Shown piece by piece: positions 1 through 64,000 of a DNA stretch of 64,000 bases. The position numbers were made by a program, and so were the translations under genes. Numbering within the stretch: position 1 is the stretch's first letter; each line of letters starts with the position of its first letter. Below the pieces are notes generated by a model. The model ran no database searches and was not told the origin of the DNA. It worked only from the letters and a program-made list of their open reading frames with translations. Where the stretch lies: NCBI RefSeq assembly GCF_040183065.1, contig NC_091123.1, forward strand, positions 11,512,001-11,576,000. The letters run 5' to 3'. Origin of the DNA: Periplaneta americana (lineage: Eukaryota > Arthropoda > Insecta > Blattodea > Blattidae).

Positions 1-892
1 ACTGTCGAGGATGACGTTGACATTGTTGACGGCTGACACGCAGGAGTTTCCGCGGAGTGAATCAAATGAAATTATCCCCGGTCGCTTGGGAGTGATCAGG
101 ATGTCTCACGAGTCCATCAGACTGACTCGTAACCAAAAAATTACTACATACAACGTTAACATATAATTTATATAATTTCAGACGTAGCTAAGCGACAAAC
201 CCTCATCACTAAGGGGAAATGAAGAGAAATATCCGACTTTTATTTCCAATCTCAACCATGCTCACAATAACAATCACGAACATCATAAACTTTTCACGCA
301 ATTATGGAATTTCATTTTTTGTCAAAAAAGATTGCATTATTATAAAGAAGAAAATGGGAAAAAGAAAGAAGAAGCTGAAACGATAGAAATGTCATATTTT
401 TATAACTGTAAAATATAATAAAATAATAACAATAATAGCCTGCTATTTGCTATTCGGTACCACCCTCGATGCTAAGTCAGAATAGGAGTTCGCTTGGATG
501 TCTTGACCTCAGGGGGAATAGAGAATACGAACAAAAGACTGGATTGTTCCTCTTGAAGGCGAGACAGATTAGAACTTCAACTGTTTATGACACGAACTGA
601 GGAAGGGATAAGAGTATCTACCCAACTATACACTTTTATGTATGTTTTAGGTTAGGATATATTATATGATATGTTTTGTGTGCCATTTTCATTTTAATAT
701 GTGTGTTCTTTTAGAGAGTAGTGGATGTAATCATAGGTGGGGGGGGGGGTGAAACCTACAAAGCAGGACTTGTTTTAGGTACAAAGCATGTACGGTCAGA
801 AGACCCGTGCATTGGATTTTAGAGAAAACTATGATAATATAAAAATCTATATGTATAATATTACTCAATAAATCCATCTATCTATTCGGTTC
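1..892. other. Unassigned AT-rich sequence
   Basis: No gene or recognisable element is seen here. There is an 11-base G run at 739-749 and short AAT stretches near 415-435. Reading frames are short and not protein-like. Confidence 0.5.
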
Positions 893-1416
893 AGAAGCTA
901 TTGTCATCTAATCTAGTTAAAAAACTGAAAGTTAGAATTTATAAAACAGTTATATTATCGGTTGTTCTGTATGGTTATGAAACTTGGACTCTCACTCTGA
1001 GAGAGGAACAGAGGTTAAGGGTGTTTGAGAATAAGGTGCTTAGGAAAATATTTGTGGTTAAGAGGGATGAAGTTACAGGAGAATGGAGAAAATTACACAA
1101 CGCAGAACTGCACGCATTGTATTCTTCACCTGACATAATTAGGAACATTAAATCCAGACGTTTGAGATGGACAGGGCATGTAGCACGCATGGGCGAATCC
1201 AGAAATGGATATAGAGTGTTAGTTGGGAAGTTGGGGGAAAAAGACCTTTGGGGAGGCCGAGACGTAGATGGGAGGATAATGTTAAAATGGATTTGAGGGA
1301 GGTGGGATATGATGACAGAGACTGGATTAATCTTGCTCAGGATAGGGACCGATAGCGGGCTTATGTGAGGGCGACAATTAACCTCCGGGTTCTCTAAAAG
1401 CCATCTGTAAGTAAGG
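893..1416 (+). pseudogene. LINE-A relic, 3' end of the RT-bearing ORF
   Basis: 5'-truncated non-LTR retrotransposon. The frame from about 901 reads LKVRIYKTVILSVVLYGYET, then the GHVARMGESRN motif typical of the region after the reverse transcriptase domain in many insect LINEs. The frame then shifts near 1297, and the rest of the conserved C-terminus (DRDWIN-like) lies in another frame. It ends at about 1416 with the family's AAGCCAT(C/T)TGTAAGTAAG tail. Six further LINE-A copies lie in this window. The short tandem-repeat tail suggests an RTE-like clade, but this is not certain. It is dead: truncated and frameshifted. Confidence 0.8.
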
Positions 1417-1661
1417 TATATACTACCGTCGTATATTTTTCTCGTTATAGGACACAAGATTTTAACATCATAAGAAAGCCATGTATAAAAACAATGAAAA
1501 AATAAATTAATTAGTGGGTTATGTTTAGAAGTTAGGAAGGTTTGACAATTTGTAAAATAACAAAACATCATCAATTTTATGGTTGCTAAAGTTGCTTACA
1601 GCAAATCAAATTTTCGTCAAATTCAACGCTACACAAGATTTCTCAAGATATGTCAATACAA

Positions 1662-2345
1662 AACCGTAGATGAGAGGATAATATTAAAATGGATTTGAGG
1701 GAGGTGGAATATGATTGTAGAAACTGGATTAATCATATATTATTATGATGTACCGAAGTACATTGTGATCGTGCAGATATTTTGCGTCATCATATGATGA
1801 AAGATGAGTGGAAGGGAGAAAAATTCTCTCCGGCACCGGCATTTGAACCCGAGTCTTCAGCTCTACTTGCTGACGCTCTATCCACCAAGACACACCGGAT
1901 TCCCATCCCGATGTCGGATCGAATCCTCTTGGGTTCCCTGATAAGCGAAAAATAATCACTTAGTGATTTAAGACGGCGCTTATTCCGTCGGATCCCGATC
2001 ACTTAGTCACTCGTAATGAGTGCACCTCTGCATATGTGTGGACATTGTGCCATTGTGTGCAGTGCATGAGGGTAGGCCACTAGAGGGAACTCTAGAGGTG
2101 GAACTAAAACTGAGAGGATTCAATCCGACATCGGGATGGGAATTCGGTGTGGCTTAGTGGATAGAGCGTCAGCACGTAGAGCAGAAGACCCGGGTTCAAA
2201 TCCCGATGCAGGAGAGAATTTTTCTCCGTTTCACTAATCTTTCATCATATGGATTAATTTTCCTCAGGATAGGGACAGATGGCGGGCTATGTGAGGGCGG
2301 AAATGAACTTTCTGATTCTATAAAAGCCATTTGTAAGTAAGTAAA
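1662..2345 (+). pseudogene. LINE-A 3' fragment split by an insertion
   Basis: Positions 1662-1733 and 2251-2345 are the last part of LINE-A, recognisable against the copies at 1250-1416 and 41430-41586. They are separated by a 517-bp insertion flanked by the direct repeat GGATTAAT (1726-1733 and 2251-2258). The 3' tail AAGCCATTTGTAAGTAAGTAA ends near 2345, and an AAT stretch follows. Confidence 0.75.
1734..2250. mobile_element. Inverted, tRNA-like repeat element with 8-bp target duplication
   Basis: A 517-bp insertion inside LINE-A bounded by GGATTAAT duplications. Its two arms (about 1788-1935 and 2105-2250) are reverse complements. Each carries a tRNA-like module with a B-box-like GGGTTCAAATCC (right arm, + strand) or its complement (left arm), and each starts or ends with GAGAGAATTTTTCTCC-like sequence. 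The first 55 bp are not part of the inverted repeat. Relatives lie at 10487-10806 and 57901-58368. It could be a fold-back DNA element or a dimeric retroposon. Confidence 0.6.
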
Positions 2346-2401
2346 TAACAATAATAATAATATTGTTACTATTGTTTAAGTTAAAGAAATATTTGATCCT
2401 A

Positions 2402-2789
2402 TAGTCCCGTCGCTCTAATTTCCGGCAGCCAATCGCGTTGCAGGTCGGTTACATTTAAACGTGTGCGTCTTTTGATTCGCTGATGAAGAAGTTATTAATT
2501 TCTTAAGGCTCGCCATTTTGGCTCTTTAGTTGGCGTTCGCAGAAAGCACACGAAGACGTTATTAGCCGCTCAATTATTTGCTGAATTACAGTGCGTTTGG
2601 TTTATTATCATAGGAGCTACGACATGATAATGTTTAACGGTGTGGCAAATAGATTCCTCGTATGGTACCTCGGCAACGACAGAACAAAAATGGCGAACGA
2701 TACTACCTACCTAGACTTTATAGAGCCTTCACTTCCTAAGACGTGAGCAAAGAGGAGGAGTCACGGCGGGAATAACAGCGTCGCGACTA
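2402..2789. mobile_element. TIR element (MITE), probable TA target
   Basis: The ends match as imperfect inverted repeats of about 25 bp: TAGTCCCGTCGCTCTAATTT at the left, and TAGTCGCGACGCTGTTATT as the complement of the right end. TA lies directly outside both ends (2400-2401, 2790-2791), as expected for a Tc1/mariner-type MITE. No coding sequence is seen inside. The TIR boundary is uncertain by a few bases. Confidence 0.5.
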
Positions 2790-2791
2790 TA

Positions 2792-3415
2792 GTAGACGAA
2801 TGTGAAGGTGATGCAGATTTTTTCTGTGTAGTAGGCCTATAACTTTCCCAAGCGTTACTTCACTATGTAGCCATGAAACAGATTATAAACATTGCAACGT
2901 CGTACGCAGAGACCTTGAACTTGATGTGATGAAGTGAAATAATTCATGTCAGGGTAGTAAATTTCTCCAGCTGGGAACAGCATTCAAATGTGAAGGCAGA
3001 CCCATATGAGCGACTTTCGACTGTTGATAGCAGTGTTTAGCTGCAAGATGTCAGGAGTTGCATATAATTTAAAAGAAATGACAGTCTCCCCATGCGTGTC
3101 ACGACGGCCATCCTGCTCCCAATTTCAATAAATCTCCCCAAAAATAAAACAGACATTACTCTACAGTAGACTAGGCAGAGTCTGTTTTCTCTTCGATCCT
3201 GACCGAATCGTACGAATGTGGTAAAGAAAAGGTTCTGTGACAATATAGTAGCCTATGATAGTACTTCGATTCACTGGTCAACAAAACTAAACTAGATAAA
3301 GAATGGGTGATCCTTATAGCATTTTTCGTCCTGATTTCAGACCTGTTTTCAAAATGTTTCTATCGCCCAGGGTTTTTCAGTAATTATTATATAAAAATGT
3401 ACTTTAGACATTTCT
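2792..3415. other. Unassigned sequence
   Basis: No gene seen. It includes one TAGGCCTA octamer at 2832-2839. A minus-strand open frame at 3037-3243 has no recognisable domain and is not annotated. Confidence 0.4.
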
Positions 3416-3418
3416 AGT

Positions 3419-3808
<390 letters not shown>

Positions 3809-3832
3809 CTTTATTGTCGAAGGCATAATATA

Positions 3833-4046
3833 GGGGAGAGTCGGGTAGTATCGGACATCGGGTAATATCGGACAGTGAGTTTCTTTCATCTACCACCATA
3901 TGGTAGTACCTGAATGACATAGTTACGTTTCTCTATGCGACATCACAGAAACGTAACCATGTCAATCAGGTACTATCATCGTGTGGTAGATGAAAGAAAC
4001 TCACTGTCCGATATTACCCGATGTCCGATACTACCCGCCTCTCCCC
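3833..4046. mobile_element. Hairpin MITE with GGGG...CCCC ends and TA flanks
   Basis: A 214-bp near-perfect palindrome. The left arm from 3833 (GGGGAGAGTCGGGTAGTATC) is matched by the right arm ending GATACTACCCGCCTCTCCCC at 4046, with a loop near 3935-3943. TA lies outside both ends (3831-3832, 4047-4048), consistent with a Tc1/mariner-type MITE. It has no coding capacity. It sits about 25 bp after the GATA microsatellite. Confidence 0.75.
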
Positions 4047-4049
4047 TAT

Positions 4050-4724
4050 GCATAGACATGATCAAATATATACAATTAAAATTTAATTTAAAATAAGTCA
4101 AATATAAAAAAAAAACATTATTCATTTCTAGGGCCCATGCGTGCATCCTCAAGACTGTAGGGACTCAATTTTATTAATTTCGTTTTTATATAATTCCTAA
4201 ATTTGAGGGAATTTTTTTGTATATTTGATGTCATCAGGCAAACTATTGTAGATTTTTGATACCAAAAACCATATGGGTTCTACTAGTGATACCTTGTAAC
4301 ATTTTACTTAAAATCATATTTATGTATCTAATGTGTGTGTGAAATAGATTTTAGGCTATACTTCGCTTGAGAAACATCTCTTTGAGTTTCCAGTAGTAAC
4401 TGACAGAATATTTGGGCTTAATTTTTGCTGGTAGCGTCTTTCCATTTCAGAAAAATCCTGATGAAAATGATCCCCATGTTCGTCGCTCACTACCCGAAGG
4501 TTTTGAGGAAAGAAAAAAATAGGTGAGAATCCAAGAAGTTATTTTGAGAGATACATGACACCCCATCATATTACAGTTCTGAATCGACTCGCTGACAAGT
4601 TCTCTGTAATCTTCTGATCTGTGGTTCCTAGAAAGTAACAGTCTGTTGAATGATGCTTAGGTTCCCGGCATATCATTGGAATTGGAAAAGGCATATGACG
4701 GGATTCTTTTAGCCAATAGAATCA
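4050..4724. other. Unassigned AT-rich sequence
   Basis: No gene, repeat or element boundary recognised. It ends at the left target duplication of the hAT element. Confidence 0.4.
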
Positions 4725-4732
4725 CATGGAGC

Positions 4733-6241
4733 CAGCGTTGCCAACCGTGGCCGAATTCGGCTAAACGTAGCTTAATTTTTAGTCATGTAGCTTGTAGCAG
4801 AATGGTCGTAGCCGAATGTCAAAATGTAGCCGAATTGAGATTCGATCGAGCGACCATGTGTAAACACTTTCTTTTAACAAATTTATTTTCTCATACTAAT
4901 ACCCACCAGAATTTCCTCACTTCCTCATTAAAATACGAAAATATACCGGTTGAAACTTTGTGTCACAGACTGAATTCTGAACAATGTGACCCGCATTTAT
5001 GGCAAGGGTAACATTCCTATTTTCAGTTTTATTTTCCTGTTATGTGAATAGCGCCTATTACCTAACTGACAATTTCTTGTACTCGTGAATTTGCAGACAC
5101 CCGTCAGGCGGTTTATTAGGGGTCGCCTACCCAACAAAAGTAAACCAGTAACCTGACAGTTCCTCTGTTTGTGAACTTCCCTGCACATGGCAGAGTTTTT
5201 ATTAGGGGTTGCCTACTCGGCAAAAATAACCGTACTCCGGCTTCAAATAACAATGAAATTTAAGCCTCTTAGATTTAAAAAACTGGCTCTTCCCACGCAT
5301 ATCTATCTCATTGTCCACTTGTTACGACACTTTGTGCAAAACATTGTAAACAATATAACATTGATCGTCTGTTCTATTTATTACTAAAAAATAAGGGCTA
5401 TGTCTAAAGTTCTAAAATCTAAAATATCTTCATACATACCACACTTTACGAATAGTCTTCCGATGACACAGTGTTTAGGCCTACAATGTTTTGCACAAAA
5501 TGTCGCAACAAATTGACAATGAGATAGATTTGAGTGGGAAGGCCGGGAAGGTCCAGTTTTTTAAATGTGTGAGTCTTATGTTTCATTGTTATTTATTTCC
5601 TTTTATGGCGTCTTCTCCCGTCAGTATACTGTAAATAAGGAAAACAGTCTTACATGTGTCTGATTTCCAGTCAGTCGAGTTCCACTAAAATAGGACCTAC
5701 TTAGTAAATGTAACTTTAGTGTAGTGTGTTGTGATTTCATATTGAGTTCTGATACATCTGACATTGAGTGCCAATCATCCACGAGGAAGAAAAGCCTGCC
5801 GCATAGAAATTAATCCACGTAATAAGATTGCTACGAACACACAGAATGGTCTCCTGTTATCATCGCATGCTAAGATCAATGACAAGTTAGTGTTATATCC
5901 TAAGGCAGGACCAAATGACGAACAACAGGAAGAAGAAGAGGTTGATGGCTTCTTCAATGTGTGTTAGTTATTGTTTACAAAATTTTGACTGTAAATATGT
6001 ATGAACACATAGACAAATATATATAAAACGTGGACACTGTGACATTTTTTTTTTTGTTTGTGTTAACACGTGTTATCAGAAGGATCAACTAGATTTCATT
6101 AGGTGAGTTAATAAATACTGACTGAGTTGAGCAACGCTTTACCAAACCTATAGAAGTGTGTTGATGCTTAGGACTATGTATTGACTAATTCTGTTTGTAA
6201 GAAATAATAATGATTATTATAAATATTAATATTAATAACCC

Positions 6242-6283
<42 letters not shown>

Positions 6284-6504
6284 TAATAATAATAATAATA
6301 TTTAATTATATTATTATTTTTTCTTTTGAATTATTTTTATTAAATTAATATAACGGGCAATGTTAACGGGCATCGTTAAACACAGCACACTGAACAATAT
6401 ATACGCAAATTCTTCAAGTTTTGAGCGTAGCTTAATTTCAGTCTTTGTAGCTGAATTTCGGGACGTTTGTAGCCGACTGGCTCGTGTTGAGGTTGGCAAC
6501 GCTG
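4733..6504. mobile_element. Non-autonomous hAT element (hAT-1)
   Basis: A 1772-bp element with perfect 14-bp terminal inverted repeats, CAGCGTTGCCAACC at 4733-4746 and its complement at 6491-6504. It is flanked by the exact 8-bp duplication CATGGAGC (4725-4732 and 6505-6512). An 8-bp duplication and CAG-starting TIRs are diagnostic of the hAT superfamily. Subterminal GTAGC/GTAGCCGAAT motifs recur at both ends. An internal inverted repeat pairs about 5270-5350 with 5478-5560. Only short frames are present and none resembles a transposase, so movement would have depended on another element. Confidence 0.92.
6241..6300. repeat. (AAT)n microsatellite inside hAT-1
   Basis: About 60 bp of AAT repeats with one interruption. 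Confidence 0.95.
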
Positions 6505-6512
6505 CATGGAGC

Positions 6513-7580
6513 ACAAACGATTTCAGGGACCCAGTTACTGTCCTCATCTATTTTGCAATCAAAAGAACACTCGTAAGCTCTTTTACCTAGAGTAGTAAAA
6601 TTCAAAGTTAACTAACCACAAACGTAACAAAAATTGTTTATATAATTTACACAGTATTTCAAAGTATGTTTTACTTTATAAGATACTTTTACCACACTTA
6701 AAATTAGGACAAAGAAAACACGGGTTATGAAACCTGTTTCAGGATTGTAAGTTCCAACTCAACTGACAATTAATGCTAACTCTCGCAGTCGAGGAATAAA
6801 ATTCAATTTTATGAATTCTGACTTCACAAGCAACAGTAATCTAAAGTTATAGGTCAATTGTTAAAGTAATAAAATCAAATATTTGAAATATTTTCTTTTC
6901 ATTAGCATATTAAGGACTGTATATAGCAATAAAAATAAATCAATTTTTCTAAAATTACAAAACAGTGGTAGGTGGTAGAAAAATTCTGACTTCATTTTTG
7001 GAATCAGCAGATGAAATTACACAAGAAACAGCAGAACTTGTACATTTAACAAAATCATTGTTGACCAGTGATTTAAAGGTGCTGATTAGATTGCTAGGTT
7101 ATCTAGCGACGGTGAAATTGGATAGGCCTACCTCTCAATTATCTTACAGTTGCAGAAAAACCTTAGAAAAATCCCAAACGGGATTCTATAACACGCTCGA
7201 TTCAAACTTCCGAAGCTCTCTATCAGCTAATGTTTACTCAGGGATGAACAACAAAGATGTGTGTTTTCAACGACAAGGTCTATTCTCAACTGTAAGCTTG
7301 CTGCTGTTGTCGGCAACCTAAACTTAAAAAGCGCAGCCTACTGATGCATTCAAGAGGCAGTACTATTTATAAACATGCAGACCTACTGTACATGTTCCAC
7401 TTTCTGCTCTATTTCCACTACGGCTAGAATTACTTACATTAAATTTAATTATAGTAATTAATTTGTTCTCTCGTTTGGAGCCCTAAAATTAATTTGTCTG
7501 AGGAATGTTCTTTGGGGACATATGATTTACAGAAACTTTTTTACCATTTTACTCTCGAAAAAAATCGCTAAAGTTTATTT
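6513..7580. other. Unassigned AT-rich sequence
   Basis: No gene recognised. A 118-codon + strand frame at 6965-7321 has no known domain, no promoter and no splice context, and is left unassigned. TAGGCCTA occurs at 7123-7130. Confidence 0.35.
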
Positions 7581-7582
7581 TA

Positions 7583-7590
7583 AGTCGTCG

Positions 7591-7628
<38 letters not shown>

Positions 7629-8738
7629 TCCGCACTACAGCCACACATGGGCCTTGGCGTCCTCAACAATTCTTTTCCATGTTAGTCTTTCCTGTGCCTT
7701 CCTCCTCCAATTTCTCACTCCCAATGCCACCAAATCATCTGTCACGCCATCAAACCATCTGAGCTTAGGTCTTTCCTTTTTCCTTATCCCTTCAGTTTCA
7801 TTAAAAAGCAGCTTTTTGGCTATTTCGTCTTCGCTCATTCTCATGAGATGACCGAGCCATCTTATCCTTTCTGCTTTTATATATCCGATTCTTCATATAA
7901 GTGATATAATTCCCGGTTAAACCTTCTTCTCCATATTCCTCCCTCATTAATCGCTCCATATATTCTTCTTAAGATCTTTCTTTCGAAAGTTCCCAGAGAA
8001 TTTTCCTCTCTTTTTGTCAGGGTCCAAGTCTCCGCTCCATAAATCAACACCGGTCTTATCGTTGTTTTATAAATCTTAGTTTTAATCGTACAAGGAACAT
8101 TCTTTGCTTTTAATATATTTGCTAATCCAAAATAGTTCTTATTGGCTGCTATTAATCTAGCTCCTATTTCACTATCCATGGTATTGTTTTCTGTTATTAC
8201 TGATCCCAAATATTTGAAAGACTTGACCCTCTCAAACGTAAATTCCTGTATCTTAAGCTCATTTGGTATTGATATTCTAGAATACCCACTAAACATATAT
8301 TTTGTTTTCTCTTGATTGATAGTTAATCCCATGTGTTCAGCCTTTTCATTCAGTCTCTCAAATTCATTACTCAGACTTTTGATGTTTCTACTAATGATAG
8401 CTACGTCATCAGCAAATGCCAAGGTCTGGAATGTTCTATAGAAAACAGTATTAGTTGTTTGTACTTCAGCTGCTCTTATTACCTTGTCTAGGGCGACGTT
8501 AAAAAACAGGCAAGCTAAAGGATCTCCTTGCCTTAATATCTTACTTATTTCAAATGTTTCTGACAATAAATTCTGCATTTACTTTGACTCTACGTTTGTT
8601 ACTCTCCATTGTTGCCATTATTAATCTTATCAGTTTCTCTGGAACTTGAAATTGGAGCAATGCCTTAAACAATTCATTTCTATTGATACTATCGTAAGCT
8701 GCTTTAAAGTCCAGGAACAAAAAGTGTAGTCCTATTTA
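7583..8738 (-). pseudogene. LINE-B relic: reverse transcriptase with A and C motifs
   Basis: 5'-truncated non-LTR retrotransposon. Reading from 8738 downward, it starts at FLDFKAAYDS (RT motif A). It continues through ILRQGDPLACLFFN (B-type motif) and LAFADDVAIISRN (catalytic FADD motif), then RPVLIYGAETWTLTKREE and, after a one-base frameshift near 7875, IRWLGHLMRMSEDE. The 3' end is a (TCA/GAT)n tail at about 7583-7628, giving a short tandem-repeat tail like LINE-A's. The catalytic aspartates are still readable, but the element is truncated and frameshifted. It would have encoded the polymerase for target-primed reverse transcription. Confidence 0.88.
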
Positions 8739-9504
8739 TTTTAAGTAGTTTTCATAAAATTGTAAAATTGTTAAGAAAGGTGAAAAGGGATTTCCTGCGT
8801 GAAACGTCTACAATATTCGAAGAATAGTCTATAATAATAATGAATCTGTAGCCGAAATTTTTCTGGTAATTTTCGATTTTCCAAAAATAATTGGTCCTAA
8901 CATATATAATTAACCACCCTGAAACCGAAAAACGCTTTTTTAAATTTTTGTTTGTATGTCTGTCTGTATGTTTGTTACCTTTTCACGCGATAATGGCTGA
9001 ACGGATTTCGATGAAAATTGGAATATAAATTAAGTTCGTTGTAACTTAGATTTTAGGCTATATGGCATTCAAAATACATTATTTAAAAGGGGGGTTATAA
9101 GGGAACCTGTATTAAATAAATCGAAATATCTCGCTTATTATTGATTTTTATGAAAAATATTACATAACAAAAGTTCCTTTAAAAATAATTTGCGATAAGT
9201 TTTATTCCTTGAAACATTTTGATAGGACTGATATTTAATGAGATAAATGAGTTTTAAAATTAAAATAACTGCCATCTAAGGCCGTGTAATGAATTAAAAT
9301 ACAAATGACTTCGTCTATAAGGGGCCTTGGACAGCAACAATCGAAAGCTATGAAAGATAGCCTACAGGCAATGTTTCTGTGTTTTATGAAGTAATATCGG
9401 AAGCTAAATTAACCGATTTGTATAATTAATTATTATTTCACCATTGGAAAGTGTAGTTTCTCTAGATGGACATAATGCTATAATGTTTATTACAGTAACT
9501 TCTG

Positions 9505-9586
9505 ATATAATATAATATAATATAATATAATATAATATAATATAATATAATATAATATAATATAATATAATATAATATAATATAAT
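9505..9586. repeat. (TATAA)n array inside Helitron-I copy 1
   Basis: About 16 pentamer units. The equivalent array in copy 2 is more than twice as long. Confidence 0.95.
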
Positions 9587-9596
9587 TTAAGTATTT

Positions 9597-9768
9597 GAAG
9601 GGTTCAGAACCATAGTGGGTCAAGCGCAATTTACTGAATACGTAGAAAACAAGGGTTAAAATTAAGTTATTACCATAATTCAATGGAAACCTAGGCCTAT
9701 GACAAGTAAAATAAAATATACACATTAAATCTAAATGATTGCAATCTTCATTAAACTATGGTTGAATA
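9597..9768 (+). repeat. M1 segment inside Helitron-I copy 1
   Basis: Begins GGGTTCAGAACCATAGTGGG and continues through CAAGGGTTAAAAT to the ATTAAACTATGG end. Related segments lie at 11064-11450, 19104-19316, 21258-21363 and 54228-54395. A TAGGCCTA insertion is present at 9692-9699. Confidence 0.75.
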
Positions 9769-10000
9769 TAATAAAAATTAAGAAACATGTTAATGGAATT
9801 GTCATTGCACCAAATGAGTGTCTCTGGACCAAAATGATCGCATTTTAATTATTTGGATGCAATTTAAATTAAGTAATATATTAAACGATTTATCCTTCTA
9901 TCAAACACAAATGTTCCCTGGATCAAATGTCCTATTTTAATTATGTAATTACTTTATATTTATTTCTAACGGGTGCAGCGGAGCGCACGGGTACGGCTAG

Positions 10001-10486
10001 TAATAAAATAAAATTTGTAATTTTCTTAACACTGTAGGGTATTTCATTTGATATTCATGTACATACACAATATTTCCATGACTATTACCTATGTGCTACA
10101 CCTCGAGGCACACTGAACAGAGAATGGAGCGGGACGGACCGCGTGGAAAATCGCCACACTTCTGTTTCCATGGTACCGCGAGTAATATCATTTTGTAAGA
10201 AAACGAGACAATTTTGTCAATATATAAACTCTTTCATAAGTAACGAGTCTATGGAAAAATAAACTATTTTGGATATTTTTTTAAAACACCAGTGAAAGGG
10301 AGACATAACTAAGTTCTATAAAGTAATGGCGATCCCTATGCTCAGTTTCGGGCGTATGAGCTGGATTATTGACAGAGCTGATACACGTAAATATTGATTC
10401 GGGGGATGTTATAGTTATCCGTTCTGTGGTTGGATTTAGGCTAGGCCTACATTATTGTACAAACGGAGAAGTTGTTATTAATTGTT
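10001..10486. other. Unassigned sequence
   Basis: No gene or element recognised. TAGGCCTA occurs at 10442-10449. Confidence 0.4.
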
Positions 10487-10806
10487 ATTAGAGGAGAAAA
10501 ATTCGCTCCGGCGCCGGGGATCGAACCCGGATCCTTGGTTTTACGTACCCAGCGCTCTAATCACTGAGCTACGCCGAAGTTCAATCCACAGCACCGGATC
10601 GAATCCTCTCCTCTAGCGTTTTTTCCCTTTATGATCTTACTCCATGTTCGACTGTAAGTTGACATAATATTAAGTCAACTGCCATTATACAAGGAGCGCA
10701 CTCAATTGAGTGAGTTGGTGGCCGAGATTCAACAGTAATATGCACTGTTGGGCGAAGAATCTACGTAGAGATTAATTTTTGGTCCTACAAAATTTATCTG
10801 TTATGG
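10487..10806. mobile_element. tRNA-like dispersed element
   Basis: Same family as 57901-58250. Its minus strand has a tRNA-like module whose B-box complement is GGATCGAACCC (about 10518-10528), and GAGCTACGCC (10567-10576) is the complement of a D-arm-like GGCGTAGCTC. The body continues through ACAAGGAGCGCACTCA to the shared end near TTTTTGGTCCTACA. The long inverted arm present in the 57901 copy is absent. It is not a functional tRNA gene, because the acceptor halves do not pair. Confidence 0.6.
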
Positions 10807-11063
10807 TTTTCAAATTTGTAAAAAGAATTGAATAGCTTAGCTTATATGGGGAATGAATGAAAATATATGGGGAGCATGGAGGTAGAGCAGCATGTGTCCA
10901 AGACTTCGGCACTAGAATTAACTACTGTAGTCAACAACAAGCTCCCAGTGTCCTTTTAGCTTGGGAAGAACCGAGGACACAATTTGATAGGAGGCTCAAG
11001 AAACCCCAGGGACTTCTGGAAGTTTCGGCAACGAGAAAAATACCTCCGCTAGTCGGAATTGAA

Positions 11064-11450
11064 GGGTTCAGAACCATAGTGGGCCAAGCGCCATTTACTA
11101 AAACCGTAGAAAACAAGGGTTAAAATGAAGTTATCACTCTCATTCAATGGAAACATATAGCAAGTAGGGCTAATATAAAGTATACACGTTAAAACTATAC
11201 GATATATGAACTTTTCCTGGTAGGGGCAAGTTACCTGGTTGAGGTTTTTTCCGGGGTTTTCCCTCAACCCAATACGAGCAAATGCTGGGTAACTTTCGGT
11301 GCTGAACCTGGACTCATTTCACTGGCATGATCACCTTCATTTCATTCAGACGCTAAATAACCTAGATGTTGATACAGCGTCGTGAAATAACCCAATAAAA
11401 ATATATATCAATCTTCATTAAACAATGGTATTCACTTATTTTTAACCCTT
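11064..11450 (+). repeat. M1 segment interrupted by a SINE
   Basis: M1 sequence from GGGTTCAGAACCATAGTGGG runs to about 11221. SINE-A sequence follows, then M1 resumes with CAATCTTCATTAAACAATGG at about 11410. Confidence 0.65.
11222..11400 (+). mobile_element. SINE-A, 5'-truncated
   Basis: Lacks the tRNA-like head. It starts at GGGGCAAGTTACCTGGTTGA and carries the full body and 3' end (ACGCTAAATAACCTAGATG, then AGCGTCGTGAAATAACCC). It interrupts M1. Confidence 0.85.
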
Positions 11451-12246
11451 GCTTTCCCTTCAATTAAACCAGTAATCAGTTGCTATAACAACACTGAGTT
11501 ACCTAGCCACCAAATAAAACAGTGGAAGAACAAAAATTTGTAGAGCACGTCCAAAGACTGGAAGAGGACTACCATAAAGATTTCTGCACTTTAAACCGGA
11601 AGGAAAAAAAAACAGGAAGGCCCAAAAATGGGATGGCTCACTCTTTCATAACCGGAATAGGCCGTGAGGCTTAATTCATGATTATGATGATGTTGGTGAT
11701 AATGACGTAAGTATTACAGTATATTCACATAGAAGTATCCGCATAGTGTAGCTGTAATCGGCAGAGAGGCATTGAACCGCGGTCGATTCCCAGGCTTTGG
11801 GGCGTTCGCCCTTGGAAGTCTCATTATCTGGAAGGAGTTTCTTCCGTTCTACACCGGAAGTGTGCTCAAGGAGGAACCAAGTAAGAAGGCTGCCCATTGT
11901 CTCACAATTGTTGCGTATCTCTTCAGCCGTGGCGGTCAGCTGACGGCTCCTAATATCAGGGAACGGGGTTCGATTCACATGAAGAAAGCGAGTAAGAAGG
12001 TAGCCTTCTTAAAACAGCTTGAAATTCACTTGCAGATTCTTACAAATTGAGATATTGTACAGAAAATGTTAATAGCTGCTGATGCGAATTGTATCACAAG
12101 AAAAGCTACATTTGAGAAGTAATTTTGGAGAACATGTTTCTGGCACATGTTTTTCCCCCTGTACTTTTGAATGATTTCACAATGGAAGAAAGACATATAA
12201 TACATATTCCGTGAGATATAGTGTTAAAAGTTGTGTAATCAAGATG
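11451..12246. other. Unassigned, with a possible tRNA-like fragment
   Basis: No gene is seen. At about 11925-11985, a GGGGTTCGATTC box preceded by CGTGGCGGTCAGC may be a SINE head, but no body is recognised. Confidence 0.3.
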
Positions 12247-12248
12247 TA

Positions 12249-13068
12249 CAGGGACATAATTTTATTTTTACTTCAATTATTATTGTACCTGAGTTTTTGA
12301 ATGAACTTCACTTCCACCCTCTGTACTAGTAAACTTCCAATCGTCCTCCAGACAGAACCAAGGCCGCGTATGCAGTCAAAGTTGCCTTACGATCATAGTA
12401 AACATTAGACTACTGAGTTAGTGAGTATAGTAGGCCTATGTTCCAAAAATAAGTTCACGTTTTCCAGTGACGAAAGAGCTTTCAATATTGAATCATATTT
12501 TCGCACAGGTACTGTCGTCCATTTGCCTACGTCGTATCTCGGTTTCCCTCCACCCGCTTCTGCTCGCCCTTCTGTAAAGGCTAGTGGCTGCGCTGTCTTA
12601 GCTCTTTTCTGAGAACATTAATTTCTGTTAGGAATTGGACGTCTACGTAATACTATACACCTGTTTAAAATAACTTAAAGAAAAGGACTTCGTTAAGTAG
12701 TTAACTGTCACGTGACCCCCCTCCCTTCTACGATCCTGCGACAAAATCACTTGGACGGACAGTAGATAGCATGTCTGAGTAATTTTATCTATTCGGATCG
12801 GGCAGAAGTGAAGATTGAATGTACAGTACGTAAGGTACTCTTTTATAGAGTGGGTACAGAATTATTTCAACGTGAGTTACTAGTACGAAGGACGAAACTG
12901 GTAATTGGGATTAGGTACAATAGTCTATTGTGCGATAATATGCACAAAAGAACTGAAGCCTGTATCGAACTGCCACCATTTTCAAAAATGTGTTTAAATA
13001 TCCATATTACGATTATTTTTCAATTTAACTTCATTATCTATATTGTACGTTGTGTTGTAGACAGTATA

Positions 13069-13121
<53 letters not shown>

Positions 13122-13310
13122 TATTTAATCTGGCAGAGCTAAGGCCAGTAGGCCTTCTCTTCCGCCCGGCCAGACTCTAATTCTAATAGAATACAATTGC
13201 TTACATAGTTATTACATTAATATCTAGACCATAAAACAACATGAAAGTAAATAATGAAAGTTGGATAAGTAATGTTAGTGTGACAATAATAAACATTGGT
13301 AAGAAATAGT

Positions 13311-13374
<64 letters not shown>

Positions 13375-13857
13375 TATAACCATTAAACATTGAGAAACGT
13401 GAAAGAGCTATTATTGTTAACAAGAATTGTTAGAAAAATATTTCGTTAGCCTATTCTTAAATTGGTTTGATGTCTGACAGTCCCTGACATTACTCGGTAG
13501 GGAATTCCAAAGTCGAGGAACAGCCACAGTGGAAAAAGATGAATTATACACTGCATAATGAATACGTACGAATGGTTAGCTCAGTTCGTGAGTAAAAACA
13601 CTTATTCATAAAACAGTACTGTATTTTGATTAAACAAAAACCTAATGAAAATTATCAAACTCAAAATAGCGATTTTTCCTAGTTTACGTAAATGAACTAT
13701 TTTTCTTCCCTCCTGTACCTAGTAATGTGATTTGCTTGTATTTACGCCAGTATCATCGAACTCCAGTCGTGGGTAGCAAACAGTGTTTCCGGTTCTCAAC
13801 CGTTAATCCAAAGGTATTAATGTTAGAAATGTTAGTAAAAATAAAATGATGTCCCTG
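12249..13857. mobile_element. TA-flanked TIR element, copy 1
   Basis: Terminal inverted repeats of about 25 bp: CAGGGACATAATTTTATTTT at 12249, and at 13857 the complement of CAGGGACATCATTTTATTTT. TA lies outside both ends, fitting the Tc1/mariner superfamily. A second copy is at 20190-21254, and alignment of the two shows that 13071-13545 is a later insertion. No transposase is recognised. TAGGCCTA at 12431-12438 is absent from copy 2. Confidence 0.75.
13071..13545 (-). pseudogene. LINE-D (CR1/L2-like) 3' end inserted in the TIR element
   Basis: The complement of 13450-13540 reads FSTVAVPRLWNSLPSNVRDC, then QTSNQFKNRL. This RLWNSLP...FK signature closes the ORF2 of CR1/L2/jockey-type LINEs. 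The 3' UTR follows, including GGCCTACTGGCCTTAGCTC at about 13140-13165. The element ends in an ATT-type tail at 13071-13121. A second (AAT)n array (13312-13374) sits within the UTR. TIR element copy 2 lacks the whole block. Confidence 0.75.
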
Positions 13858-13859
13858 TA

Positions 13860-14385
13860 CAACGTCTTATGCTCTTTTGACACTAGCAATAGTGCCGCAT
13901 TTACTACGCTTGTCAGAAATTACGACATATTGACTTTGTTCAAGATATAATGCAAGAGCACAAGGACGGTGTCGAGATATTTCTGTTCCGACAACACTAT
14001 TAAAATGTATCGTTTGAAATTTCAAATGGTGTTCTTGTCTTATCGGCTTGTTTTAGTTTCGGGTGTGATTGGTGATCATCATCTTTCCTGTGAATCATGC
14101 ACATTACAAGATGTTTGTTCTATCGTCTGTATCTAGTCTTAAACACGCAACTATTTACACAGTTGAACATAGCGGTCACTTACTGCGTATAGTTCAGCAA
14201 CTGTTGAGTGAACGCATTTTGAAACAGCACTAAATTTATCTTTTCAAGTTGTAATTTCTACAGGGACTTAGAGATATTGATTATGGGAGACGTTTGAATG
14301 TTGCTTTTTTAAATGCCGGTAGGCCTAATAGTTAAAATAGACGATAATCCCAATTATTTTCTATTATTTATAAATTTATTATTTG
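13860..14385. other. Unassigned sequence
   Basis: No gene or element recognised. TAGGCCTA occurs at 14320-14327. Confidence 0.4.
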
Positions 14386-14501
14386 TATGTATTTATTCAC
14401 ACTGCAATGGGTATATACTCGGTGGCAGTGGTAACTAATTACACTTAATAATGACAATAATAAACTTATTAATTAAAAATACAATTAATAATAATACTAA
14501 C

Positions 14502-14533
<32 letters not shown>

Positions 14534-15297
14534 CAGGGAATATCCTAAATTACATGAAACACGATCACTTAAAATAACATTTAAAATAAATCGAATTTGT
14601 ATCTTAAACCTAAGTTCGAACTAAAACCTACGAGTATGATATGTTCATATCTGCACAAGTACCTTTCAACACTACACTCATTTCGCTGACAACTCACTCA
14701 CTGCACTGGAACTACGACACATTTCACTGATTCTATCCTGATTTCACTAACACTTCAAAAACATTTCACTGTTCAAATACTTTGCACTGCCATTATAAAC
14801 TATAAAGCTTCACCGACAGCAACACGTTTCACTTACACAGCACACTTCACTGACACGACATAATTCTTCACTGATACAACACTTCAATAACAAAATATCA
14901 TTCACACCCTTTACATACTGTGTATAATTATCGTCTATTAGTAAACTCCTTAAGCCTATTTTTAAATAAATTTTTGGTTGTTGGTAAAGCCTTTAGTAAG
15001 TCTGCAGGTAAAGCATTTCAGTCTCTGATAGTACGATTGAGAAAAGAAAACTTTCCAGTGTCCGTCCTCTGTCTTCTTTCCCTCAATTTATAATAGTGGT
15101 CGTTCCTTGAAGAGTAATTTGGCGGCTGCTACCTATTTTTTTATTTCTCTCCAGGCAGGCTCACCTCTGTATGTTTTGAACAGTGCGCATAATCGAATTC
15201 GCGTTCTCCTGCCCGTGAGTGTGTGCCATTTTAATGGTGAATTTTTCCGACAACACTTGAGAGCCCGTTTTTTAATCTTTTCCAGTGTCTTTGAATC
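14386..15297 (-). pseudogene. LINE-C 3' end and UTR
   Basis: The complement reads LEKIKKRALKCCRKNSPLKW, a TGRRTRIRLCALFKTYRGEP segment, then NRTIRD-stop-NALPADL and NLFKNRLKEFTN. This is the C-terminal end of a non-LTR retrotransposon ORF2, with a TGG-to-TGA stop at the conserved tryptophan (about 15030). Below about 14935 lies a long 3' UTR with degenerate TTTCACTGA-type repeats (14650-14900) and an (AAT)n stretch (14500-14530). Confidence 0.7.
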
Positions 15298-15529
15298 TGT
15301 ATCAACTACTCGGTTATTTAGCGTCGATGGGATTGGAGATAGCGAGATTGTACTTTGCGAGATGATGCTGAAGATTCGCCATAGATTACTTGACATTCGC
15401 CTTACAGTTGGGGAAAACCTCGGAAAAAACCCAATCAGGTAATCAGCCCAAGCGAGAATCGAACCCATGCCCGAGCGCAACTCCGGATCGACAGACAAGC
15501 GCCTCAGTCGACTGAGCTACGCCGGTGGC
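15298..15529 (-). mobile_element. SINE-C, lacking its last bases
   Basis: The complement has a tRNA-like head (GGCGTAGCTCAGTCGACTGA, with GGGTTCGATTCTC as B box). The body TTTTTTCCGAGGTTTTCC and the CGACGCTAAATAACC 3' region follow. It abuts LINE-C directly and lacks the final AGCGTCGTTAAATAA segment found in the copy at 49206-49511. Confidence 0.75.
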
Positions 15530-15696
15530 TGTCCCAGTTTCCTAACTAGAGTTTTATGGACTGATGGCGCAAGATTTTTTAACAATGGAGTAATGAATAG
15601 CCATAATGCACAGCAATAGCACAGTCTAGTATACAGGTATACAGTCACGAAGCTCAATACGTAGTAAATATGCATCCATCTCGCTAACCACTAGGA

Positions 15697-16230
15697 GTCC
15701 ACACCTGTGGAGTAACGGTCAGCGCGTCTGGTCGCGATACCAGGTGGCCCGGGTTCGAATCATGGTCGGGGCAAGTTACCTGGTTGAGGTTTTTTCCGGG
15801 GTTTTCCCTCAACCCAATACGAGCAAATGCTGGGTAACTTTCGGTGCTGGACCCCGGACTCATTTCACCGGCATTATTACCTTCATATCATTCAGACGCT
15901 AAATAACCTAGATGTTTTTTTTTTAATTTTATTGGGTTATTTTACGACGCTGTATTAACACCTTAGGCTATTTAGCGTCTGAATGAAGTGAAGGTGATAA
16001 TGCCGGTGAAATGAGTCCGGGGTTCAGCACCGAAAGTTACCCAGCATTTGCTCATATTGGGTTGAAGGAAAACACCGGAAAAAACCTCAACCAGGTAACT
16101 TGCCCCGACCGGGATTCGAACCAAGGCAGCCTGGTTTCGCGGCCAGACGCGCTGACCGTTACTCCACAGGTGTGGACCCTAGATGTTGATACAGCGTCGT
16201 AAAATAACCCAATAAAATAAACAAATAAAA
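15697..16230 (+). mobile_element. SINE-A, outer copy, split by another SINE
   Basis: The head begins GTCCACACCTGTGGAGTAAC. It is interrupted after CCTAGATGTT and resumes at 16188 to finish AGCGTCGTAAAATAACCC. The flanking duplication is TAACCACTAGGA (15685-15696) versus TAACCACGAGGA (16231-16242), one mismatch. Confidence 0.9.
15917..16177 (-). mobile_element. SINE-A, inner copy
   Basis: A complete 261-bp SINE-A inserted in the opposite orientation inside the outer copy, with exact 10-bp duplication CCTAGATGTT (15907-15916, 16178-16187). The poly-T start at 15917 is the complement of its A-rich tail. The B box is degraded (TTGGTTCGAATCC). Confidence 0.92.
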
Positions 16231-16349
16231 TAACCACGAGGATCGCTATTATCGCCTCATTACAGATAATGCCAAATAGTACCGGCACAGTCTACTGTTC
16301 CTAGCACCCTCACAATTCAAGCTTCGTGACTGTATATACTAGACTATGT

Positions 16350-17142
16350 TAGTAGGCAGCAGAAATTTTCCATTGGGTGCGAGAAACCACTCATCAACAA
16401 TGTACGGCACTAATGTACGGTTTGAGATTTTAAAAGGAGGTTTATTAAAGAAATTTAACGACCATCTACAGTTTCTTCAGAATTCTCTGGTTGATTTCTT
16501 TACATCTCGGAGATCGACTTCAAATGTTTTCTTCAACAGGTTGGTGCGTCAGCAAACAATTCAATAGTTAGGGCCTATTTCTGAATGTCTGGACAAGTCA
16601 TTCCAACAAAGATGGATTGGATCAAACGGACCAATAAGATGGCCAGATAATGACACCATTAGATTCATTTTATGAGGACACTTAAAATAAGAATTCTACA
16701 ATAGGCCAACACAACCAGAAAATGTTGATCTGCAAAACATGATTCTGGAGACACGCAAATATATTCATCCCTGATGTCACAATAATGAACACAAAAAGAA
16801 TTTCGAAAGATGCTCTGCAGAAGAGAGAAGCAATTAGAATACATGTAATGAAATTTACGTTTTCAAAGATATTTTCATGAAAAAAAGCTAAAAATAAAGA
16901 GATTATCTTCAAATTGTTTTTATTTTGTTAGTGAATGTAAAGCCTATAGGCCTATCATGCTTAAATCTTCTGAATCAGGAACAAGAGTGCAATAAATTTG
17001 TAGAACGAAATGTAGAGTGTCCCATTAAAAAAAACAGAACTTTGTGTCACTACAAATTTCTGCAACACTCTGTGTAAGCTCAATTACCAACTCTTTCAAA
17101 CGGTAAGCTATTGTAAATTCTATAACGAAAATTTATAATTAT
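16350..17142. other. Unassigned AT-rich sequence
   Basis: No gene seen. Mariner-end-like GAGTGTCC occurs at about 17013. TAGGCCTA occurs at 16947-16954. Confidence 0.35.
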
Positions 17143-17284
17143 TTCTAGATCAGCGGTGACCAAAGCCGGTGTCGTGATTACATCGTGTAATCAGACATTC
17201 AAACGGGTACGGGGAGTTTTCTGTACATTGCTGTGTTTCATTCACGTACTGAAGGCAAGCAGTGACGGTATCATGTTGCCCTAC

Positions 17285-17400
17285 AAACGCTGTCTCTACA
17301 AGCAGTAAGAGGTGGTTTCATAAAGAATGAGAAGGATAACTTTTTTGTTGTTCTGTCGGACAAAACGTAATATGTAACATTAATTGCCACGCTCAATAAT

Positions 17401-17446
<46 letters not shown>

Positions 17447-18075
17447 TACTGACCACTAAGTGTGCGTTTCTATTCTTCTGTACGTGCATGAATATTGATA
17501 TTTTTAGATCTTCTCCCTAGAAGGATAAAATTATTAGGTTTTATCTCAATTTTATTCTTCTTAATCTTTAGATGAGGGTAACTATTTATTAGTTATTCAT
17601 TTAATAATAATATTGTAGAAAAACTGATTCAATATTATGTGCCAACGAACTGTTAAACGCCAGGAATTGACATGTCTTAAATCATAGCCAGGAAGAGAAA
17701 GATGAGATAAATAAATGTAAGGAAGTCAGCTACCTGATGGGGTTTGAAATATCTCGTGCTCTAAAGCCTTTTAATAGAACAGAATTTCTCAAAAGAGTAA
17801 TGATTAAAATAGCTTAAATAACTTGTCCATAAGAAGTTTTTAATTTTGAAAAACTACGAATTTCTCGAGAAAGTATCGAGAGAAGAATTTATAAAATTCC
17901 AGATTGTATTCAAGAGGAAGGTTAAAAAAAGGAAGCAAGAAAAATCGTATATTATCCACTGGCTCTTGATGACAGCAGTGACATTACTGATACAGCAAAG
18001 CTTGAGATTTTTGTCCGCGGGATTGATCAAGATGTTAGTACAGGAACCACCACTTGTTGTAGTTTTCATGCCAAG
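17285..18075 (+). pseudogene. hAT transposase relic (ZBED/GTF2IRD2-like)
   Basis: Separate reading frames preserve family motifs in the right order: an N-terminal stretch with FFVVLSDKT-like residues (about 17340, frameshifted), EVSYLMGFEISRALKPF then NRTEFLKRVM (17725-17815), ISRESIERRIYKIPDCIQEE (17860-17920), and LALDDSSDITDTAKLEIF then VRGID (17960-18025). The last is the block containing the first catalytic aspartate of hAT transposases related to ZBED and GTF2IRD2 proteins. The rest of the catalytic domain and the dimerisation region are missing. Stops, frameshifts and an (ATT)n array make it inactive. Confidence 0.75.
17403..17452. repeat. (ATT)n microsatellite inside hAT-2
   Basis: About 16 ATT units. 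Confidence 0.95.
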
Positions 18076-18159
18076 TACTTTCCTCCGTCTCCTTACTTCA
18101 GAGGATGCCTGTCGCGTGTAATCACTGCAGCTCGAGTTTTGGTAACCGCTGTTCTAGAT

Positions 18160-18609
18160 AAATTAAAATACACTAGTTATTCAAGTGTCCAAAACTTTAT
18201 GGACACTCTGTATAGTATAAGGATATGGAAAGGGAATTTCAATTGATTGCTACCTAGAATTATAAATAGTACATAACGTAGTTACACCTTGCAAGTGTTT
18301 CATATTTCAGTAGTAACACGAGCTCAATACAAATAGGCCCATAGATGCAGTGTAACCTCTCCAATCCGCAGGTGTGACTCTTGTAAGCAATCAGCCAAGA
18401 TGTCACAGCTGTCATAATGAACTCTGAGTCAGAAGGCTGCAGCACAAAGCTGTCACTGTTGCTTTTGCTGAAAGAAAGTGTGAAGGAGACAAACGGGGCC
18501 AAGGCTGTCGCTGTTTTGGTTACCAGAGCCCCGCCAATGATAGCGACTCATCAGTGTCTACTTTTTTCCTTCATGCCATTCCATTCCTTCTGTTATAAAC
18601 TATTTTTTT
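18160..18609. other. Unassigned; Tc1/mariner-like end fragment
   Basis: The complement of 18184-18215 reads TACAGAGTGTCCATAAAGTT, typical of mariner-family termini, but no partner end is seen. A 113-codon frame from 18417 runs into a SINE and is not supported as a gene. Confidence 0.3.
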
Positions 18610-18621
18610 ATAATCAGGACA

Positions 18622-18880
18622 GTCCACACCTGCGGAGTAACGGTCAGCGCGTCTGGCCGCGAAACCCGGTGGCCCGGGTTCGAATCCCGGTCGGGGCAAG
18701 TTACCTGGTTGAGGTTTTTTCCGGGGTTCTCCCTAAACCCAATGCGAGCAAACGCTGAGAGACTTTCGGTGCTGGACCCCGGACTCATTTCACCGGCATT
18801 ATCGCCTTCATTTCATTCAGACGCTAAATAACCTAGATGTTGATAAAGCGTCGTAAAATAATCCAATAAAAATAAAAAAA
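18622..18880 (+). mobile_element. SINE-A, complete
   Basis: A 259-bp tRNA-derived SINE with exact 12-bp duplication ATAATCAGGACA (18610-18621, 18881-18892). The A-box-like region lies in CGGAGTAACGGTCAGCG and the B box is GGGTTCGAATCCCGG. The body, the GACGCT...AGCGTC hairpin tail and an A-rich end are all present. Confidence 0.95.
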
Positions 18881-19103
18881 ATAATCAGGACATTTTGCTT
18901 GTTCCCTCACGATATGAAGTTGGTGATAGTATATGCAGTACAGTTACTATTCGTTCTATTCAGTCAGCTATAATAACCATTGTTTCGTAAATCTTGAAGT
19001 TCCACAAACTTCGGTACTTATCAAAAATATTTTCTTTCGTTCTTCAGGACATGATCGGGAATTTCGTTTTCGTAGTCTGGCATACCGCGAATGCTAAAAA
19101 TTA

Positions 19104-19316
19104 AAGGGTTCAGAACCATAGTGGCCCAAGCGCCATTTATTAAAAACGGAGAAAGCAAGGGTTAAGTTAAGTGAATGCCATAGTTTAATGAAGATTGATA
19201 TATCATTTAGTTTTAATGTGTATACTTTATATTACTTGCTATATGTTCACTTAATTTTAACCCTTGTTTTCTCAGTTTTTAACATATGGCGCTTGGCCCA
19301 CTATGACTCTGAATAC
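19104..19316. repeat. M1, palindromic copy
   Basis: Starts GGGTTCAGAACCATAGTGGC and ends with the complement (TGGCGCTTGGCCCACTATGA), so both termini carry the M1 end in inverted orientation. This suggests that M1 is itself a TIR element or has formed an inverted dimer. Confidence 0.65.
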
Positions 19317-19319
19317 CAT

Positions 19320-20066
19320 ACTTCAATGAAGATTGACATATCATTCAGATTTAATGTGTATACTTTATGCAGGAACATCATTTTATTTGTGCGAGATCGT
19401 GCGTATTTGCTTGTTTTCCGCACAGAACCAATACGCGGTAAGTGTTAAATACCACATTCAGTATTCCCAACGTAACACACACAACAATTTCCCTCTTCTT
19501 ACCGCTTAAGCGCGACATTCATTTTACTGCTTTAGGCTTTTAACATATTATTTTTAGAGACGTTTAACATAGTAATAATTATAAATTGCAAACTTATCAC
19601 TGCAATTTCACCTAAATTGCACTGTTAATTATTGTTTTTAAATATTTGCAAAAATTAAGTAAAGTCTACTACTCCACGAAACTTATTGCATTCCTGATAC
19701 AAGTAACATTAAGGAAGCCGTGAAAAAATCAACAAGATTCCAGATGCCGATGTTATTACTGCAATATGTTATATAAATAATATTGTTAAAATATTAAAAT
19801 GAAAAATAAATCATTACATAACCTTACCGTTTGTTTTAAGTTCGCATTTATAGACTGGGGGAAAAAAAAGACAGACGTATATCACGGCCTGCTGGAGTAT
19901 AGTAAACACAGAACACATTTTATAGCAACAATGTTGAAGAAAGATATTTTGGTGTTCCGAAGTTGCCGTCATTAAACAGAAACCAAGATGGAGATTTCAT
20001 TGCAACTAATTAGAAATTCGTCTTTCAGGTATGTAATAAACGATCTTCGCACAAAATAATGTACGA
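19320..20066. other. Unassigned AT-rich sequence
   Basis: No gene, repeat array or element boundary recognised. Confidence 0.4.
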
Positions 20067-20183
20067 TACACGAGCGGTATGTTTGTTTTCATGTTCTCGG
20101 AAATTAAAAAAGCTCAACTACGTTTCGCTTTTTCAATCTTTTCCTCGACCATGAAAACGTCAACATACCGCTCTTGTAACGCA
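20067..20183. mobile_element. Short hairpin MITE
   Basis: GAGCGGTATGTTTGTTTTCATG near 20071 is complementary to CATGAAAACGTCAACATACC at 20151-20170, with an AT-rich loop. It abuts the degraded 5' end of the next TIR element. Confidence 0.55.
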
Positions 20184-20189
20184 TATTAC

Positions 20190-21254
20190 TATTTTACTTC
20201 AATTTTTATTGTACTTGAGTTTTTGAATGTACTTCACTCCCACCCTTTCTACTAATGAAGTTCCAACTGTCCTCCTCACAGAACAAGGCCGCATATAGTA
20301 AGCAGTACTGAGTGAGTATAGTACGTTCCAGAAAAATGTTCGCGTTTTCCAGTGACGAAAGAGCTTTCAATATTGAATCATATTTTCGCACAGGTACTGT
20401 CGTCCGTTTGCCTACGTCGCATCCTGATTTCCCCCACCTGCTTCTGCTCGCCCCTCTGTAAAGACTAGTAATATTATACAACTATTACGTACGTAATATT
20501 ATACAGCTATTTTAAATAACTTAAATAAAAGGGCCTCGTTAAGTAATTAACTCTCACGTGATTTCCTCCCTTTCTACGATCCTGCAACATAAACACTTGG
20601 ACGGACAGTAGATAGCATGTTTGAGGAATTTTATCTGTGCGGGTCGGACAGAAGTGAAGATTGAATTTGCAGTATGTAAGGTACTCTTTTATAGAGTAGG
20701 TACAGAATTATTTCAACATGAGTTACTAGTACGAAGGACGAAACTGGTAATTGGAATTAGATGCAATAGTCTATAGTGCGATAATGGGCACAAAAGAACT
20801 GAAACCTGTATCGAAATGAACGGCCACCATTTTCAAAAATGTGTTTAAATATCCATATTATGATTATTTTTCAATTTAACTTCATTCTCTATATTGTACG
20901 CTAATGTGCTGTAGACAGTATAATATTCACTGCATAATGAAACGTTCACATGGATAACTCAGTTCGTGAGTAAAAACACTTATTGTTAGTACTGTACTGT
21001 ATTTTGATTAAACAAAAACCTAATGAAAATGATCAAACTCAAAATTGCGATATTTCCTAGTTTACGTAAATGGGTGAACTACTTTTCTTATACCCTATGC
21101 ATAGTAAAGTGATTTGTTTGTATTTTACGCCAGTAACATTGAACTCCGGTCGTGGAAGGGGGTAGCTAACTGTATTTCCGGTTCTCAAACGTTAATCCAA
21201 AGGTATAGCCAGGTTAATATTAAAAATGTTAGTAAAAATAAAATTATATCCCTG
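20190..21254. mobile_element. TA-flanked TIR element, copy 2
   Basis: Aligns along its length with 12262-13857 but lacks the LINE-D insertion. The right TIR is intact (the complement of CAGGGATATAATTTTATTTT, then TA at 21255). The left TIR is lost at about 20190. Confidence 0.75.
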
Positions 21255-21257
21255 TAT

Positions 21258-21363
21258 TACTTGCTGTATCTTCCATTGAATTATGGTATTCACTTATTTT
21301 TAACCCTTGTTTTCTCAGTTTTTAACATATGGCGCTTGGCCCACTATGGCTCTGAACCCTTTA
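21258..21363 (-). repeat. M1 fragment
   Basis: Complement of the M1 end: AACCCTTGTTTTCTCAGTTT, then GGCGCTTGGCCCACTATGGC and TCTGAACCC. Confidence 0.75.
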
Positions 21364-21388
21364 ATTTATCTTTACTTTCTGCTACACT

Positions 21389-21544
21389 CAGGGATGTCAA
21401 AACGCCTGCACTGCGTGCTGTCATGAACCCGCACTACATTTCCTTAAGAGCGATGATTGTACTTTATTTTGCTAAAAAGTGAACCTTGTTGGATTTGTAT
21501 TGATTGTAGTATGATCACGTAATACAGGCGCTTTGACATCCCTG
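21389..21544. mobile_element. 156-bp MITE, CAGGGATGTCAAA ends
   Basis: The left end is CAGGGATGTCAAAACGCCTG. The right end is the complement of CAGGGATGTCAAAGCGCCTG. The sequence is hAT-like, but no clear 8-bp duplication is visible. Confidence 0.7.
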
Positions 21545-21915
21545 TGCTATAGAGTACGTAGATCAGAGAGTATAACTAGGATGTTCTCTGGCATGGACAT
21601 GGATATCGTTTCCGGGTAGAGATGAAGGGATGCTGCAGCTGTTTGTAATATTTCGGTTGTTAATTTTTAAATTACAACAATATTTCCGATTGCAGCTGAA
21701 TTTAAACATGTATCATCGTTCATTCGGTGTTTAGGCCTACTGTTACAACAAGGTCGGTCGTCGTTAACGTGTAACTGTGCATATGCGATAAAATGCATAA
21801 AGGATTATAAATTTTAGGTTTATGTGACAATACGTTTTAAAGTGGGACGTATGTAATAGACGACTTTATTGGGAAAAAAGAAAAAGAAGCCTTACACAAA
21901 CGCATTAAACTGCAA
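21545..21915. other. Unassigned sequence
   Basis: Nothing recognised except TAGGCCTA at 21732-21739. Confidence 0.4.
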
Positions 21916-21926
21916 CCCACGTTAGA

Positions 21927-22162
21927 TTTTTATTTTATTTTATTGGGTTATTTTACGACGCTGTATCAACATCAAGGTGATAATGGCGGTGAAATGAGTC
22001 CACGGTCCAGCACCGAAAGTTACCCAGCATTTGCTCATATTGGGTTGAGGGAAAACCCCGGAAAAAACCTCAACCAGGTAACTTGCCCCGACCGGGATTC
22101 GAACCCGGGCCACCTGGTTTCGCGGCCAGACGCGCTGACCGTTACTCCACAGGTGTGGACCC
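21927..22162 (-). mobile_element. SINE-A with small internal deletion
   Basis: Flanked by the exact duplication CCCACGTTAGA (21916-21926, 22163-22173). About 25 bp around the ATTCAGACGCTAAATAACC region of the body are deleted. The head is complete and its B box is perfect. Confidence 0.92.
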
Positions 22163-22173
22163 CCCACGTTAGA

Positions 22174-22692
22174 AACTTGGTTTTTGTTTGTTTGTGTCTT
22201 TTTTTGCAACATAATTGAAACTATAGATATTTAACTGAATATTGTAACATTGATAAAGTACATCCATTACCAATTGAAGAATGTGATCCCAAACCGCGTT
22301 AAGTCCATTTTTATGCAAGGACTGGGTTGACTCTTTTTACGGACTGAGCGAGTATTCAAGTGACGTGCACAATAATGCAAAAATTTTAGACAAGGATTGG
22401 CGTTGTTTTGGAAGAAAACAGACTTAAAATATGATAGAAGTCTAAAAAAATCATACGCCTATATAATATGTATAAATTATAAAAATGGCCAAATGGACTG
22501 AGTGAGGTTTGGGATCACATCCTCCATACTCGTATCTTATTTTCAGTTACCCCCCTGGAAAAAAAAAAAAACTAGGTATTACCTAATAAACACTAGCTAT
22601 TTCGTCCAATAAATTAATGCTGCAAAATGCTTTTTTAAAAACAGTTTTCATATAAATACAAAGAATTAAAGGTACAATAATTTCACACCTCT
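22174..22692. other. Unassigned AT-rich sequence
   Basis: No gene or element recognised. Confidence 0.4.
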
Positions 22693-24610
22693 TGCAATGA
22701 CTATACCGACGATGACAGCAATATTAACAATGACGACTATATCAATAGCAACAACTATATTAACAATGACGTCTATACAGACAACAATGACGACTATATA
22801 GAAACAATGACGACTACATTAATAACAACTCTATTAACAATTACGTCTATACAGACAACAATGACGACTATATAGAAACAATGACGACTATATCAATAAC
22901 GACGACTATATTAACAATGACGTCTATACAGACAACAATGACGACTATATGGAAACAATGACGGCTATATCAATAACAACGACAACTATATTAACAATGA
23001 CGTCTATACAGACAACAATGACGACTATATAGAAACAATGACGACTATATCAATAAAAACAACTATATTAACAATGACGTCTATACAGACAACAATGATG
23101 ACTATATAGAAACAATGACGACTATATCAATAACGACAACTAATTAACAATGAAGTCTATACAGACAACAATGATGACTATATAGAAACAATGACGACTA
23201 TATCAATAATAACAACTATATTAACAATGACGTCTATACAGACAACAATGATGACTATATAGAAACAATGACGACTATATCAATAATAACTATATTAACA
23301 ATGACGTCTATACAGACAACAATGATGACTATATAGAAAGAATGACGACTATATCAATAATAACTATATTAACAATGACGTCTATACAGACAACAATGAT
23401 GACTATATAGAAACAATGACGACTATATCAATAAAAACAACTATATTAACAATGACGTCTATACAGACAACAATGACGACTATATAGAAACAATGACGAC
23501 TATATCAATAAAAACAACTATATTAACAATGACGTCTATACAGACAACAATGATGACTATATAGAAACAATGACGACTATATCAATAACGACAACTAATT
23601 AACAATGAAGTCTATACAGACAACAATGATGACTATATAGAAACAATGACGACTATATCAATAATAACAACTATATTAACAATGACGTCTATACAGACAA
23701 CAATGATGACTATATAGAAACAATGACGACTATATCAATAACGACAACTAATTAACAATGAAGTCTATACAGACAACAATGACGACTATATAGAAACAAT
23801 GACGACTATATCAATAACAACTATATTAACAATGACGTCTATACAGACAACAATGATGACTTTATAGAAACAATGACGACTATATCAATAACAACAACTA
23901 TATTAACAATGACGTCTAAACAGACAACAATGACGACTATATAGAAACAATGACGACTGTCAATAACGACGACTATATTAACAATGACGTCTATACAAGC
24001 AACAATGACGACTTTATAGAAACAATGACGACTATATCAATAACAACGATAACTATATTAACAATGACGTCTATAGAGACAACAATGACGACTATATAGA
24101 AACAATGACGACTATATCAATAACGACGACTATATTAACAATTACGTCTATACAGACAACAATGACGACTATATAGAAACAATGACGACTATATCAATAA
24201 CGACGACTATATTAACAATGACGTCTATACAGACAACAATGACGACTATATCAATAACAACGACGACTATATTACCAATGACGTTTATATAGACAAGGAC
24301 GACTATATCGGCAAGAATGACAATTCCGACAACAATGACGAATATATTGACAAGAATGACAACTATATCTTCAAAACTCACGGCTATAATATCAACAACA
24401 TTGACCATTATAAAGAGCAATAACGGCAATATCGAGAATAATGTCAAAAAATGACAATAATGACTTTGGCATTAATAACTATAATGTCAATGATGGCCAG
24501 CATGGCAATCACGATGGTAATGATACCAATAATCTTAATTAACGATGATAATGGCAAAAATGATGGTAGTAATGAAAATAAGGGCAATGACTAAGATGAC
24601 AATAGCGACA
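22693..24610. repeat. Minisatellite of about 70-77 bp units
   Basis: Roughly 21 units of the form AACAATGACGTCTATACAGA, then CAACAATGACGACTATATAG, AAACAATGACGACTATATC and AATAAC-type spacer. Each unit is built from shorter ACAATGACGACTATAT-like modules. The last 300 bp (after about 24300) are strongly degenerate. The minus strand is open over part of it and gives I/V/D-rich repeats, an artefact. It ends about 330 bp before the TATA box. Confidence 0.93.
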
Positions 24611-24639
24611 TCGATGAATGTGAAGACAGAGCATTGAGC

Positions 24640-24918
24640 AGTGCTGCCCCAGCATCCCACAGGATTTTCTATATTGCAGCTCCGCGGTTCGCACGCCTGC
24701 AGATGAGCTGGAACGTGCGCGGTTTCTCGGAGTACTTCGACCTGCCCGCGCAACCTTGACCGATTTGTGGGAAACTCGGCTAATTCCAGCCAAGCTCGAC
24801 GACCAGCCGTTACGCTTTTCGCATTGTTGTCTAAACAATCTGTTGACACTGGAAGTATGGTTAGAAAGTGAAAGAGCCCGCCGGAAATGATCGCTTAGTT
24901 CGCTTCGTTATCTGTGCG
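24640..24918. promoter_or_regulatory. GC-richer upstream region of the glycine-rich gene
   Basis: This stretch is clearly richer in G+C and CpG than its surroundings. It sits directly upstream of the TATA promoter, so it probably contains proximal regulatory sequence. No coding sequence is claimed, although two overlapping minus-strand frames exist. Confidence 0.4.
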
Positions 24919-24975
24919 TGAGTCAAGGTGTCTCGCGGGTATAAAGCGGCCCGCAGGCCCCTCTGCGCACCACAA
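24919..24975 (+). promoter_or_regulatory. Core promoter: AP-1-like site, TATA box, inferred start
   Basis: TGAGTCA, an AP-1 consensus, lies at 24919-24925. TATAAA lies at 24940-24945. The expected initiation point is about 30 bp further on, near the A at 24972, leaving a leader of roughly 13 bases before the ATG at 24985. A strong TATA box with a very short leader and tiny first exon is typical of insect cuticular protein genes. The start site itself is inferred. Confidence 0.65.
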
Positions 24976-24984
24976 GACGGCAGC

Positions 24985-25002
24985 ATGGCGGCGATCACAC
25001 AG
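24985..25002 (+). CDS. Exon 1 of secreted glycine/tyrosine-rich cuticle-type protein
   Basis: The 18-base coding part reads MAAITQ and ends CAG at a good donor (CAG|GTAGGA), phase 0. Joined in frame to 39879, the N-terminus becomes MAAITQ followed by VKVLVVLASVLGFSSA, a textbook signal peptide with cleavage expected after SSA. Insect cuticular protein genes commonly interrupt the signal peptide with an intron after the first few codons, which supports this assignment. The 14.9 kb intron is long but plausible in a large insect genome. No other TATA/ATG/donor combination was noticed between here and exon 2. The join is inferred from sequence only; the main alternative is an ATG at 39861. Confidence 0.6.
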
Positions 25003-25344
25003 GTAGGACATCTGCACGTCAACACAGTTCACGTTTCTCGTAACGAGAGCACTGAAAAAATTGTGGTGCCTATTCAATTTTTTCCCTCAGCAATAGATCA
25101 ATTCGTAACCTTAAAATCTGATATGCTCAATATACGCTATTTTTGCAATTATATTTATTTTATTTTATTTATTTATTATTTTGCTAATAATTGTAACATA
25201 AAATATAATATATACAGAAAAACGTTAGCTCGCCCCTGAAAGAGTAGAACTCGTGCTCAGGGGCGGATTCCTGAATTAAATTAATAATTATACAATACAA
25301 TTTGTCTTATGTCTACTATGCAATTATAGTATATAAATTTAAAT

Positions 25345-25760
25345 TTACAATTTTTCAATTTTTATAAAATCCATACATAACTTTTTAAATTTAATACTAG
25401 AACTATTAGAATTGACAAGATTAGGATGTTTAAATATAAATTTGTTATATATTCTTGGGCCTAAATTACTACTATGATTAAATACTATAACAGTGTTGCA
25501 TTTTGGTTCAAACAATCTTAAAAAAATCATACTTTTTGTTTCATAACTATGAGAATACAATTCAAAATTATTTCGATTTTTATGTATGAATTTTATTAAT
25601 ACAATATAATAAATTTGTCTTACGTTAAGTACATTAAAGTCTAAAAACAAATTTTGAGATGGAAAATCAATATGTTTATGAAGATATATTTTAATTATTT
25701 TCTTCTGTAATAAATATATATAGACTACTATTTTCAGATTTAGTAAAACTATTACCATTA
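25345..25760 (-). pseudogene. LINE-F C-terminal fragment (CR1/jockey-like), in intron 1
   Basis: An open 137-codon frame on the minus strand contains LLQKKIIKIYLHKHIDFPSQ, NVRQIYYIVLIKF, YSHSYETKS, LGPRIYNKFIFKHP and SSSIKFKKLCMDF. This is the order of conserved blocks at the end of ORF2 in CR1/jockey-type LINEs (Q-K-x-I, R-I-Y-N, FKK). It is antisense to the host gene and lacks the RT core. Confidence 0.6.
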
Positions 25761-26611
25761 CGGATAATTATTAGTAATATAAAATGGTAACGTAGCTTGT
25801 GTTATTAAGGGACGTCTATAGAGAAAATATGACATTTTTAAATAAAAAAATAATTTTATCTTTTTTTTCTGTAAATGATTCACAATACCCTACTCTGAAC
25901 TTTCGCAAAATTTCAAATACGTTAGGTGATTGGAAACTCTCCTAATGACATCATAATTAAAAGTCCACACTCAGCTTCAAAGTCATTTTTCTCCGCTATA
26001 ATAATTTTGTATAGTCTATTTTCCTTCATTCAAATCACTACAAATTTGTAGCTAAGAAGCTGAATTTTTCCTGTATATTCGCTATATCATGTCTAACAAT
26101 TTTTTGGATGAATTTTTTACTAACTTCTCAACTTTTAAAAGAACAATAAACAAAATAATAAAAAAAAATGTTAGGGTTATTTCGCAAATTGTTTTTTCCT
26201 GGGTAACCTGGGGTTATTAAAAATGAATGCACAGTTATCTTCCAAATATTGCAGTGGTGTTGTATAAGAATATTCAGACCGATTGAGTGAAATTTATATT
26301 ACAAATAGAAATTCAAATTTTGCTAACTCTATTTGATTGATAAGATACATATCTGTGGCAAAAATGAAAGCTCCATTTTAAATAGTGCGGAAAATAAAAA
26401 TTTCCCTCAAAACACTTTGCCTGGTAATTCAATTTTTTTAAGATATTGCAGTGAAATTTTGCGTACAACTGCACTTCATACTTGTGAACAAAGCTACCTA
26501 GAACCATTAGTTTACGCTCAAAGTTTATTTGTGAAAAATATGTTTGCTCTAATAAAATTAAAGTAAATAGGCTGATTATATGAGATTTTGAAATAAATAG
26601 GAAACATATTC
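25761..26611. other. Intronic AT-rich sequence
   Basis: No gene or element boundary recognised. Confidence 0.4.
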
Positions 26612-26892
26612 ATTCAGAAATATTGATATTTGTGAAAATTATCAGAGGAACTGTGTTTCAATGCATAAAATGCAGCTGTCGTTTTATAATTGTTAATTAC
26701 CCATAACGGTAATAGTTTTACCGTAACTGAAAATAGTATATAATTGCAGAAATAACTCGTCTTTGAATTTGCCATTAATGATATGTTTAATTCCAAAATA
26801 AGAAATTTACTTAATTTTTTAATTTTGGCTCCTTTTTTGGCGAGTAAATCTGCCCTTTCATTACCACAAAGACCACAGTGAGATGGTATCCA
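26612..26892 (-). pseudogene. LINE RNase H relic, in intron 1
   Basis: The complement of about 26826-26888 reads WIPSHCGLCGNERADLLAKK, the conserved end of the RNase H domain in I/R1/jockey-type LINEs (HxGxxGNExAD). It is followed by a frame open to 26614 of less certain origin. Nothing upstream of the motif is recognisable. Confidence 0.65.
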
Positions 26893-27138
26893 TTAATATA
26901 GTTTTTGTTATTGTCTTACAATTTACGTGAAATGACTGATGCTCTTAAAAAAAAAGAGATTCAAATTTACTCTGAGATATCGTTTTCCATCACAAATAAT
27001 TAAAAAAACTCGGGATTGTTCGTTCTTAAAGAATTAGCCGTTACTAGTTCTAAATGCCCCAGAATGTCCATAAATGTAATATAATATTGAAGACTGTACA
27101 TAAAAGAGGCTATAGCTCATATATATATATATATATAT
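26893..27138. other. Intronic AT-rich sequence with (AT)n
   Basis: Ends in an (AT)n run at about 27119-27138 that abuts the large palindrome. Confidence 0.5.
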
Positions 27139-27380
27139 AGAAGTAACCAAATACTATGAAAAAACCTTAAGTTGAAATTAAAAATTGGAGACTGGACATA
27201 GCAAAGGTTGTAAATACCAAAAAGAAAAACCTTAGAAAACAGTGATTTTGTGCAATTAGTAATGTATTTGTAATTTCATACATTTTGCACATCTATGATA
27301 GAAGCTAGGTTCTAAATAAAATTTCAATGAGAATTATCCCCCTTTCTCACTGAATTGAAACAGGTACATAGACTCTATTT

Positions 27381-27438
<58 letters not shown>

Positions 27439-27680
27439 AAATAGAGTCTATGTACCTGTTTCAATTCAGTGAGAAAGGGGGATAATTCTCATTGAAATTT
27501 TATTTAGAACCTAGCTTCTATCATAGATGTGCAAAATGTATGAAATTACAAATACATTACTAATTGCACAAAATCACTGTTTTCTAAGGTTTTTCTTTTT
27601 GGTATTTACAACCTTTGCTATGTCCAGTCTCCAATTTTTAATTTCAACTTAAGGTTTTTTCATAGTATTTGGTTACTTCT
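27139..27680. repeat. 542-bp near-perfect palindrome with (AT)n centre
   Basis: The left arm 27139-27383 (AGAAGTAACCAAATACTATG...) is the reverse complement of 27436-27680, joined by about 52 bp of pure AT. The symmetry is exact at every point checked: the coordinates of paired bases always sum to 54819. No mobile-element termini or target duplication are evident. Confidence 0.95.
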
Positions 27681-27695
27681 CAAGTAAATTATATA

Positions 27696-28256
27696 CGGAG
27701 GTGTGAAAATTATTAGAATAATCTTAATTTTAAAGGTTTTTTAATTTTTCCTTCACAAATATTAATTGAATTGATGAATATTGGTATACATTACTATACT
27801 GATGTAGGACATATTTACTACTAGCAATGCCGGAAAGCATTGTTGTACATTGGTATTTTTCTTATTTTACAATTGTTATGGGAATTCAGAAATTATTATA
27901 TTATGTAGGCGGAATTGGAAACATAAAAAATTATATGCACAAAACAGATGTATACGTTCATTTGAACCTTCACAACAATGTAAACGCAAAGAACAATTTG
28001 TTTAAAGCATTTCTTAATTAATTTTTGATGTTTCCAATTACGCCAACATAATATAATAATTTCTGAATTCCCATAACAATTGTAAAATAAGAAAAATACC
28101 AATGTACAACAATGCTTTCCGGCATTGTTAGTAGTAAATATATCCTACATCAGTATAGTAATATATATCAATATTCATCAATTCAATTAATATTTGTGAA
28201 GGAACTATTAAAAAACCTTTAAAATTAAGATTATTCTAATACTTTTCACACCTCTG
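27696..28256. mobile_element. Large-armed TIR element (MITE), TA flanks
   Basis: Arms of about 235 bp: 27696 onwards begins CGGAGGTGTGAAAATTATTA, and the complement of the right end begins CAGAGGTGTGAAAAGTATTA. They surround a loop of about 90 bp (27930-28021). TA lies on both sides (27694-27695, 28257-28258), fitting a Tc1/mariner-type MITE. The arms differ by scattered substitutions, so it is older than the preceding palindrome. Frames within it are palindrome artefacts. Confidence 0.75.
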
Positions 28257-28258
28257 TA

Positions 28259-28623
28259 GGTCTACTTAGAATGTCATTTAACATTAACTTCTAACATTCC
28301 TGCAACTTTTAAATACAGATTTATTCAATTATCATACATTATGCGGATAGCTGTTTTTTATAATAGACCTAAATAGTATAAATCTTCGGGTTACAGAAGA
28401 TGCCATTCATATGCAAACTATGAAAAAAAGATTCATCTTCCTATTTGAATCCGTAATGAATGGATTTTTTTTTTATGGATGTTGTTCAAATGATAGAGAA
28501 TATAAACTTTAACCGGGAAGAATACCATTGATAAAATATCTTCTTCTTCTTCTTCTTCTTTATCATTATGTACTGTACTGCATAGTCTTTCAGAAGAATT
28601 CACTGGATTAGTTATTGAGATAG
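28259..28623. other. Intronic sequence with (TTC)n
   Basis: CTT repeats at about 28541-28560. Nothing else recognised. Confidence 0.5.
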
Positions 28624-28631
28624 GTTTGAAC

Positions 28632-29227
28632 TAGAGATGAACAACGATCGAGAAAGCAAGACTAACAGCGCCCACGAAGCCGAAAACCCGCACGACAATG
28701 TTGTATACATCGCGTCGTTGACGTAAAGACTGTTTGTGAGTGTTTCGAGACGTCGAGATTGATCACTCCCGAAGTTCCGAACGTCAAGCAGCCTTGAATC
28801 GCCACAGTTGTTTATACCTGAACTTTTATCTACTTTGGCAACTGCTATATATGTATAAACACTCAAGTAGCCTATTTGAAACATCATCTCTACCTTTCAG
28901 TGTATAATAATCAGTTCCCCAGTCTTTATTTAATTACTAGGCCCTTAAAGCATTAAGTTCCCATGATCGTACGAGAAGATTCGAAGAGAACGGCAGTTAC
29001 GTAGACATTCAGCTCCCCCCTACTACCATTAATGCACAACACAATGTCAATACGGCGGTTGCTGTCGTCTGCGATACAACGAACTTTTCTGTTGATTTTC
29101 GAGTTAGGCATTTTTTCCGGTTAATATATGCTTATTTAAGTTGTGTTAACTCTCGCTAGCGGTTTTATATTTTATTTCATCCGTCTTAGTATTTATTTTA
29201 TTATTGTAAATATTTTTGTTTTATCAC

Positions 29228-29283
<56 letters not shown>

Positions 29284-29330
29284 AATTATTTTGTATTACA
29301 ATCTTTGTATCATTTCTGTCACGATTATTC

Positions 29331-29391
<61 letters not shown>

Positions 29392-29876
29392 TTATATCAT
29401 CAGCATTATTATTTGAACCCTGTAAAATTTATGTACACTACTGGACTGTACCCGAGCACGAGCATATGCTCATTTCGGGTATCTATCCAAATGTAAATTC
29501 AAATGTAAATTGTAAATAAATTTGAATTTGAATTTATTAAAAGGCTAGGAATTTTATTTTCATATGTTTGAGTTGAAGTGTGCAATCTCAAGTAAAAAGA
29601 TATTAACGTTATGTTTTATGTTTCTATTTAAATAACCATAGGTAATACCATTATAATACAATCATAACATTTTGATAACTAAGATACTGTTCTGTTTTGT
29701 CTTTTTGTCTCATTCAAACATTTATAAAGTTATTTATTTCAATGGTGTATGTTATTCTAAGTTACGAAATCTTTCCACGCCGACCAAATGCTATTTCGAG
29801 AATGACGAGCGAGACTCGAAAGACAAATGCAGCGAACACAGCGAGCGAGAGCGGCAGTTAGTTTTGTCCATCTCTA
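28632..29876. mobile_element. Non-autonomous hAT element (hAT-3), in intron 1
   Basis: A 1245-bp element with exact 8-bp duplication GTTTGAAC (28624-28631, 29877-29884). The TIRs are TAGAGATGAACAA at the left and TAGAGATGGACAAAAC as the complement of the right end. It contains two long (ATT)n arrays and no recognisable transposase. Confidence 0.88.
29228..29391. repeat. Two (ATT)n microsatellites inside hAT-3
   Basis: Arrays at about 29228-29280 and 29330-29391. The leucine and isoleucine runs they produce in translation are artefacts. Confidence 0.95.
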
Positions 29877-29884
29877 GTTTGAAC

Positions 29885-30486
29885 GATGGCCTCATAGTGA
29901 CCTGGTATCCCATCTTGCTAAGACACAATCTGAGGAAGAACTACCGTCATCTAAAAACTGCTCGAGCTTTTCAAGGTAGTGGAACTAATAAAAAGAAATG
30001 AAACGTTAGCCATTCTGAATTGTCATAGTCCATAAATCACCCGACAGAAAAGTGGAAAATCTAATTGAGGGTTTATATCTGATAATCTAGACTATGAAAC
30101 GGAGCCACCTGTACGGATCAGAGTTCGTAATAATTATTAAGTGATTAAACAATTGGGCGAATGCATCCAAGCTTTCTCCGTAGAAAGTGATAATTTCTAA
30201 TATCAACTTACGCAGTATTGCACGCACGTTATACGCAGTCATTCATAAGGTTGTGATAAAGCAAGCGTAACATCAGACACGCCTTCTGCTGCTTGAACGG
30301 TTCTTTTCGAAATTACTGTGTGGGACCTGCTCGCTTTCAATATACAAACCCTGATCTGATAACAAAGTACCTTATAAAACGTAATGGCTATTTGCGCCAT
30401 GTTTAGGAAAATACTCGTATAATTAACGGTTTGAGAGTCAAAATATTCAGGTGACTTACACGGTAAGTATGGGAATGTATAGACTA
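29885..30486. other. Intronic unassigned sequence
   Basis: No gene or element recognised. Confidence 0.4.
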
Positions 30487-30488
30487 TA

Positions 30489-31942
30489 CAGGATGTTCCC
30501 GAAATTAGTGCAGTTTTTATGGTGGATACGAAGAGGTGTCTATACGAATATATTTCTTGATATGATAAACGTTGGGTCTCTGTTGCATTGCTATTCCCTT
30601 TCGATAAAAATGCTGGAGGGATTACTCCTTAGATTTAGGCAATCCGTCGTCTTCCGCGCCTAGCATTATAAAACAATATTTACTTTGAATTATCTGTCTA
30701 ACAATTAACAAAAATAAAAACATATTTGAAAGATCTGCATTTTTATTGTTTAGTATAGTAAAGAATACAAAATCTATATCTAGAATAACTGAATACTTTA
30801 TTTTAGAAAGGGCACATGTCACATTTTCCCAATTTTGCAGGAGACACAAAAAACTATTTAAATTAAAGACTTATTTTTTCCATTATTTGTATTGCATCTT
30901 GGGAAGAATACTAAAATACACTTTACACACGAGTTTCAGATTTTTTTTAATGAAATGGGTGGTTTATATGATTTTTTTTGTCTTGGACATGTGTCCTTTC
31001 TAAACACAGGAAGAATGAGAGTTCAAAAAAGTGGACATATTACAAATCAATGCTTCAATGAACAATAAGCGTACAAAATAATGATGAACATGGAAATATG
31101 GCACTTATTTTCACTTCTGGCAAGAAAAACTTTACTCTGCATTACCCTGTGTTGTAGTTAGCCAATTCACAATGGTGTCATAGAATGATTTTGCCTCTTC
31201 ACTTACATATTTGAGAAAGATTTTTGATTTCATTTTTTTTCCATTAATAGGGTTTTTTCTTCAAAAGCTCGTTCATTCGGAAAAGTCATAGGCCTACGTA
31301 TTACATTACGCTTCTCAAGACGAAATGTACTTTGATCCAGACAGTTGATATCAGCACATCCTTTAAAATTTCCTTTGTCCATTTCAAAGTAGTATAGCTC
31401 AGATATTTTAAAAACCTTTCTCTCTTCCTTATTTTTGATTGACATTGTTTCACTTGAAGTTACATACTTTTTGAAATATAGAGGCCATCAGTTATCAAAA
31501 TTCAATATGATGTTACTGTCTGTTAATAACACTGTTCCAATTTACCTCTTGAGCCATCTTTTATCAGTGTTTCATACTTTTCTGGGGTATGTCCTTTCTC
31601 AAATTTATTTAACCTCCATAGCGACAAATGAAGTTGAATTAGGAATGTGATATTTCTCAACTTAATGCGGCTACACCAATAGAGTAGGATATTTTTAACA
31701 AAACATCAATTTCCACAAAAATGTGATTTGTGCCCTTTCTAAAATAAACGATTTAACTATATGATGATTTTATTAAGATCTTATAATATACCTGTACCGC
31801 CTTCATTAAATTTATTAGGAGAAATTAGACTTTAGTATGTTGGTCTTGGCTTTGAGACTCAACATTCATTATATCAAAACACTAGTATGGACTCCAACTC
31901 AAATCTATAAAAAAAATCTGCACTCATTTCGGGAACACCCGG
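30489..31942. mobile_element. Tc1/mariner-like TIR element, in intron 1
   Basis: The left end CAGGATGTTCCCGAAATTAG and the complement of the right end CCGGGTGTTCCCGAAATGAG form TIRs of about 25 bp, with TA outside both (30487-30488, 31943-31944). A second inverted pair lies inside: TTTATTTTAGAAAGGGCACA at about 30797 and its complement near 31743. The minus strand between about 31440 and 31050 has a fairly long frame (KGNFKGCADINCLDQSTFRL and onward) with no recognised domain. It may be a decayed element-encoded protein. Confidence 0.7.
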
Positions 31943-31944
31943 TA

Positions 31945-32261
31945 TATTTCCAGCATTAATTTTATTATGTGTGAGAAATTATAATGTATGTTCTTGTACG
32001 GGTTTATTGATCTCTATTTTCTAGCCATTTACTTAATTAGTAGATCCACTAGTTAAATTTCCGCTCTCATTTTTAATATTGAAGTCAATATCCAACACTC
32101 GCAGAATATAAAAATGCTCTTTTCGAGCTCTTTTTCTTTTTTTCTTGTTTTGTACTTTAATTTTCTTCTCTACTTTTATTTCAGAGATTTTTTTTGAATT
32201 TTTTTTCAAAGTCCTTAATTCACATTTCCAGTGCTTTAATAGCCGTACTCTAGCAAAGAAT
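31945..32261. other. Intronic AT-rich sequence
   Basis: Nothing recognised. Confidence 0.4.
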
Positions 32262-32402
32262 GGTTTGAAGGGAAAAATTGTTCCGAGACCGGGTATCGAT
32301 CCCGAGACCTTTGCGTGAGAGCGCCAACGCTCTACCGACTGAGCTACCCACGAACTTCACGCAACAACATCTCAATTTTTCCCCTTTATATTCACATACC
32401 TC
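32262..32402 (-). mobile_element. tRNA-like element with GGGAAAAATTG ends
   Basis: The complement reads GTGGGTAGCTCAGTCGGTAG (A-box region), then CGGGATCGATACCCGG (B-box region). GGGAAAAATTG and CAATTTTTCCC lie at the two edges as a short inverted repeat. It is not a tRNA gene, because the acceptor stem does not pair. Confidence 0.55.
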
Positions 32403-32667
32403 GAGTGGGCTGACAAGACGCCAGAAACCCACATTGAGTGTAGCAAAAAGTTTTACTTGAAATGGTCTTCATTTTCGGGTACTTGGCTTTCTTTTAAAGT
32501 AACTCATATACCTAGCCTGATCCAAACCATGCATACTTCTTTATTAACAATAAATATGGAAGTACCTTACATACATCGGAAAATTTTTGGACATTAATAC
32601 AATATTTCATGGACTTTCTTTTGGTATAGCCTATAAATTATCTTGTACCTACCTATTGTGCCTTGTA

Positions 32668-33132
32668 CCTTGTTAATCGTACCTATCTTTAAGAAGGTGG
32701 AAAAGACTAACTGTAGTAATTTTCGAAGACTATCACTTTTGTTGACGTCGTACAAAATTTCGTCCAATATTCTTTTGAGAAGATTAACTCCGTACGTAGA
32801 TGAAATTATTGGGGACCATCAGTGTGATTTTAGGCGTAATAGATCAACTATTGATCAGATTTTTTGTATTCGACAGATATTGGAGAAAAAATGGGAGTAT
32901 AATGGTACAGTACATCAGTTATTCATAGATTTCAAAAAGGTATATGACTCGGTTAAGAGGGAAGTGTTATATGATATTCTTATTGAATTTGGTATTTCCA
33001 AGAAACTAGTTCGATTAATTAAAATGTGTCTCAATGAAACGTACAGCAGAGTTCGTATAGGTCAGTTTCTGTCAGATGCGTTTCCAAGTCACTGTGGGCT
33101 AAAGCAAGGAGATGCACTATCACCTTTGCCGA
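32668..33132 (+). pseudogene. LINE-A relic, N-terminal half of RT, in intron 1
   Basis: One open frame carries VPIFKKVEKTNCSNFRRLSL, then ILLRRLTPYVDEIIGDHQCD, the A motif LFIDFKKVYDSV and the B motif HCGLKQGDALSPL. The region after motif B, including the catalytic FADD, is cut off by a SINE-D-like element at about 33129. It complements the 3'-end LINE-A copies elsewhere in the window. Confidence 0.85.
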
Positions 33133-33366
33133 TAGAGTCTTTTCCAGAGTGCGCCATAGCAGGCTGGTCTACGCTACACCCACGTTGAGATAAGATGATG
33201 TTGGATATTTGTTGGGATGCGACAGGGGGGCTCTCGGAGGAAACCACTGTGTTACTGGACCACAGGCTTGCCCAACACAAGTTATAAATCGGGAGTACAC
33301 CGGGAATCGAACCAGGGTCCACAGGATTATAAGTACAGCGCTTTACCACTAGACAACCGTGGTGTC
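33129..33366 (-). mobile_element. SINE-D (tRNA-derived)
   Basis: The complement has ACGGTTGTCTAGTGGTAAAG (A box) and CCTGGTTCGATTCCCGG (B box), followed by a non-tRNA body to about 33129. A related head occurs at 38480-38610. Confidence 0.6.
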
Positions 33367-33960
33367 TAACAGTTAACCTAAATTATTACAATTTACCTAC
33401 CAAACTAAAGTCAATGAAATGATCTATTAGCGTGTAAAATTTTTCTGATCTGTTTATAATAATTCCATAGATATTGCTAATCAAGAAAAATACATTCTCG
33501 TAATTCAGGCTAAGTGTATGAGCCTCTTTAATTGACATAAACTTCAAAGTCGTCTCAGGTGTAATAATAGTTGTATATTGAGTGTGGAAGGCTTAGACAG
33601 GAGGAATTTCCTAACGACATGCTACTGCTTTTTCCTACCAGAGGCCTTCACAATAGTTAGAATGGTTAACTTTGTATACATGCAATAACTCCATCAACAG
33701 CTTTGCTTTGTCTTCTCATCCGATGAAGGCAACACTTAATGATAATATTTTCCTCTTAAAAAATCTTTCGCCCTAGGCGAGGAATGAACCACAGAACCTT
33801 GGATTCAGGAAGAAGCTTAGTAATCAGTAGGCAAAAAAAAAAAAAAAAAAAAAAAAAGAGGCCGACTAAACGTCTGGCTCAAGCAATGGAGCCGTTTCAA
33901 CAGTTTTAAGAATCGTTTTACAAACTGTTAAACATCTTAATTAAATATTTTTTTTAAAGA
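33367..33960. other. Intronic sequence with poly-A run
   Basis: A run of about 24 As lies at 33834-33857. No gene recognised. Confidence 0.45.
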
Positions 33961-33961
33961 G

Positions 33962-34650
33962 GAAGATTATAATCCATTTTAATATTATCCTCCTATTTAT
34001 GTCTCGGCTTCCCCAAAAATTTACTTTTTCCCTCCGGCCTCCCAACTAATTCTCTATATGCATTTCTGGATTCGCCCATACGTGCTACATGCCCTGCCCA
34101 TCTCAAACGTCTGGATTTAATGTTCCTAATTATGTCAGGTGAAGAATACAATGCGTGCAGTTCTGTGTTGTGTAACTTTCTCAATTCTCTTGTAAATTCA
34201 TCCCTCTCAGTCCCAAATATTTTCCTAAGAACCTTAATCTCTCTTCCTCTCTCAAAGTGAGAGTCCAAGTTTCACAACCATACAGAACAACCGGTAATGT
34301 AACTGTTTTATAAATTCTAACTTTCAGATTTTTTGACAACAAACTAGATGACAAAAGCTTTTCAATCGAATAATAACAGGCATTTCCCATATTTATTCTG
34401 CGTTTAATTTCCTCCCGAATGTCATTTATATTTGTTACTGTTGCTCCAATATATTTGAATTTTTCCACCTCTTCGAAGGATAAATCTGCAATTTTTATAT
34501 TTCCATTTCGTACAATATTCTCGTCACGAGACATAATCATATACTTTGTCTTTTCGGGATTTACTTCCAAACCTGTCGCTTTACTTGCTTCAAGTAAAAT
34601 TTCTGTGTTTTCCCTAATCGTTTGTGCATTTTCTGACTTGTACACTACAT
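33962..34650 (-). pseudogene. LINE-A relic, C-terminal half, in intron 1
   Basis: The complement reads YKSENAQTIRENTEILLEAS, EVNPEKTKYMIMSRDENIV, FEEVEKFKYIGATVTN, LPVVLYGCETWTLTLREEER, then after a frameshift near 34230 RRLRWAGHVARMGESRNAY. It lacks the last about 150 bp and the GTAA tail. It covers the region immediately after the missing FADD motif. Confidence 0.85.
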
Positions 34651-34715
34651 ACTAAACATACACTACAGACTGAAAATGAAAAAAATCCGTTCAGTAGTTC
34701 AGGAGGAATCTCTGC

Positions 34716-34762
34716 AAACAGACAGACAGACAGACAGAAAGACAGACAGACAGACAGACGAC
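34716..34762. repeat. (CAGA)n microsatellite
   Basis: About 12 CAGA/GACA units. The preceding AAAAATCCGTTCAGTAGTTC is typical of insect element debris. Confidence 0.85.
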
Positions 34763-34765
34763 AAG

Positions 34766-35389
34766 TCTTAGATTACATTTCGCAAAGAAGGATCTTGAAA
34801 ACTTTTATTCCTAAGAGATTCTCGCAGTCGGATTCTATACTCTGCTATACATAATGAAAAAGTGAAGATGGGAAGACAGGGTATATTAATTGCGAGAACG
34901 TTAGGTACTATTTTTCGTTTTTTGCTGCGGATATTTTTATTTTCAGTTCCGTATCCGCTGTTAGCGTTTTATAACTCCAAGGAGAGCTAGCTGGCGCCGA
35001 ATTAAATAGCTCGCTACTATAAATTCCAGCTGAAAGAGGAGACGAGTTGACGGGGTAATGAATGGACTCATTTATATCTGCCTCGAAACCAGTGACGACT
35101 GATACCGTGAGAAGCGGGACAAGGCTGCAGCTGCATTACCTTCGGATCACTGGCAGCGCAATCACACAGTTCACGAAACTGCCGACAGATTGTGTTACGC
35201 CCAACGATTACTGTGAAATACCCATAATTTCGTTCTTCATTACATTAATGAAGCAAAGTAATTGAGGCATCAGATTCCAAAATCCTTCTTATCCAGTTTA
35301 TAAGATTTTATATAAACCACAAAAAACACTTTTAGTACGTAATACTACTTTTGACCAATAAAACGGTACGAAAGGATGTGTTTCAAACA
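34766..35389. other. Intronic unassigned sequence
   Basis: No gene recognised. A short GC-richer stretch at 35050-35180 has an open frame without recognisable domain. Confidence 0.35.
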
Positions 35390-36570
35390 TTCATGGCTGT
35401 TTATCGCTAAAATTTTATCACTTCCCTAGCATTTCTTTGTTTTTATCACTTCCGTAGCATTTGTTTCTTGTTTTCCAACATTTCAAAATGCAAATTCTTT
35501 ACTGTATTATAAAACACGCTCTGCGATCGTCATTTGTTGCATAGTCGGCTTGAAAATGGCGGCTCCTTTCAAACGTTTTGGTGAAGGTAACATTACTGAA
35601 ATAGAATTTTAGTAAGTCAATTAGTAGCTATTTTATTGTATTAGAGTAGTTTATTTTTTTCTAATCTTTATATACTTTCTTCTGTTTTTATCGCCTCTCT
35701 TCTTGTTTCTTTCTTTGCCAACATTTCAAACTGCAAATTCTTTACGGTACTATAAAACATGTTTTGCGATCATCACTTGTTTATCGCATAGATAGCCAAC
35801 TGAAAATGGCAGCTCCGTTCAAATTTTTTGGTGAAGCTAACATTACTTACTGGCTTATAAGGAACCCGGAGGTTCATTGCCGCCCTCACATAAGCCCGCC
35901 ATTGGTCCCTATCCTAAGCAAGATTAATCCAGCCCCTACCATCATATTCCACCTCTCTCAAATCCATTTTAATATTATCTTCCCATCTACGTCTCGGCCT
36001 CCCCAAAGGTCTTTTCCCTCCGGCCTCCCAACTAACACTCTAAATATGCATTTCTGGTTTCACCCATACGTGCTACATGCCCTGCCCATCTCAAACGTCT
36101 GGATTTAATGTTCCTAATTATGTCAGGTGAAGGATACAATGCGTGCAGTTCTGTGTTTTGTAACTTTCTCCATTCTCCTGTAACTTCATCCCTCTTAGCC
36201 CCAAATATTTTCCCAAGAACCTTATCTCAAATACCCTTAACCTATGTTCCTCTCTCAAAGTGAGAGTCCAAGTTTCACAACCATACAGAACAACCGGTAA
36301 TATAACCGTTTATAAATTGTAACTTTCAGATTTTTTGACAGCATACTGGATGATAAAACCTTCTCAACCGAATAATAACAGGCATTTCCCATATTTATTC
36401 TGTGTTTAATTTCCTCTCGAGTATCATTGATATTTGTTACTGTTGCTCCCAGGTACTAGAATTTTTCCATCTCTTAGTGAAATATAATTTTAGTAAGTCA
36501 ATTAATATTTTGTTTTATTAGAGTACTTTATATTTCTTCTAATCTTTAAATACTTGCTTCTAATCGTGTA
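35390..36570 (+). repeat. Diverged tandem duplication containing a LINE-A insertion
   Basis: Unit 1 (about 35440-35690) and unit 2 (about 35700-35847 plus 36475-36570) share the order CAACATTTCAAA, TGCAAATTCTTTAC, AAAATGGC(G/A)GCTCC, GGTGAAG(G/C)TAACATTACT and TTTTAGTAAGTCAATTA. Unit 2 is split by LINE-A. Each unit has an ATG reading MAAPFK followed by (R/F)FGE. Confidence 0.7.
35848..36474 (-). pseudogene. LINE-A relic inside unit 2 of the duplication
   Basis: Complement of the LINE-A 3' region, from the AACCTCCGGGTTCCTTATAAG end at about 35850 up to GTTACTGTTGCTCC near 36440. Coding motifs are recognisable in several frames (GHVARMGE-like, LYGCETWTLTL-like) with frameshifts. Confidence 0.82.
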
Positions 36571-36690
36571 ATGGTCTTCCTATGTTTCGGGTTCCTTTTG
36601 GTTTATAACTTAATATTTTCCTGGGTAAACGGTTAACTGACATTCTCTGAACGTAATGACTCAATTTTTACTGATATTTTCTTATGTTTG

Positions 36691-36945
36691 TTACCATCTC
36701 TTCGACATGACATTTTCTCTCATTTCCTCACTTCTAATTCTATCTCGTAAAGTGACTCCACTGAACGAGCGTAGAAATCTCATCTGTGAACAATTAATTC
36801 TTTGTTTATCATGACGCCGGAGAATCCAACATTCACTTCCAAACAGAAGAGCTGGTTTAGAAATAACGTTGTGGTACCGGTATCTAATTTTAATTTCTTT
36901 CCTCATATATTTTCCCAAATTTCTCTTCAACACGCCATTCAATCA
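36691..36945 (-). pseudogene. LINE-E post-RT fragment, in intron 1
   Basis: The complement reads NVISKPALLFGSECWILRRH, then MRFLRSFSGVTLRDRIRSEE. It matches the post-RT block (LLYGSEtW...MRFLR) of insect non-LTR elements but is a different family from LINE-A and LINE-B. No RT core remains. Confidence 0.7.
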
Positions 36946-37107
36946 GTTATACTGTATTTTACTAAATTTGTCTGAACAACATTTTGCTTTTCAAATTCAG
37001 ATATAGGCCTATCTACGACTTCCTAAATATACAAAGTTTGTTACCTGTTTAATAATTTTGTTATTTTTTCAGTATTTTAAATGTAGAAAGTGTTTTTCCA
37101 GTTATTG

Positions 37108-37114
37108 CTATTGA

Positions 37115-37184
<70 letters not shown>

Positions 37185-37185
37185 A
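37108..37185. repeat. (ATT)n microsatellite
   Basis: About 25 ATT units. Confidence 0.95.
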
Positions 37186-37412
37186 TTATTTAAGTATTAC
37201 AAATGGCAATGTATTTGCTAATATTATTTGCATAATCGTTATACACAAATTCGTAATACTTTTGTAAGAATGAACTCCTTTCCATAAAATATTACAGTAT
37301 TAATTCCTGTAAATTAATCATTGTAATCTATGTTCTTCATTTTGTTATCTCAATTATTTAATTTGTACCATAGTTGCTCATTTTATTCTATTAATTGTAT
37401 CAATGTGCTGTC

Positions 37413-37658
37413 CAGCAAATAAATAAATAAATAAATAAATAAAATAAAAAATAAATAAATAAATAAGTAAATAAATAAATAAATAAATAATTAAATGAAT
37501 GAATGAATGAATGAATGAAAGAATGAATGAATGAATGAATGAATGAAAGAATAAATAAATAAATAAATAAGTAAGTAAATAAATAAATAAATAAATAAAT
37601 AAGTAAATAAATAAATAAATAAATAAACAAAGAAATAAATAAATATAATTATTATTCC

Positions 37659-37736
<78 letters not shown>

Positions 37737-37738
37737 CA
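37413..37738. repeat. Compound microsatellite (AAAT/AATG)n then (ATT)n
   Basis: Tetranucleotide AAAT with AATG blocks to about 37647, then an ATT array to 37738. It follows a possible LINE 3' UTR end (GTGCTGTCCAGCAAATAAA), so it may have been seeded by a LINE tail. Long minus-strand frames are repeat artefacts. Confidence 0.93.
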
Positions 37739-37741
37739 TTA

Positions 37742-38475
37742 CTATTTGGTAGAAGGACAGAGTTTAACATTTCCTTTAAAATTATGGGACAGAAGATAGG
37801 GGAGAAATTTGTAGTTAAAATTTGGGGTCGTGGGGTGATGGCATAGAACAGAAAATCCAATCAGCAGTGCTTTTGAACTTCCCAAATCGACGTGTCTTTT
37901 CTCAAAATTATCCTCTGTACATCTAAAATTGTGCAAGGTAGGAAGTTTTGAAATGAACATGCGGTATAAATAAGTCTCTATGTACCTAGCACAGTATATA
38001 ACAAGCGTTAGAAGATGCACTATGCATGTACTGTGTACAGTAACACAAGAACATCCAATTTTAATAAGACAGCAGCCACAGCGCCTGAAGCCATGTTAGA
38101 GTTCGCTTCGCTTCGTCTCTAAATTTTAAACATTGCGAATGTAATAGTCACTTAGTTAAACACCACACACAATACAGTTCCCAACATTAAAACTCGTTTC
38201 TATGTTAACAAGGGCGGCAGACTGTGTTGTTCTTGCAGCTTTTTAAATAACATAAACAAAACTGGCAATTATAATTAAAAGATAAAAAACATCTGTGTCA
38301 GAGAGCAAATGGATTCGGAGGATGGGTGTAATTCTAATTAAGTGGCGGGCATCAAACCAGACAACTCACTTGCTGGCTGGTTTTGTCAAGGCAAGTCGAA
38401 AAAAAAACTCTTTAAAACAGGGGAGCCCAAACTTTAAAAAATGTGGCTTCAGTAAATATTATAGCGACTGATCGA
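37742..38475. other. Intronic unassigned sequence
   Basis: A minus-strand frame at 37742-38020 has no recognised domain. No other feature. Confidence 0.35.
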
Positions 38476-38479
38476 GAAA

Positions 38480-38610
38480 AACCTTCAGGAACCTTGACTT
38501 TGTCCACCACAATACGACTGTGCCATTACCGGAATTCGAACACAGACTCACAGTCATTATAAGTGTTTTGCCACTGAGGTACACTGACGTTCAAAGGAAT
38601 CTGACTTACA
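38480..38610 (-). mobile_element. SINE-D-like head fragment
   Basis: The complement has TGTACCTCAGTGGCAAAACA and GTGTTCGAATTCCGG, resembling the A and B boxes of the copy at 33129-33366. It is degraded. Confidence 0.45.
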
Positions 38611-39153
38611 ATTTCTTGATCGTGTAAGCGAACTTCTTAACCACGGGAAAAATCAGAACCAAAGATGTAACAAATTGACAAAGTTTGAAAGAGTTCCGCT
38701 ATTTCTCAATAGGTGACACTATTATTAAGACAGGTAAAAAAGTATTTTGGAGAATGTTCATGTAGATTTAGTATAACATTCTCAAAATTGACATTATCAG
38801 CAGTTTCTCGCTAAATCTAATGTTTTTTCCACAATCATTAAGGGGGGGATAAATTTTTGAATTTTGTAATGCGGGTATATTTATGTACTATTGGCGACAT
38901 TGACTGTTACCTTCGCCATCTGTTGATAGAAGTAATTACTAAAGAAGTGACACTTACACGAACAAGTTATCGAACATTATCGATTAGTGGGATCTGGTAT
39001 CTTTGAATGTCAGTGTACGAAGGTTAGTTTACATTATACTTACACTAAAGATAATGCCTGAAAATAAAATTATAGTATAAATGTAATTTTCAGAAAATGT
39101 CGCGCAGGAGAAAACAGCTTCTACAGTTGAATGCGTCCGTAAGTTGAATTAAA
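38611..39153. other. Intronic unassigned sequence
   Basis: Nothing recognised. Confidence 0.4.

Positions 39154-39226
<73 letters not shown>
39154..39226. repeat. (ACT)n microsatellite
   Basis: About 24 ACT units. Confidence 0.97.
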
Positions 39227-39390
39227 GGAGTTATAAATCCGCAGTAGACTACCACAAATTACGAAATGGCAGTGTAGAATACAATAGTTTTCCTGGTAGC
39301 ATTCCTAGAATACAATGCAACCTTAGATAATAGATAACCAAGAAACAGCTAATTGCATAAACAACAGGCGATATTTTCTATAGAAGACGA

Positions 39391-39392
39391 TG

Positions 39393-39441
<49 letters not shown>

Positions 39442-39478
39442 TAAAATTTATTTATTTATTTATTTATTTATTTATTTT
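39391..39478. repeat. (AAT)n and (TTTA)n microsatellites
   Basis: AAT array to about 39441, then TTTA repeats to 39478 leading into a SINE tail. Confidence 0.9.
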
Positions 39479-39624
39479 AGTAGGTTATTTTACGACGCTT
39501 TAGCAACAGCTTAGGTTATTTAGCGTCTGAATGAGATGAAGGTGATAATGCCGGTGAAATGAGTCCGGGATCCAGCACCGAAAGTTGCCCAGCATTTGCT
39601 CATTTTGAGTTGAGGGAAAACCTT
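39479..39624 (-). mobile_element. SINE-A, 5'-truncated, in intron 1
   Basis: Complement of the SINE-A body and 3' end (TTATTTTACGACGCTTTAGC to GTTGAGGGAAAACC). The tRNA-like head is absent. Confidence 0.85.
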
Positions 39625-39878
39625 ATTACATCCCTATTTGGGCATCCTACAAAGACATTTCGTTGGTTGTATGATTATGTAACTCTTAATTAAAAAAAAA
39701 ACAAACTTTGTTTTCTATACATGCATTCAAGTTTCTTTTCTGACCAACAGTACCAATACTACGACCATTTCTACCGTAGAACAACCTATTTTCGTATTCT
39801 ACCAAAACTACCTGATCAATATTCTACAAGATCGTTACTCTAACTACTACTACTAATACTATGACTACTACATTTCAG

Positions 39879-39999
39879 GTGAAAGTTTTGGTAGTACTGG
39901 CGAGCGTTCTGGGGTTCTCATCGGCAGAAGACAGGATTTCCGTCGACTCGAGCGAGGCGTCAAGCAAGGAGGACTTAACCCCTGGCGAGAGCGGTAGAA
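39879..39999 (+). CDS. Exon 2: rest of signal peptide and acidic/serine-rich spacer
   Basis: Follows an acceptor (TACATTTCAG|GTG) preceded by CTAAC/CTAAT branch-like motifs, and ends AGAA|GTAAGT, a consensus donor. It encodes VKVLVVLASVLGFSSA, the hydrophobic core and likely cleavage region, then EDRISVDSSEASSKEDLTPG and ESGR, plus one base of a split codon (phase 1). The segment after the signal peptide is acidic and serine-rich, a short spacer before the glycine-rich body. An in-frame ATG at 39861 would give MTTTFQ in place of MAAITQ and cannot be excluded as an alternative start. However, the sequence upstream of 39879 looks like a 3' intron end, and no TATA box lies near it. Confidence 0.75.
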
Positions 40000-40346
40000 G
40001 TAAGTGTCGTCATGGCAACCGTAATGCACTTTTGTTAACATTTTTTGCTTGTGCTAACTGTAACAGTCCTTTGTTTCTGTATGACCTGCCTTCTGTTAAG
40101 CCCATTAACTTATATACTGTATGTTATAGAAATACACCGTGTTTCAAAATTACGACAAAACTTTCATATAAATTATTATCATTAAGAATTAATGATACAA
40201 TAACTTGGTACATATAAGTTATATAACAGATTCTATTGGCACGTTACAAACACTCAACATAACAACCTCTTGTTACACGGCATAAATGAACACGATATAG
40301 TCAAATTCTCGCCACATTCTCTTCAACATATCACAGCAATGATCCG

Positions 40347-40788
40347 ATGTTTTACTTCTTGTTACACGGCATACATAAACACGATAGTGAGATTCTTGCT
40401 CCAATATTAGTTCACAATATCTGGGTTAGTTTCGTTTGTAACTTAAAAAAATTCGATCATGTAACACCGTCCCTAAAACTGTTGTCTTGGAACACATTTA
40501 AAGAAAGAAGACTTTTCATCTCCCTCTTATTTACTATTTAAAATCATCCACACCCTCTTACCTAGCATTTCGTTTTGTTCACCTTACACTACCTCGAACG
40601 TGGAACATATACTACATTCTCTATATTTCTTTGCACAGAACATAGGTTACTTCTACTCATGTTTCAGCATATCGAATCCACGTCTCTGGAACTCTCTTTC
40701 TGACCATGTCAGAGACTGTCGGACAATATCAAAATTCAAATTTACAATAAAGAATCACATTCTAGTTCATGGAATTGCTTGTTAAACA
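40347..40788 (+). pseudogene. CR1/L2-like LINE 3' fragment, in intron 2
   Basis: Separate frames read KKFDHVTPSLKLLSWNTFKE then RRLFISLLFTI, and later NPRLWNSLSDHVRDCRTISK then FKFTIKNHIL. This is the conserved order at the end of CR1/L2-type ORF2. It is frameshifted between the two parts (about 40541). Confidence 0.72.
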
Positions 40789-40878
40789 CCTGTCAGGTTG
40801 CGCAAATTCGGCCTAACCCTTATAACGTAATATTGTAAGTATAATAAGTCATAATGTCAGTTTTACCCTAATATGCAA

Positions 40879-40880
<2 letters not shown>

Positions 40881-40930
<50 letters not shown>
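40881..40930. repeat. (ATT)n microsatellite, in intron 2
   Basis: About 17 ATT units. Confidence 0.95.
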
Positions 40931-41068
40931 GCTATTACTGCTCTTTCCTCTTTCTATGTTATTTTTCTTGTTTTAGATTACCAAGTGTTCTATAGTGTTC
41001 TTTGATCCTGTCGATCTCTATTTGTCTTTAATGTAATTTGTATTATTTTGGTCACAGTTTGTATTTGT

Positions 41069-41586
41069 ATCCAATTTGCTGTCAAAAAATCTGAAAATTA
41101 GAATTTATAAAACAGTTATATTACCGGTTGCTCTGTATGGCTGTGAAACTTAGACTCTCACTTTGAGAGGGGAATAGAAATTAAGGGTGTTTGAGAATAA
41201 GGTTCTTAGGAAAATATTTGGGGCTAACAGGGATGAAGTTACAGGAGAATGGACAAAGATACACAACGCAGAACTGCACGCATTGTATTCTTAATCTGAC
41301 ATAATTAGGTACATTAAATCCAGACGTTTGAGATGGGCAGGGCACGTAGCACGTATGGGCGAATCCAGAAATGCATATAGAGTGTTAGTTGTGAGACCGG
41401 AAGGAAAAAGACCTTTGGGGAGGCCAAGACGTAGATGGGAGGATAATATTAAAATGGATTTGAGGGAGGTGGGATATGATGATAGAGACTGGATTAATCT
41501 GCTCAGGATAGGGACTGATGGCGGGCTTATGTGAGGGCGGCAATGAACCTCCGGGTTCCTTAAAAGCCATTTGTGAGTAAGTAACT
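41069..41586 (+). pseudogene. LINE-A copy with target duplication, in intron 2
   Basis: 5'-truncated LINE-A flanked by GTTTGTATTTGT (41057-41068, 41587-41598). It carries ALYGCET, the GHVARMGESRNAYRVLV region and RPLGRPRRRWEDNIKMDLRE, VGYDDRDWINLL, and the 3' end AAGCCATTTGTGAGTAAGTAA. The upstream half has stops and frameshifts. The clear target duplication indicates target-primed reverse transcription. Confidence 0.88.
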
Positions 41587-41884
41587 GTTTGTATTTGTTG
41601 TATTTGTATGTGCTATCTATTAGGATGGAAGAGAAGGCAATTTATCTTTAATATTGCTAGATTAAATATCTCTTCATGGATATCTTCTTCAAGATCATGG
41701 GGTACAAATTCCACATAAATTACAACTTTCACATACCCTCAAAAAAATGTCTAAAGTTGTCGCTCATAGATGAGGACGCTTGGGTGTACAGTAAAGTTGC
41801 CCCCATTGGATAGAAAGAAAATGTTTGATACTGTGCTGTCTATGAGGATGACCTTGAGTTTGTTTTGACATTACCCCAATTTCT

Positions 41885-42218
41885 AGTCCACCGCTGTGGA
41901 GTAACGGTTAGTACGTCTGGCCATGAAAGGAGCGGGCCCAGGTTGAAATCCTGGTTGGGACAGGTTACCAGAGTGGGGATTTTTTCCGGGGTTTTCCCTC
42001 AACAAATTGAAGCAGAATTGCTTTATCATCATTAATTCACATATCATCATTATTTTTACGATAGCCCGGGTTAAGTTCATGGGGCGGTATGCTATACTTG
42101 TACAAGAGCGCGGCCGTTCGGCTACTCAATCATTCACAGAATAGAAGTGGTAAACACAATAAGCCTCAGGCTGCAGTGCAAGCCTTCGAGTCCCTCCTCC
42201 GTACAAATAAAAAAAAAA
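41885..42218 (+). mobile_element. SINE-B inserted beside the exon 3 acceptor
   Basis: tRNA-derived SINE of about 334 bp. The head (GTCCACCGCTGTGGAGTAAC) resembles SINE-A. It then has GGGGTTTTCCCTCAAC, and a distinct 3' body (AGCCCGGGTTAAGTTCA, CAATAAGCCTCAGGCTGCAG) ending in an A run. The duplication CAATTTCT occurs at 41877-41884 and 42219-42226. The right duplication is part of the polypyrimidine tract of the exon 3 splice acceptor. A second copy is at 52394-52799. Confidence 0.82.
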
Positions 42219-42235
42219 CAATTTCTCTGTTACAG

Positions 42236-42771
42236 TTTTCGGTTTCGGGCTGGACAACAATCTATTCAACAAGTTCGGCAACTATGGAGGCTACGCGCCC
42301 GGCTACGGCACTGGCTACTACGGCGGATATGATGGAGGCTATGGCGGTCTGGGCGGATACGGCGGCTACGGCAGTACTGGCAGCTATGGGGGATATGGAG
42401 GTAGTGGCGGCTACGGAGGATATGGAGGGTATGGGGGTTACGGAGGAGGTTACGGCGGTCTTGGAACCTCAGGATACGGCGGCTACGGCGGTGGATACGG
42501 CCTGAATACAGGCGGGTACTACGGCAGCGGCTATGGAAGTTCGGGATACGGCGGACTTGGGGGCTACGGAGGATATGGGAACACAGGATATGGGAACACA
42601 GGATATGGGGGCTATGGAGGCTATGGCGGTAAATATGGAGGCTATGGAGGTTATGGCGGGCTAGGAAGTGGAGGCGGAGGATACTACGGGTCAGGGTATG
42701 GTTCAGGCTATGGAAGTTACGGTGGATTAAGGGGAAATAACATTTTATACAGCAGCAAGTACGGGAAGTGA
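42236..42771 (+). CDS. Exon 3: glycine/tyrosine-rich body and stop
   Basis: Starts after TTTCTCTGTTACAG and completes a split isoleucine codon (ATT), giving IFGFGLDNNLFNKFGNYGGY. About 140 residues of GYGG-type repeats follow (GGYGGYG, YGSGYGS, GNTGYGNTGY), then GGLRGNNILYSSKYGK and TGA at 42769-42771. The full protein would be about 224 residues, about 202 after signal cleavage. There is no chitin-binding RR consensus. The composition resembles glycine-rich cuticular, prosthorax or eggshell-type structural proteins, which are secreted by epidermis or follicle cells and may crosslink through tyrosines. The exon is far richer in G+C than its surroundings, and the open frame with a biased third position supports real coding. 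Exact role is unknown. Confidence 0.85.
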
Positions 42772-43318
42772 GTCTGATTACAGAAAAGACTGTGCGAGAT
42801 CCATAAACAATTTGTCAAGTCTTGAGAGAGATGTGTCCAGCAAAGGAGGAGATATTTGTTTCGGAGAAAGTATATATTAATTTCCTGAAAATGTCGTGTA
42901 ATTTATTTTGAAGTATGTGGTACAGTCAATAATTTCGTGGACTCTGCTTAGTTTCGATACAGATAACGTAATTTTGGCGCCTTCCTTCCAAAGGTGAGTT
43001 GCACATGCGTTGGTAGAATTGCTGGAAACCTTGAAACTCACGAATCTTATTCCTTAGTATCTTTGCTTCCGTATTTAGATTATTCCTGGCTTTGCTAAAC
43101 TGATACTATAAGCACATTTCACATAAGCTAGCATTGTTTATCGCTGGCAGTACTTCGACTAAAAATGAATTTTGCACGATCGTCAGTCCAGAAACTTATT
43201 GCTTACCACGTATTATAACGTTCACAATATTCTTTATTTTAAATCAGTTCATCTGCTAAAAATGTGTGTGTAAAAATTTAACAGAGCTAGGTAGACATAT
43301 AGGCTACCTCATCTCTAG
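42772..43318 (+). other. 3' flank of the glycine-rich gene
   Basis: Probably includes the 3' UTR. No canonical AATAAA was seen close to the stop; the nearest I noticed is 44211-44216, beyond the TTAA element. The mRNA end is undetermined. Confidence 0.4.
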
Positions 43319-43322
43319 TTAA

Positions 43323-44028
43323 GGGATGAAATGGGTGAAATTTCTATTTTCTACATAATTTGGGCTAGAGTCTTAATTTTTTATATACAGAAACCTCATG
43401 CTATTAGCATTAACATCCCAAAGTTTCATTTGAATCAAATTAATAGTTTCGAGTTATTATTAAAAACTTGATTTTTTCTAAATGTATCTAGTCCCATAAA
43501 ATAATTATAAGTTACAGGCCTGGAAAAAAATTGTGCAGCATCTTTGACAGCCGTACAACTGAAAAGTAAAGCCATAATTAGAATTTTGAATGTATGAATG
43601 GCCTAAAAAAATTAATCCAGTCAGTTTAAAAATTTTAATTTGTTTAGTGTCCATATAGTATATGTATTTTATTTTTTATTTTTGAAAACTTCGTCCAAAA
43701 AAGGCTCTCTATTTTTGTTGATCATATTTTTCAGAACATTTAGTAAAAATTGCAAATTATAACTTAGAATTTCTTGGAGCCAATGGTATTAGAATATGGA
43801 GTAAATATAAAAGTGTGGAAAAATGACTTTAAAATATCGATTTTCCGTCACGGAAACCTGTTTGTAATTGTGAAATAATATAACTGAAGCATGAATTTTG
43901 AGAACGATTATATTAATAAAATTTGGCCAACATATGGGCCTAAATGGAAGGTCAGTGATTATATTTTAGTAAAAATGCGAAAATGGGATTTTCTCGAAAA
44001 ATGACAAAAATTTCACCTATCTTCTCCC
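43323..44028. mobile_element. TTAA-flanked TIR element (piggyBac-like MITE)
   Basis: TTAA at 43319-43322 and 44029-44032 flanks inverted ends: GGGATGAAATGGGTGAAATT at the left, and the complement of the right end reads GGGAGAAGATAGGTGAAATT. The TTAA target is characteristic of piggyBac elements. There is no coding capacity. Confidence 0.7.
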
Positions 44029-44326
44029 TTAATGGGTACATGTATTAAGTGAGGACATGCTTACTTTACAAACCAACATACTGTGCCTATATGCAGCAAT
44101 ACATCAGACTGATTACACGATGGGAATTCGACGTTTGAATTGTAAATCGCCAAATATGGTTTAATGTTTTATTTATTACAATATACCTCGTCTGTATTAC
44201 TGTACTATTCAATAAAGATAGTCTTACAGAACTGTTTTTTTTTCAAGTTATTCCATGAAACAAGAACTTTATCAACATGAAGAGAAGTTTTTGAAGAATT
44301 GTAGAAAAGCTGAAGCGCAGGTGCAA

Positions 44327-45188
44327 GAAATTCTGCAATCATATACAGGGTGATCCCCGCTTTAGGAATCACTTCTGCAAGGAATTCTGAAATCATATAC
44401 AGAGTGATCCGCGCTTTAGGAATCACTTCTGCAAGGAATTCTGCAATCATATACAGGGTGATCCCCGCTTTAGGAATCACTTCTGCAAGGAATTCTGCAA
44501 TCATATACAGAGTGATCCGCGCTTTAGGAATCACTTCTGCAAGGAATTCTGCAATCATATACAGGGTGATCCCCGCTTTAAGAATCACTTCTGCAAGGAA
44601 TTCTGCAATCATATACAGAGTGATTCCCGCTTTAGGAACCACTTCTGCAAGGAATTCTGCAATCATATACAAGGTGATCCCCGCTTTAGGAATCACTTCT
44701 GCAAGGAATTCTGCAATCATATACAGAGTGATCCGCGCTTTAGGAATCACTTCTGCAAGGAATTCTGCAATCATATGCAGGGTGATCCGCGCTTTAGGAA
44801 TCACTCCTACAAGGAATTCTGAAATCATATACAGGGTGATCCCCGTTTTAGGAATCACTTCTGCAAGGAATTCTGCAATCATATACAGTATGATCCCCGC
44901 TTTAGGAATCACTTCTGCAAGGAATTCTGCAATCATATACAGGGTGATCCGCGCTTTAGGAATAACTTCTGCAAGGAATTCTGCAATCATATACAGGTGA
45001 TCCCCGCTTTAGGAATCACTTCTGCAAGGAATTCTGCAATCATATACAGAGTGATCCCCGCTTTAGGAACCACTTCTGCAAGGAATTCTGCAATCATATA
45101 CAGGGTGATCCCCGCTTTAGGAATCACGTCTGCAAGGAATTCTGCAATCATATACAGAGTGATCCGCGCTTTAGGAATCACTTCTACA
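44327..45188. repeat. 54-bp satellite, about 16 copies
   Basis: Tandem units of exactly 54 bp (GGTGATCCCCGCTTTAGGAA, TCACTTCTGCAAGGAATTC, TGCAATCATATACA). Because 54 is divisible by three and the unit lacks stops in one frame of each strand, long frames exist on both strands: 18-residue repeats (MIAEFLAEVIPKAGITLY on minus, RVIPALGITSARNSAIIY on plus). CCCCGC and CCGCGC variants alternate for the first five units, hinting at a dimeric higher-order unit. Each unit has an EcoRI site. Confidence 0.95.
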
Positions 45189-45690
45189 GGTCATTTTGAA
45201 CATAAAATGCCATATGAACATGGGTCAGATTATCAACTGTTAAGGAGTTAGGCCTACAGCTGATTGAATCGTAAGAAAATAGCGATGTTTTTGAGCAGAA
45301 ATAAGAGTTATTCACTTAGAATACAGAGAAATATTAATTCAAAATACTATACTAATCATAAAATAAATATAACTCAGTTTTGAAGCACTTTCACTTCAAT
45401 GCACTCAGCCGCGCGAATGTGAACGGCACGCGCGTACTTCGGCACGACTGTCCCTGATAAACACAGTTGATAATAACCATACCTATCTTCTCCTTCTCCC
45501 CAGTATTTCAAGTCAAAGTGCACCCCCCCCCCTTTAGTTCACATTCAAATGTTTCTATTACGATGCAACTCCAAAGCCTGATTCACAGTATGACGTTAGA
45601 ATTTTTACGAATAACTTTCACATCAATGATAAATCGGACTCATGTTAACATGACATTTTATGCTCAAAACGGCCTGTCGAAAATGAACTC
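45189..45690. other. Unassigned sequence
   Basis: A C run lies near 45525-45533 and TAGGCCTA at 45249-45256. No gene seen. Confidence 0.4.
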
Positions 45691-45791
45691 CGAATAAACC
45701 TCAACCAGGTAACTTGTCCCGACCAGGATTCGAACCCGGGCCACCTGGTTTCGTGGCCAGATACGCTAACTGTTATTCCACGGGTGTGGAC
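45691..45791 (-). mobile_element. SINE-A head fragment
   Basis: Complement of the tRNA-like head, with B box GGGTTCGAATCCTGG and the first bases of the body. The 3' two-thirds are missing. Confidence 0.82.
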
Positions 45792-46248
45792 TCTCTGATC
45801 ATGGAATATTCATAGAAGTTGGTAAGTAATGTATGTAATTTAACCTCAAATTGATGACCTGCTTCCGGCAAGGCTCGCCCCTTGTCCGACCGGGACAGAG
45901 GACCACCATGCCCAATCCATCTATCGCGAAAAGTATAACCAAGGCATTCCAAGTCATTGCACTGTTTTCGTAGGCGATAAGTGCCTTAAGCTGTGTACTG
46001 AATTGAGGTACAGTGTGGGCTCATCTGTCATACAGGGAGTAATTATTTTATTATCGGATTCTTCTCTGGACACTTTCGCGCCCAGCTCCTAAGGAACAAT
46101 AGGTTTCCGCCATAAGGTTTACTGCCTCAAAATACTTCAAACGATGTCTCCTATCAGTCAACATAGTTTGTCGGTTGAATTTATATACACCCTGTATAAA
46201 CTGTAATATTTTGTTTGCTGGAATGTGAATTGTAAATATAAATTTAAA
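45792..46248. other. Unassigned sequence
   Basis: A GC-richer stretch at 45850-46090 has no recognisable coding signal. Confidence 0.35.
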
Positions 46249-48548
<2,300 letters not shown>

Positions 48549-48549
48549 A

Positions 48550-49073
48550 CTAACGTTATAGAAACAGAATTCATTTGAACCAAGGATCGGCCTCATTAAC
48601 TCCAGTCAAATGCTAGGACTACTTATAGTTAATATTCTATGCTTCAGCCTTGCTCTCTGTACAGACATTTAGAGTAACTGCGAGCTGAATAATGTATAAA
48701 GATCTGCTGGCATTACTGCTTGGAGACCGCTATAATATAATATTAGCTTCTCAGTAGAATGAAAGCACCCGGATTATTTTTATAACATATTCCACGCCTC
48801 AGGAGCTTTACGTGTGCAAATTGAAGTCTTACATCCTGGAGCTAACATTAACGCTGTCTACCGTAGCCGAGAAGGATATTTCCCAATATGTAAATTACGA
48901 AGAAGCATAGTTACTCGGTGCTTCGGATCTGCAGTGTTGGGACATTTTTTGACAATTCCTGAGGCAGAATGGTATTTGATATTTAAAGGATTTATGTGCG
49001 ATACTATTGCCAAGGCATTAAAGAATTGTAAAACTCGTCATAATGATCAAGTATTAGCAGTTTGTTAAACCCT
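48550..49073. other. Unassigned sequence
   Basis: An 84-codon frame at 48814-49068 lacks a recognisable domain and is not called. Confidence 0.35.
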
Positions 49074-49146
49074 GCAATGGCTGCATGGTATAGACCATCA
49101 TCTTGTAATTCAAGTGATTCGGTTCGAGTCCCGGCGAGGCCTGGAT
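49074..49146 (+). mobile_element. tRNA-like SINE head
   Basis: ATGGCTGCATGGTATAGACC resembles an A box and GGTTCGAGTCCCGG is a B box. The ends do not pair as an acceptor stem, so this is a SINE relic rather than a tRNA gene. Confidence 0.5.
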
Positions 49147-49205
49147 AAACATATCTATGACTATCGCTTACTGCTTTCCATATTAGCTTCATCTGTTATT
49201 TACAT

Positions 49206-49511
49206 CCGCCGAGTTAGCTCTGTGGTAGCGCGTCTGGTTCCAGACTAGACGGCCTGGGTTAGAATACCGGCGGGCTCAAAGATTTTCATCTGCTGATCCG
49301 GAGTTTCTCTCCGGTGTGGGTTTGATTCCCACTTGGGCTGATTACCTAGTTTGGTTTTTTTCGAGGCTTTCCTCAAACGTAAGTCAAATGTCAGTAATCT
49401 ACGGCGAATTCTCAGTCTCGTCTCGCCAAATACCATCTCGCTTTCATCAATCCCATCGACGCTAAATAATCTAGTAGTTGATAAAGCGTCGTTAAATAAT
49501 CAACAAAAAAA
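49206..49511 (+). mobile_element. SINE-C, near complete
   Basis: tRNA-like head (GCCGAGTTAGCTCTGTGGTA), a second B-box-like GGGTTTGATTCCC, the body TTTTTTTCGAGGCTTTCC, then the 3' hairpin GACGCT...AGCGTC and an A-rich end. The 3' region is shared with SINE-A. Confidence 0.82.
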
Positions 49512-49846
49512 AAGAGAAATATAATCGTTCATAACATGACACAGAAACGGCAATGAATTTATTTCGCTCTCAATCGTACTCACAAATGCTATAAATCAGA
49601 ACCAATTCCTTTAAAATTTAAATATCATAGTAACAGTCACCAAAAATGAGCATGGACGTTTCACAGAATTACTAGAATCCTATGATTCTTCTGTCACTTT
49701 TTTGTTGGATTACACATTAAGAAAAAAGCTTTGAATATATGGGGCTATTCCATCAAATAACCAGTTGCCATAGAAACGCCTACATATCACATAGCTTGTA
49801 GGCCTACAATGTACTAGGCAAGGCTCATAAAACCAATGATTTTTTC
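49512..49846. other. Unassigned AT-rich sequence
   Basis: TAGGCCTA at 49799-49806; nothing else recognised. Confidence 0.4.
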
Positions 49847-49850
49847 TTAA

Positions 49851-50871
49851 GGGGAGAGGATGGTATTTTTTTTAACTTTTTTTCTATTTGGTGTAAAATA
49901 TTAATTTTTTTATATGTCTAGAGCTCATAGCTGTAGCAACTCAACCAAATATAAATATTTTGAAAAAAATTATTTGGGGGCCCAGATTTGAAAAAAAATA
50001 CCCAATGCAGGGATTTTACTAAAACCTATATATCGAAACCATTTTTAAAGATAGATTCAAACAGTTTTTTGGAGTGTACTTGCAAAAGCATGCTCTACAA
50101 ACTGTTTGTAGCAAAAAATTTTTATATTCGTCTCTGCGTTTGTAAAATAAATGATTAAATTTTAGTAACACTTCTTCGATTTCCTTTTTCGCAAACAAAA
50201 CTGACATGTTTTAAAAATGAAATCAATTAACAAAATTCTGTTACAGAGAAAAGTTTCCTAATAGTCTAAAGAATGTGTGTTCTAAATTTCATACATGTAT
50301 CTTTAATATTTCAAAAATTATATCCATTTTTGTCTGGCAATGAAGCATAAAAATGAAGTTACCGGAAATAACGATACAGGGGGCGTGCGATTTAAAAATC
50401 CATAGGGCAGGAAGTTTAAAAATGGCGTCTCAACGTCCGATAAGGGCACAAATACCCACAAAATGTTATGCTATGCATTCCACACATATCAAAGGGTAGT
50501 TTAGAGAATTTTTTTTTTTTAAATTCAATTTACCGGAACCAACAATAAAAATCCATAGCGCAGGAAGTTTAAAAATGGCGTCTCAACGTCCGATAAGGGC
50601 ACAAATACCCACAAAATGTTATGCAATGCATTCCACACATATCAAAGGTAGTTTAAAGAATTTTTTTAAATTCAATTTACCGGAAACAACAATAAAAGGG
50701 GACGTGTGATTTAAAAATCTATAGCGCAGGAAGTTTAAAAATGACGTCTCAACATCCGCTAAGGGCACAAATACCTACAAAATGTTATACAATGCATTGC
50801 CTACATATTACAGGGTATTCTAAAGAAAAAAAAATTACTCATTTTTCACCAAAAAATATCGTCCTCTCCCC
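49851..50871. mobile_element. TTAA-flanked TIR element with internal tandem repeat
   Basis: TTAA at 49847-49850 and 50872-50875. TIRs are GGGGAGAGGATGGTATTTTT at the left and GGGGAGAGGACGATATTTTT as the complement of the right. No transposase is seen. Confidence 0.8.
50360..50840. repeat. Three tandem units of about 145-175 bp inside the TTAA element
   Basis: Each unit contains TTACCGGAA, AAATC(C/T)ATAG(G/C)GCAGGAA, GTTTAAAAATG(G/A)CGTCTCAA and ACAAATACC(C/T)ACAAAATG. Confidence 0.9.
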
Positions 50872-50875
50872 TTAA

Positions 50876-52388
50876 CATGGAATACTCTATATACATCTCA
50901 AAGAATATTTACGGTGAATCTAGAAAGTTGCACTTAATAATGTATTATATATCTCTAGTTATAAATGATAGGCCTACAAGTAAGTAAATTACATTACACG
51001 CTTTGATTAGTGTGTGAATTGACAAAGGAAATAATAAATGACAAGCGTTTCCATGGTTTCCTTGAGCTGATTTCGCTCTCTGCCAGCAGGTAGCACCAGT
51101 TTGCGGAATCACTGCTAACCAGTACGTGAGCATCATTCAAATATGAACTGCATGCTGGGATTCGTCAACGTCAGTGTCTGTCGGAAGAATTCTGAACGTG
51201 CCCCGCGTGCATAGGGGAGATGGAGGTTAATCATTTAAGTTGTAAAAGTCACGGTGAAGAGAGAAATTGCCCTCCATTCTAATCCGAGCGCGCCAGCTCT
51301 TTTCTCCCTTAGGTTCTAGCTTAAATTAAAGTTATTGCTGTATAACTCAGCCATAAATAATACTGATATAAAACACGCTAGTAAATCATAAGCTAGGAAA
51401 GTACATTTTTTAGAAACTCTTTTTCAGGATTTTCAATTAAATTTCGGAATTAAATTAAAACAGAAAGTTTAAATTCATGATTTTTAAGTACAGACAGAAG
51501 TAAGCAGGTGAACATATTTAGTTCGACTTTTTCGATATCAGAGAAATTCAATCCGTGAATTTTTGTGAAAATATCGAAATGTATATTAAGCAAACCCGGA
51601 CCTAAAAAATATTTAATGATAATTTTCATTTCTGTTTTTTATTTTTACTGCAATTTCCTATTCCTAACGGTATATGAAACATTACACGATTTAATTCTAA
51701 AGAACTAAAACTTTTTTGTGTCACTCCGCTGTAATACGAATATGCAGCTGGGATATGGTAAACATTTTGAAGGTCACCTTGAAAAATATTCGTTGGTTTT
51801 TCACTGCATTATATTGTCTGAAATTTCCTCTTTTCAACGAAACCTATAAGAAATATACATTAGACTACTCATTTCTAAACAGCTATTTTTTTTCTTCTGT
51901 AACAATCCGCCATATGCAGCTAGGATGTAGACCTACTATAAATTTTGCAGTGCTTGGGAAAAGTGGCATAAGTCAGTTTCCACAAACCCTTTTTATTAAT
52001 TTATTGACAACTTACGGAACATCTGCTCACTTGGGAAAAGAGACATACGTATTTCTCCCATTACAATAATTCATACAGAAGAAAATCAAATCGACATAAG
52101 CCAGTGTGTAGACAATTTTTTTCCTTCTCCTATAAAATTAATGTTTTTGACTTGTGCCACTTTTACCGAGCACTACAGAATTAGAACAGAAGATAATTTT
52201 CCATAAATTTATATTTTATGTATAAAATGCATATTTTCTCAATTTATACCAGTCAAAATTACTTCATAATTTTAGAGAATATTCATTACACAAAACCTTA
52301 GGGCATGAACACAGACATTTTATGAAATTTAAATGACAGGGTTAGTCCAAAAATTTAGCAAAAATAGGCCTAATACTCAAGTTTGTAT
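50876..52388. other. Unassigned AT-rich sequence
   Basis: No gene supported. A 117-codon + frame at 51716-52069 has no recognisable domain. TAGGCCTA occurs at 50969-50976 and 52365-52372. Confidence 0.35.
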
Positions 52389-52393
52389 TATAT

Positions 52394-52588
52394 GCACCCC
52401 TGTGAAGTAACGGTTAGCGCGTCTGACCATGAAACGAGCGGACTCCGGTTCGAATCCTGGTTGGAACAATTTACCTAATTGGAGTATTTTCCGGGATTTT
52501 CCCTCAACTAATTGAAGCAGAATTTCTTGGTAACTTTCAGCTCTGGTCCTCGGACTCATTTCACTATCATTAATTCACATATTATCAT

Positions 52589-52619
<31 letters not shown>

Positions 52620-52799
52620 AACATCATCGTCATCATCCATACAATAGCCCGGGTTAAGTTCACGGTGCGGCGTGCTGTAGTTGTACATTAGCGCGGCCAT
52701 TCGGCTACCCAATCATTCACAATAATAGGAGTGGTAAACACAATAAGCCTCAGGCTACAGTGTAAGCCTTCGGATCCCTCCTTCATAGAAAAAAAAAAT
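52394..52799 (+). mobile_element. SINE-B, second copy, with internal (ATC)n
   Basis: Same head, GGGATTTTCCCTCAAC block and distinctive 3' body (TAGCCCGGGTTAAGTTCACG, CACAATAAGCCTCAGGCTAC) as 41885-42218. It retains a middle block (GGTAACTTTCAGCTCTGG) missing there. ATC repeats occupy about 52587-52640. Ends in an A run. Confidence 0.8.
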
Positions 52800-53210
52800 A
52801 TGTGAGAAAATTCATAACTTAGAAATTAAATTATATTTTTTACAATAGGTCTACTCCTGTTAAATTAACGGCAAATAGCCAGGAATGAGCTGCAAAAATT
52901 TCATTACTGTACACCTAATTGTTTCTTAGAAAAGGTGCATTAAAAACCATTAATTAATGTAACATAGGATAAATAGGACGGTCCGGGTTTCCAACCAGAT
53001 TAATGAAGTCGTAATTTTGGACTTAAATTGTAAAACAGGTTCTTATTGGCATCTATACTAATAATAAATCTGTAGCCGAAATTTTTCTGGTAATTTTCGA
53101 TTTTCCAAAAATAATTGGTCCTAACATATATAATTAACCACCCTGAAACCGAAAATCGCTTTTTTGAAATTTTTGTTTGTAGCCTATGTCTGTCTGTCTA
53201 TCTGTCTGTA

Positions 53211-53470
53211 GTCCACACCTGTGGAGTAACGGTCAGCGCGTCTGGCCGCGAAACCAGGTGGCCCGGGTTCGAATCCCGGTCGGGGCAAGTTACCTGGTTG
53301 AGGTTTTTTCCGGGGTTTTCCCTCAACCCAATACGAGCAAATGCTGGGTAACTTTCGGTGCTGGACCCCGGACTCATTTCACCGGCATTATCACCTTCAT
53401 ATCATTCAGACGCTAAATAACCTAGATGTTGATACAGCGTCGTAAAATAACCAAATAAAATAAAAATAAA
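53211..53470 (+). mobile_element. SINE-A, complete, inside Helitron-I
   Basis: 260 bp with exact 14-bp duplication TCTATCTGTCTGTA (53197-53210, 53471-53484). Head, body and hairpin tail are intact, and it looks young. It postdates this Helitron copy. Confidence 0.96.
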
Positions 53471-54012
53471 TCTATCTGTCTGTATGTTTGTCACCTTTTC
53501 ACTCGATAATGGCTGAACGGATTTCGATGAAAATTGGAATATCAATTAACTTCGTTGTAACTTAGATTTTAGGCTATATGGCATTCAAAATACATTATTT
53601 AAAAGGGGGCTTATAAGGGGGCCTGAATTAAATAAATCGAAATATCTCGCTTATTATTGATTTTTGTGAAAAATGTTACATAACAAACGTTTCTTTAAAA
53701 ATAATTTGCGATAAGTTTTATCCCTTGAAAAATTTTGATAGGACTAATATTTAATGAGATAAATGAGTTTTAAAATTAAAATAACTAACATCTAAGGCCG
53801 TGTAACGAATTAAAAAACAAATGACTTCGTCTATAAAGGGCCTTGGACAGCAACAATCGAAAGCTATGAAAGATAGCCTACAGAGAATGTTTCTGTGTTT
53901 GTATGAAGTAATATCGGAAGCTAAATTAACCGATTTGTATAATTAATTATTATTTCACCATTGCAAAGTGAAGTTTCTCTAGATGGACATAATGCTAGAA
54001 TGCTATTACAGT

Positions 54013-54182
54013 AACTTCTGATATAATATAATATGATATAATATAATATAATATAATATAATATAATATAATATAATATAATATAATATAATATAACATA
54101 ACATAATATAATATAATATAATATAATATAATATAATATAATATAATATAATATAATATAATATAATATAATATAATATAAT
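54013..54182. repeat. (TATAA)n array in Helitron-I copy 2
   Basis: About 34 pentamers with a few variants (TATGA, TAACA), versus about 16 in copy 1. Confidence 0.95.
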
Positions 54183-54227
54183 TTATAATGTAATGTAATA
54201 TTATATAATATAATTTAAGTTAGTTGA

Positions 54228-54395
54228 AGGGTTCAGAACCATAGTGGGCCAAGCGCCATTTACTGTATACGTAGAAAACAAGGGTTAAAATGAAGTTATT
54301 GCCATAATTAAATGGAAACATATAACAAGTAAAATAAAGTATACACATTAAATCTAAATGATGTCAATGTTCATTAAACTATGGTTGCATGTAAT
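54228..54395 (+). repeat. M1 segment in Helitron-I copy 2
   Basis: GGGTTCAGAACCATAGTGGG through ATTAAACTATGG. It lacks the TAGGCCTA found in copy 1. Confidence 0.75.
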
Positions 54396-54623
54396 AAAAA
54401 TTAAGAAACATGTTAAAGGAATTGTCATTGCACCAATGAGCGGCGTCTGGACCAAAATGATCGCATTTTAATTATTTGGATGCAATTTAAATTAAGTAAC
54501 ATATTAAACGATTTATCCTTCTATCAAACACGAATGTTCCCTGGGTCAAATGTCCTATTTTAATTATGTAATTACTTTATATTTATTTCTAACGGGTGCA
54601 GCGGTGCGTACGGGTACGGCTAG

Positions 54624-55659
54624 TTATACTATATAACAAAAATTTGCTATTTCCTTGCAATATAAGTAAGTTGAATTTTAATTTGACAGTAGGAATAAAA
54701 TCATAAAACATCGAGTGCTGCATTTCGCATTTATCTCTCTCAGTTGGTATAGTGCGACTGTTCATCAGACAAAGCCGAGCGGCCTAACGAGTTGGGCGGA
54801 AAAAAAAAAAAAGAATCAGCAATAAGCAATCTGGAACTGATCGGGGCACCAATAAACATCCGCCCTCCGGCTCTGTTTGTAATATATTACGTTTATTGGC
54901 AATTTCGCTATTCCAGTGTTTTCACTGCAGTCCGCACACTCAGTTGTCATGGAAACCAATCGCTGCAGTTTGGTGGTTGCAATTGTTATCGGAGAGTCTC
55001 GTGCAGTCGGAATCGGAGAAGATTATGCACTGGATTCTTCTACTATTAAAAAAAGTCATGGAAAATACCCGTATACTTATTGAAGCTTAAGAGAAAGTTC
55101 TTGATTGGCTTTATAAAATTGCTATACGAGTAGAATTGCAAATGAAGACTCTAAGGGCTGCATTTGAGGAAGAGGAGACTAACAAATTTCAGGACTCGTC
55201 ATAAATTTGAATGGTGTATTATAAACAACAAACGGCAAAGACAGAAGTAAATTTTGACGCGCAATAATGGAGAAAATATGGTAGGACTCCACGAAGAATT
55301 TACTGTCATCTCAGTACAGTATGATGACGCATCAGAGGCTATGACGCAACCAGCAGAAAATAAAACCGAAGTTAAGAGAGGTATCCTATTGACACCACAG
55401 ACGAAAAACTTTTCTTCCTTTGAGACAGCCGTAATTGAGTAAGGAGACTGCCTCTCATGAAAAAAGCCGGGGTTCAAATCCTGAAAAAATGTTGGATAGT
55501 CGAAAAAAATATCGACATGTGTAATTGTGTAGCCCATAGCTTTACAATGCTGTATATCTTTACGTAGAACTACGTGCAGGTGCGATCAACTGTAGATAGG
55601 TACATAGCTTTACTTTCTGTGTAAGGTAATATGTTTAAGTAGAAGGAGTTGTTGACGAA
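54624..55659. other. Unassigned sequence
   Basis: No gene supported. Short frames at 54792-55049 and 55199-55537 have no recognisable domain. A possible degraded tRNA-like fragment (GGGGTTCAAATCC) lies at about 55470. Confidence 0.35.
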
Positions 55660-57887
55660 CAGCGCAAGGAAGAAGGAGAACAAGGGGAATTCAAGGAGAA
55701 CAAGGGAAATTCAAGGAGAACAAGGGGAATTCAAGGAGAACAAGGGGAATTCAAGGAGAACAAGGGGAATTCAAGGAGAACAAGGGGAACTCAAGGAGAA
55801 CAAGGGGAATTCAAGGAGAACAAGGGGAATTCAAGGAGAACAAGGGGAATTCAAGGAGAACAAGGGGAATTCAAGAAGAACAAGGGGAATTCAAGGAAAA
55901 CAAGAGGAATACAAGGAGAACTAGGTGAATAGAGGGAGAACAAGGGGACTACAAGGATAAAAATGGGAATACAACGACAGCAAGGGGAATATGGAGAGAA
56001 CAAGGGGAATTCAAGGAGAACAAGGAGAATTCAAGGAAAACAAGAGGAATACAAGGAGAACTAGATGAATAGAGGGAGAACAATGGGACTACAAGGATAA
56101 AAATGGGAATACGAGAGCAAGGGGAATATGGAGTGAACAAGGGGAATTCAAGGAGAACAAGGACAATTCAAGGAAAACAAGAGGAATACAAGGAGAACTA
56201 GATGAATAGAGGGAGAACAAGGGGACTACAAGGATAAAAATGGGAATACAACGAGAGCAAGGGGAATATGGAGTGAACAAGGGGAATTCAAGGAAAAAAA
56301 GAATAATTCGAGGAAAACAAGAGGAATACAAGGAGAGCTAGATGAATAGAGGGAGAACAAGGGGACTACAAGGATAAAAATGGGAATACAACGAGAGCAA
56401 GGGGAATATGGAGAGAACAAGGAGAATTCAAGAAGAACAAGGACAATTCAAGGAAAACAAGATTCCTAGATGAATAGAGGGAGAACAAGGGGAATAGGGG
56501 AGGACACAGAGAATTCAAGGAGAACAAGACGAATACAAAGAGAACAAGTAAAATATAACGAGAGAAAGGGGAATACAAGGAGAACAAGGAGAATACGAAG
56601 AGAACAAGAGGAGTACTGGGAGAACTAGGGGAATTCAAATAGAACAAGGTTAATTCAAGGAGAAGAAGAGAAATGCAAAGAGAACAAGGAAAATATAAGG
56701 AGAAAAATGGTAATACAAGAAGAACAAGACGAATAAAGAGAGAACAAGGGAAATTCAAGGATAACAAGGGGAACAGAAGTAGAACAAAGGAGAAGAGAAA
56801 GAGAACAAAGGGAATAAGGGAAAACACGGAGAATTCAAGGAGAATAAGGGAATACAAGGAGAACATGAAGAATAGAAGAAGAACAAGAGGAATACAAGGG
56901 TAAGAAGGAGAATACAAAGAGAACAAGGGGAATAAGGGAAAACATGGAGAATTCAAGGAGAATAAGGGAATACAAGGAGAACATAAGGAATAGAAGAAGA
57001 ACAAGAGGAATACAAGGGTAAGAAGGAGAATACAAAGAGAACAAGGAGAATAAGGGAAAACATGGAGAATTCAAGGAGAATAAGGGAATACAAGGAGAAC
57101 ATGAGGAATAGAAGAAGAACAAGAGGAATACAAGGGTAAGAAGGAGAATACAAAGAGAACAAGGGGAATAAGGGAAAACATGGAGAATTCAAGGAGAATA
57201 AGGGAATACAAGGAGAACATGAGGAATAGAAGAAGAACAAGAGGGATACAAGGATAAGAAGGAGAATACAAAGAGAACAGGAGAAGTACGGAGAGATCCA
57301 GGGTAATCCAAAAAGAACAAGGATAATTCAAGGAAAACAAGAAAAATACTTAGAGAACAAGGAAAATATAAAGAGAAAAGGGAACTACAAGAACAACAAC
57401 ACGAGTACAGAGACAACAAGGGAAATTCAAGAATAACGAGGGGAATAGAAGTAGAACAAGGAGAATAGAAAGAGAACAAGGGGAACATACGAGGAGTACA
57501 TATACAAATAAATAGAAGGAGAAAAGGTGGAATACAAGGAGAACAAGGGTAATACGAGATCAACGAGAATAGAAGAAGAACAAGAGAAATAAAACAGAAC
57601 AAGAATACTACAAGGAAAACAATGGAAATATAAAGACAAAGGGGGGTAGACAAAGAGAAGAACGGGAGTATACAGAGAACAAGGTAAACAGAACGAGAAG
57701 AATAGAAATACGAAGAGAAAAAGGGAATAGAAGGAGAGCAAGGGGAATAAATGTAGAAAAAGTAAAATACAAGGAGAGCCAGAGGAAGACTAGGGAAATA
57801 AGGAAAAGGCAAGGAGAAGGATGGAACAAAAGAAGGACGTGAGGTATAAAAGGAGAACAAGAGAATACAAGGAGAAAAAAGGCCAGA
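55660..57887. repeat. Purine-rich minisatellite, 20-bp base unit with higher-order structure
   Basis: The + strand is almost all A and G over 2.2 kb. The first about 240 bp are near-perfect 20-bp units (AAGGGGAATTCAAGGAGAAC). From about 55990 to 56420 a longer unit repeats, and from about 56820 to 57290 a 118-bp unit repeats about four times. The rest is degenerate. Long frames on the minus strand (F/L/S/P-rich) and a short plus-strand frame are artefacts. Confidence 0.95.
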
Positions 57888-57900
57888 CAAGGATATCAAG

Positions 57901-58368
57901 TAAAGATTAATGTTTGGTTCTACAGAATATATCTGTTATGGTGACAATTGATAATAGGGGAGAAAAATTCGCTCCGCCTCGGGGATCGAACCCGGGTCCT
58001 TGGTTCTATGTACCAAGCGCTCTAATCATTGAGCTACGCCGAAGTAAAATCTACACCACCGAATCCCTCTCATCCAGTGTTTTTCCCTTTATGGCCTGAG
58101 ACCAAATTCGACATATATGTTGACATTTATATTAAGTCAACTGCTATTTTACAAGGAGCGCACTCAGTTGAGTGACTTAGTGGCCGGGATTCCACAGTAA
58201 TATGCACTGTTGGGCGAAGAATCTACGTAAAGATCAATTTTTGGTCCTACAGAATAAACCAAGTCACTCAACTGAGTGCGCTCCTTGTATAGCGCTTGGT
58301 ACGTAGAACCAAGGGCCCGGGTTCGATCCCCGGCGCCGCAGCGAATTTTTCTCCTGTAATATTAATAT
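57901..58368. mobile_element. tRNA-like inverted element inserted in the minisatellite
   Basis: A 468-bp insertion with exact 13-bp duplication CAAGGATATCAAG (57888-57900, 58369-58381). It has a minus-oriented tRNA-like module (GGGATCGAACCCGGG near 57980) and a plus-oriented one (CGGGTTCGATCCCCGG near 58319). The middle shares sequence with 10640-10800. GGAGCGCACTCAGTTGAGTG near 58155 is repeated inverted near 58267. The TTGGTCCTACA-type motif occurs near both 57915 and 58240, as if part of a tandem dimer was captured. Confidence 0.72.
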
Positions 58369-58381
58369 CAAGGATATCAAG

Positions 58382-58740
58382 GTTTAGTCAAAGGCGGTGG
58401 CCAGGAGAAACACATGGAGAAAAATGGTAATATAAGGAAAATAAAAGATTTACAAAGAGAAAAGGAGAACAAGGGGAAGTCAAGGAGATAAAGGGGAAGA
58501 TAAGGGGAATAAGGGGTAGAAAATGAGAAGAAGAGGAATATAACGAGAGTAAGAGAAATAGGAGTAGGTGAAGGGGAAGAGGACGTGGTTTGCATTTTTA
58601 TATGCCACCCAGTTCCCAAGTTTGACCTATATCTAATGAATAGAAAAGCGTAGTTGTATATCGAAAAGAAAATCGAAAGGTGGAGAAAGAGAAAGTGGTG
58701 AGACGAAAATGAAAGGAGGAGAGAGGGGGTGTGACAAGCT
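58382..58740. repeat. Remainder of purine-rich minisatellite, degenerate
   Basis: AGGAGAA and AAGGGGAA motifs continue, with a non-repetitive stretch at 58585-58660. Confidence 0.7.
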
Positions 58741-59225
58741 GGGTTCCTAACGTAATTAGTCTGGCTGACTTCGCCCTGCTTCATAAGCCACAACTTGTGA
58801 TGCCTTTCTTCGCGCGTCGGATTAAATATTGATCTGCAGAGGGCTGAACAAACAAAGCGACATTATGACGTCACGCCCTGGAATTTAGGATTAATGCCTG
58901 GTGATAAAACTAATATCCGTGAAGGCGCTCAGCCCATGCTGTGACACGGGAGCAAATCGCGTATCTGCGGCCACGCTGGAGTAACAACAGCGGATTTTCT
59001 ATGAACACTTTTGGATAACTTTACTCAGCGAAGATTAGTTGGTTACCATGGTCACTTCCTTTTGCAAGGCCGTACAAATTCTGTTACCGGAGTCTACCTA
59101 CTCTATCAGTTACTCCAAAGAGCGTTTCCTATCAAACACGAGCGAAACCCTCCACTATACAGCTCTTACCAAAAGTTTAAGGACATTCCTTCATAAGTGA
59201 TGTTTCACACTTGTCCTTGTACTTA
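58741..59225. other. Unassigned sequence
   Basis: GC-richer than average, with no gene recognised. Confidence 0.35.
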
Positions 59226-59229
59226 TATG

Positions 59230-59600
59230 AAACCTCGTGATGTTTATACAGGGACCAAATACCTGTGAAAAATGAAGTTTTTACTGCAAACCCATTTGTT
59301 TGCCCTTCAAACTGTGGATTACATACGGTATTAAAAAAAAAGTGTCCAATATTTTAGGAGGTGATAGTATGCATCAAAACAAGAAAATTATGCCCAATAA
59401 ACATTGGTCCTACAACACAACCTTTCTGAGATCTGAACACTTGTTCATAGGAGGTGCTCAAGCTGACGTCCATTCATGGTAATGCATTCCTCTGCCCTTC
59501 GGCGTAAGAAATCAAGCATTCTTTGAAACTGACCTGGTTGTTCTTGATAACCAAAAGTCTAGGGCAGGCGTCTCAAGGCCAACGCATAAAAGTTGTTACA
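59230..59600 (+). mobile_element. Mariner-family element, 5' fragment
   Basis: AAAGTGTCCAATATTTTAGG onward to about 59510 matches, in inverted orientation, the 5' part of the element at 60525-61235. It includes GGAGGTGATAGTATGCATCA and TTCATAGGAGGTGCTCAAGC. No catalytic region is present. Confidence 0.6.
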
Positions 59601-59803
59601 CAGAGCAAGTGTAGATAGCGTAGTCAGCTGAAGAGATAAGTGCAGTACCCGAAGATAGCCGATCGCTGATTAATGTTACAAGCATGAGCGACCTAAGTGT
59701 AACTGTCGCGGGAGAAATGCCACAAAGCGACACTTTTGAGTTGTACTGTCAAAATAGACGGTTGTTCTCGGAAGAAATAAAATTTCTTAAGTAGTTTGCA
59801 ATA

Positions 59804-59839
<36 letters not shown>

Positions 59840-60524
59840 TAGTAATAAATGTATTTTCTAATTACATATTATGAGTAAAAAGAAGACATCTGAAGCATGG
59901 AGAACCATATATGTTACGTAATTATTTAAGCACAAGGAACTGGCTACTCTATCCCATTATCTCCTGGCCTAGTTACCTCATAAGTGGTGCCTTGTTGATG
60001 TCACATGTGAGGTTCAGACTGTCTTCGGACAGTTGACTAAACAACAAATTACTTCATTTCTAGTAAATGGTTTTTGGTATCTCTCTTTTTTAAGTTCATA
60101 CTATATTTAATAAAATAAAATTCAATTAAATAATAATAATTAAATTACAATTAAACTTGTTGATTGTTAAGGTACGTATTCTTATGATATGTCCTCTCAA
60201 ATTCTTTTCTCAAGTCCTTCAGTACATCTTTATATTTGTTACACTGGTCTTGATTCAAATTAGATAACAATTTTACATTAATAAATTGGTAACAGTTACC
60301 CACTAAAACTTACAACTCCCACAATTTCGCTTTCCCTATGAAAGCTTTTATTTGTTCATACATTTGCGGTAATAAGAACATTATTTCCTCGGAGATGGAG
60401 AGAAAATTGTAGCGGTTACAGATGTCTATTCAAACGTCGCGGTCAATGACGTCATCCGGAGATACACGAACTGCTCCCGCAACTTGTTTCACTCTTACAT
60501 TGAAAAAAGAGAGAGAGGAGGAAG
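59601..60524. other. Unassigned sequence with (AAT)n
   Basis: AAT repeats at about 59803-59838. No gene recognised. Confidence 0.4.
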
Positions 60525-61235
60525 TGCTCCGAGTAGGCCCTATTGAGACGTCTGGTCTAGGGGATTTAGATTTGAGGAACGTGCAGGCCAAGGTGTGGGG
60601 CCTCCCCAATCAATGCAGCTGTCCTGAAATGTTAGCGTCAGGTGTTCACGCTCATTGCGGAAAAAATGTGCTGGTGTGCCATTATGCATGAACCACATCT
60701 GTAGTCTTTGCTGACATGGCACATACTCCAGCAAGGTAGGCAATACATCATTAATTATAAAGTTCTGATAACGAGGCCCAATTAATCTCTGTGGTAGCAT
60801 GTATAGCCCTTAATAAATCTCCAAGAACGTCTGCCCATACGTTGATTTAGAATCGGTGCTGATGCCTTGTTTCTTCAACTGCATGGGGGTTTTCATCAGC
60901 CCACACATGCTGATTACCAAAATTCACATCATCAACTCTGCTGAACCCCGCTCACATCCGCAATCAAACTTTTGTTTTCAGTATTCCTTGCGACATATCA
61001 GTATTCCATGCCAGGGGTGTCAACTACGGTATGATTATCTGGTAGCGTGCTGTATTGTAGGGCAGAAAAATGCATTGCCATGAATGGACGTCACACTGAG
61101 CACCTCCTATGAACAAGTGTTCAGATCTCAGAAAGTATGTGTTGTACGACCCATGTTTATTAGACATTATTTTCTTGTTTTGATGCATACTAGCACCTCC
61201 TAAAATATTGGATACTTTTCTTAACACCCTGTATA
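60525..61235 (-). pseudogene. Mariner/IS630-family element with transposase relic
   Basis: The 5' region (CAGGGTGTTAAGAAAAGTAT at 61235 downward) is followed, with internal deletion, by the C-terminal half of a transposase. Split frames read VWADENPHAVEE-like and INVWADVLGDLL, then NDVLPTLLEYVPCQQRLQMW, FMHNGTPAHFFRNEREHLTL and GGPTPWPARSSNLNPLDQ. The family consensus has aspartates in HDGAPAH and in SPDLxPLD. Here both have become asparagine (HNGTPAH, SSNLNPLD), so the catalytic triad is lost in addition to the frameshifts. Confidence 0.75.
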
Positions 61236-61280
61236 ACGATTTGCCTGTTATGAAACTTATTGAAAAATTACATGGTTAGT

Positions 61281-61656
61281 CTTTACATTATGATATTGTC
61301 TATTATGTTGGGTTTGTATCCATTTTCCTGTGCTACGTATTTGATAGTGTGTATTTCTTCCTTGTAGTCTTGTTGTCTCATAGGAATGTTGATGAGTCTG
61401 TGTATCATGGATCGGAATGCTGCGTGTTTGTGTTGTGTGGGGTGATTGGAGGTGTTGTGTATGTGTGTTACCGTGGTGGTAGGTTTCTTGTATATTTTCA
61501 ACATGTGTTTGTTGTCTGTTTCTGTTCTTGTGATGTCTAAGAAATTTGTCGATTTGTTGTTTTCTGTTTCTAGTGTGTAGTGTAGTTTTGGATGTATTTT
61601 GTCTATGTATTTGTGTAGGTTTTCAATCTGTCTTTTGTTTCCTGTGTATAGTATTA
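61281..61656 (-). pseudogene. Penelope-like element, 3' part of RT ORF
   Basis: The complement reads LYTGNKRQIENLHKYIDKIH, LETENNKSTNFLDITRTETD, KIYKKPTTTVTHIHNTSNHP, TQHKHAAFRSMIHRLINIPM and IKYVAQENGYKPNIIDNIIM. The FLDI...YRKPT...SNHP..HK..A order is characteristic of Penelope-like retroelements after the RT core. It is separated from its upstream part (62919 on) by the LINE-A insertion. No GIY-YIG nuclease was identified. Confidence 0.82.
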
Positions 61657-61948
61657 GTGCATTGTATTCTTCACCTGACATAATTAGGAACATTAAATCC
61701 AGACGTTTCAATGGGCAGGGCATGTAGCACGTATGGGAGAATCCAGAAATGCATATAGAGTGGTAGTTGGGAGGCCGGAGGGAAAAAGACCTTTGGGGAG
61801 GCCGAGACATAGGTGGGAAGATAAAATTAAATGGATTTGAGGGAGGTGGGATATGATGATAGAGACTGGATTAATCTTGCTCAGGATAGGGACCAATGGC
61901 GGGCTTATGTGAGGGCGGCAATGAACCTGCGGGTTCCTTAAAAGGCAG
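61657..61948 (+). pseudogene. LINE-A 3' fragment inserted in the Penelope-like element
   Basis: 5'-truncated at GTGCATTGTATTCTTCACCT. It carries the GHVARMGE-equivalent region (frameshifted), GRPEGKRPLGRPR and DRDWINLAQDRDQWRAYVRA-like coding, then TTCCTTAAAAGGCAGTAAG. Together with its tail it is bounded by GTATAGTATTA (61646-61656, 62919-62929). Confidence 0.9.
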
Positions 61949-62918
61949 TAAGTAAGTAAGTAAGTAAGCAAGTAAGTAAGTATGTAAGTAAATAAGTAAG
62001 TAAGTAAATAAGTAAGTAGGTAAGTGAATAAGTAAGTAGACAAGTAAATAAGTAAGTAAATAAGTAAGTAAGTAGGTAAGTAAATAAGTAAGAAAGTAAG
62101 TAGGTAAGTAAATAAGTAAGTAAGTAAATAAATAATTAAGTAAGTAAGTAGGTAAGTACATAAGTAAGTAAGTAAATAAGTAAGTAAGTAGGTAAGTAAA
62201 TAAGTAAGTAACTAAGTAAGTAGGTAAGTAAATAAGTATGTAAGTAAGTATAAAATTAAGTAGGTAAGTAAATAAGTAAGTAAGTAAGTAAGTAGGTAAG
62301 TAAATAAGTAAGTAAATAAGTAAGTAGGTAAGTAAATAAGTAAGTAAGTAAGTAGGTAAGTAAATAAGTAAGTAAGTAAATAAGTAAGTAGGTAAGTAAA
62401 TAAGTAAATAAGTAAGTAGGCCTAAGTACGTAGGTAAGTAAGTAAATATGTAGGAAAATAAGTATGTAAGTAAGTAAATAAGAAAGTAAGTAAGTAAATA
62501 AATAAGTAAATAAATAAGTAAATAAGTAGGTAAGTAAGTAAATAAGTAAGTAAATAATTAAGTAAGTAAATAAGTAAGTAAATAAATAAGTAAATAAGTA
62601 AGTAAGTAAATAAGTAAGTAAGTAAGTAAATAAGTAAGTAAGTAAGTAAATAAGTAAGTAAGTAAATAAGTAAGTAAGTCAGTAAGTAAATAAATAAGTA
62701 AGTAAGTCTAGTAAATATATAAATAAGTAAGTAAGTTAATAGATAAGTAAGTAAATAATTAAGTAAGGAAGTAAATAAGTAAGTAAGTAAATAGATAAGT
62801 AACTAAGTAAATAAGTAAGTAAGTAAATAAGTAAGTAAATAAGTAAGTGAATAAGTAAGTAAATAAGTAAGTACGTAAGTAAGTAAGTAAATAAGTAAGT
62901 AAGTAAATAAGTAAGTGA
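61949..62918. repeat. (AAGT/AAAT)n array grown from the LINE-A tail
   Basis: About 970 bp of AAGT with frequent AAAT and occasional AGGT variants, forming a loose higher-order pattern. It starts at the LINE-A 3' end and stops at the right target duplication. One TAGGCCTA interruption lies at 62417-62424. Long YLLT frames on the minus strand are artefacts. Confidence 0.97.
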
Positions 62919-63120
62919 GTATAGTATTAATATGTCGTAAATAATGTTGTCTGTGTATTTGCTGTTGTCCTTGTATAGAATGTGTGTCTGTTCTATTTTG
63001 TGTATGAAAATTTCGGCTAGGGAGCTGGACAAGGGTGATCCCACATAGACCTTCAGTTTGGGTGTAGCATTTGTTGCTGTATGCATAATAATCAAGACGA
63101 ATAAAAAAACTACTATTTCC
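62919..63120 (-). pseudogene. Penelope-like element, upstream RT part
   Basis: The complement reads NKCYTQTEGL, then in a shifted frame VGSPLSSSLAEIFIHKIEQT, then KYTDNIIYDILIL, which joins LYTGNKRQ across the LINE insertion. GLPMGSPLS..LAEIF is the family's RT signature. The following YVDD-type catalytic motif appears to have been lost by a small deletion that predates the LINE-A insertion. Confidence 0.75.
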
Positions 63121-64000
63121 ACTAACAACACCACAGCACCTGCAGAGGGACGTTAAGGAACGCTCCTTGCAGCCAGAGACAGCGCTAGAGTTTTCCAATA
63201 TTTGCCACCCCTGAAGTTGGTGGATTTGTTTATTGGAAGGGGCGGTCGCGTTCTATTACCCTTGCAGATAGCTAATTAAAACAGCAAGATTCAGGAAATC
63301 TTTTGTCGCCATCGCCATTTAAATTCTTTACTGGGTTCCGATATCTGTCAACTAACAATGCAACGCAGCCAAGTCTTGCGGAATGCAGTCTTATCAGGCG
63401 GAAGGTATTATCTCACGTCCAAAGGCCACGGCGGCTTATATTGCAATTTTTTCTCATCTCGGATTTGCATATTAATGACTGTGGTGTGACTCGAAAAAAT
63501 GAACATTTAAAACCTGGTTGCCATGGAGATGAAATTTGTCTATGTTGCTTGACATCAGTGAGAACTATTTATTTAGACGATGGTAGTTTTTGTTTTATTT
63601 ACGATGCTATTTACATATATCGTAATTGACAATACCACACGTTGCCTGGTTCCTATATAAACAAAAGAAAAACAGTGTTGTTATGGTTACTCGTGTGGGA
63701 AGTAAAATGAACAAAAATCTATTCCGGTATAACTTACATTTACAATACCGGATCTGAACTGTTATCATAAATATGCATATGATGTTGTAGATATTTCGAT
63801 GCTGTTGAACATCAGTCTCGCATGTAAAAAACCAGAACTAAATAAAACTTCATTTGATTCCTATCGCAGAAATGAGTAGCAAACTTTCAAAACAAGACAT
63901 TTCCATTTTCAGAAAATACTTTTCAGATGCTTATATTTATGCAATGAACAAAACATTTTCTATGAGATATTAAAGATTACTATTTTTTACATAGACTCAT
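63121..64000. other. Unassigned sequence
   Basis: No gene supported. A 108-codon frame at 63303-63629 has no recognisable domain or splice context. Confidence 0.35.

Follow-up and report, generated by a model that had tools for sequence, protein, structure and literature searches.

TAGGCCTA words as probable excision footprints of a TA-targeting transposon with GGGG...CCCC ends

The footprints of Tc1/mariner elements are put at 2-4 bp, with 0-3 bp for ZB (PMC7913693), and a +4 scar is typical of worm Tc1 in the soma (78%; PMC13148408). Excision of Stowaway-type MITEs leaves a duplicated TA with short element ends, repair in yeast being mainly by NHEJ (PMC4561436), and TIR fragments of 1-4 bp have been described at orthologous sites (PMC1925063); piggyBac is described as excising without footprints (PMC7351741). 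The word TAGGCCTA, which recurs throughout the 64,000-nucleotide stretch of DNA analysed here (the window), resembles the Tc1/mariner systems (Tc1, Sleeping Beauty, ZB) in its duplicated TA, in the few terminal nucleotides kept and in the several variants found per site. Unlike what is given for worm Tc1 (+4; PMC13148408) and ZB (0-3 bp; PMC7913693), both ends are usually kept here, as GG/CC, a gain of 6 bp, and unlike in Tc1/mariner systems the copy number runs to hundreds of thousands. With plant Stowaway MITEs (PMC1925063) the present case has in common a short, palindromic, TA-flanked MITE, footprints made of TIR fragments and repeated insertion at one site, while differing in its GGGG...CCCC ends, which are not the Stowaway terminus, and in a host that is apparently an animal. 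The window also holds a piggyBac-like element (TTAA-GGGGAGAGG, 49848-50874), a class whose TTAA target and reportedly footprint-free excision (PMC7351741) do not fit TA-GGCC-TA; this element and another with the same ends (L086:343) were rejected as parents because their target is TTAA, not TA.

We interpret TAGGCCTA and its variants (TA, one to three G, one to four C, TA), with high confidence, as excision footprints of a TA-targeting GGGG...CCCC element represented by a hairpin MITE in the window. That the words are scars is strongly supported, the excision itself being what we infer, and the MITE is likely to be their main source genome-wide. The kind of footprint is already known; its scale and form are unusual. 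Among the literature matches listed, judged by titles and abstract openings, we found no description of TAGGCCTA as an excision scar, and PMC7325037 (for 'footprint' and 'GGG') and PMC4678618 (for 'footprint', 'excision', 'TAGG' and 'GGGG') do not contain these terms.

The window carries 16 exact copies of TAGGCCTA, where the preliminary description had counted at least 17, against a mean of 0.63 and a maximum of 3 in 100 dinucleotide shuffles, so that the excess far above chance claimed there holds on recount. It is the top 8-mer by z-score both in the tandem-repeat-masked window (15 against 0.55) and in a 264-kb genome sample composed of the window and 20 stretches elsewhere (48 against 2.3), and 16 of the 20 occurrences of AGGCCT in the window stand in a T...A context. 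The counts of related words that had been proposed as a check also exceed expectation, with TAGGCTA/TAGCCTA at 14 against 4.8 in the tandem-masked window and 48 against 17 in the 264 kb, and the genome-wide k-mer count proposed alongside them gives 457,526 copies of TAGGCCTA against 16,914 of its reversed control. A paired TAGGCCTA search of viral and genome contigs returned at most 5 octamers per locus across 63 loci, the richest of these lying in short local repeats. The word may be common in other animals too, which plays no part in the argument.

Where window footprints have an empty partner (for 10-13 of the 16 octamers none was identified), the insert stands at a TA, the TA is duplicated, and the surroundings are repeats and a simple-sequence array (Table 1). 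Three empty-site pairs drawn in the preliminary description, 12431 with 20321, 53180 with 8955 and 47241 with 48263, were recovered as described. The pairing of 9692 with 54320 also stood, but the copy M1, offered there as a further empty copy, is not empty: at 11140-11190 it has a 6-bp insert of its own, the TAGGGCTA variant at 11165, which belongs to the same repeat family as the 9692 footprint and occupies a different TA. For the insert at 62417, said to have displaced the AAGT array, the register of AAGTAAGT modulo 4 is identical in 20 of 20 occurrences at 62001-62416 and offset by 2 in 14 of 14 at 62425-62700, as 6 bp would do.

Table 1. Footprints, octamers and candidate elements in the window (empty-site partners are those identified in this analysis)
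Feature	Position	Strand	Remark
TAGGCCTA octamer	2832..2839		exact match; no empty-site partner
Hairpin MITE, 218 bp, TA-GGGGAGAGTCGGGTAG...CTACCCGCCTCTCCCC-TA	3831..4048		103-nt inverted arms
TAGGCCTA octamer	5476..5483		exact match; no empty-site partner
TAGGCCTA octamer	7123..7130		exact match; no empty-site partner
TAGGCCTA footprint (TA-GGCC-TA) in repeat copy	9692..9699		empty partner 54320
TAGGCTAGGCCTA, two overlapping footprint-like units, one TA in common	10437..10449		no empty-site partner
TAGGGCTA footprint (TA-GGGC-TA)	11165..11172		empty partner ~19234, minus strand
TA-flanked element with CAGGGACAT ends	12247..13859		ends unlike GGCC
TAGGCCTA footprint in TIR element copy 1	12431..12438		empty partner ~20321
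TAGGCCTA octamer	14320..14327		exact match; no empty-site partner
TAGGCCTA octamer, AAGCCTA immediately before	16947..16954		no empty-site partner
TAGGCCTA octamer	21732..21739		exact match; no empty-site partner
TAGGCCTA octamer	31289..31296		exact match; no empty-site partner
Empty site 1 copy (TCACGAGACA-TA-ATCATATA) in retrotransposon copy	34524..34543	+	
TAGGCCTA octamer	37004..37011		exact match; no empty-site partner
TAGGCCTA octamer	45249..45256		exact match; no empty-site partner
TAGCCTA footprint (TA-GCC-TA)	47241..47247		empty partner ~48263-48266
TAGGCCTA octamer	49799..49806		exact match; no empty-site partner
TAGGCCTA octamer	50969..50976		exact match; no empty-site partner
TAGGCCTA octamer	52365..52372		exact match; no empty-site partner
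TAGCCTA footprint (TA-GCC-TA)	53180..53186		empty partner 8955
TAGGCCTA footprint within AAGT array	62417..62424		6-bp register shift

Retrotransposon copies supply the same comparison many times over. In a high-copy retrotransposon, one particular TA (site 1) is empty, the ancestral state, in 46,159 copies genome-wide, and 196 have 0-30 bp between two TAs, the reversed control giving 0 in both cases; at a second site (site 2), 986 copies are 3-30 bp longer than the empty site (control 1), the site as a whole returning 78,074 matches, empties included (control 1). No relative of the host retrotransposon protein was found among the viral contigs searched. All 196 inserts lie at the site 1 TA, and none of 22 matches at the adjoining CA, the sole non-TA dinucleotide tested, has a G/C-run insert. 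Insert spectra were read from the first 100 of the 196 copies at site 1 (contigs C1-C7) and the first 100 of the 986 at site 2 (contigs C1-C2). Among the matches listed for site 1, a G run joined to a C run makes up 37 of 100 inserts (GGCC 21, GGC 7, and others), CAG/CTG-type forms, a class defined by a list set in this analysis, make up 16, and 47 belong to neither class; among the first 100 of 986 at site 2, the first class accounts for 37 of 95 parsed inserts (5 were unparsed) and the CAG/CTG type for 15. The CAG/CTG-type inserts are a classical Tc1/mariner scar. One-ended scars, GG or CC, are rare at the two sites (4 of 195 parsed, among the matches listed), unlike the +4 typical of worm Tc1 in the soma; this and the 47 inserts of neither class at site 1 count against the excision reading. 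GGC, GCC and GGGCCC occur at the same position as GGCC; GCCCC appears once among the 100 matches listed for site 1 and, if derived from element ends, needs at least four terminal C, of which the MITE has four.

The preliminary description had proposed excision footprints of a TA-targeting GG...CC element and had named the hairpin at 3833-4046, a proposal now supported by empty sites, MITE starts and G/C-run scars at one and the same TA. With its flanking TAs the hairpin has the form TA-GGGGAGAG...CTCTCCCC-TA, its arms are 93% complementary, and its terminal inverted repeats, short length and many copies (exact ends number 5,936 + 5,880 genome-wide) are those of a Tc1/mariner-type (Stowaway-like) MITE. 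Twelve site 1 inserts match GGG[AGT] (reversed control 1): one is a GGG scar, one the start of another element (GGGATACG), and ten begin as the MITE does, matched over their first 23 bases, with one (L096) seen whole, so that the short inserts match the terminal nucleotides of an element present at the same TA. Around L096 the flanks can be aligned, over a single TA, with both empty and scarred copies and, once joined, equal the empty site; site 2 repeats the pattern, with the same scars and one whole MITE copy (L094) whose joined flanks do likewise when read against the empty site. The 2-bp TA target-site duplication is drawn from these two copies, the other listed copies having been picked with TA in the pattern. 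Comparison of these paralogous sites suggests that excision of the MITE leaves the TA together with pieces of the element's ends.

Such scars could arise as follows. A GGGG...CCCC element would insert at TA, duplicating it, and would later be cut out with a stagger placed, on our model, about 2 nt inside each end, leaving flanks with 3' GG overhangs unable to pair; end joining that kept and filled both overhangs would presumably give TA-GG/CC-TA, loss of one nucleotide would give GGC or GCC, and deeper cuts would give GGG/CCC or G/CCCC. A Tc1/mariner-type transposase may act in trans, and an autonomous partner would share the GGGGAGAGTCGGG ends. In the same genome G-run ends mostly yield palindromic scars with both ends kept, and CAG-type scars are mostly one-ended, which suggests a testable rule by which overhang pairing steers end joining. 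This pairing argument is weakened by worm Tc1, whose overhangs, CA, are unpaired too and whose typical somatic scar is nonetheless +4. More tentatively, and with somewhat less than even confidence, we suggest that the genome contains about 400,000 two-ended scars of one TA-element class, tens per resident copy, and that the end sequence (G-run against CAG) determines if repair retains one overhang or both; were this true, such elements would usually end by being excised with no net gain, and the genome would serve as a natural assay, already saturated, of how transposon breaks are repaired, and would steadily supply a new palindrome.

The alternative that survives best, though we consider it unlikely, is that the footprints come mostly from other or older GGG-ended TA elements, such as L075 with its GGGTAAAC ends, and that the MITE is a minor contributor. 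Several TA elements starting GGG do exist (L074:8844, L075:2456, L064:583), in a survey left incomplete because the tandem mask removed the four MITE copies themselves, and the mariner-like L075 element, whose ends differ from those of the MITE, has a Transposase_1 (PF01359) fragment. Moreover, TAGGCCTA exceeds exact MITE ends about 39:1 and MITE copies, at two ends each, about 77:1, and the outward flanks differ mildly, with C after TA at 36 of 106 octamer half-sites against 20 of 100 MITE ends (Fisher p = 0.03; the MITE-end flanks are the first 100 listed among 10,324 and come from contig C1 alone, and neither flank set is fully independent), which suggests that parents other than the extant MITE may have contributed. 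Against this stand the ten of twelve GGG[AGT] inserts at site 1 that begin like the hairpin MITE, the four C that GCCCC needs if it is made of ends, and the 264-kb sample, which holds four MITE copies against two other GGG-ended elements. The CAGGGACAT TIR element was rejected as a parent, its ends not matching GGCC.

Donor-free repair at TA breaks, whether by telomerase or terminal-transferase additions or by failed integration, would suit the G/C richness of the additions, and insect telomere repeats are TTAGG; we hold this very improbable, because the inserts agree with the termini of an element that also occurs at that TA, no TTAGG-like extension occurs among the 100 matches listed for site 1, and the runs reach GGG and CCCC with CAG/CTG scars alongside. 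Less credible again is that TAGGCCTA reflects base composition and chance, or a binding motif under selection: it is palindromic, as many binding sites are, but the shuffles (16 against 0.6 expected), the AGGCCT context and the 8-mer ranks reject chance and base composition, and where an empty partner exists the octamer sits at a duplicated TA within repeats and a simple-sequence array, with GGC, GCC and GGGCCC in the same place. That the octamer came first and the shorter copies have lost it by deletion, a reading with which two-copy comparisons alone are compatible and which the preliminary description expected to see as an octamer in the family consensus, has next to no probability left, being refuted at both sites tested, at site 1 by 46,159 empty copies against 196 filled and by many different inserts at that one TA.

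If the words are scars of excision, the genome preserves, on a very large scale, a natural record of how transposons were excised and the breaks repaired, whereas excision scars are usually studied by a single reporter or locus; its near-identical retrotransposon copies, in the tens of thousands, serve as replicate targets from which the frequency and spectrum of excision repair become readable in one assembly. A motif-like word better explained as mutational debris also counsels caution in k-mer and motif work on this genome. The four MITE copies found by BLAST in the 264 kb are 97-98% identical to the query copy, which suggests recent activity; L108 and L109 (about 490 bp), considered as longer forms, proved to be the MITE with an inserted dispersed repeat that we read as a SINE.

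Sixteen copies of the octamer TAGGCCTA (TA-GGCC-TA) lie in the window, one fewer than the preliminary description had counted, against 0.63 in dinucleotide shuffles, and with tandem repeats masked no other 8-mer reaches its z-score for over-representation (15 versus 0.55). AGGCCT is set in a T...A context in 16 of its 20 occurrences; TAGGCTA/TAGCCTA is also in excess (14 versus 4.8 expected), and TAGGTA (32 versus 25.6) and TAGCTA (8 versus 10.5) stay near expectation. Across a 264-kb sample, comprising the window and 20 stretches of 10 kb (L068-L087), we found 48 octamers versus 2.3 expected, 48 TAGGCTA/TAGCCTA versus 17 and 112 TAGGTA/TACCTA versus 99. The 3.23-Gb genome (91 contigs) holds 457,526 octamers and 16,914 copies of the reversed control. 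The word occurs in another cockroach too, since TAGGCCTA is part of a primer directed at the upstream flank of retrotransposons in the German cockroach (PMC7650587). Two further words, TACGTGCTA (13 versus 1.1) and TAACCTA (63 versus 31), are over-represented in the sample, for which we offer no explanation, and one stretch, L071, has an unusually dense cluster of 13 octamers in 10 kb.

Comparison of repeat copies strongly supports reading the octamers as excision footprints; where partners can be compared, the longer copies have gained sequence and the shorter ones have not lost it. The pairs of empty and filled repeats described earlier reappeared in self-comparison of the window, and the register of the AAGT array does move by 2 mod 4 across 62417 (20/20 versus 14/14); the repeat copy M1 near 11155, offered as an insert-free partner, instead has an insert of its own in a different TA, namely TAGGGCTA at 11165. 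When clean indels between repeats were catalogued over 276 kb (the 264-kb sample and four loci selected for octamers in a tandem pattern; 2,038 alignments, counting both directions), the form TA-X-TA turned up at 39 sites, with X being GC at 9 (6 of which belong, as units, to the single tandem array L064), GCC at 6, GGCC at 4, empty at 4, AGGTACTCTTTTA at 3, C at 2 and CAG at 2 (both from one site present in two copies); GGGCCC, GCCC and CAGG occurred once each, with six other singletons. GGGCCC (L071:553) and GGCC (L071:7976) share one position of one retrotransposon family, site 1. Seven octamers at 84-bp spacing (C1:1034003-1034514) apparently represent a satellite with a scar inside its unit.

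Site 1 is empty in 22,930 + 23,229 copies; in another 102 + 94 the TA is duplicated around an insert of 0-30 bp. The reversed control of either form has zero matches. Among the 100 inserts listed of these 196 (contigs C1-C7), 37 join a G-run to a C-run (Table). At the adjoining CA, used as a control, none of 22 matches had a G/C-run insert, most being local duplications and TA inserts. Eight scarred copies align to six empty ones around the site, several at full length and some diverging farther out. At site 2, 484 + 502 copies carry 3-30 bp extra; among the first 100 listed of 986 (contigs C1-C2; 95 parsed, 5 unparsed), 37/95 were G-run+C-run, 15/95 CAG/CTG-type, 4/95 G(G)TC, 3/95 CCGG, CC or GG, 20/95 other, 9/95 long and 7/95 short. 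Among these matches the first TA holds 16 G/C scars and 13 CAG or CTG, the second 21 and 0. CCGG itself was inserted in 4/100 listed matches at site 1 and 1/95 at site 2; together with an excess of the palindrome TACCGGTA (10 versus 2.0 in the 264-kb sample), these probably record the excision of elements with CC...GG ends. Words one mismatch away from the octamer are close to expectation in the window and number 67 versus 51.5 expected in the sample, so the scars should on average be young; rough arithmetic puts their divergence at ~4%.

Excision footprints and TA MITEs are already known. Published sources give 2-4 bp for Tc1/mariner footprints (PMC7913693) and, for Stowaway-type MITEs, the TSD with short element ends, repaired in yeast mainly by NHEJ (PMC4561436). 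Among the open-access matches listed, we found no report of the octamer as a scar. What sets this case apart is its scale, a palindromic scar that keeps both ends, and replicate target sites numbering in the tens of thousands within one genome. The commonest scar, GG|CC, fits a 2-nt stagger with both overhangs retained: GG overhangs should be unable to pair, so that both would be copied. CAG overhangs could anneal with one mismatch, and CAG-type scars are mostly one-ended (CAG or CTG in 22/31 CAG/CTG-type inserts among the matches listed at both sites). The pairing step calls for caution, however, since the typical somatic scar of worm Tc1 is +4 (PMC13148408, in excerpt).

The hairpin MITE is the likely sole parent. 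Inserts matching a pattern that starts GGG[AGT] and has A or T in its final position occupy site 1 in 12 copies (reversed control, 1), of which 10 start like the window MITE over the 23 bases shown, one starts GGGATACG and one is a GGG scar. Of six MITE copies from the start of contig C1, L096 occupies site 1 and L094 occupies site 2. Exact 15-bp MITE ends number 5,936 + 5,880 genome-wide, a rate predicting ~1 in 264 kb, where 7 were observed on four elements (sharing 97-98% identity with a query copy located elsewhere) in a small sample that includes the window. C follows TA at 36/106 octamer half-sites and at 20/100 MITE ends listed (of 10,324; contig C1), against a background of 18%. Further GGG-ended TA elements exist, in a survey whose tandem mask removed the sample's four MITE copies and may have removed others; one, L075:2456-3770, is a mariner with a GGG terminus. 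This flank-base difference and these elements leave a single parent only likely. The TTAA-flanked elements resemble the MITE in their ends but differ in target.

Table. Elements, replicate target sites and site 1 insert classes (counts among the 100 matches listed)
Feature	Position, flanks or inserts	Description or count
Hairpin MITE	3831-4048	218 bp, 103-nt arms
TA-flanked element	L075:2456-3770	GGGTAAACACTGG ends, Transposase_1 (mariner) fragment
TTAA-flanked elements (both sides)	window 49848-50874; L086:343-1183	GGGGAGAGG ends
Site 1	TCACGAGACA-TA-ATCATATA	one TA of retrotransposon family
Site 2	AACACTC-TATA-TGCATTTC	position with two TAs
Site 1, G-run+C-run	GGCC; GGC; GCC; GGGCC	21; 7; 2; 2
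Site 1, G-run+C-run	GGGCCC, GGCCC, GCCC, GCCCC, GC	1 apiece
Site 1, CAG/CTG-related (16 total)	CAG; CTG; CA	5; 4; 2
Site 1, CAG/CTG-related	CAGTG, CACTG, CCTG, CCCTG, CCAG	1 apiece
Site 1	CCGG, CCG or CC	7
Site 1	G(G)TC	5
Site 1	other 2-5 bp	19, including one GGG
Site 1	0-1 bp	6
Site 1	long or local duplications	10

Two neighbouring long inverted repeats (window 27144-27675 and 27694-28258) match exactly over 20 nt at numerous mirrored positions. The contig L011 (JAAEPZ010000268.1), labelled a bacterial MAG, is one that we take, by eye, to resemble eukaryotic 18S rDNA.
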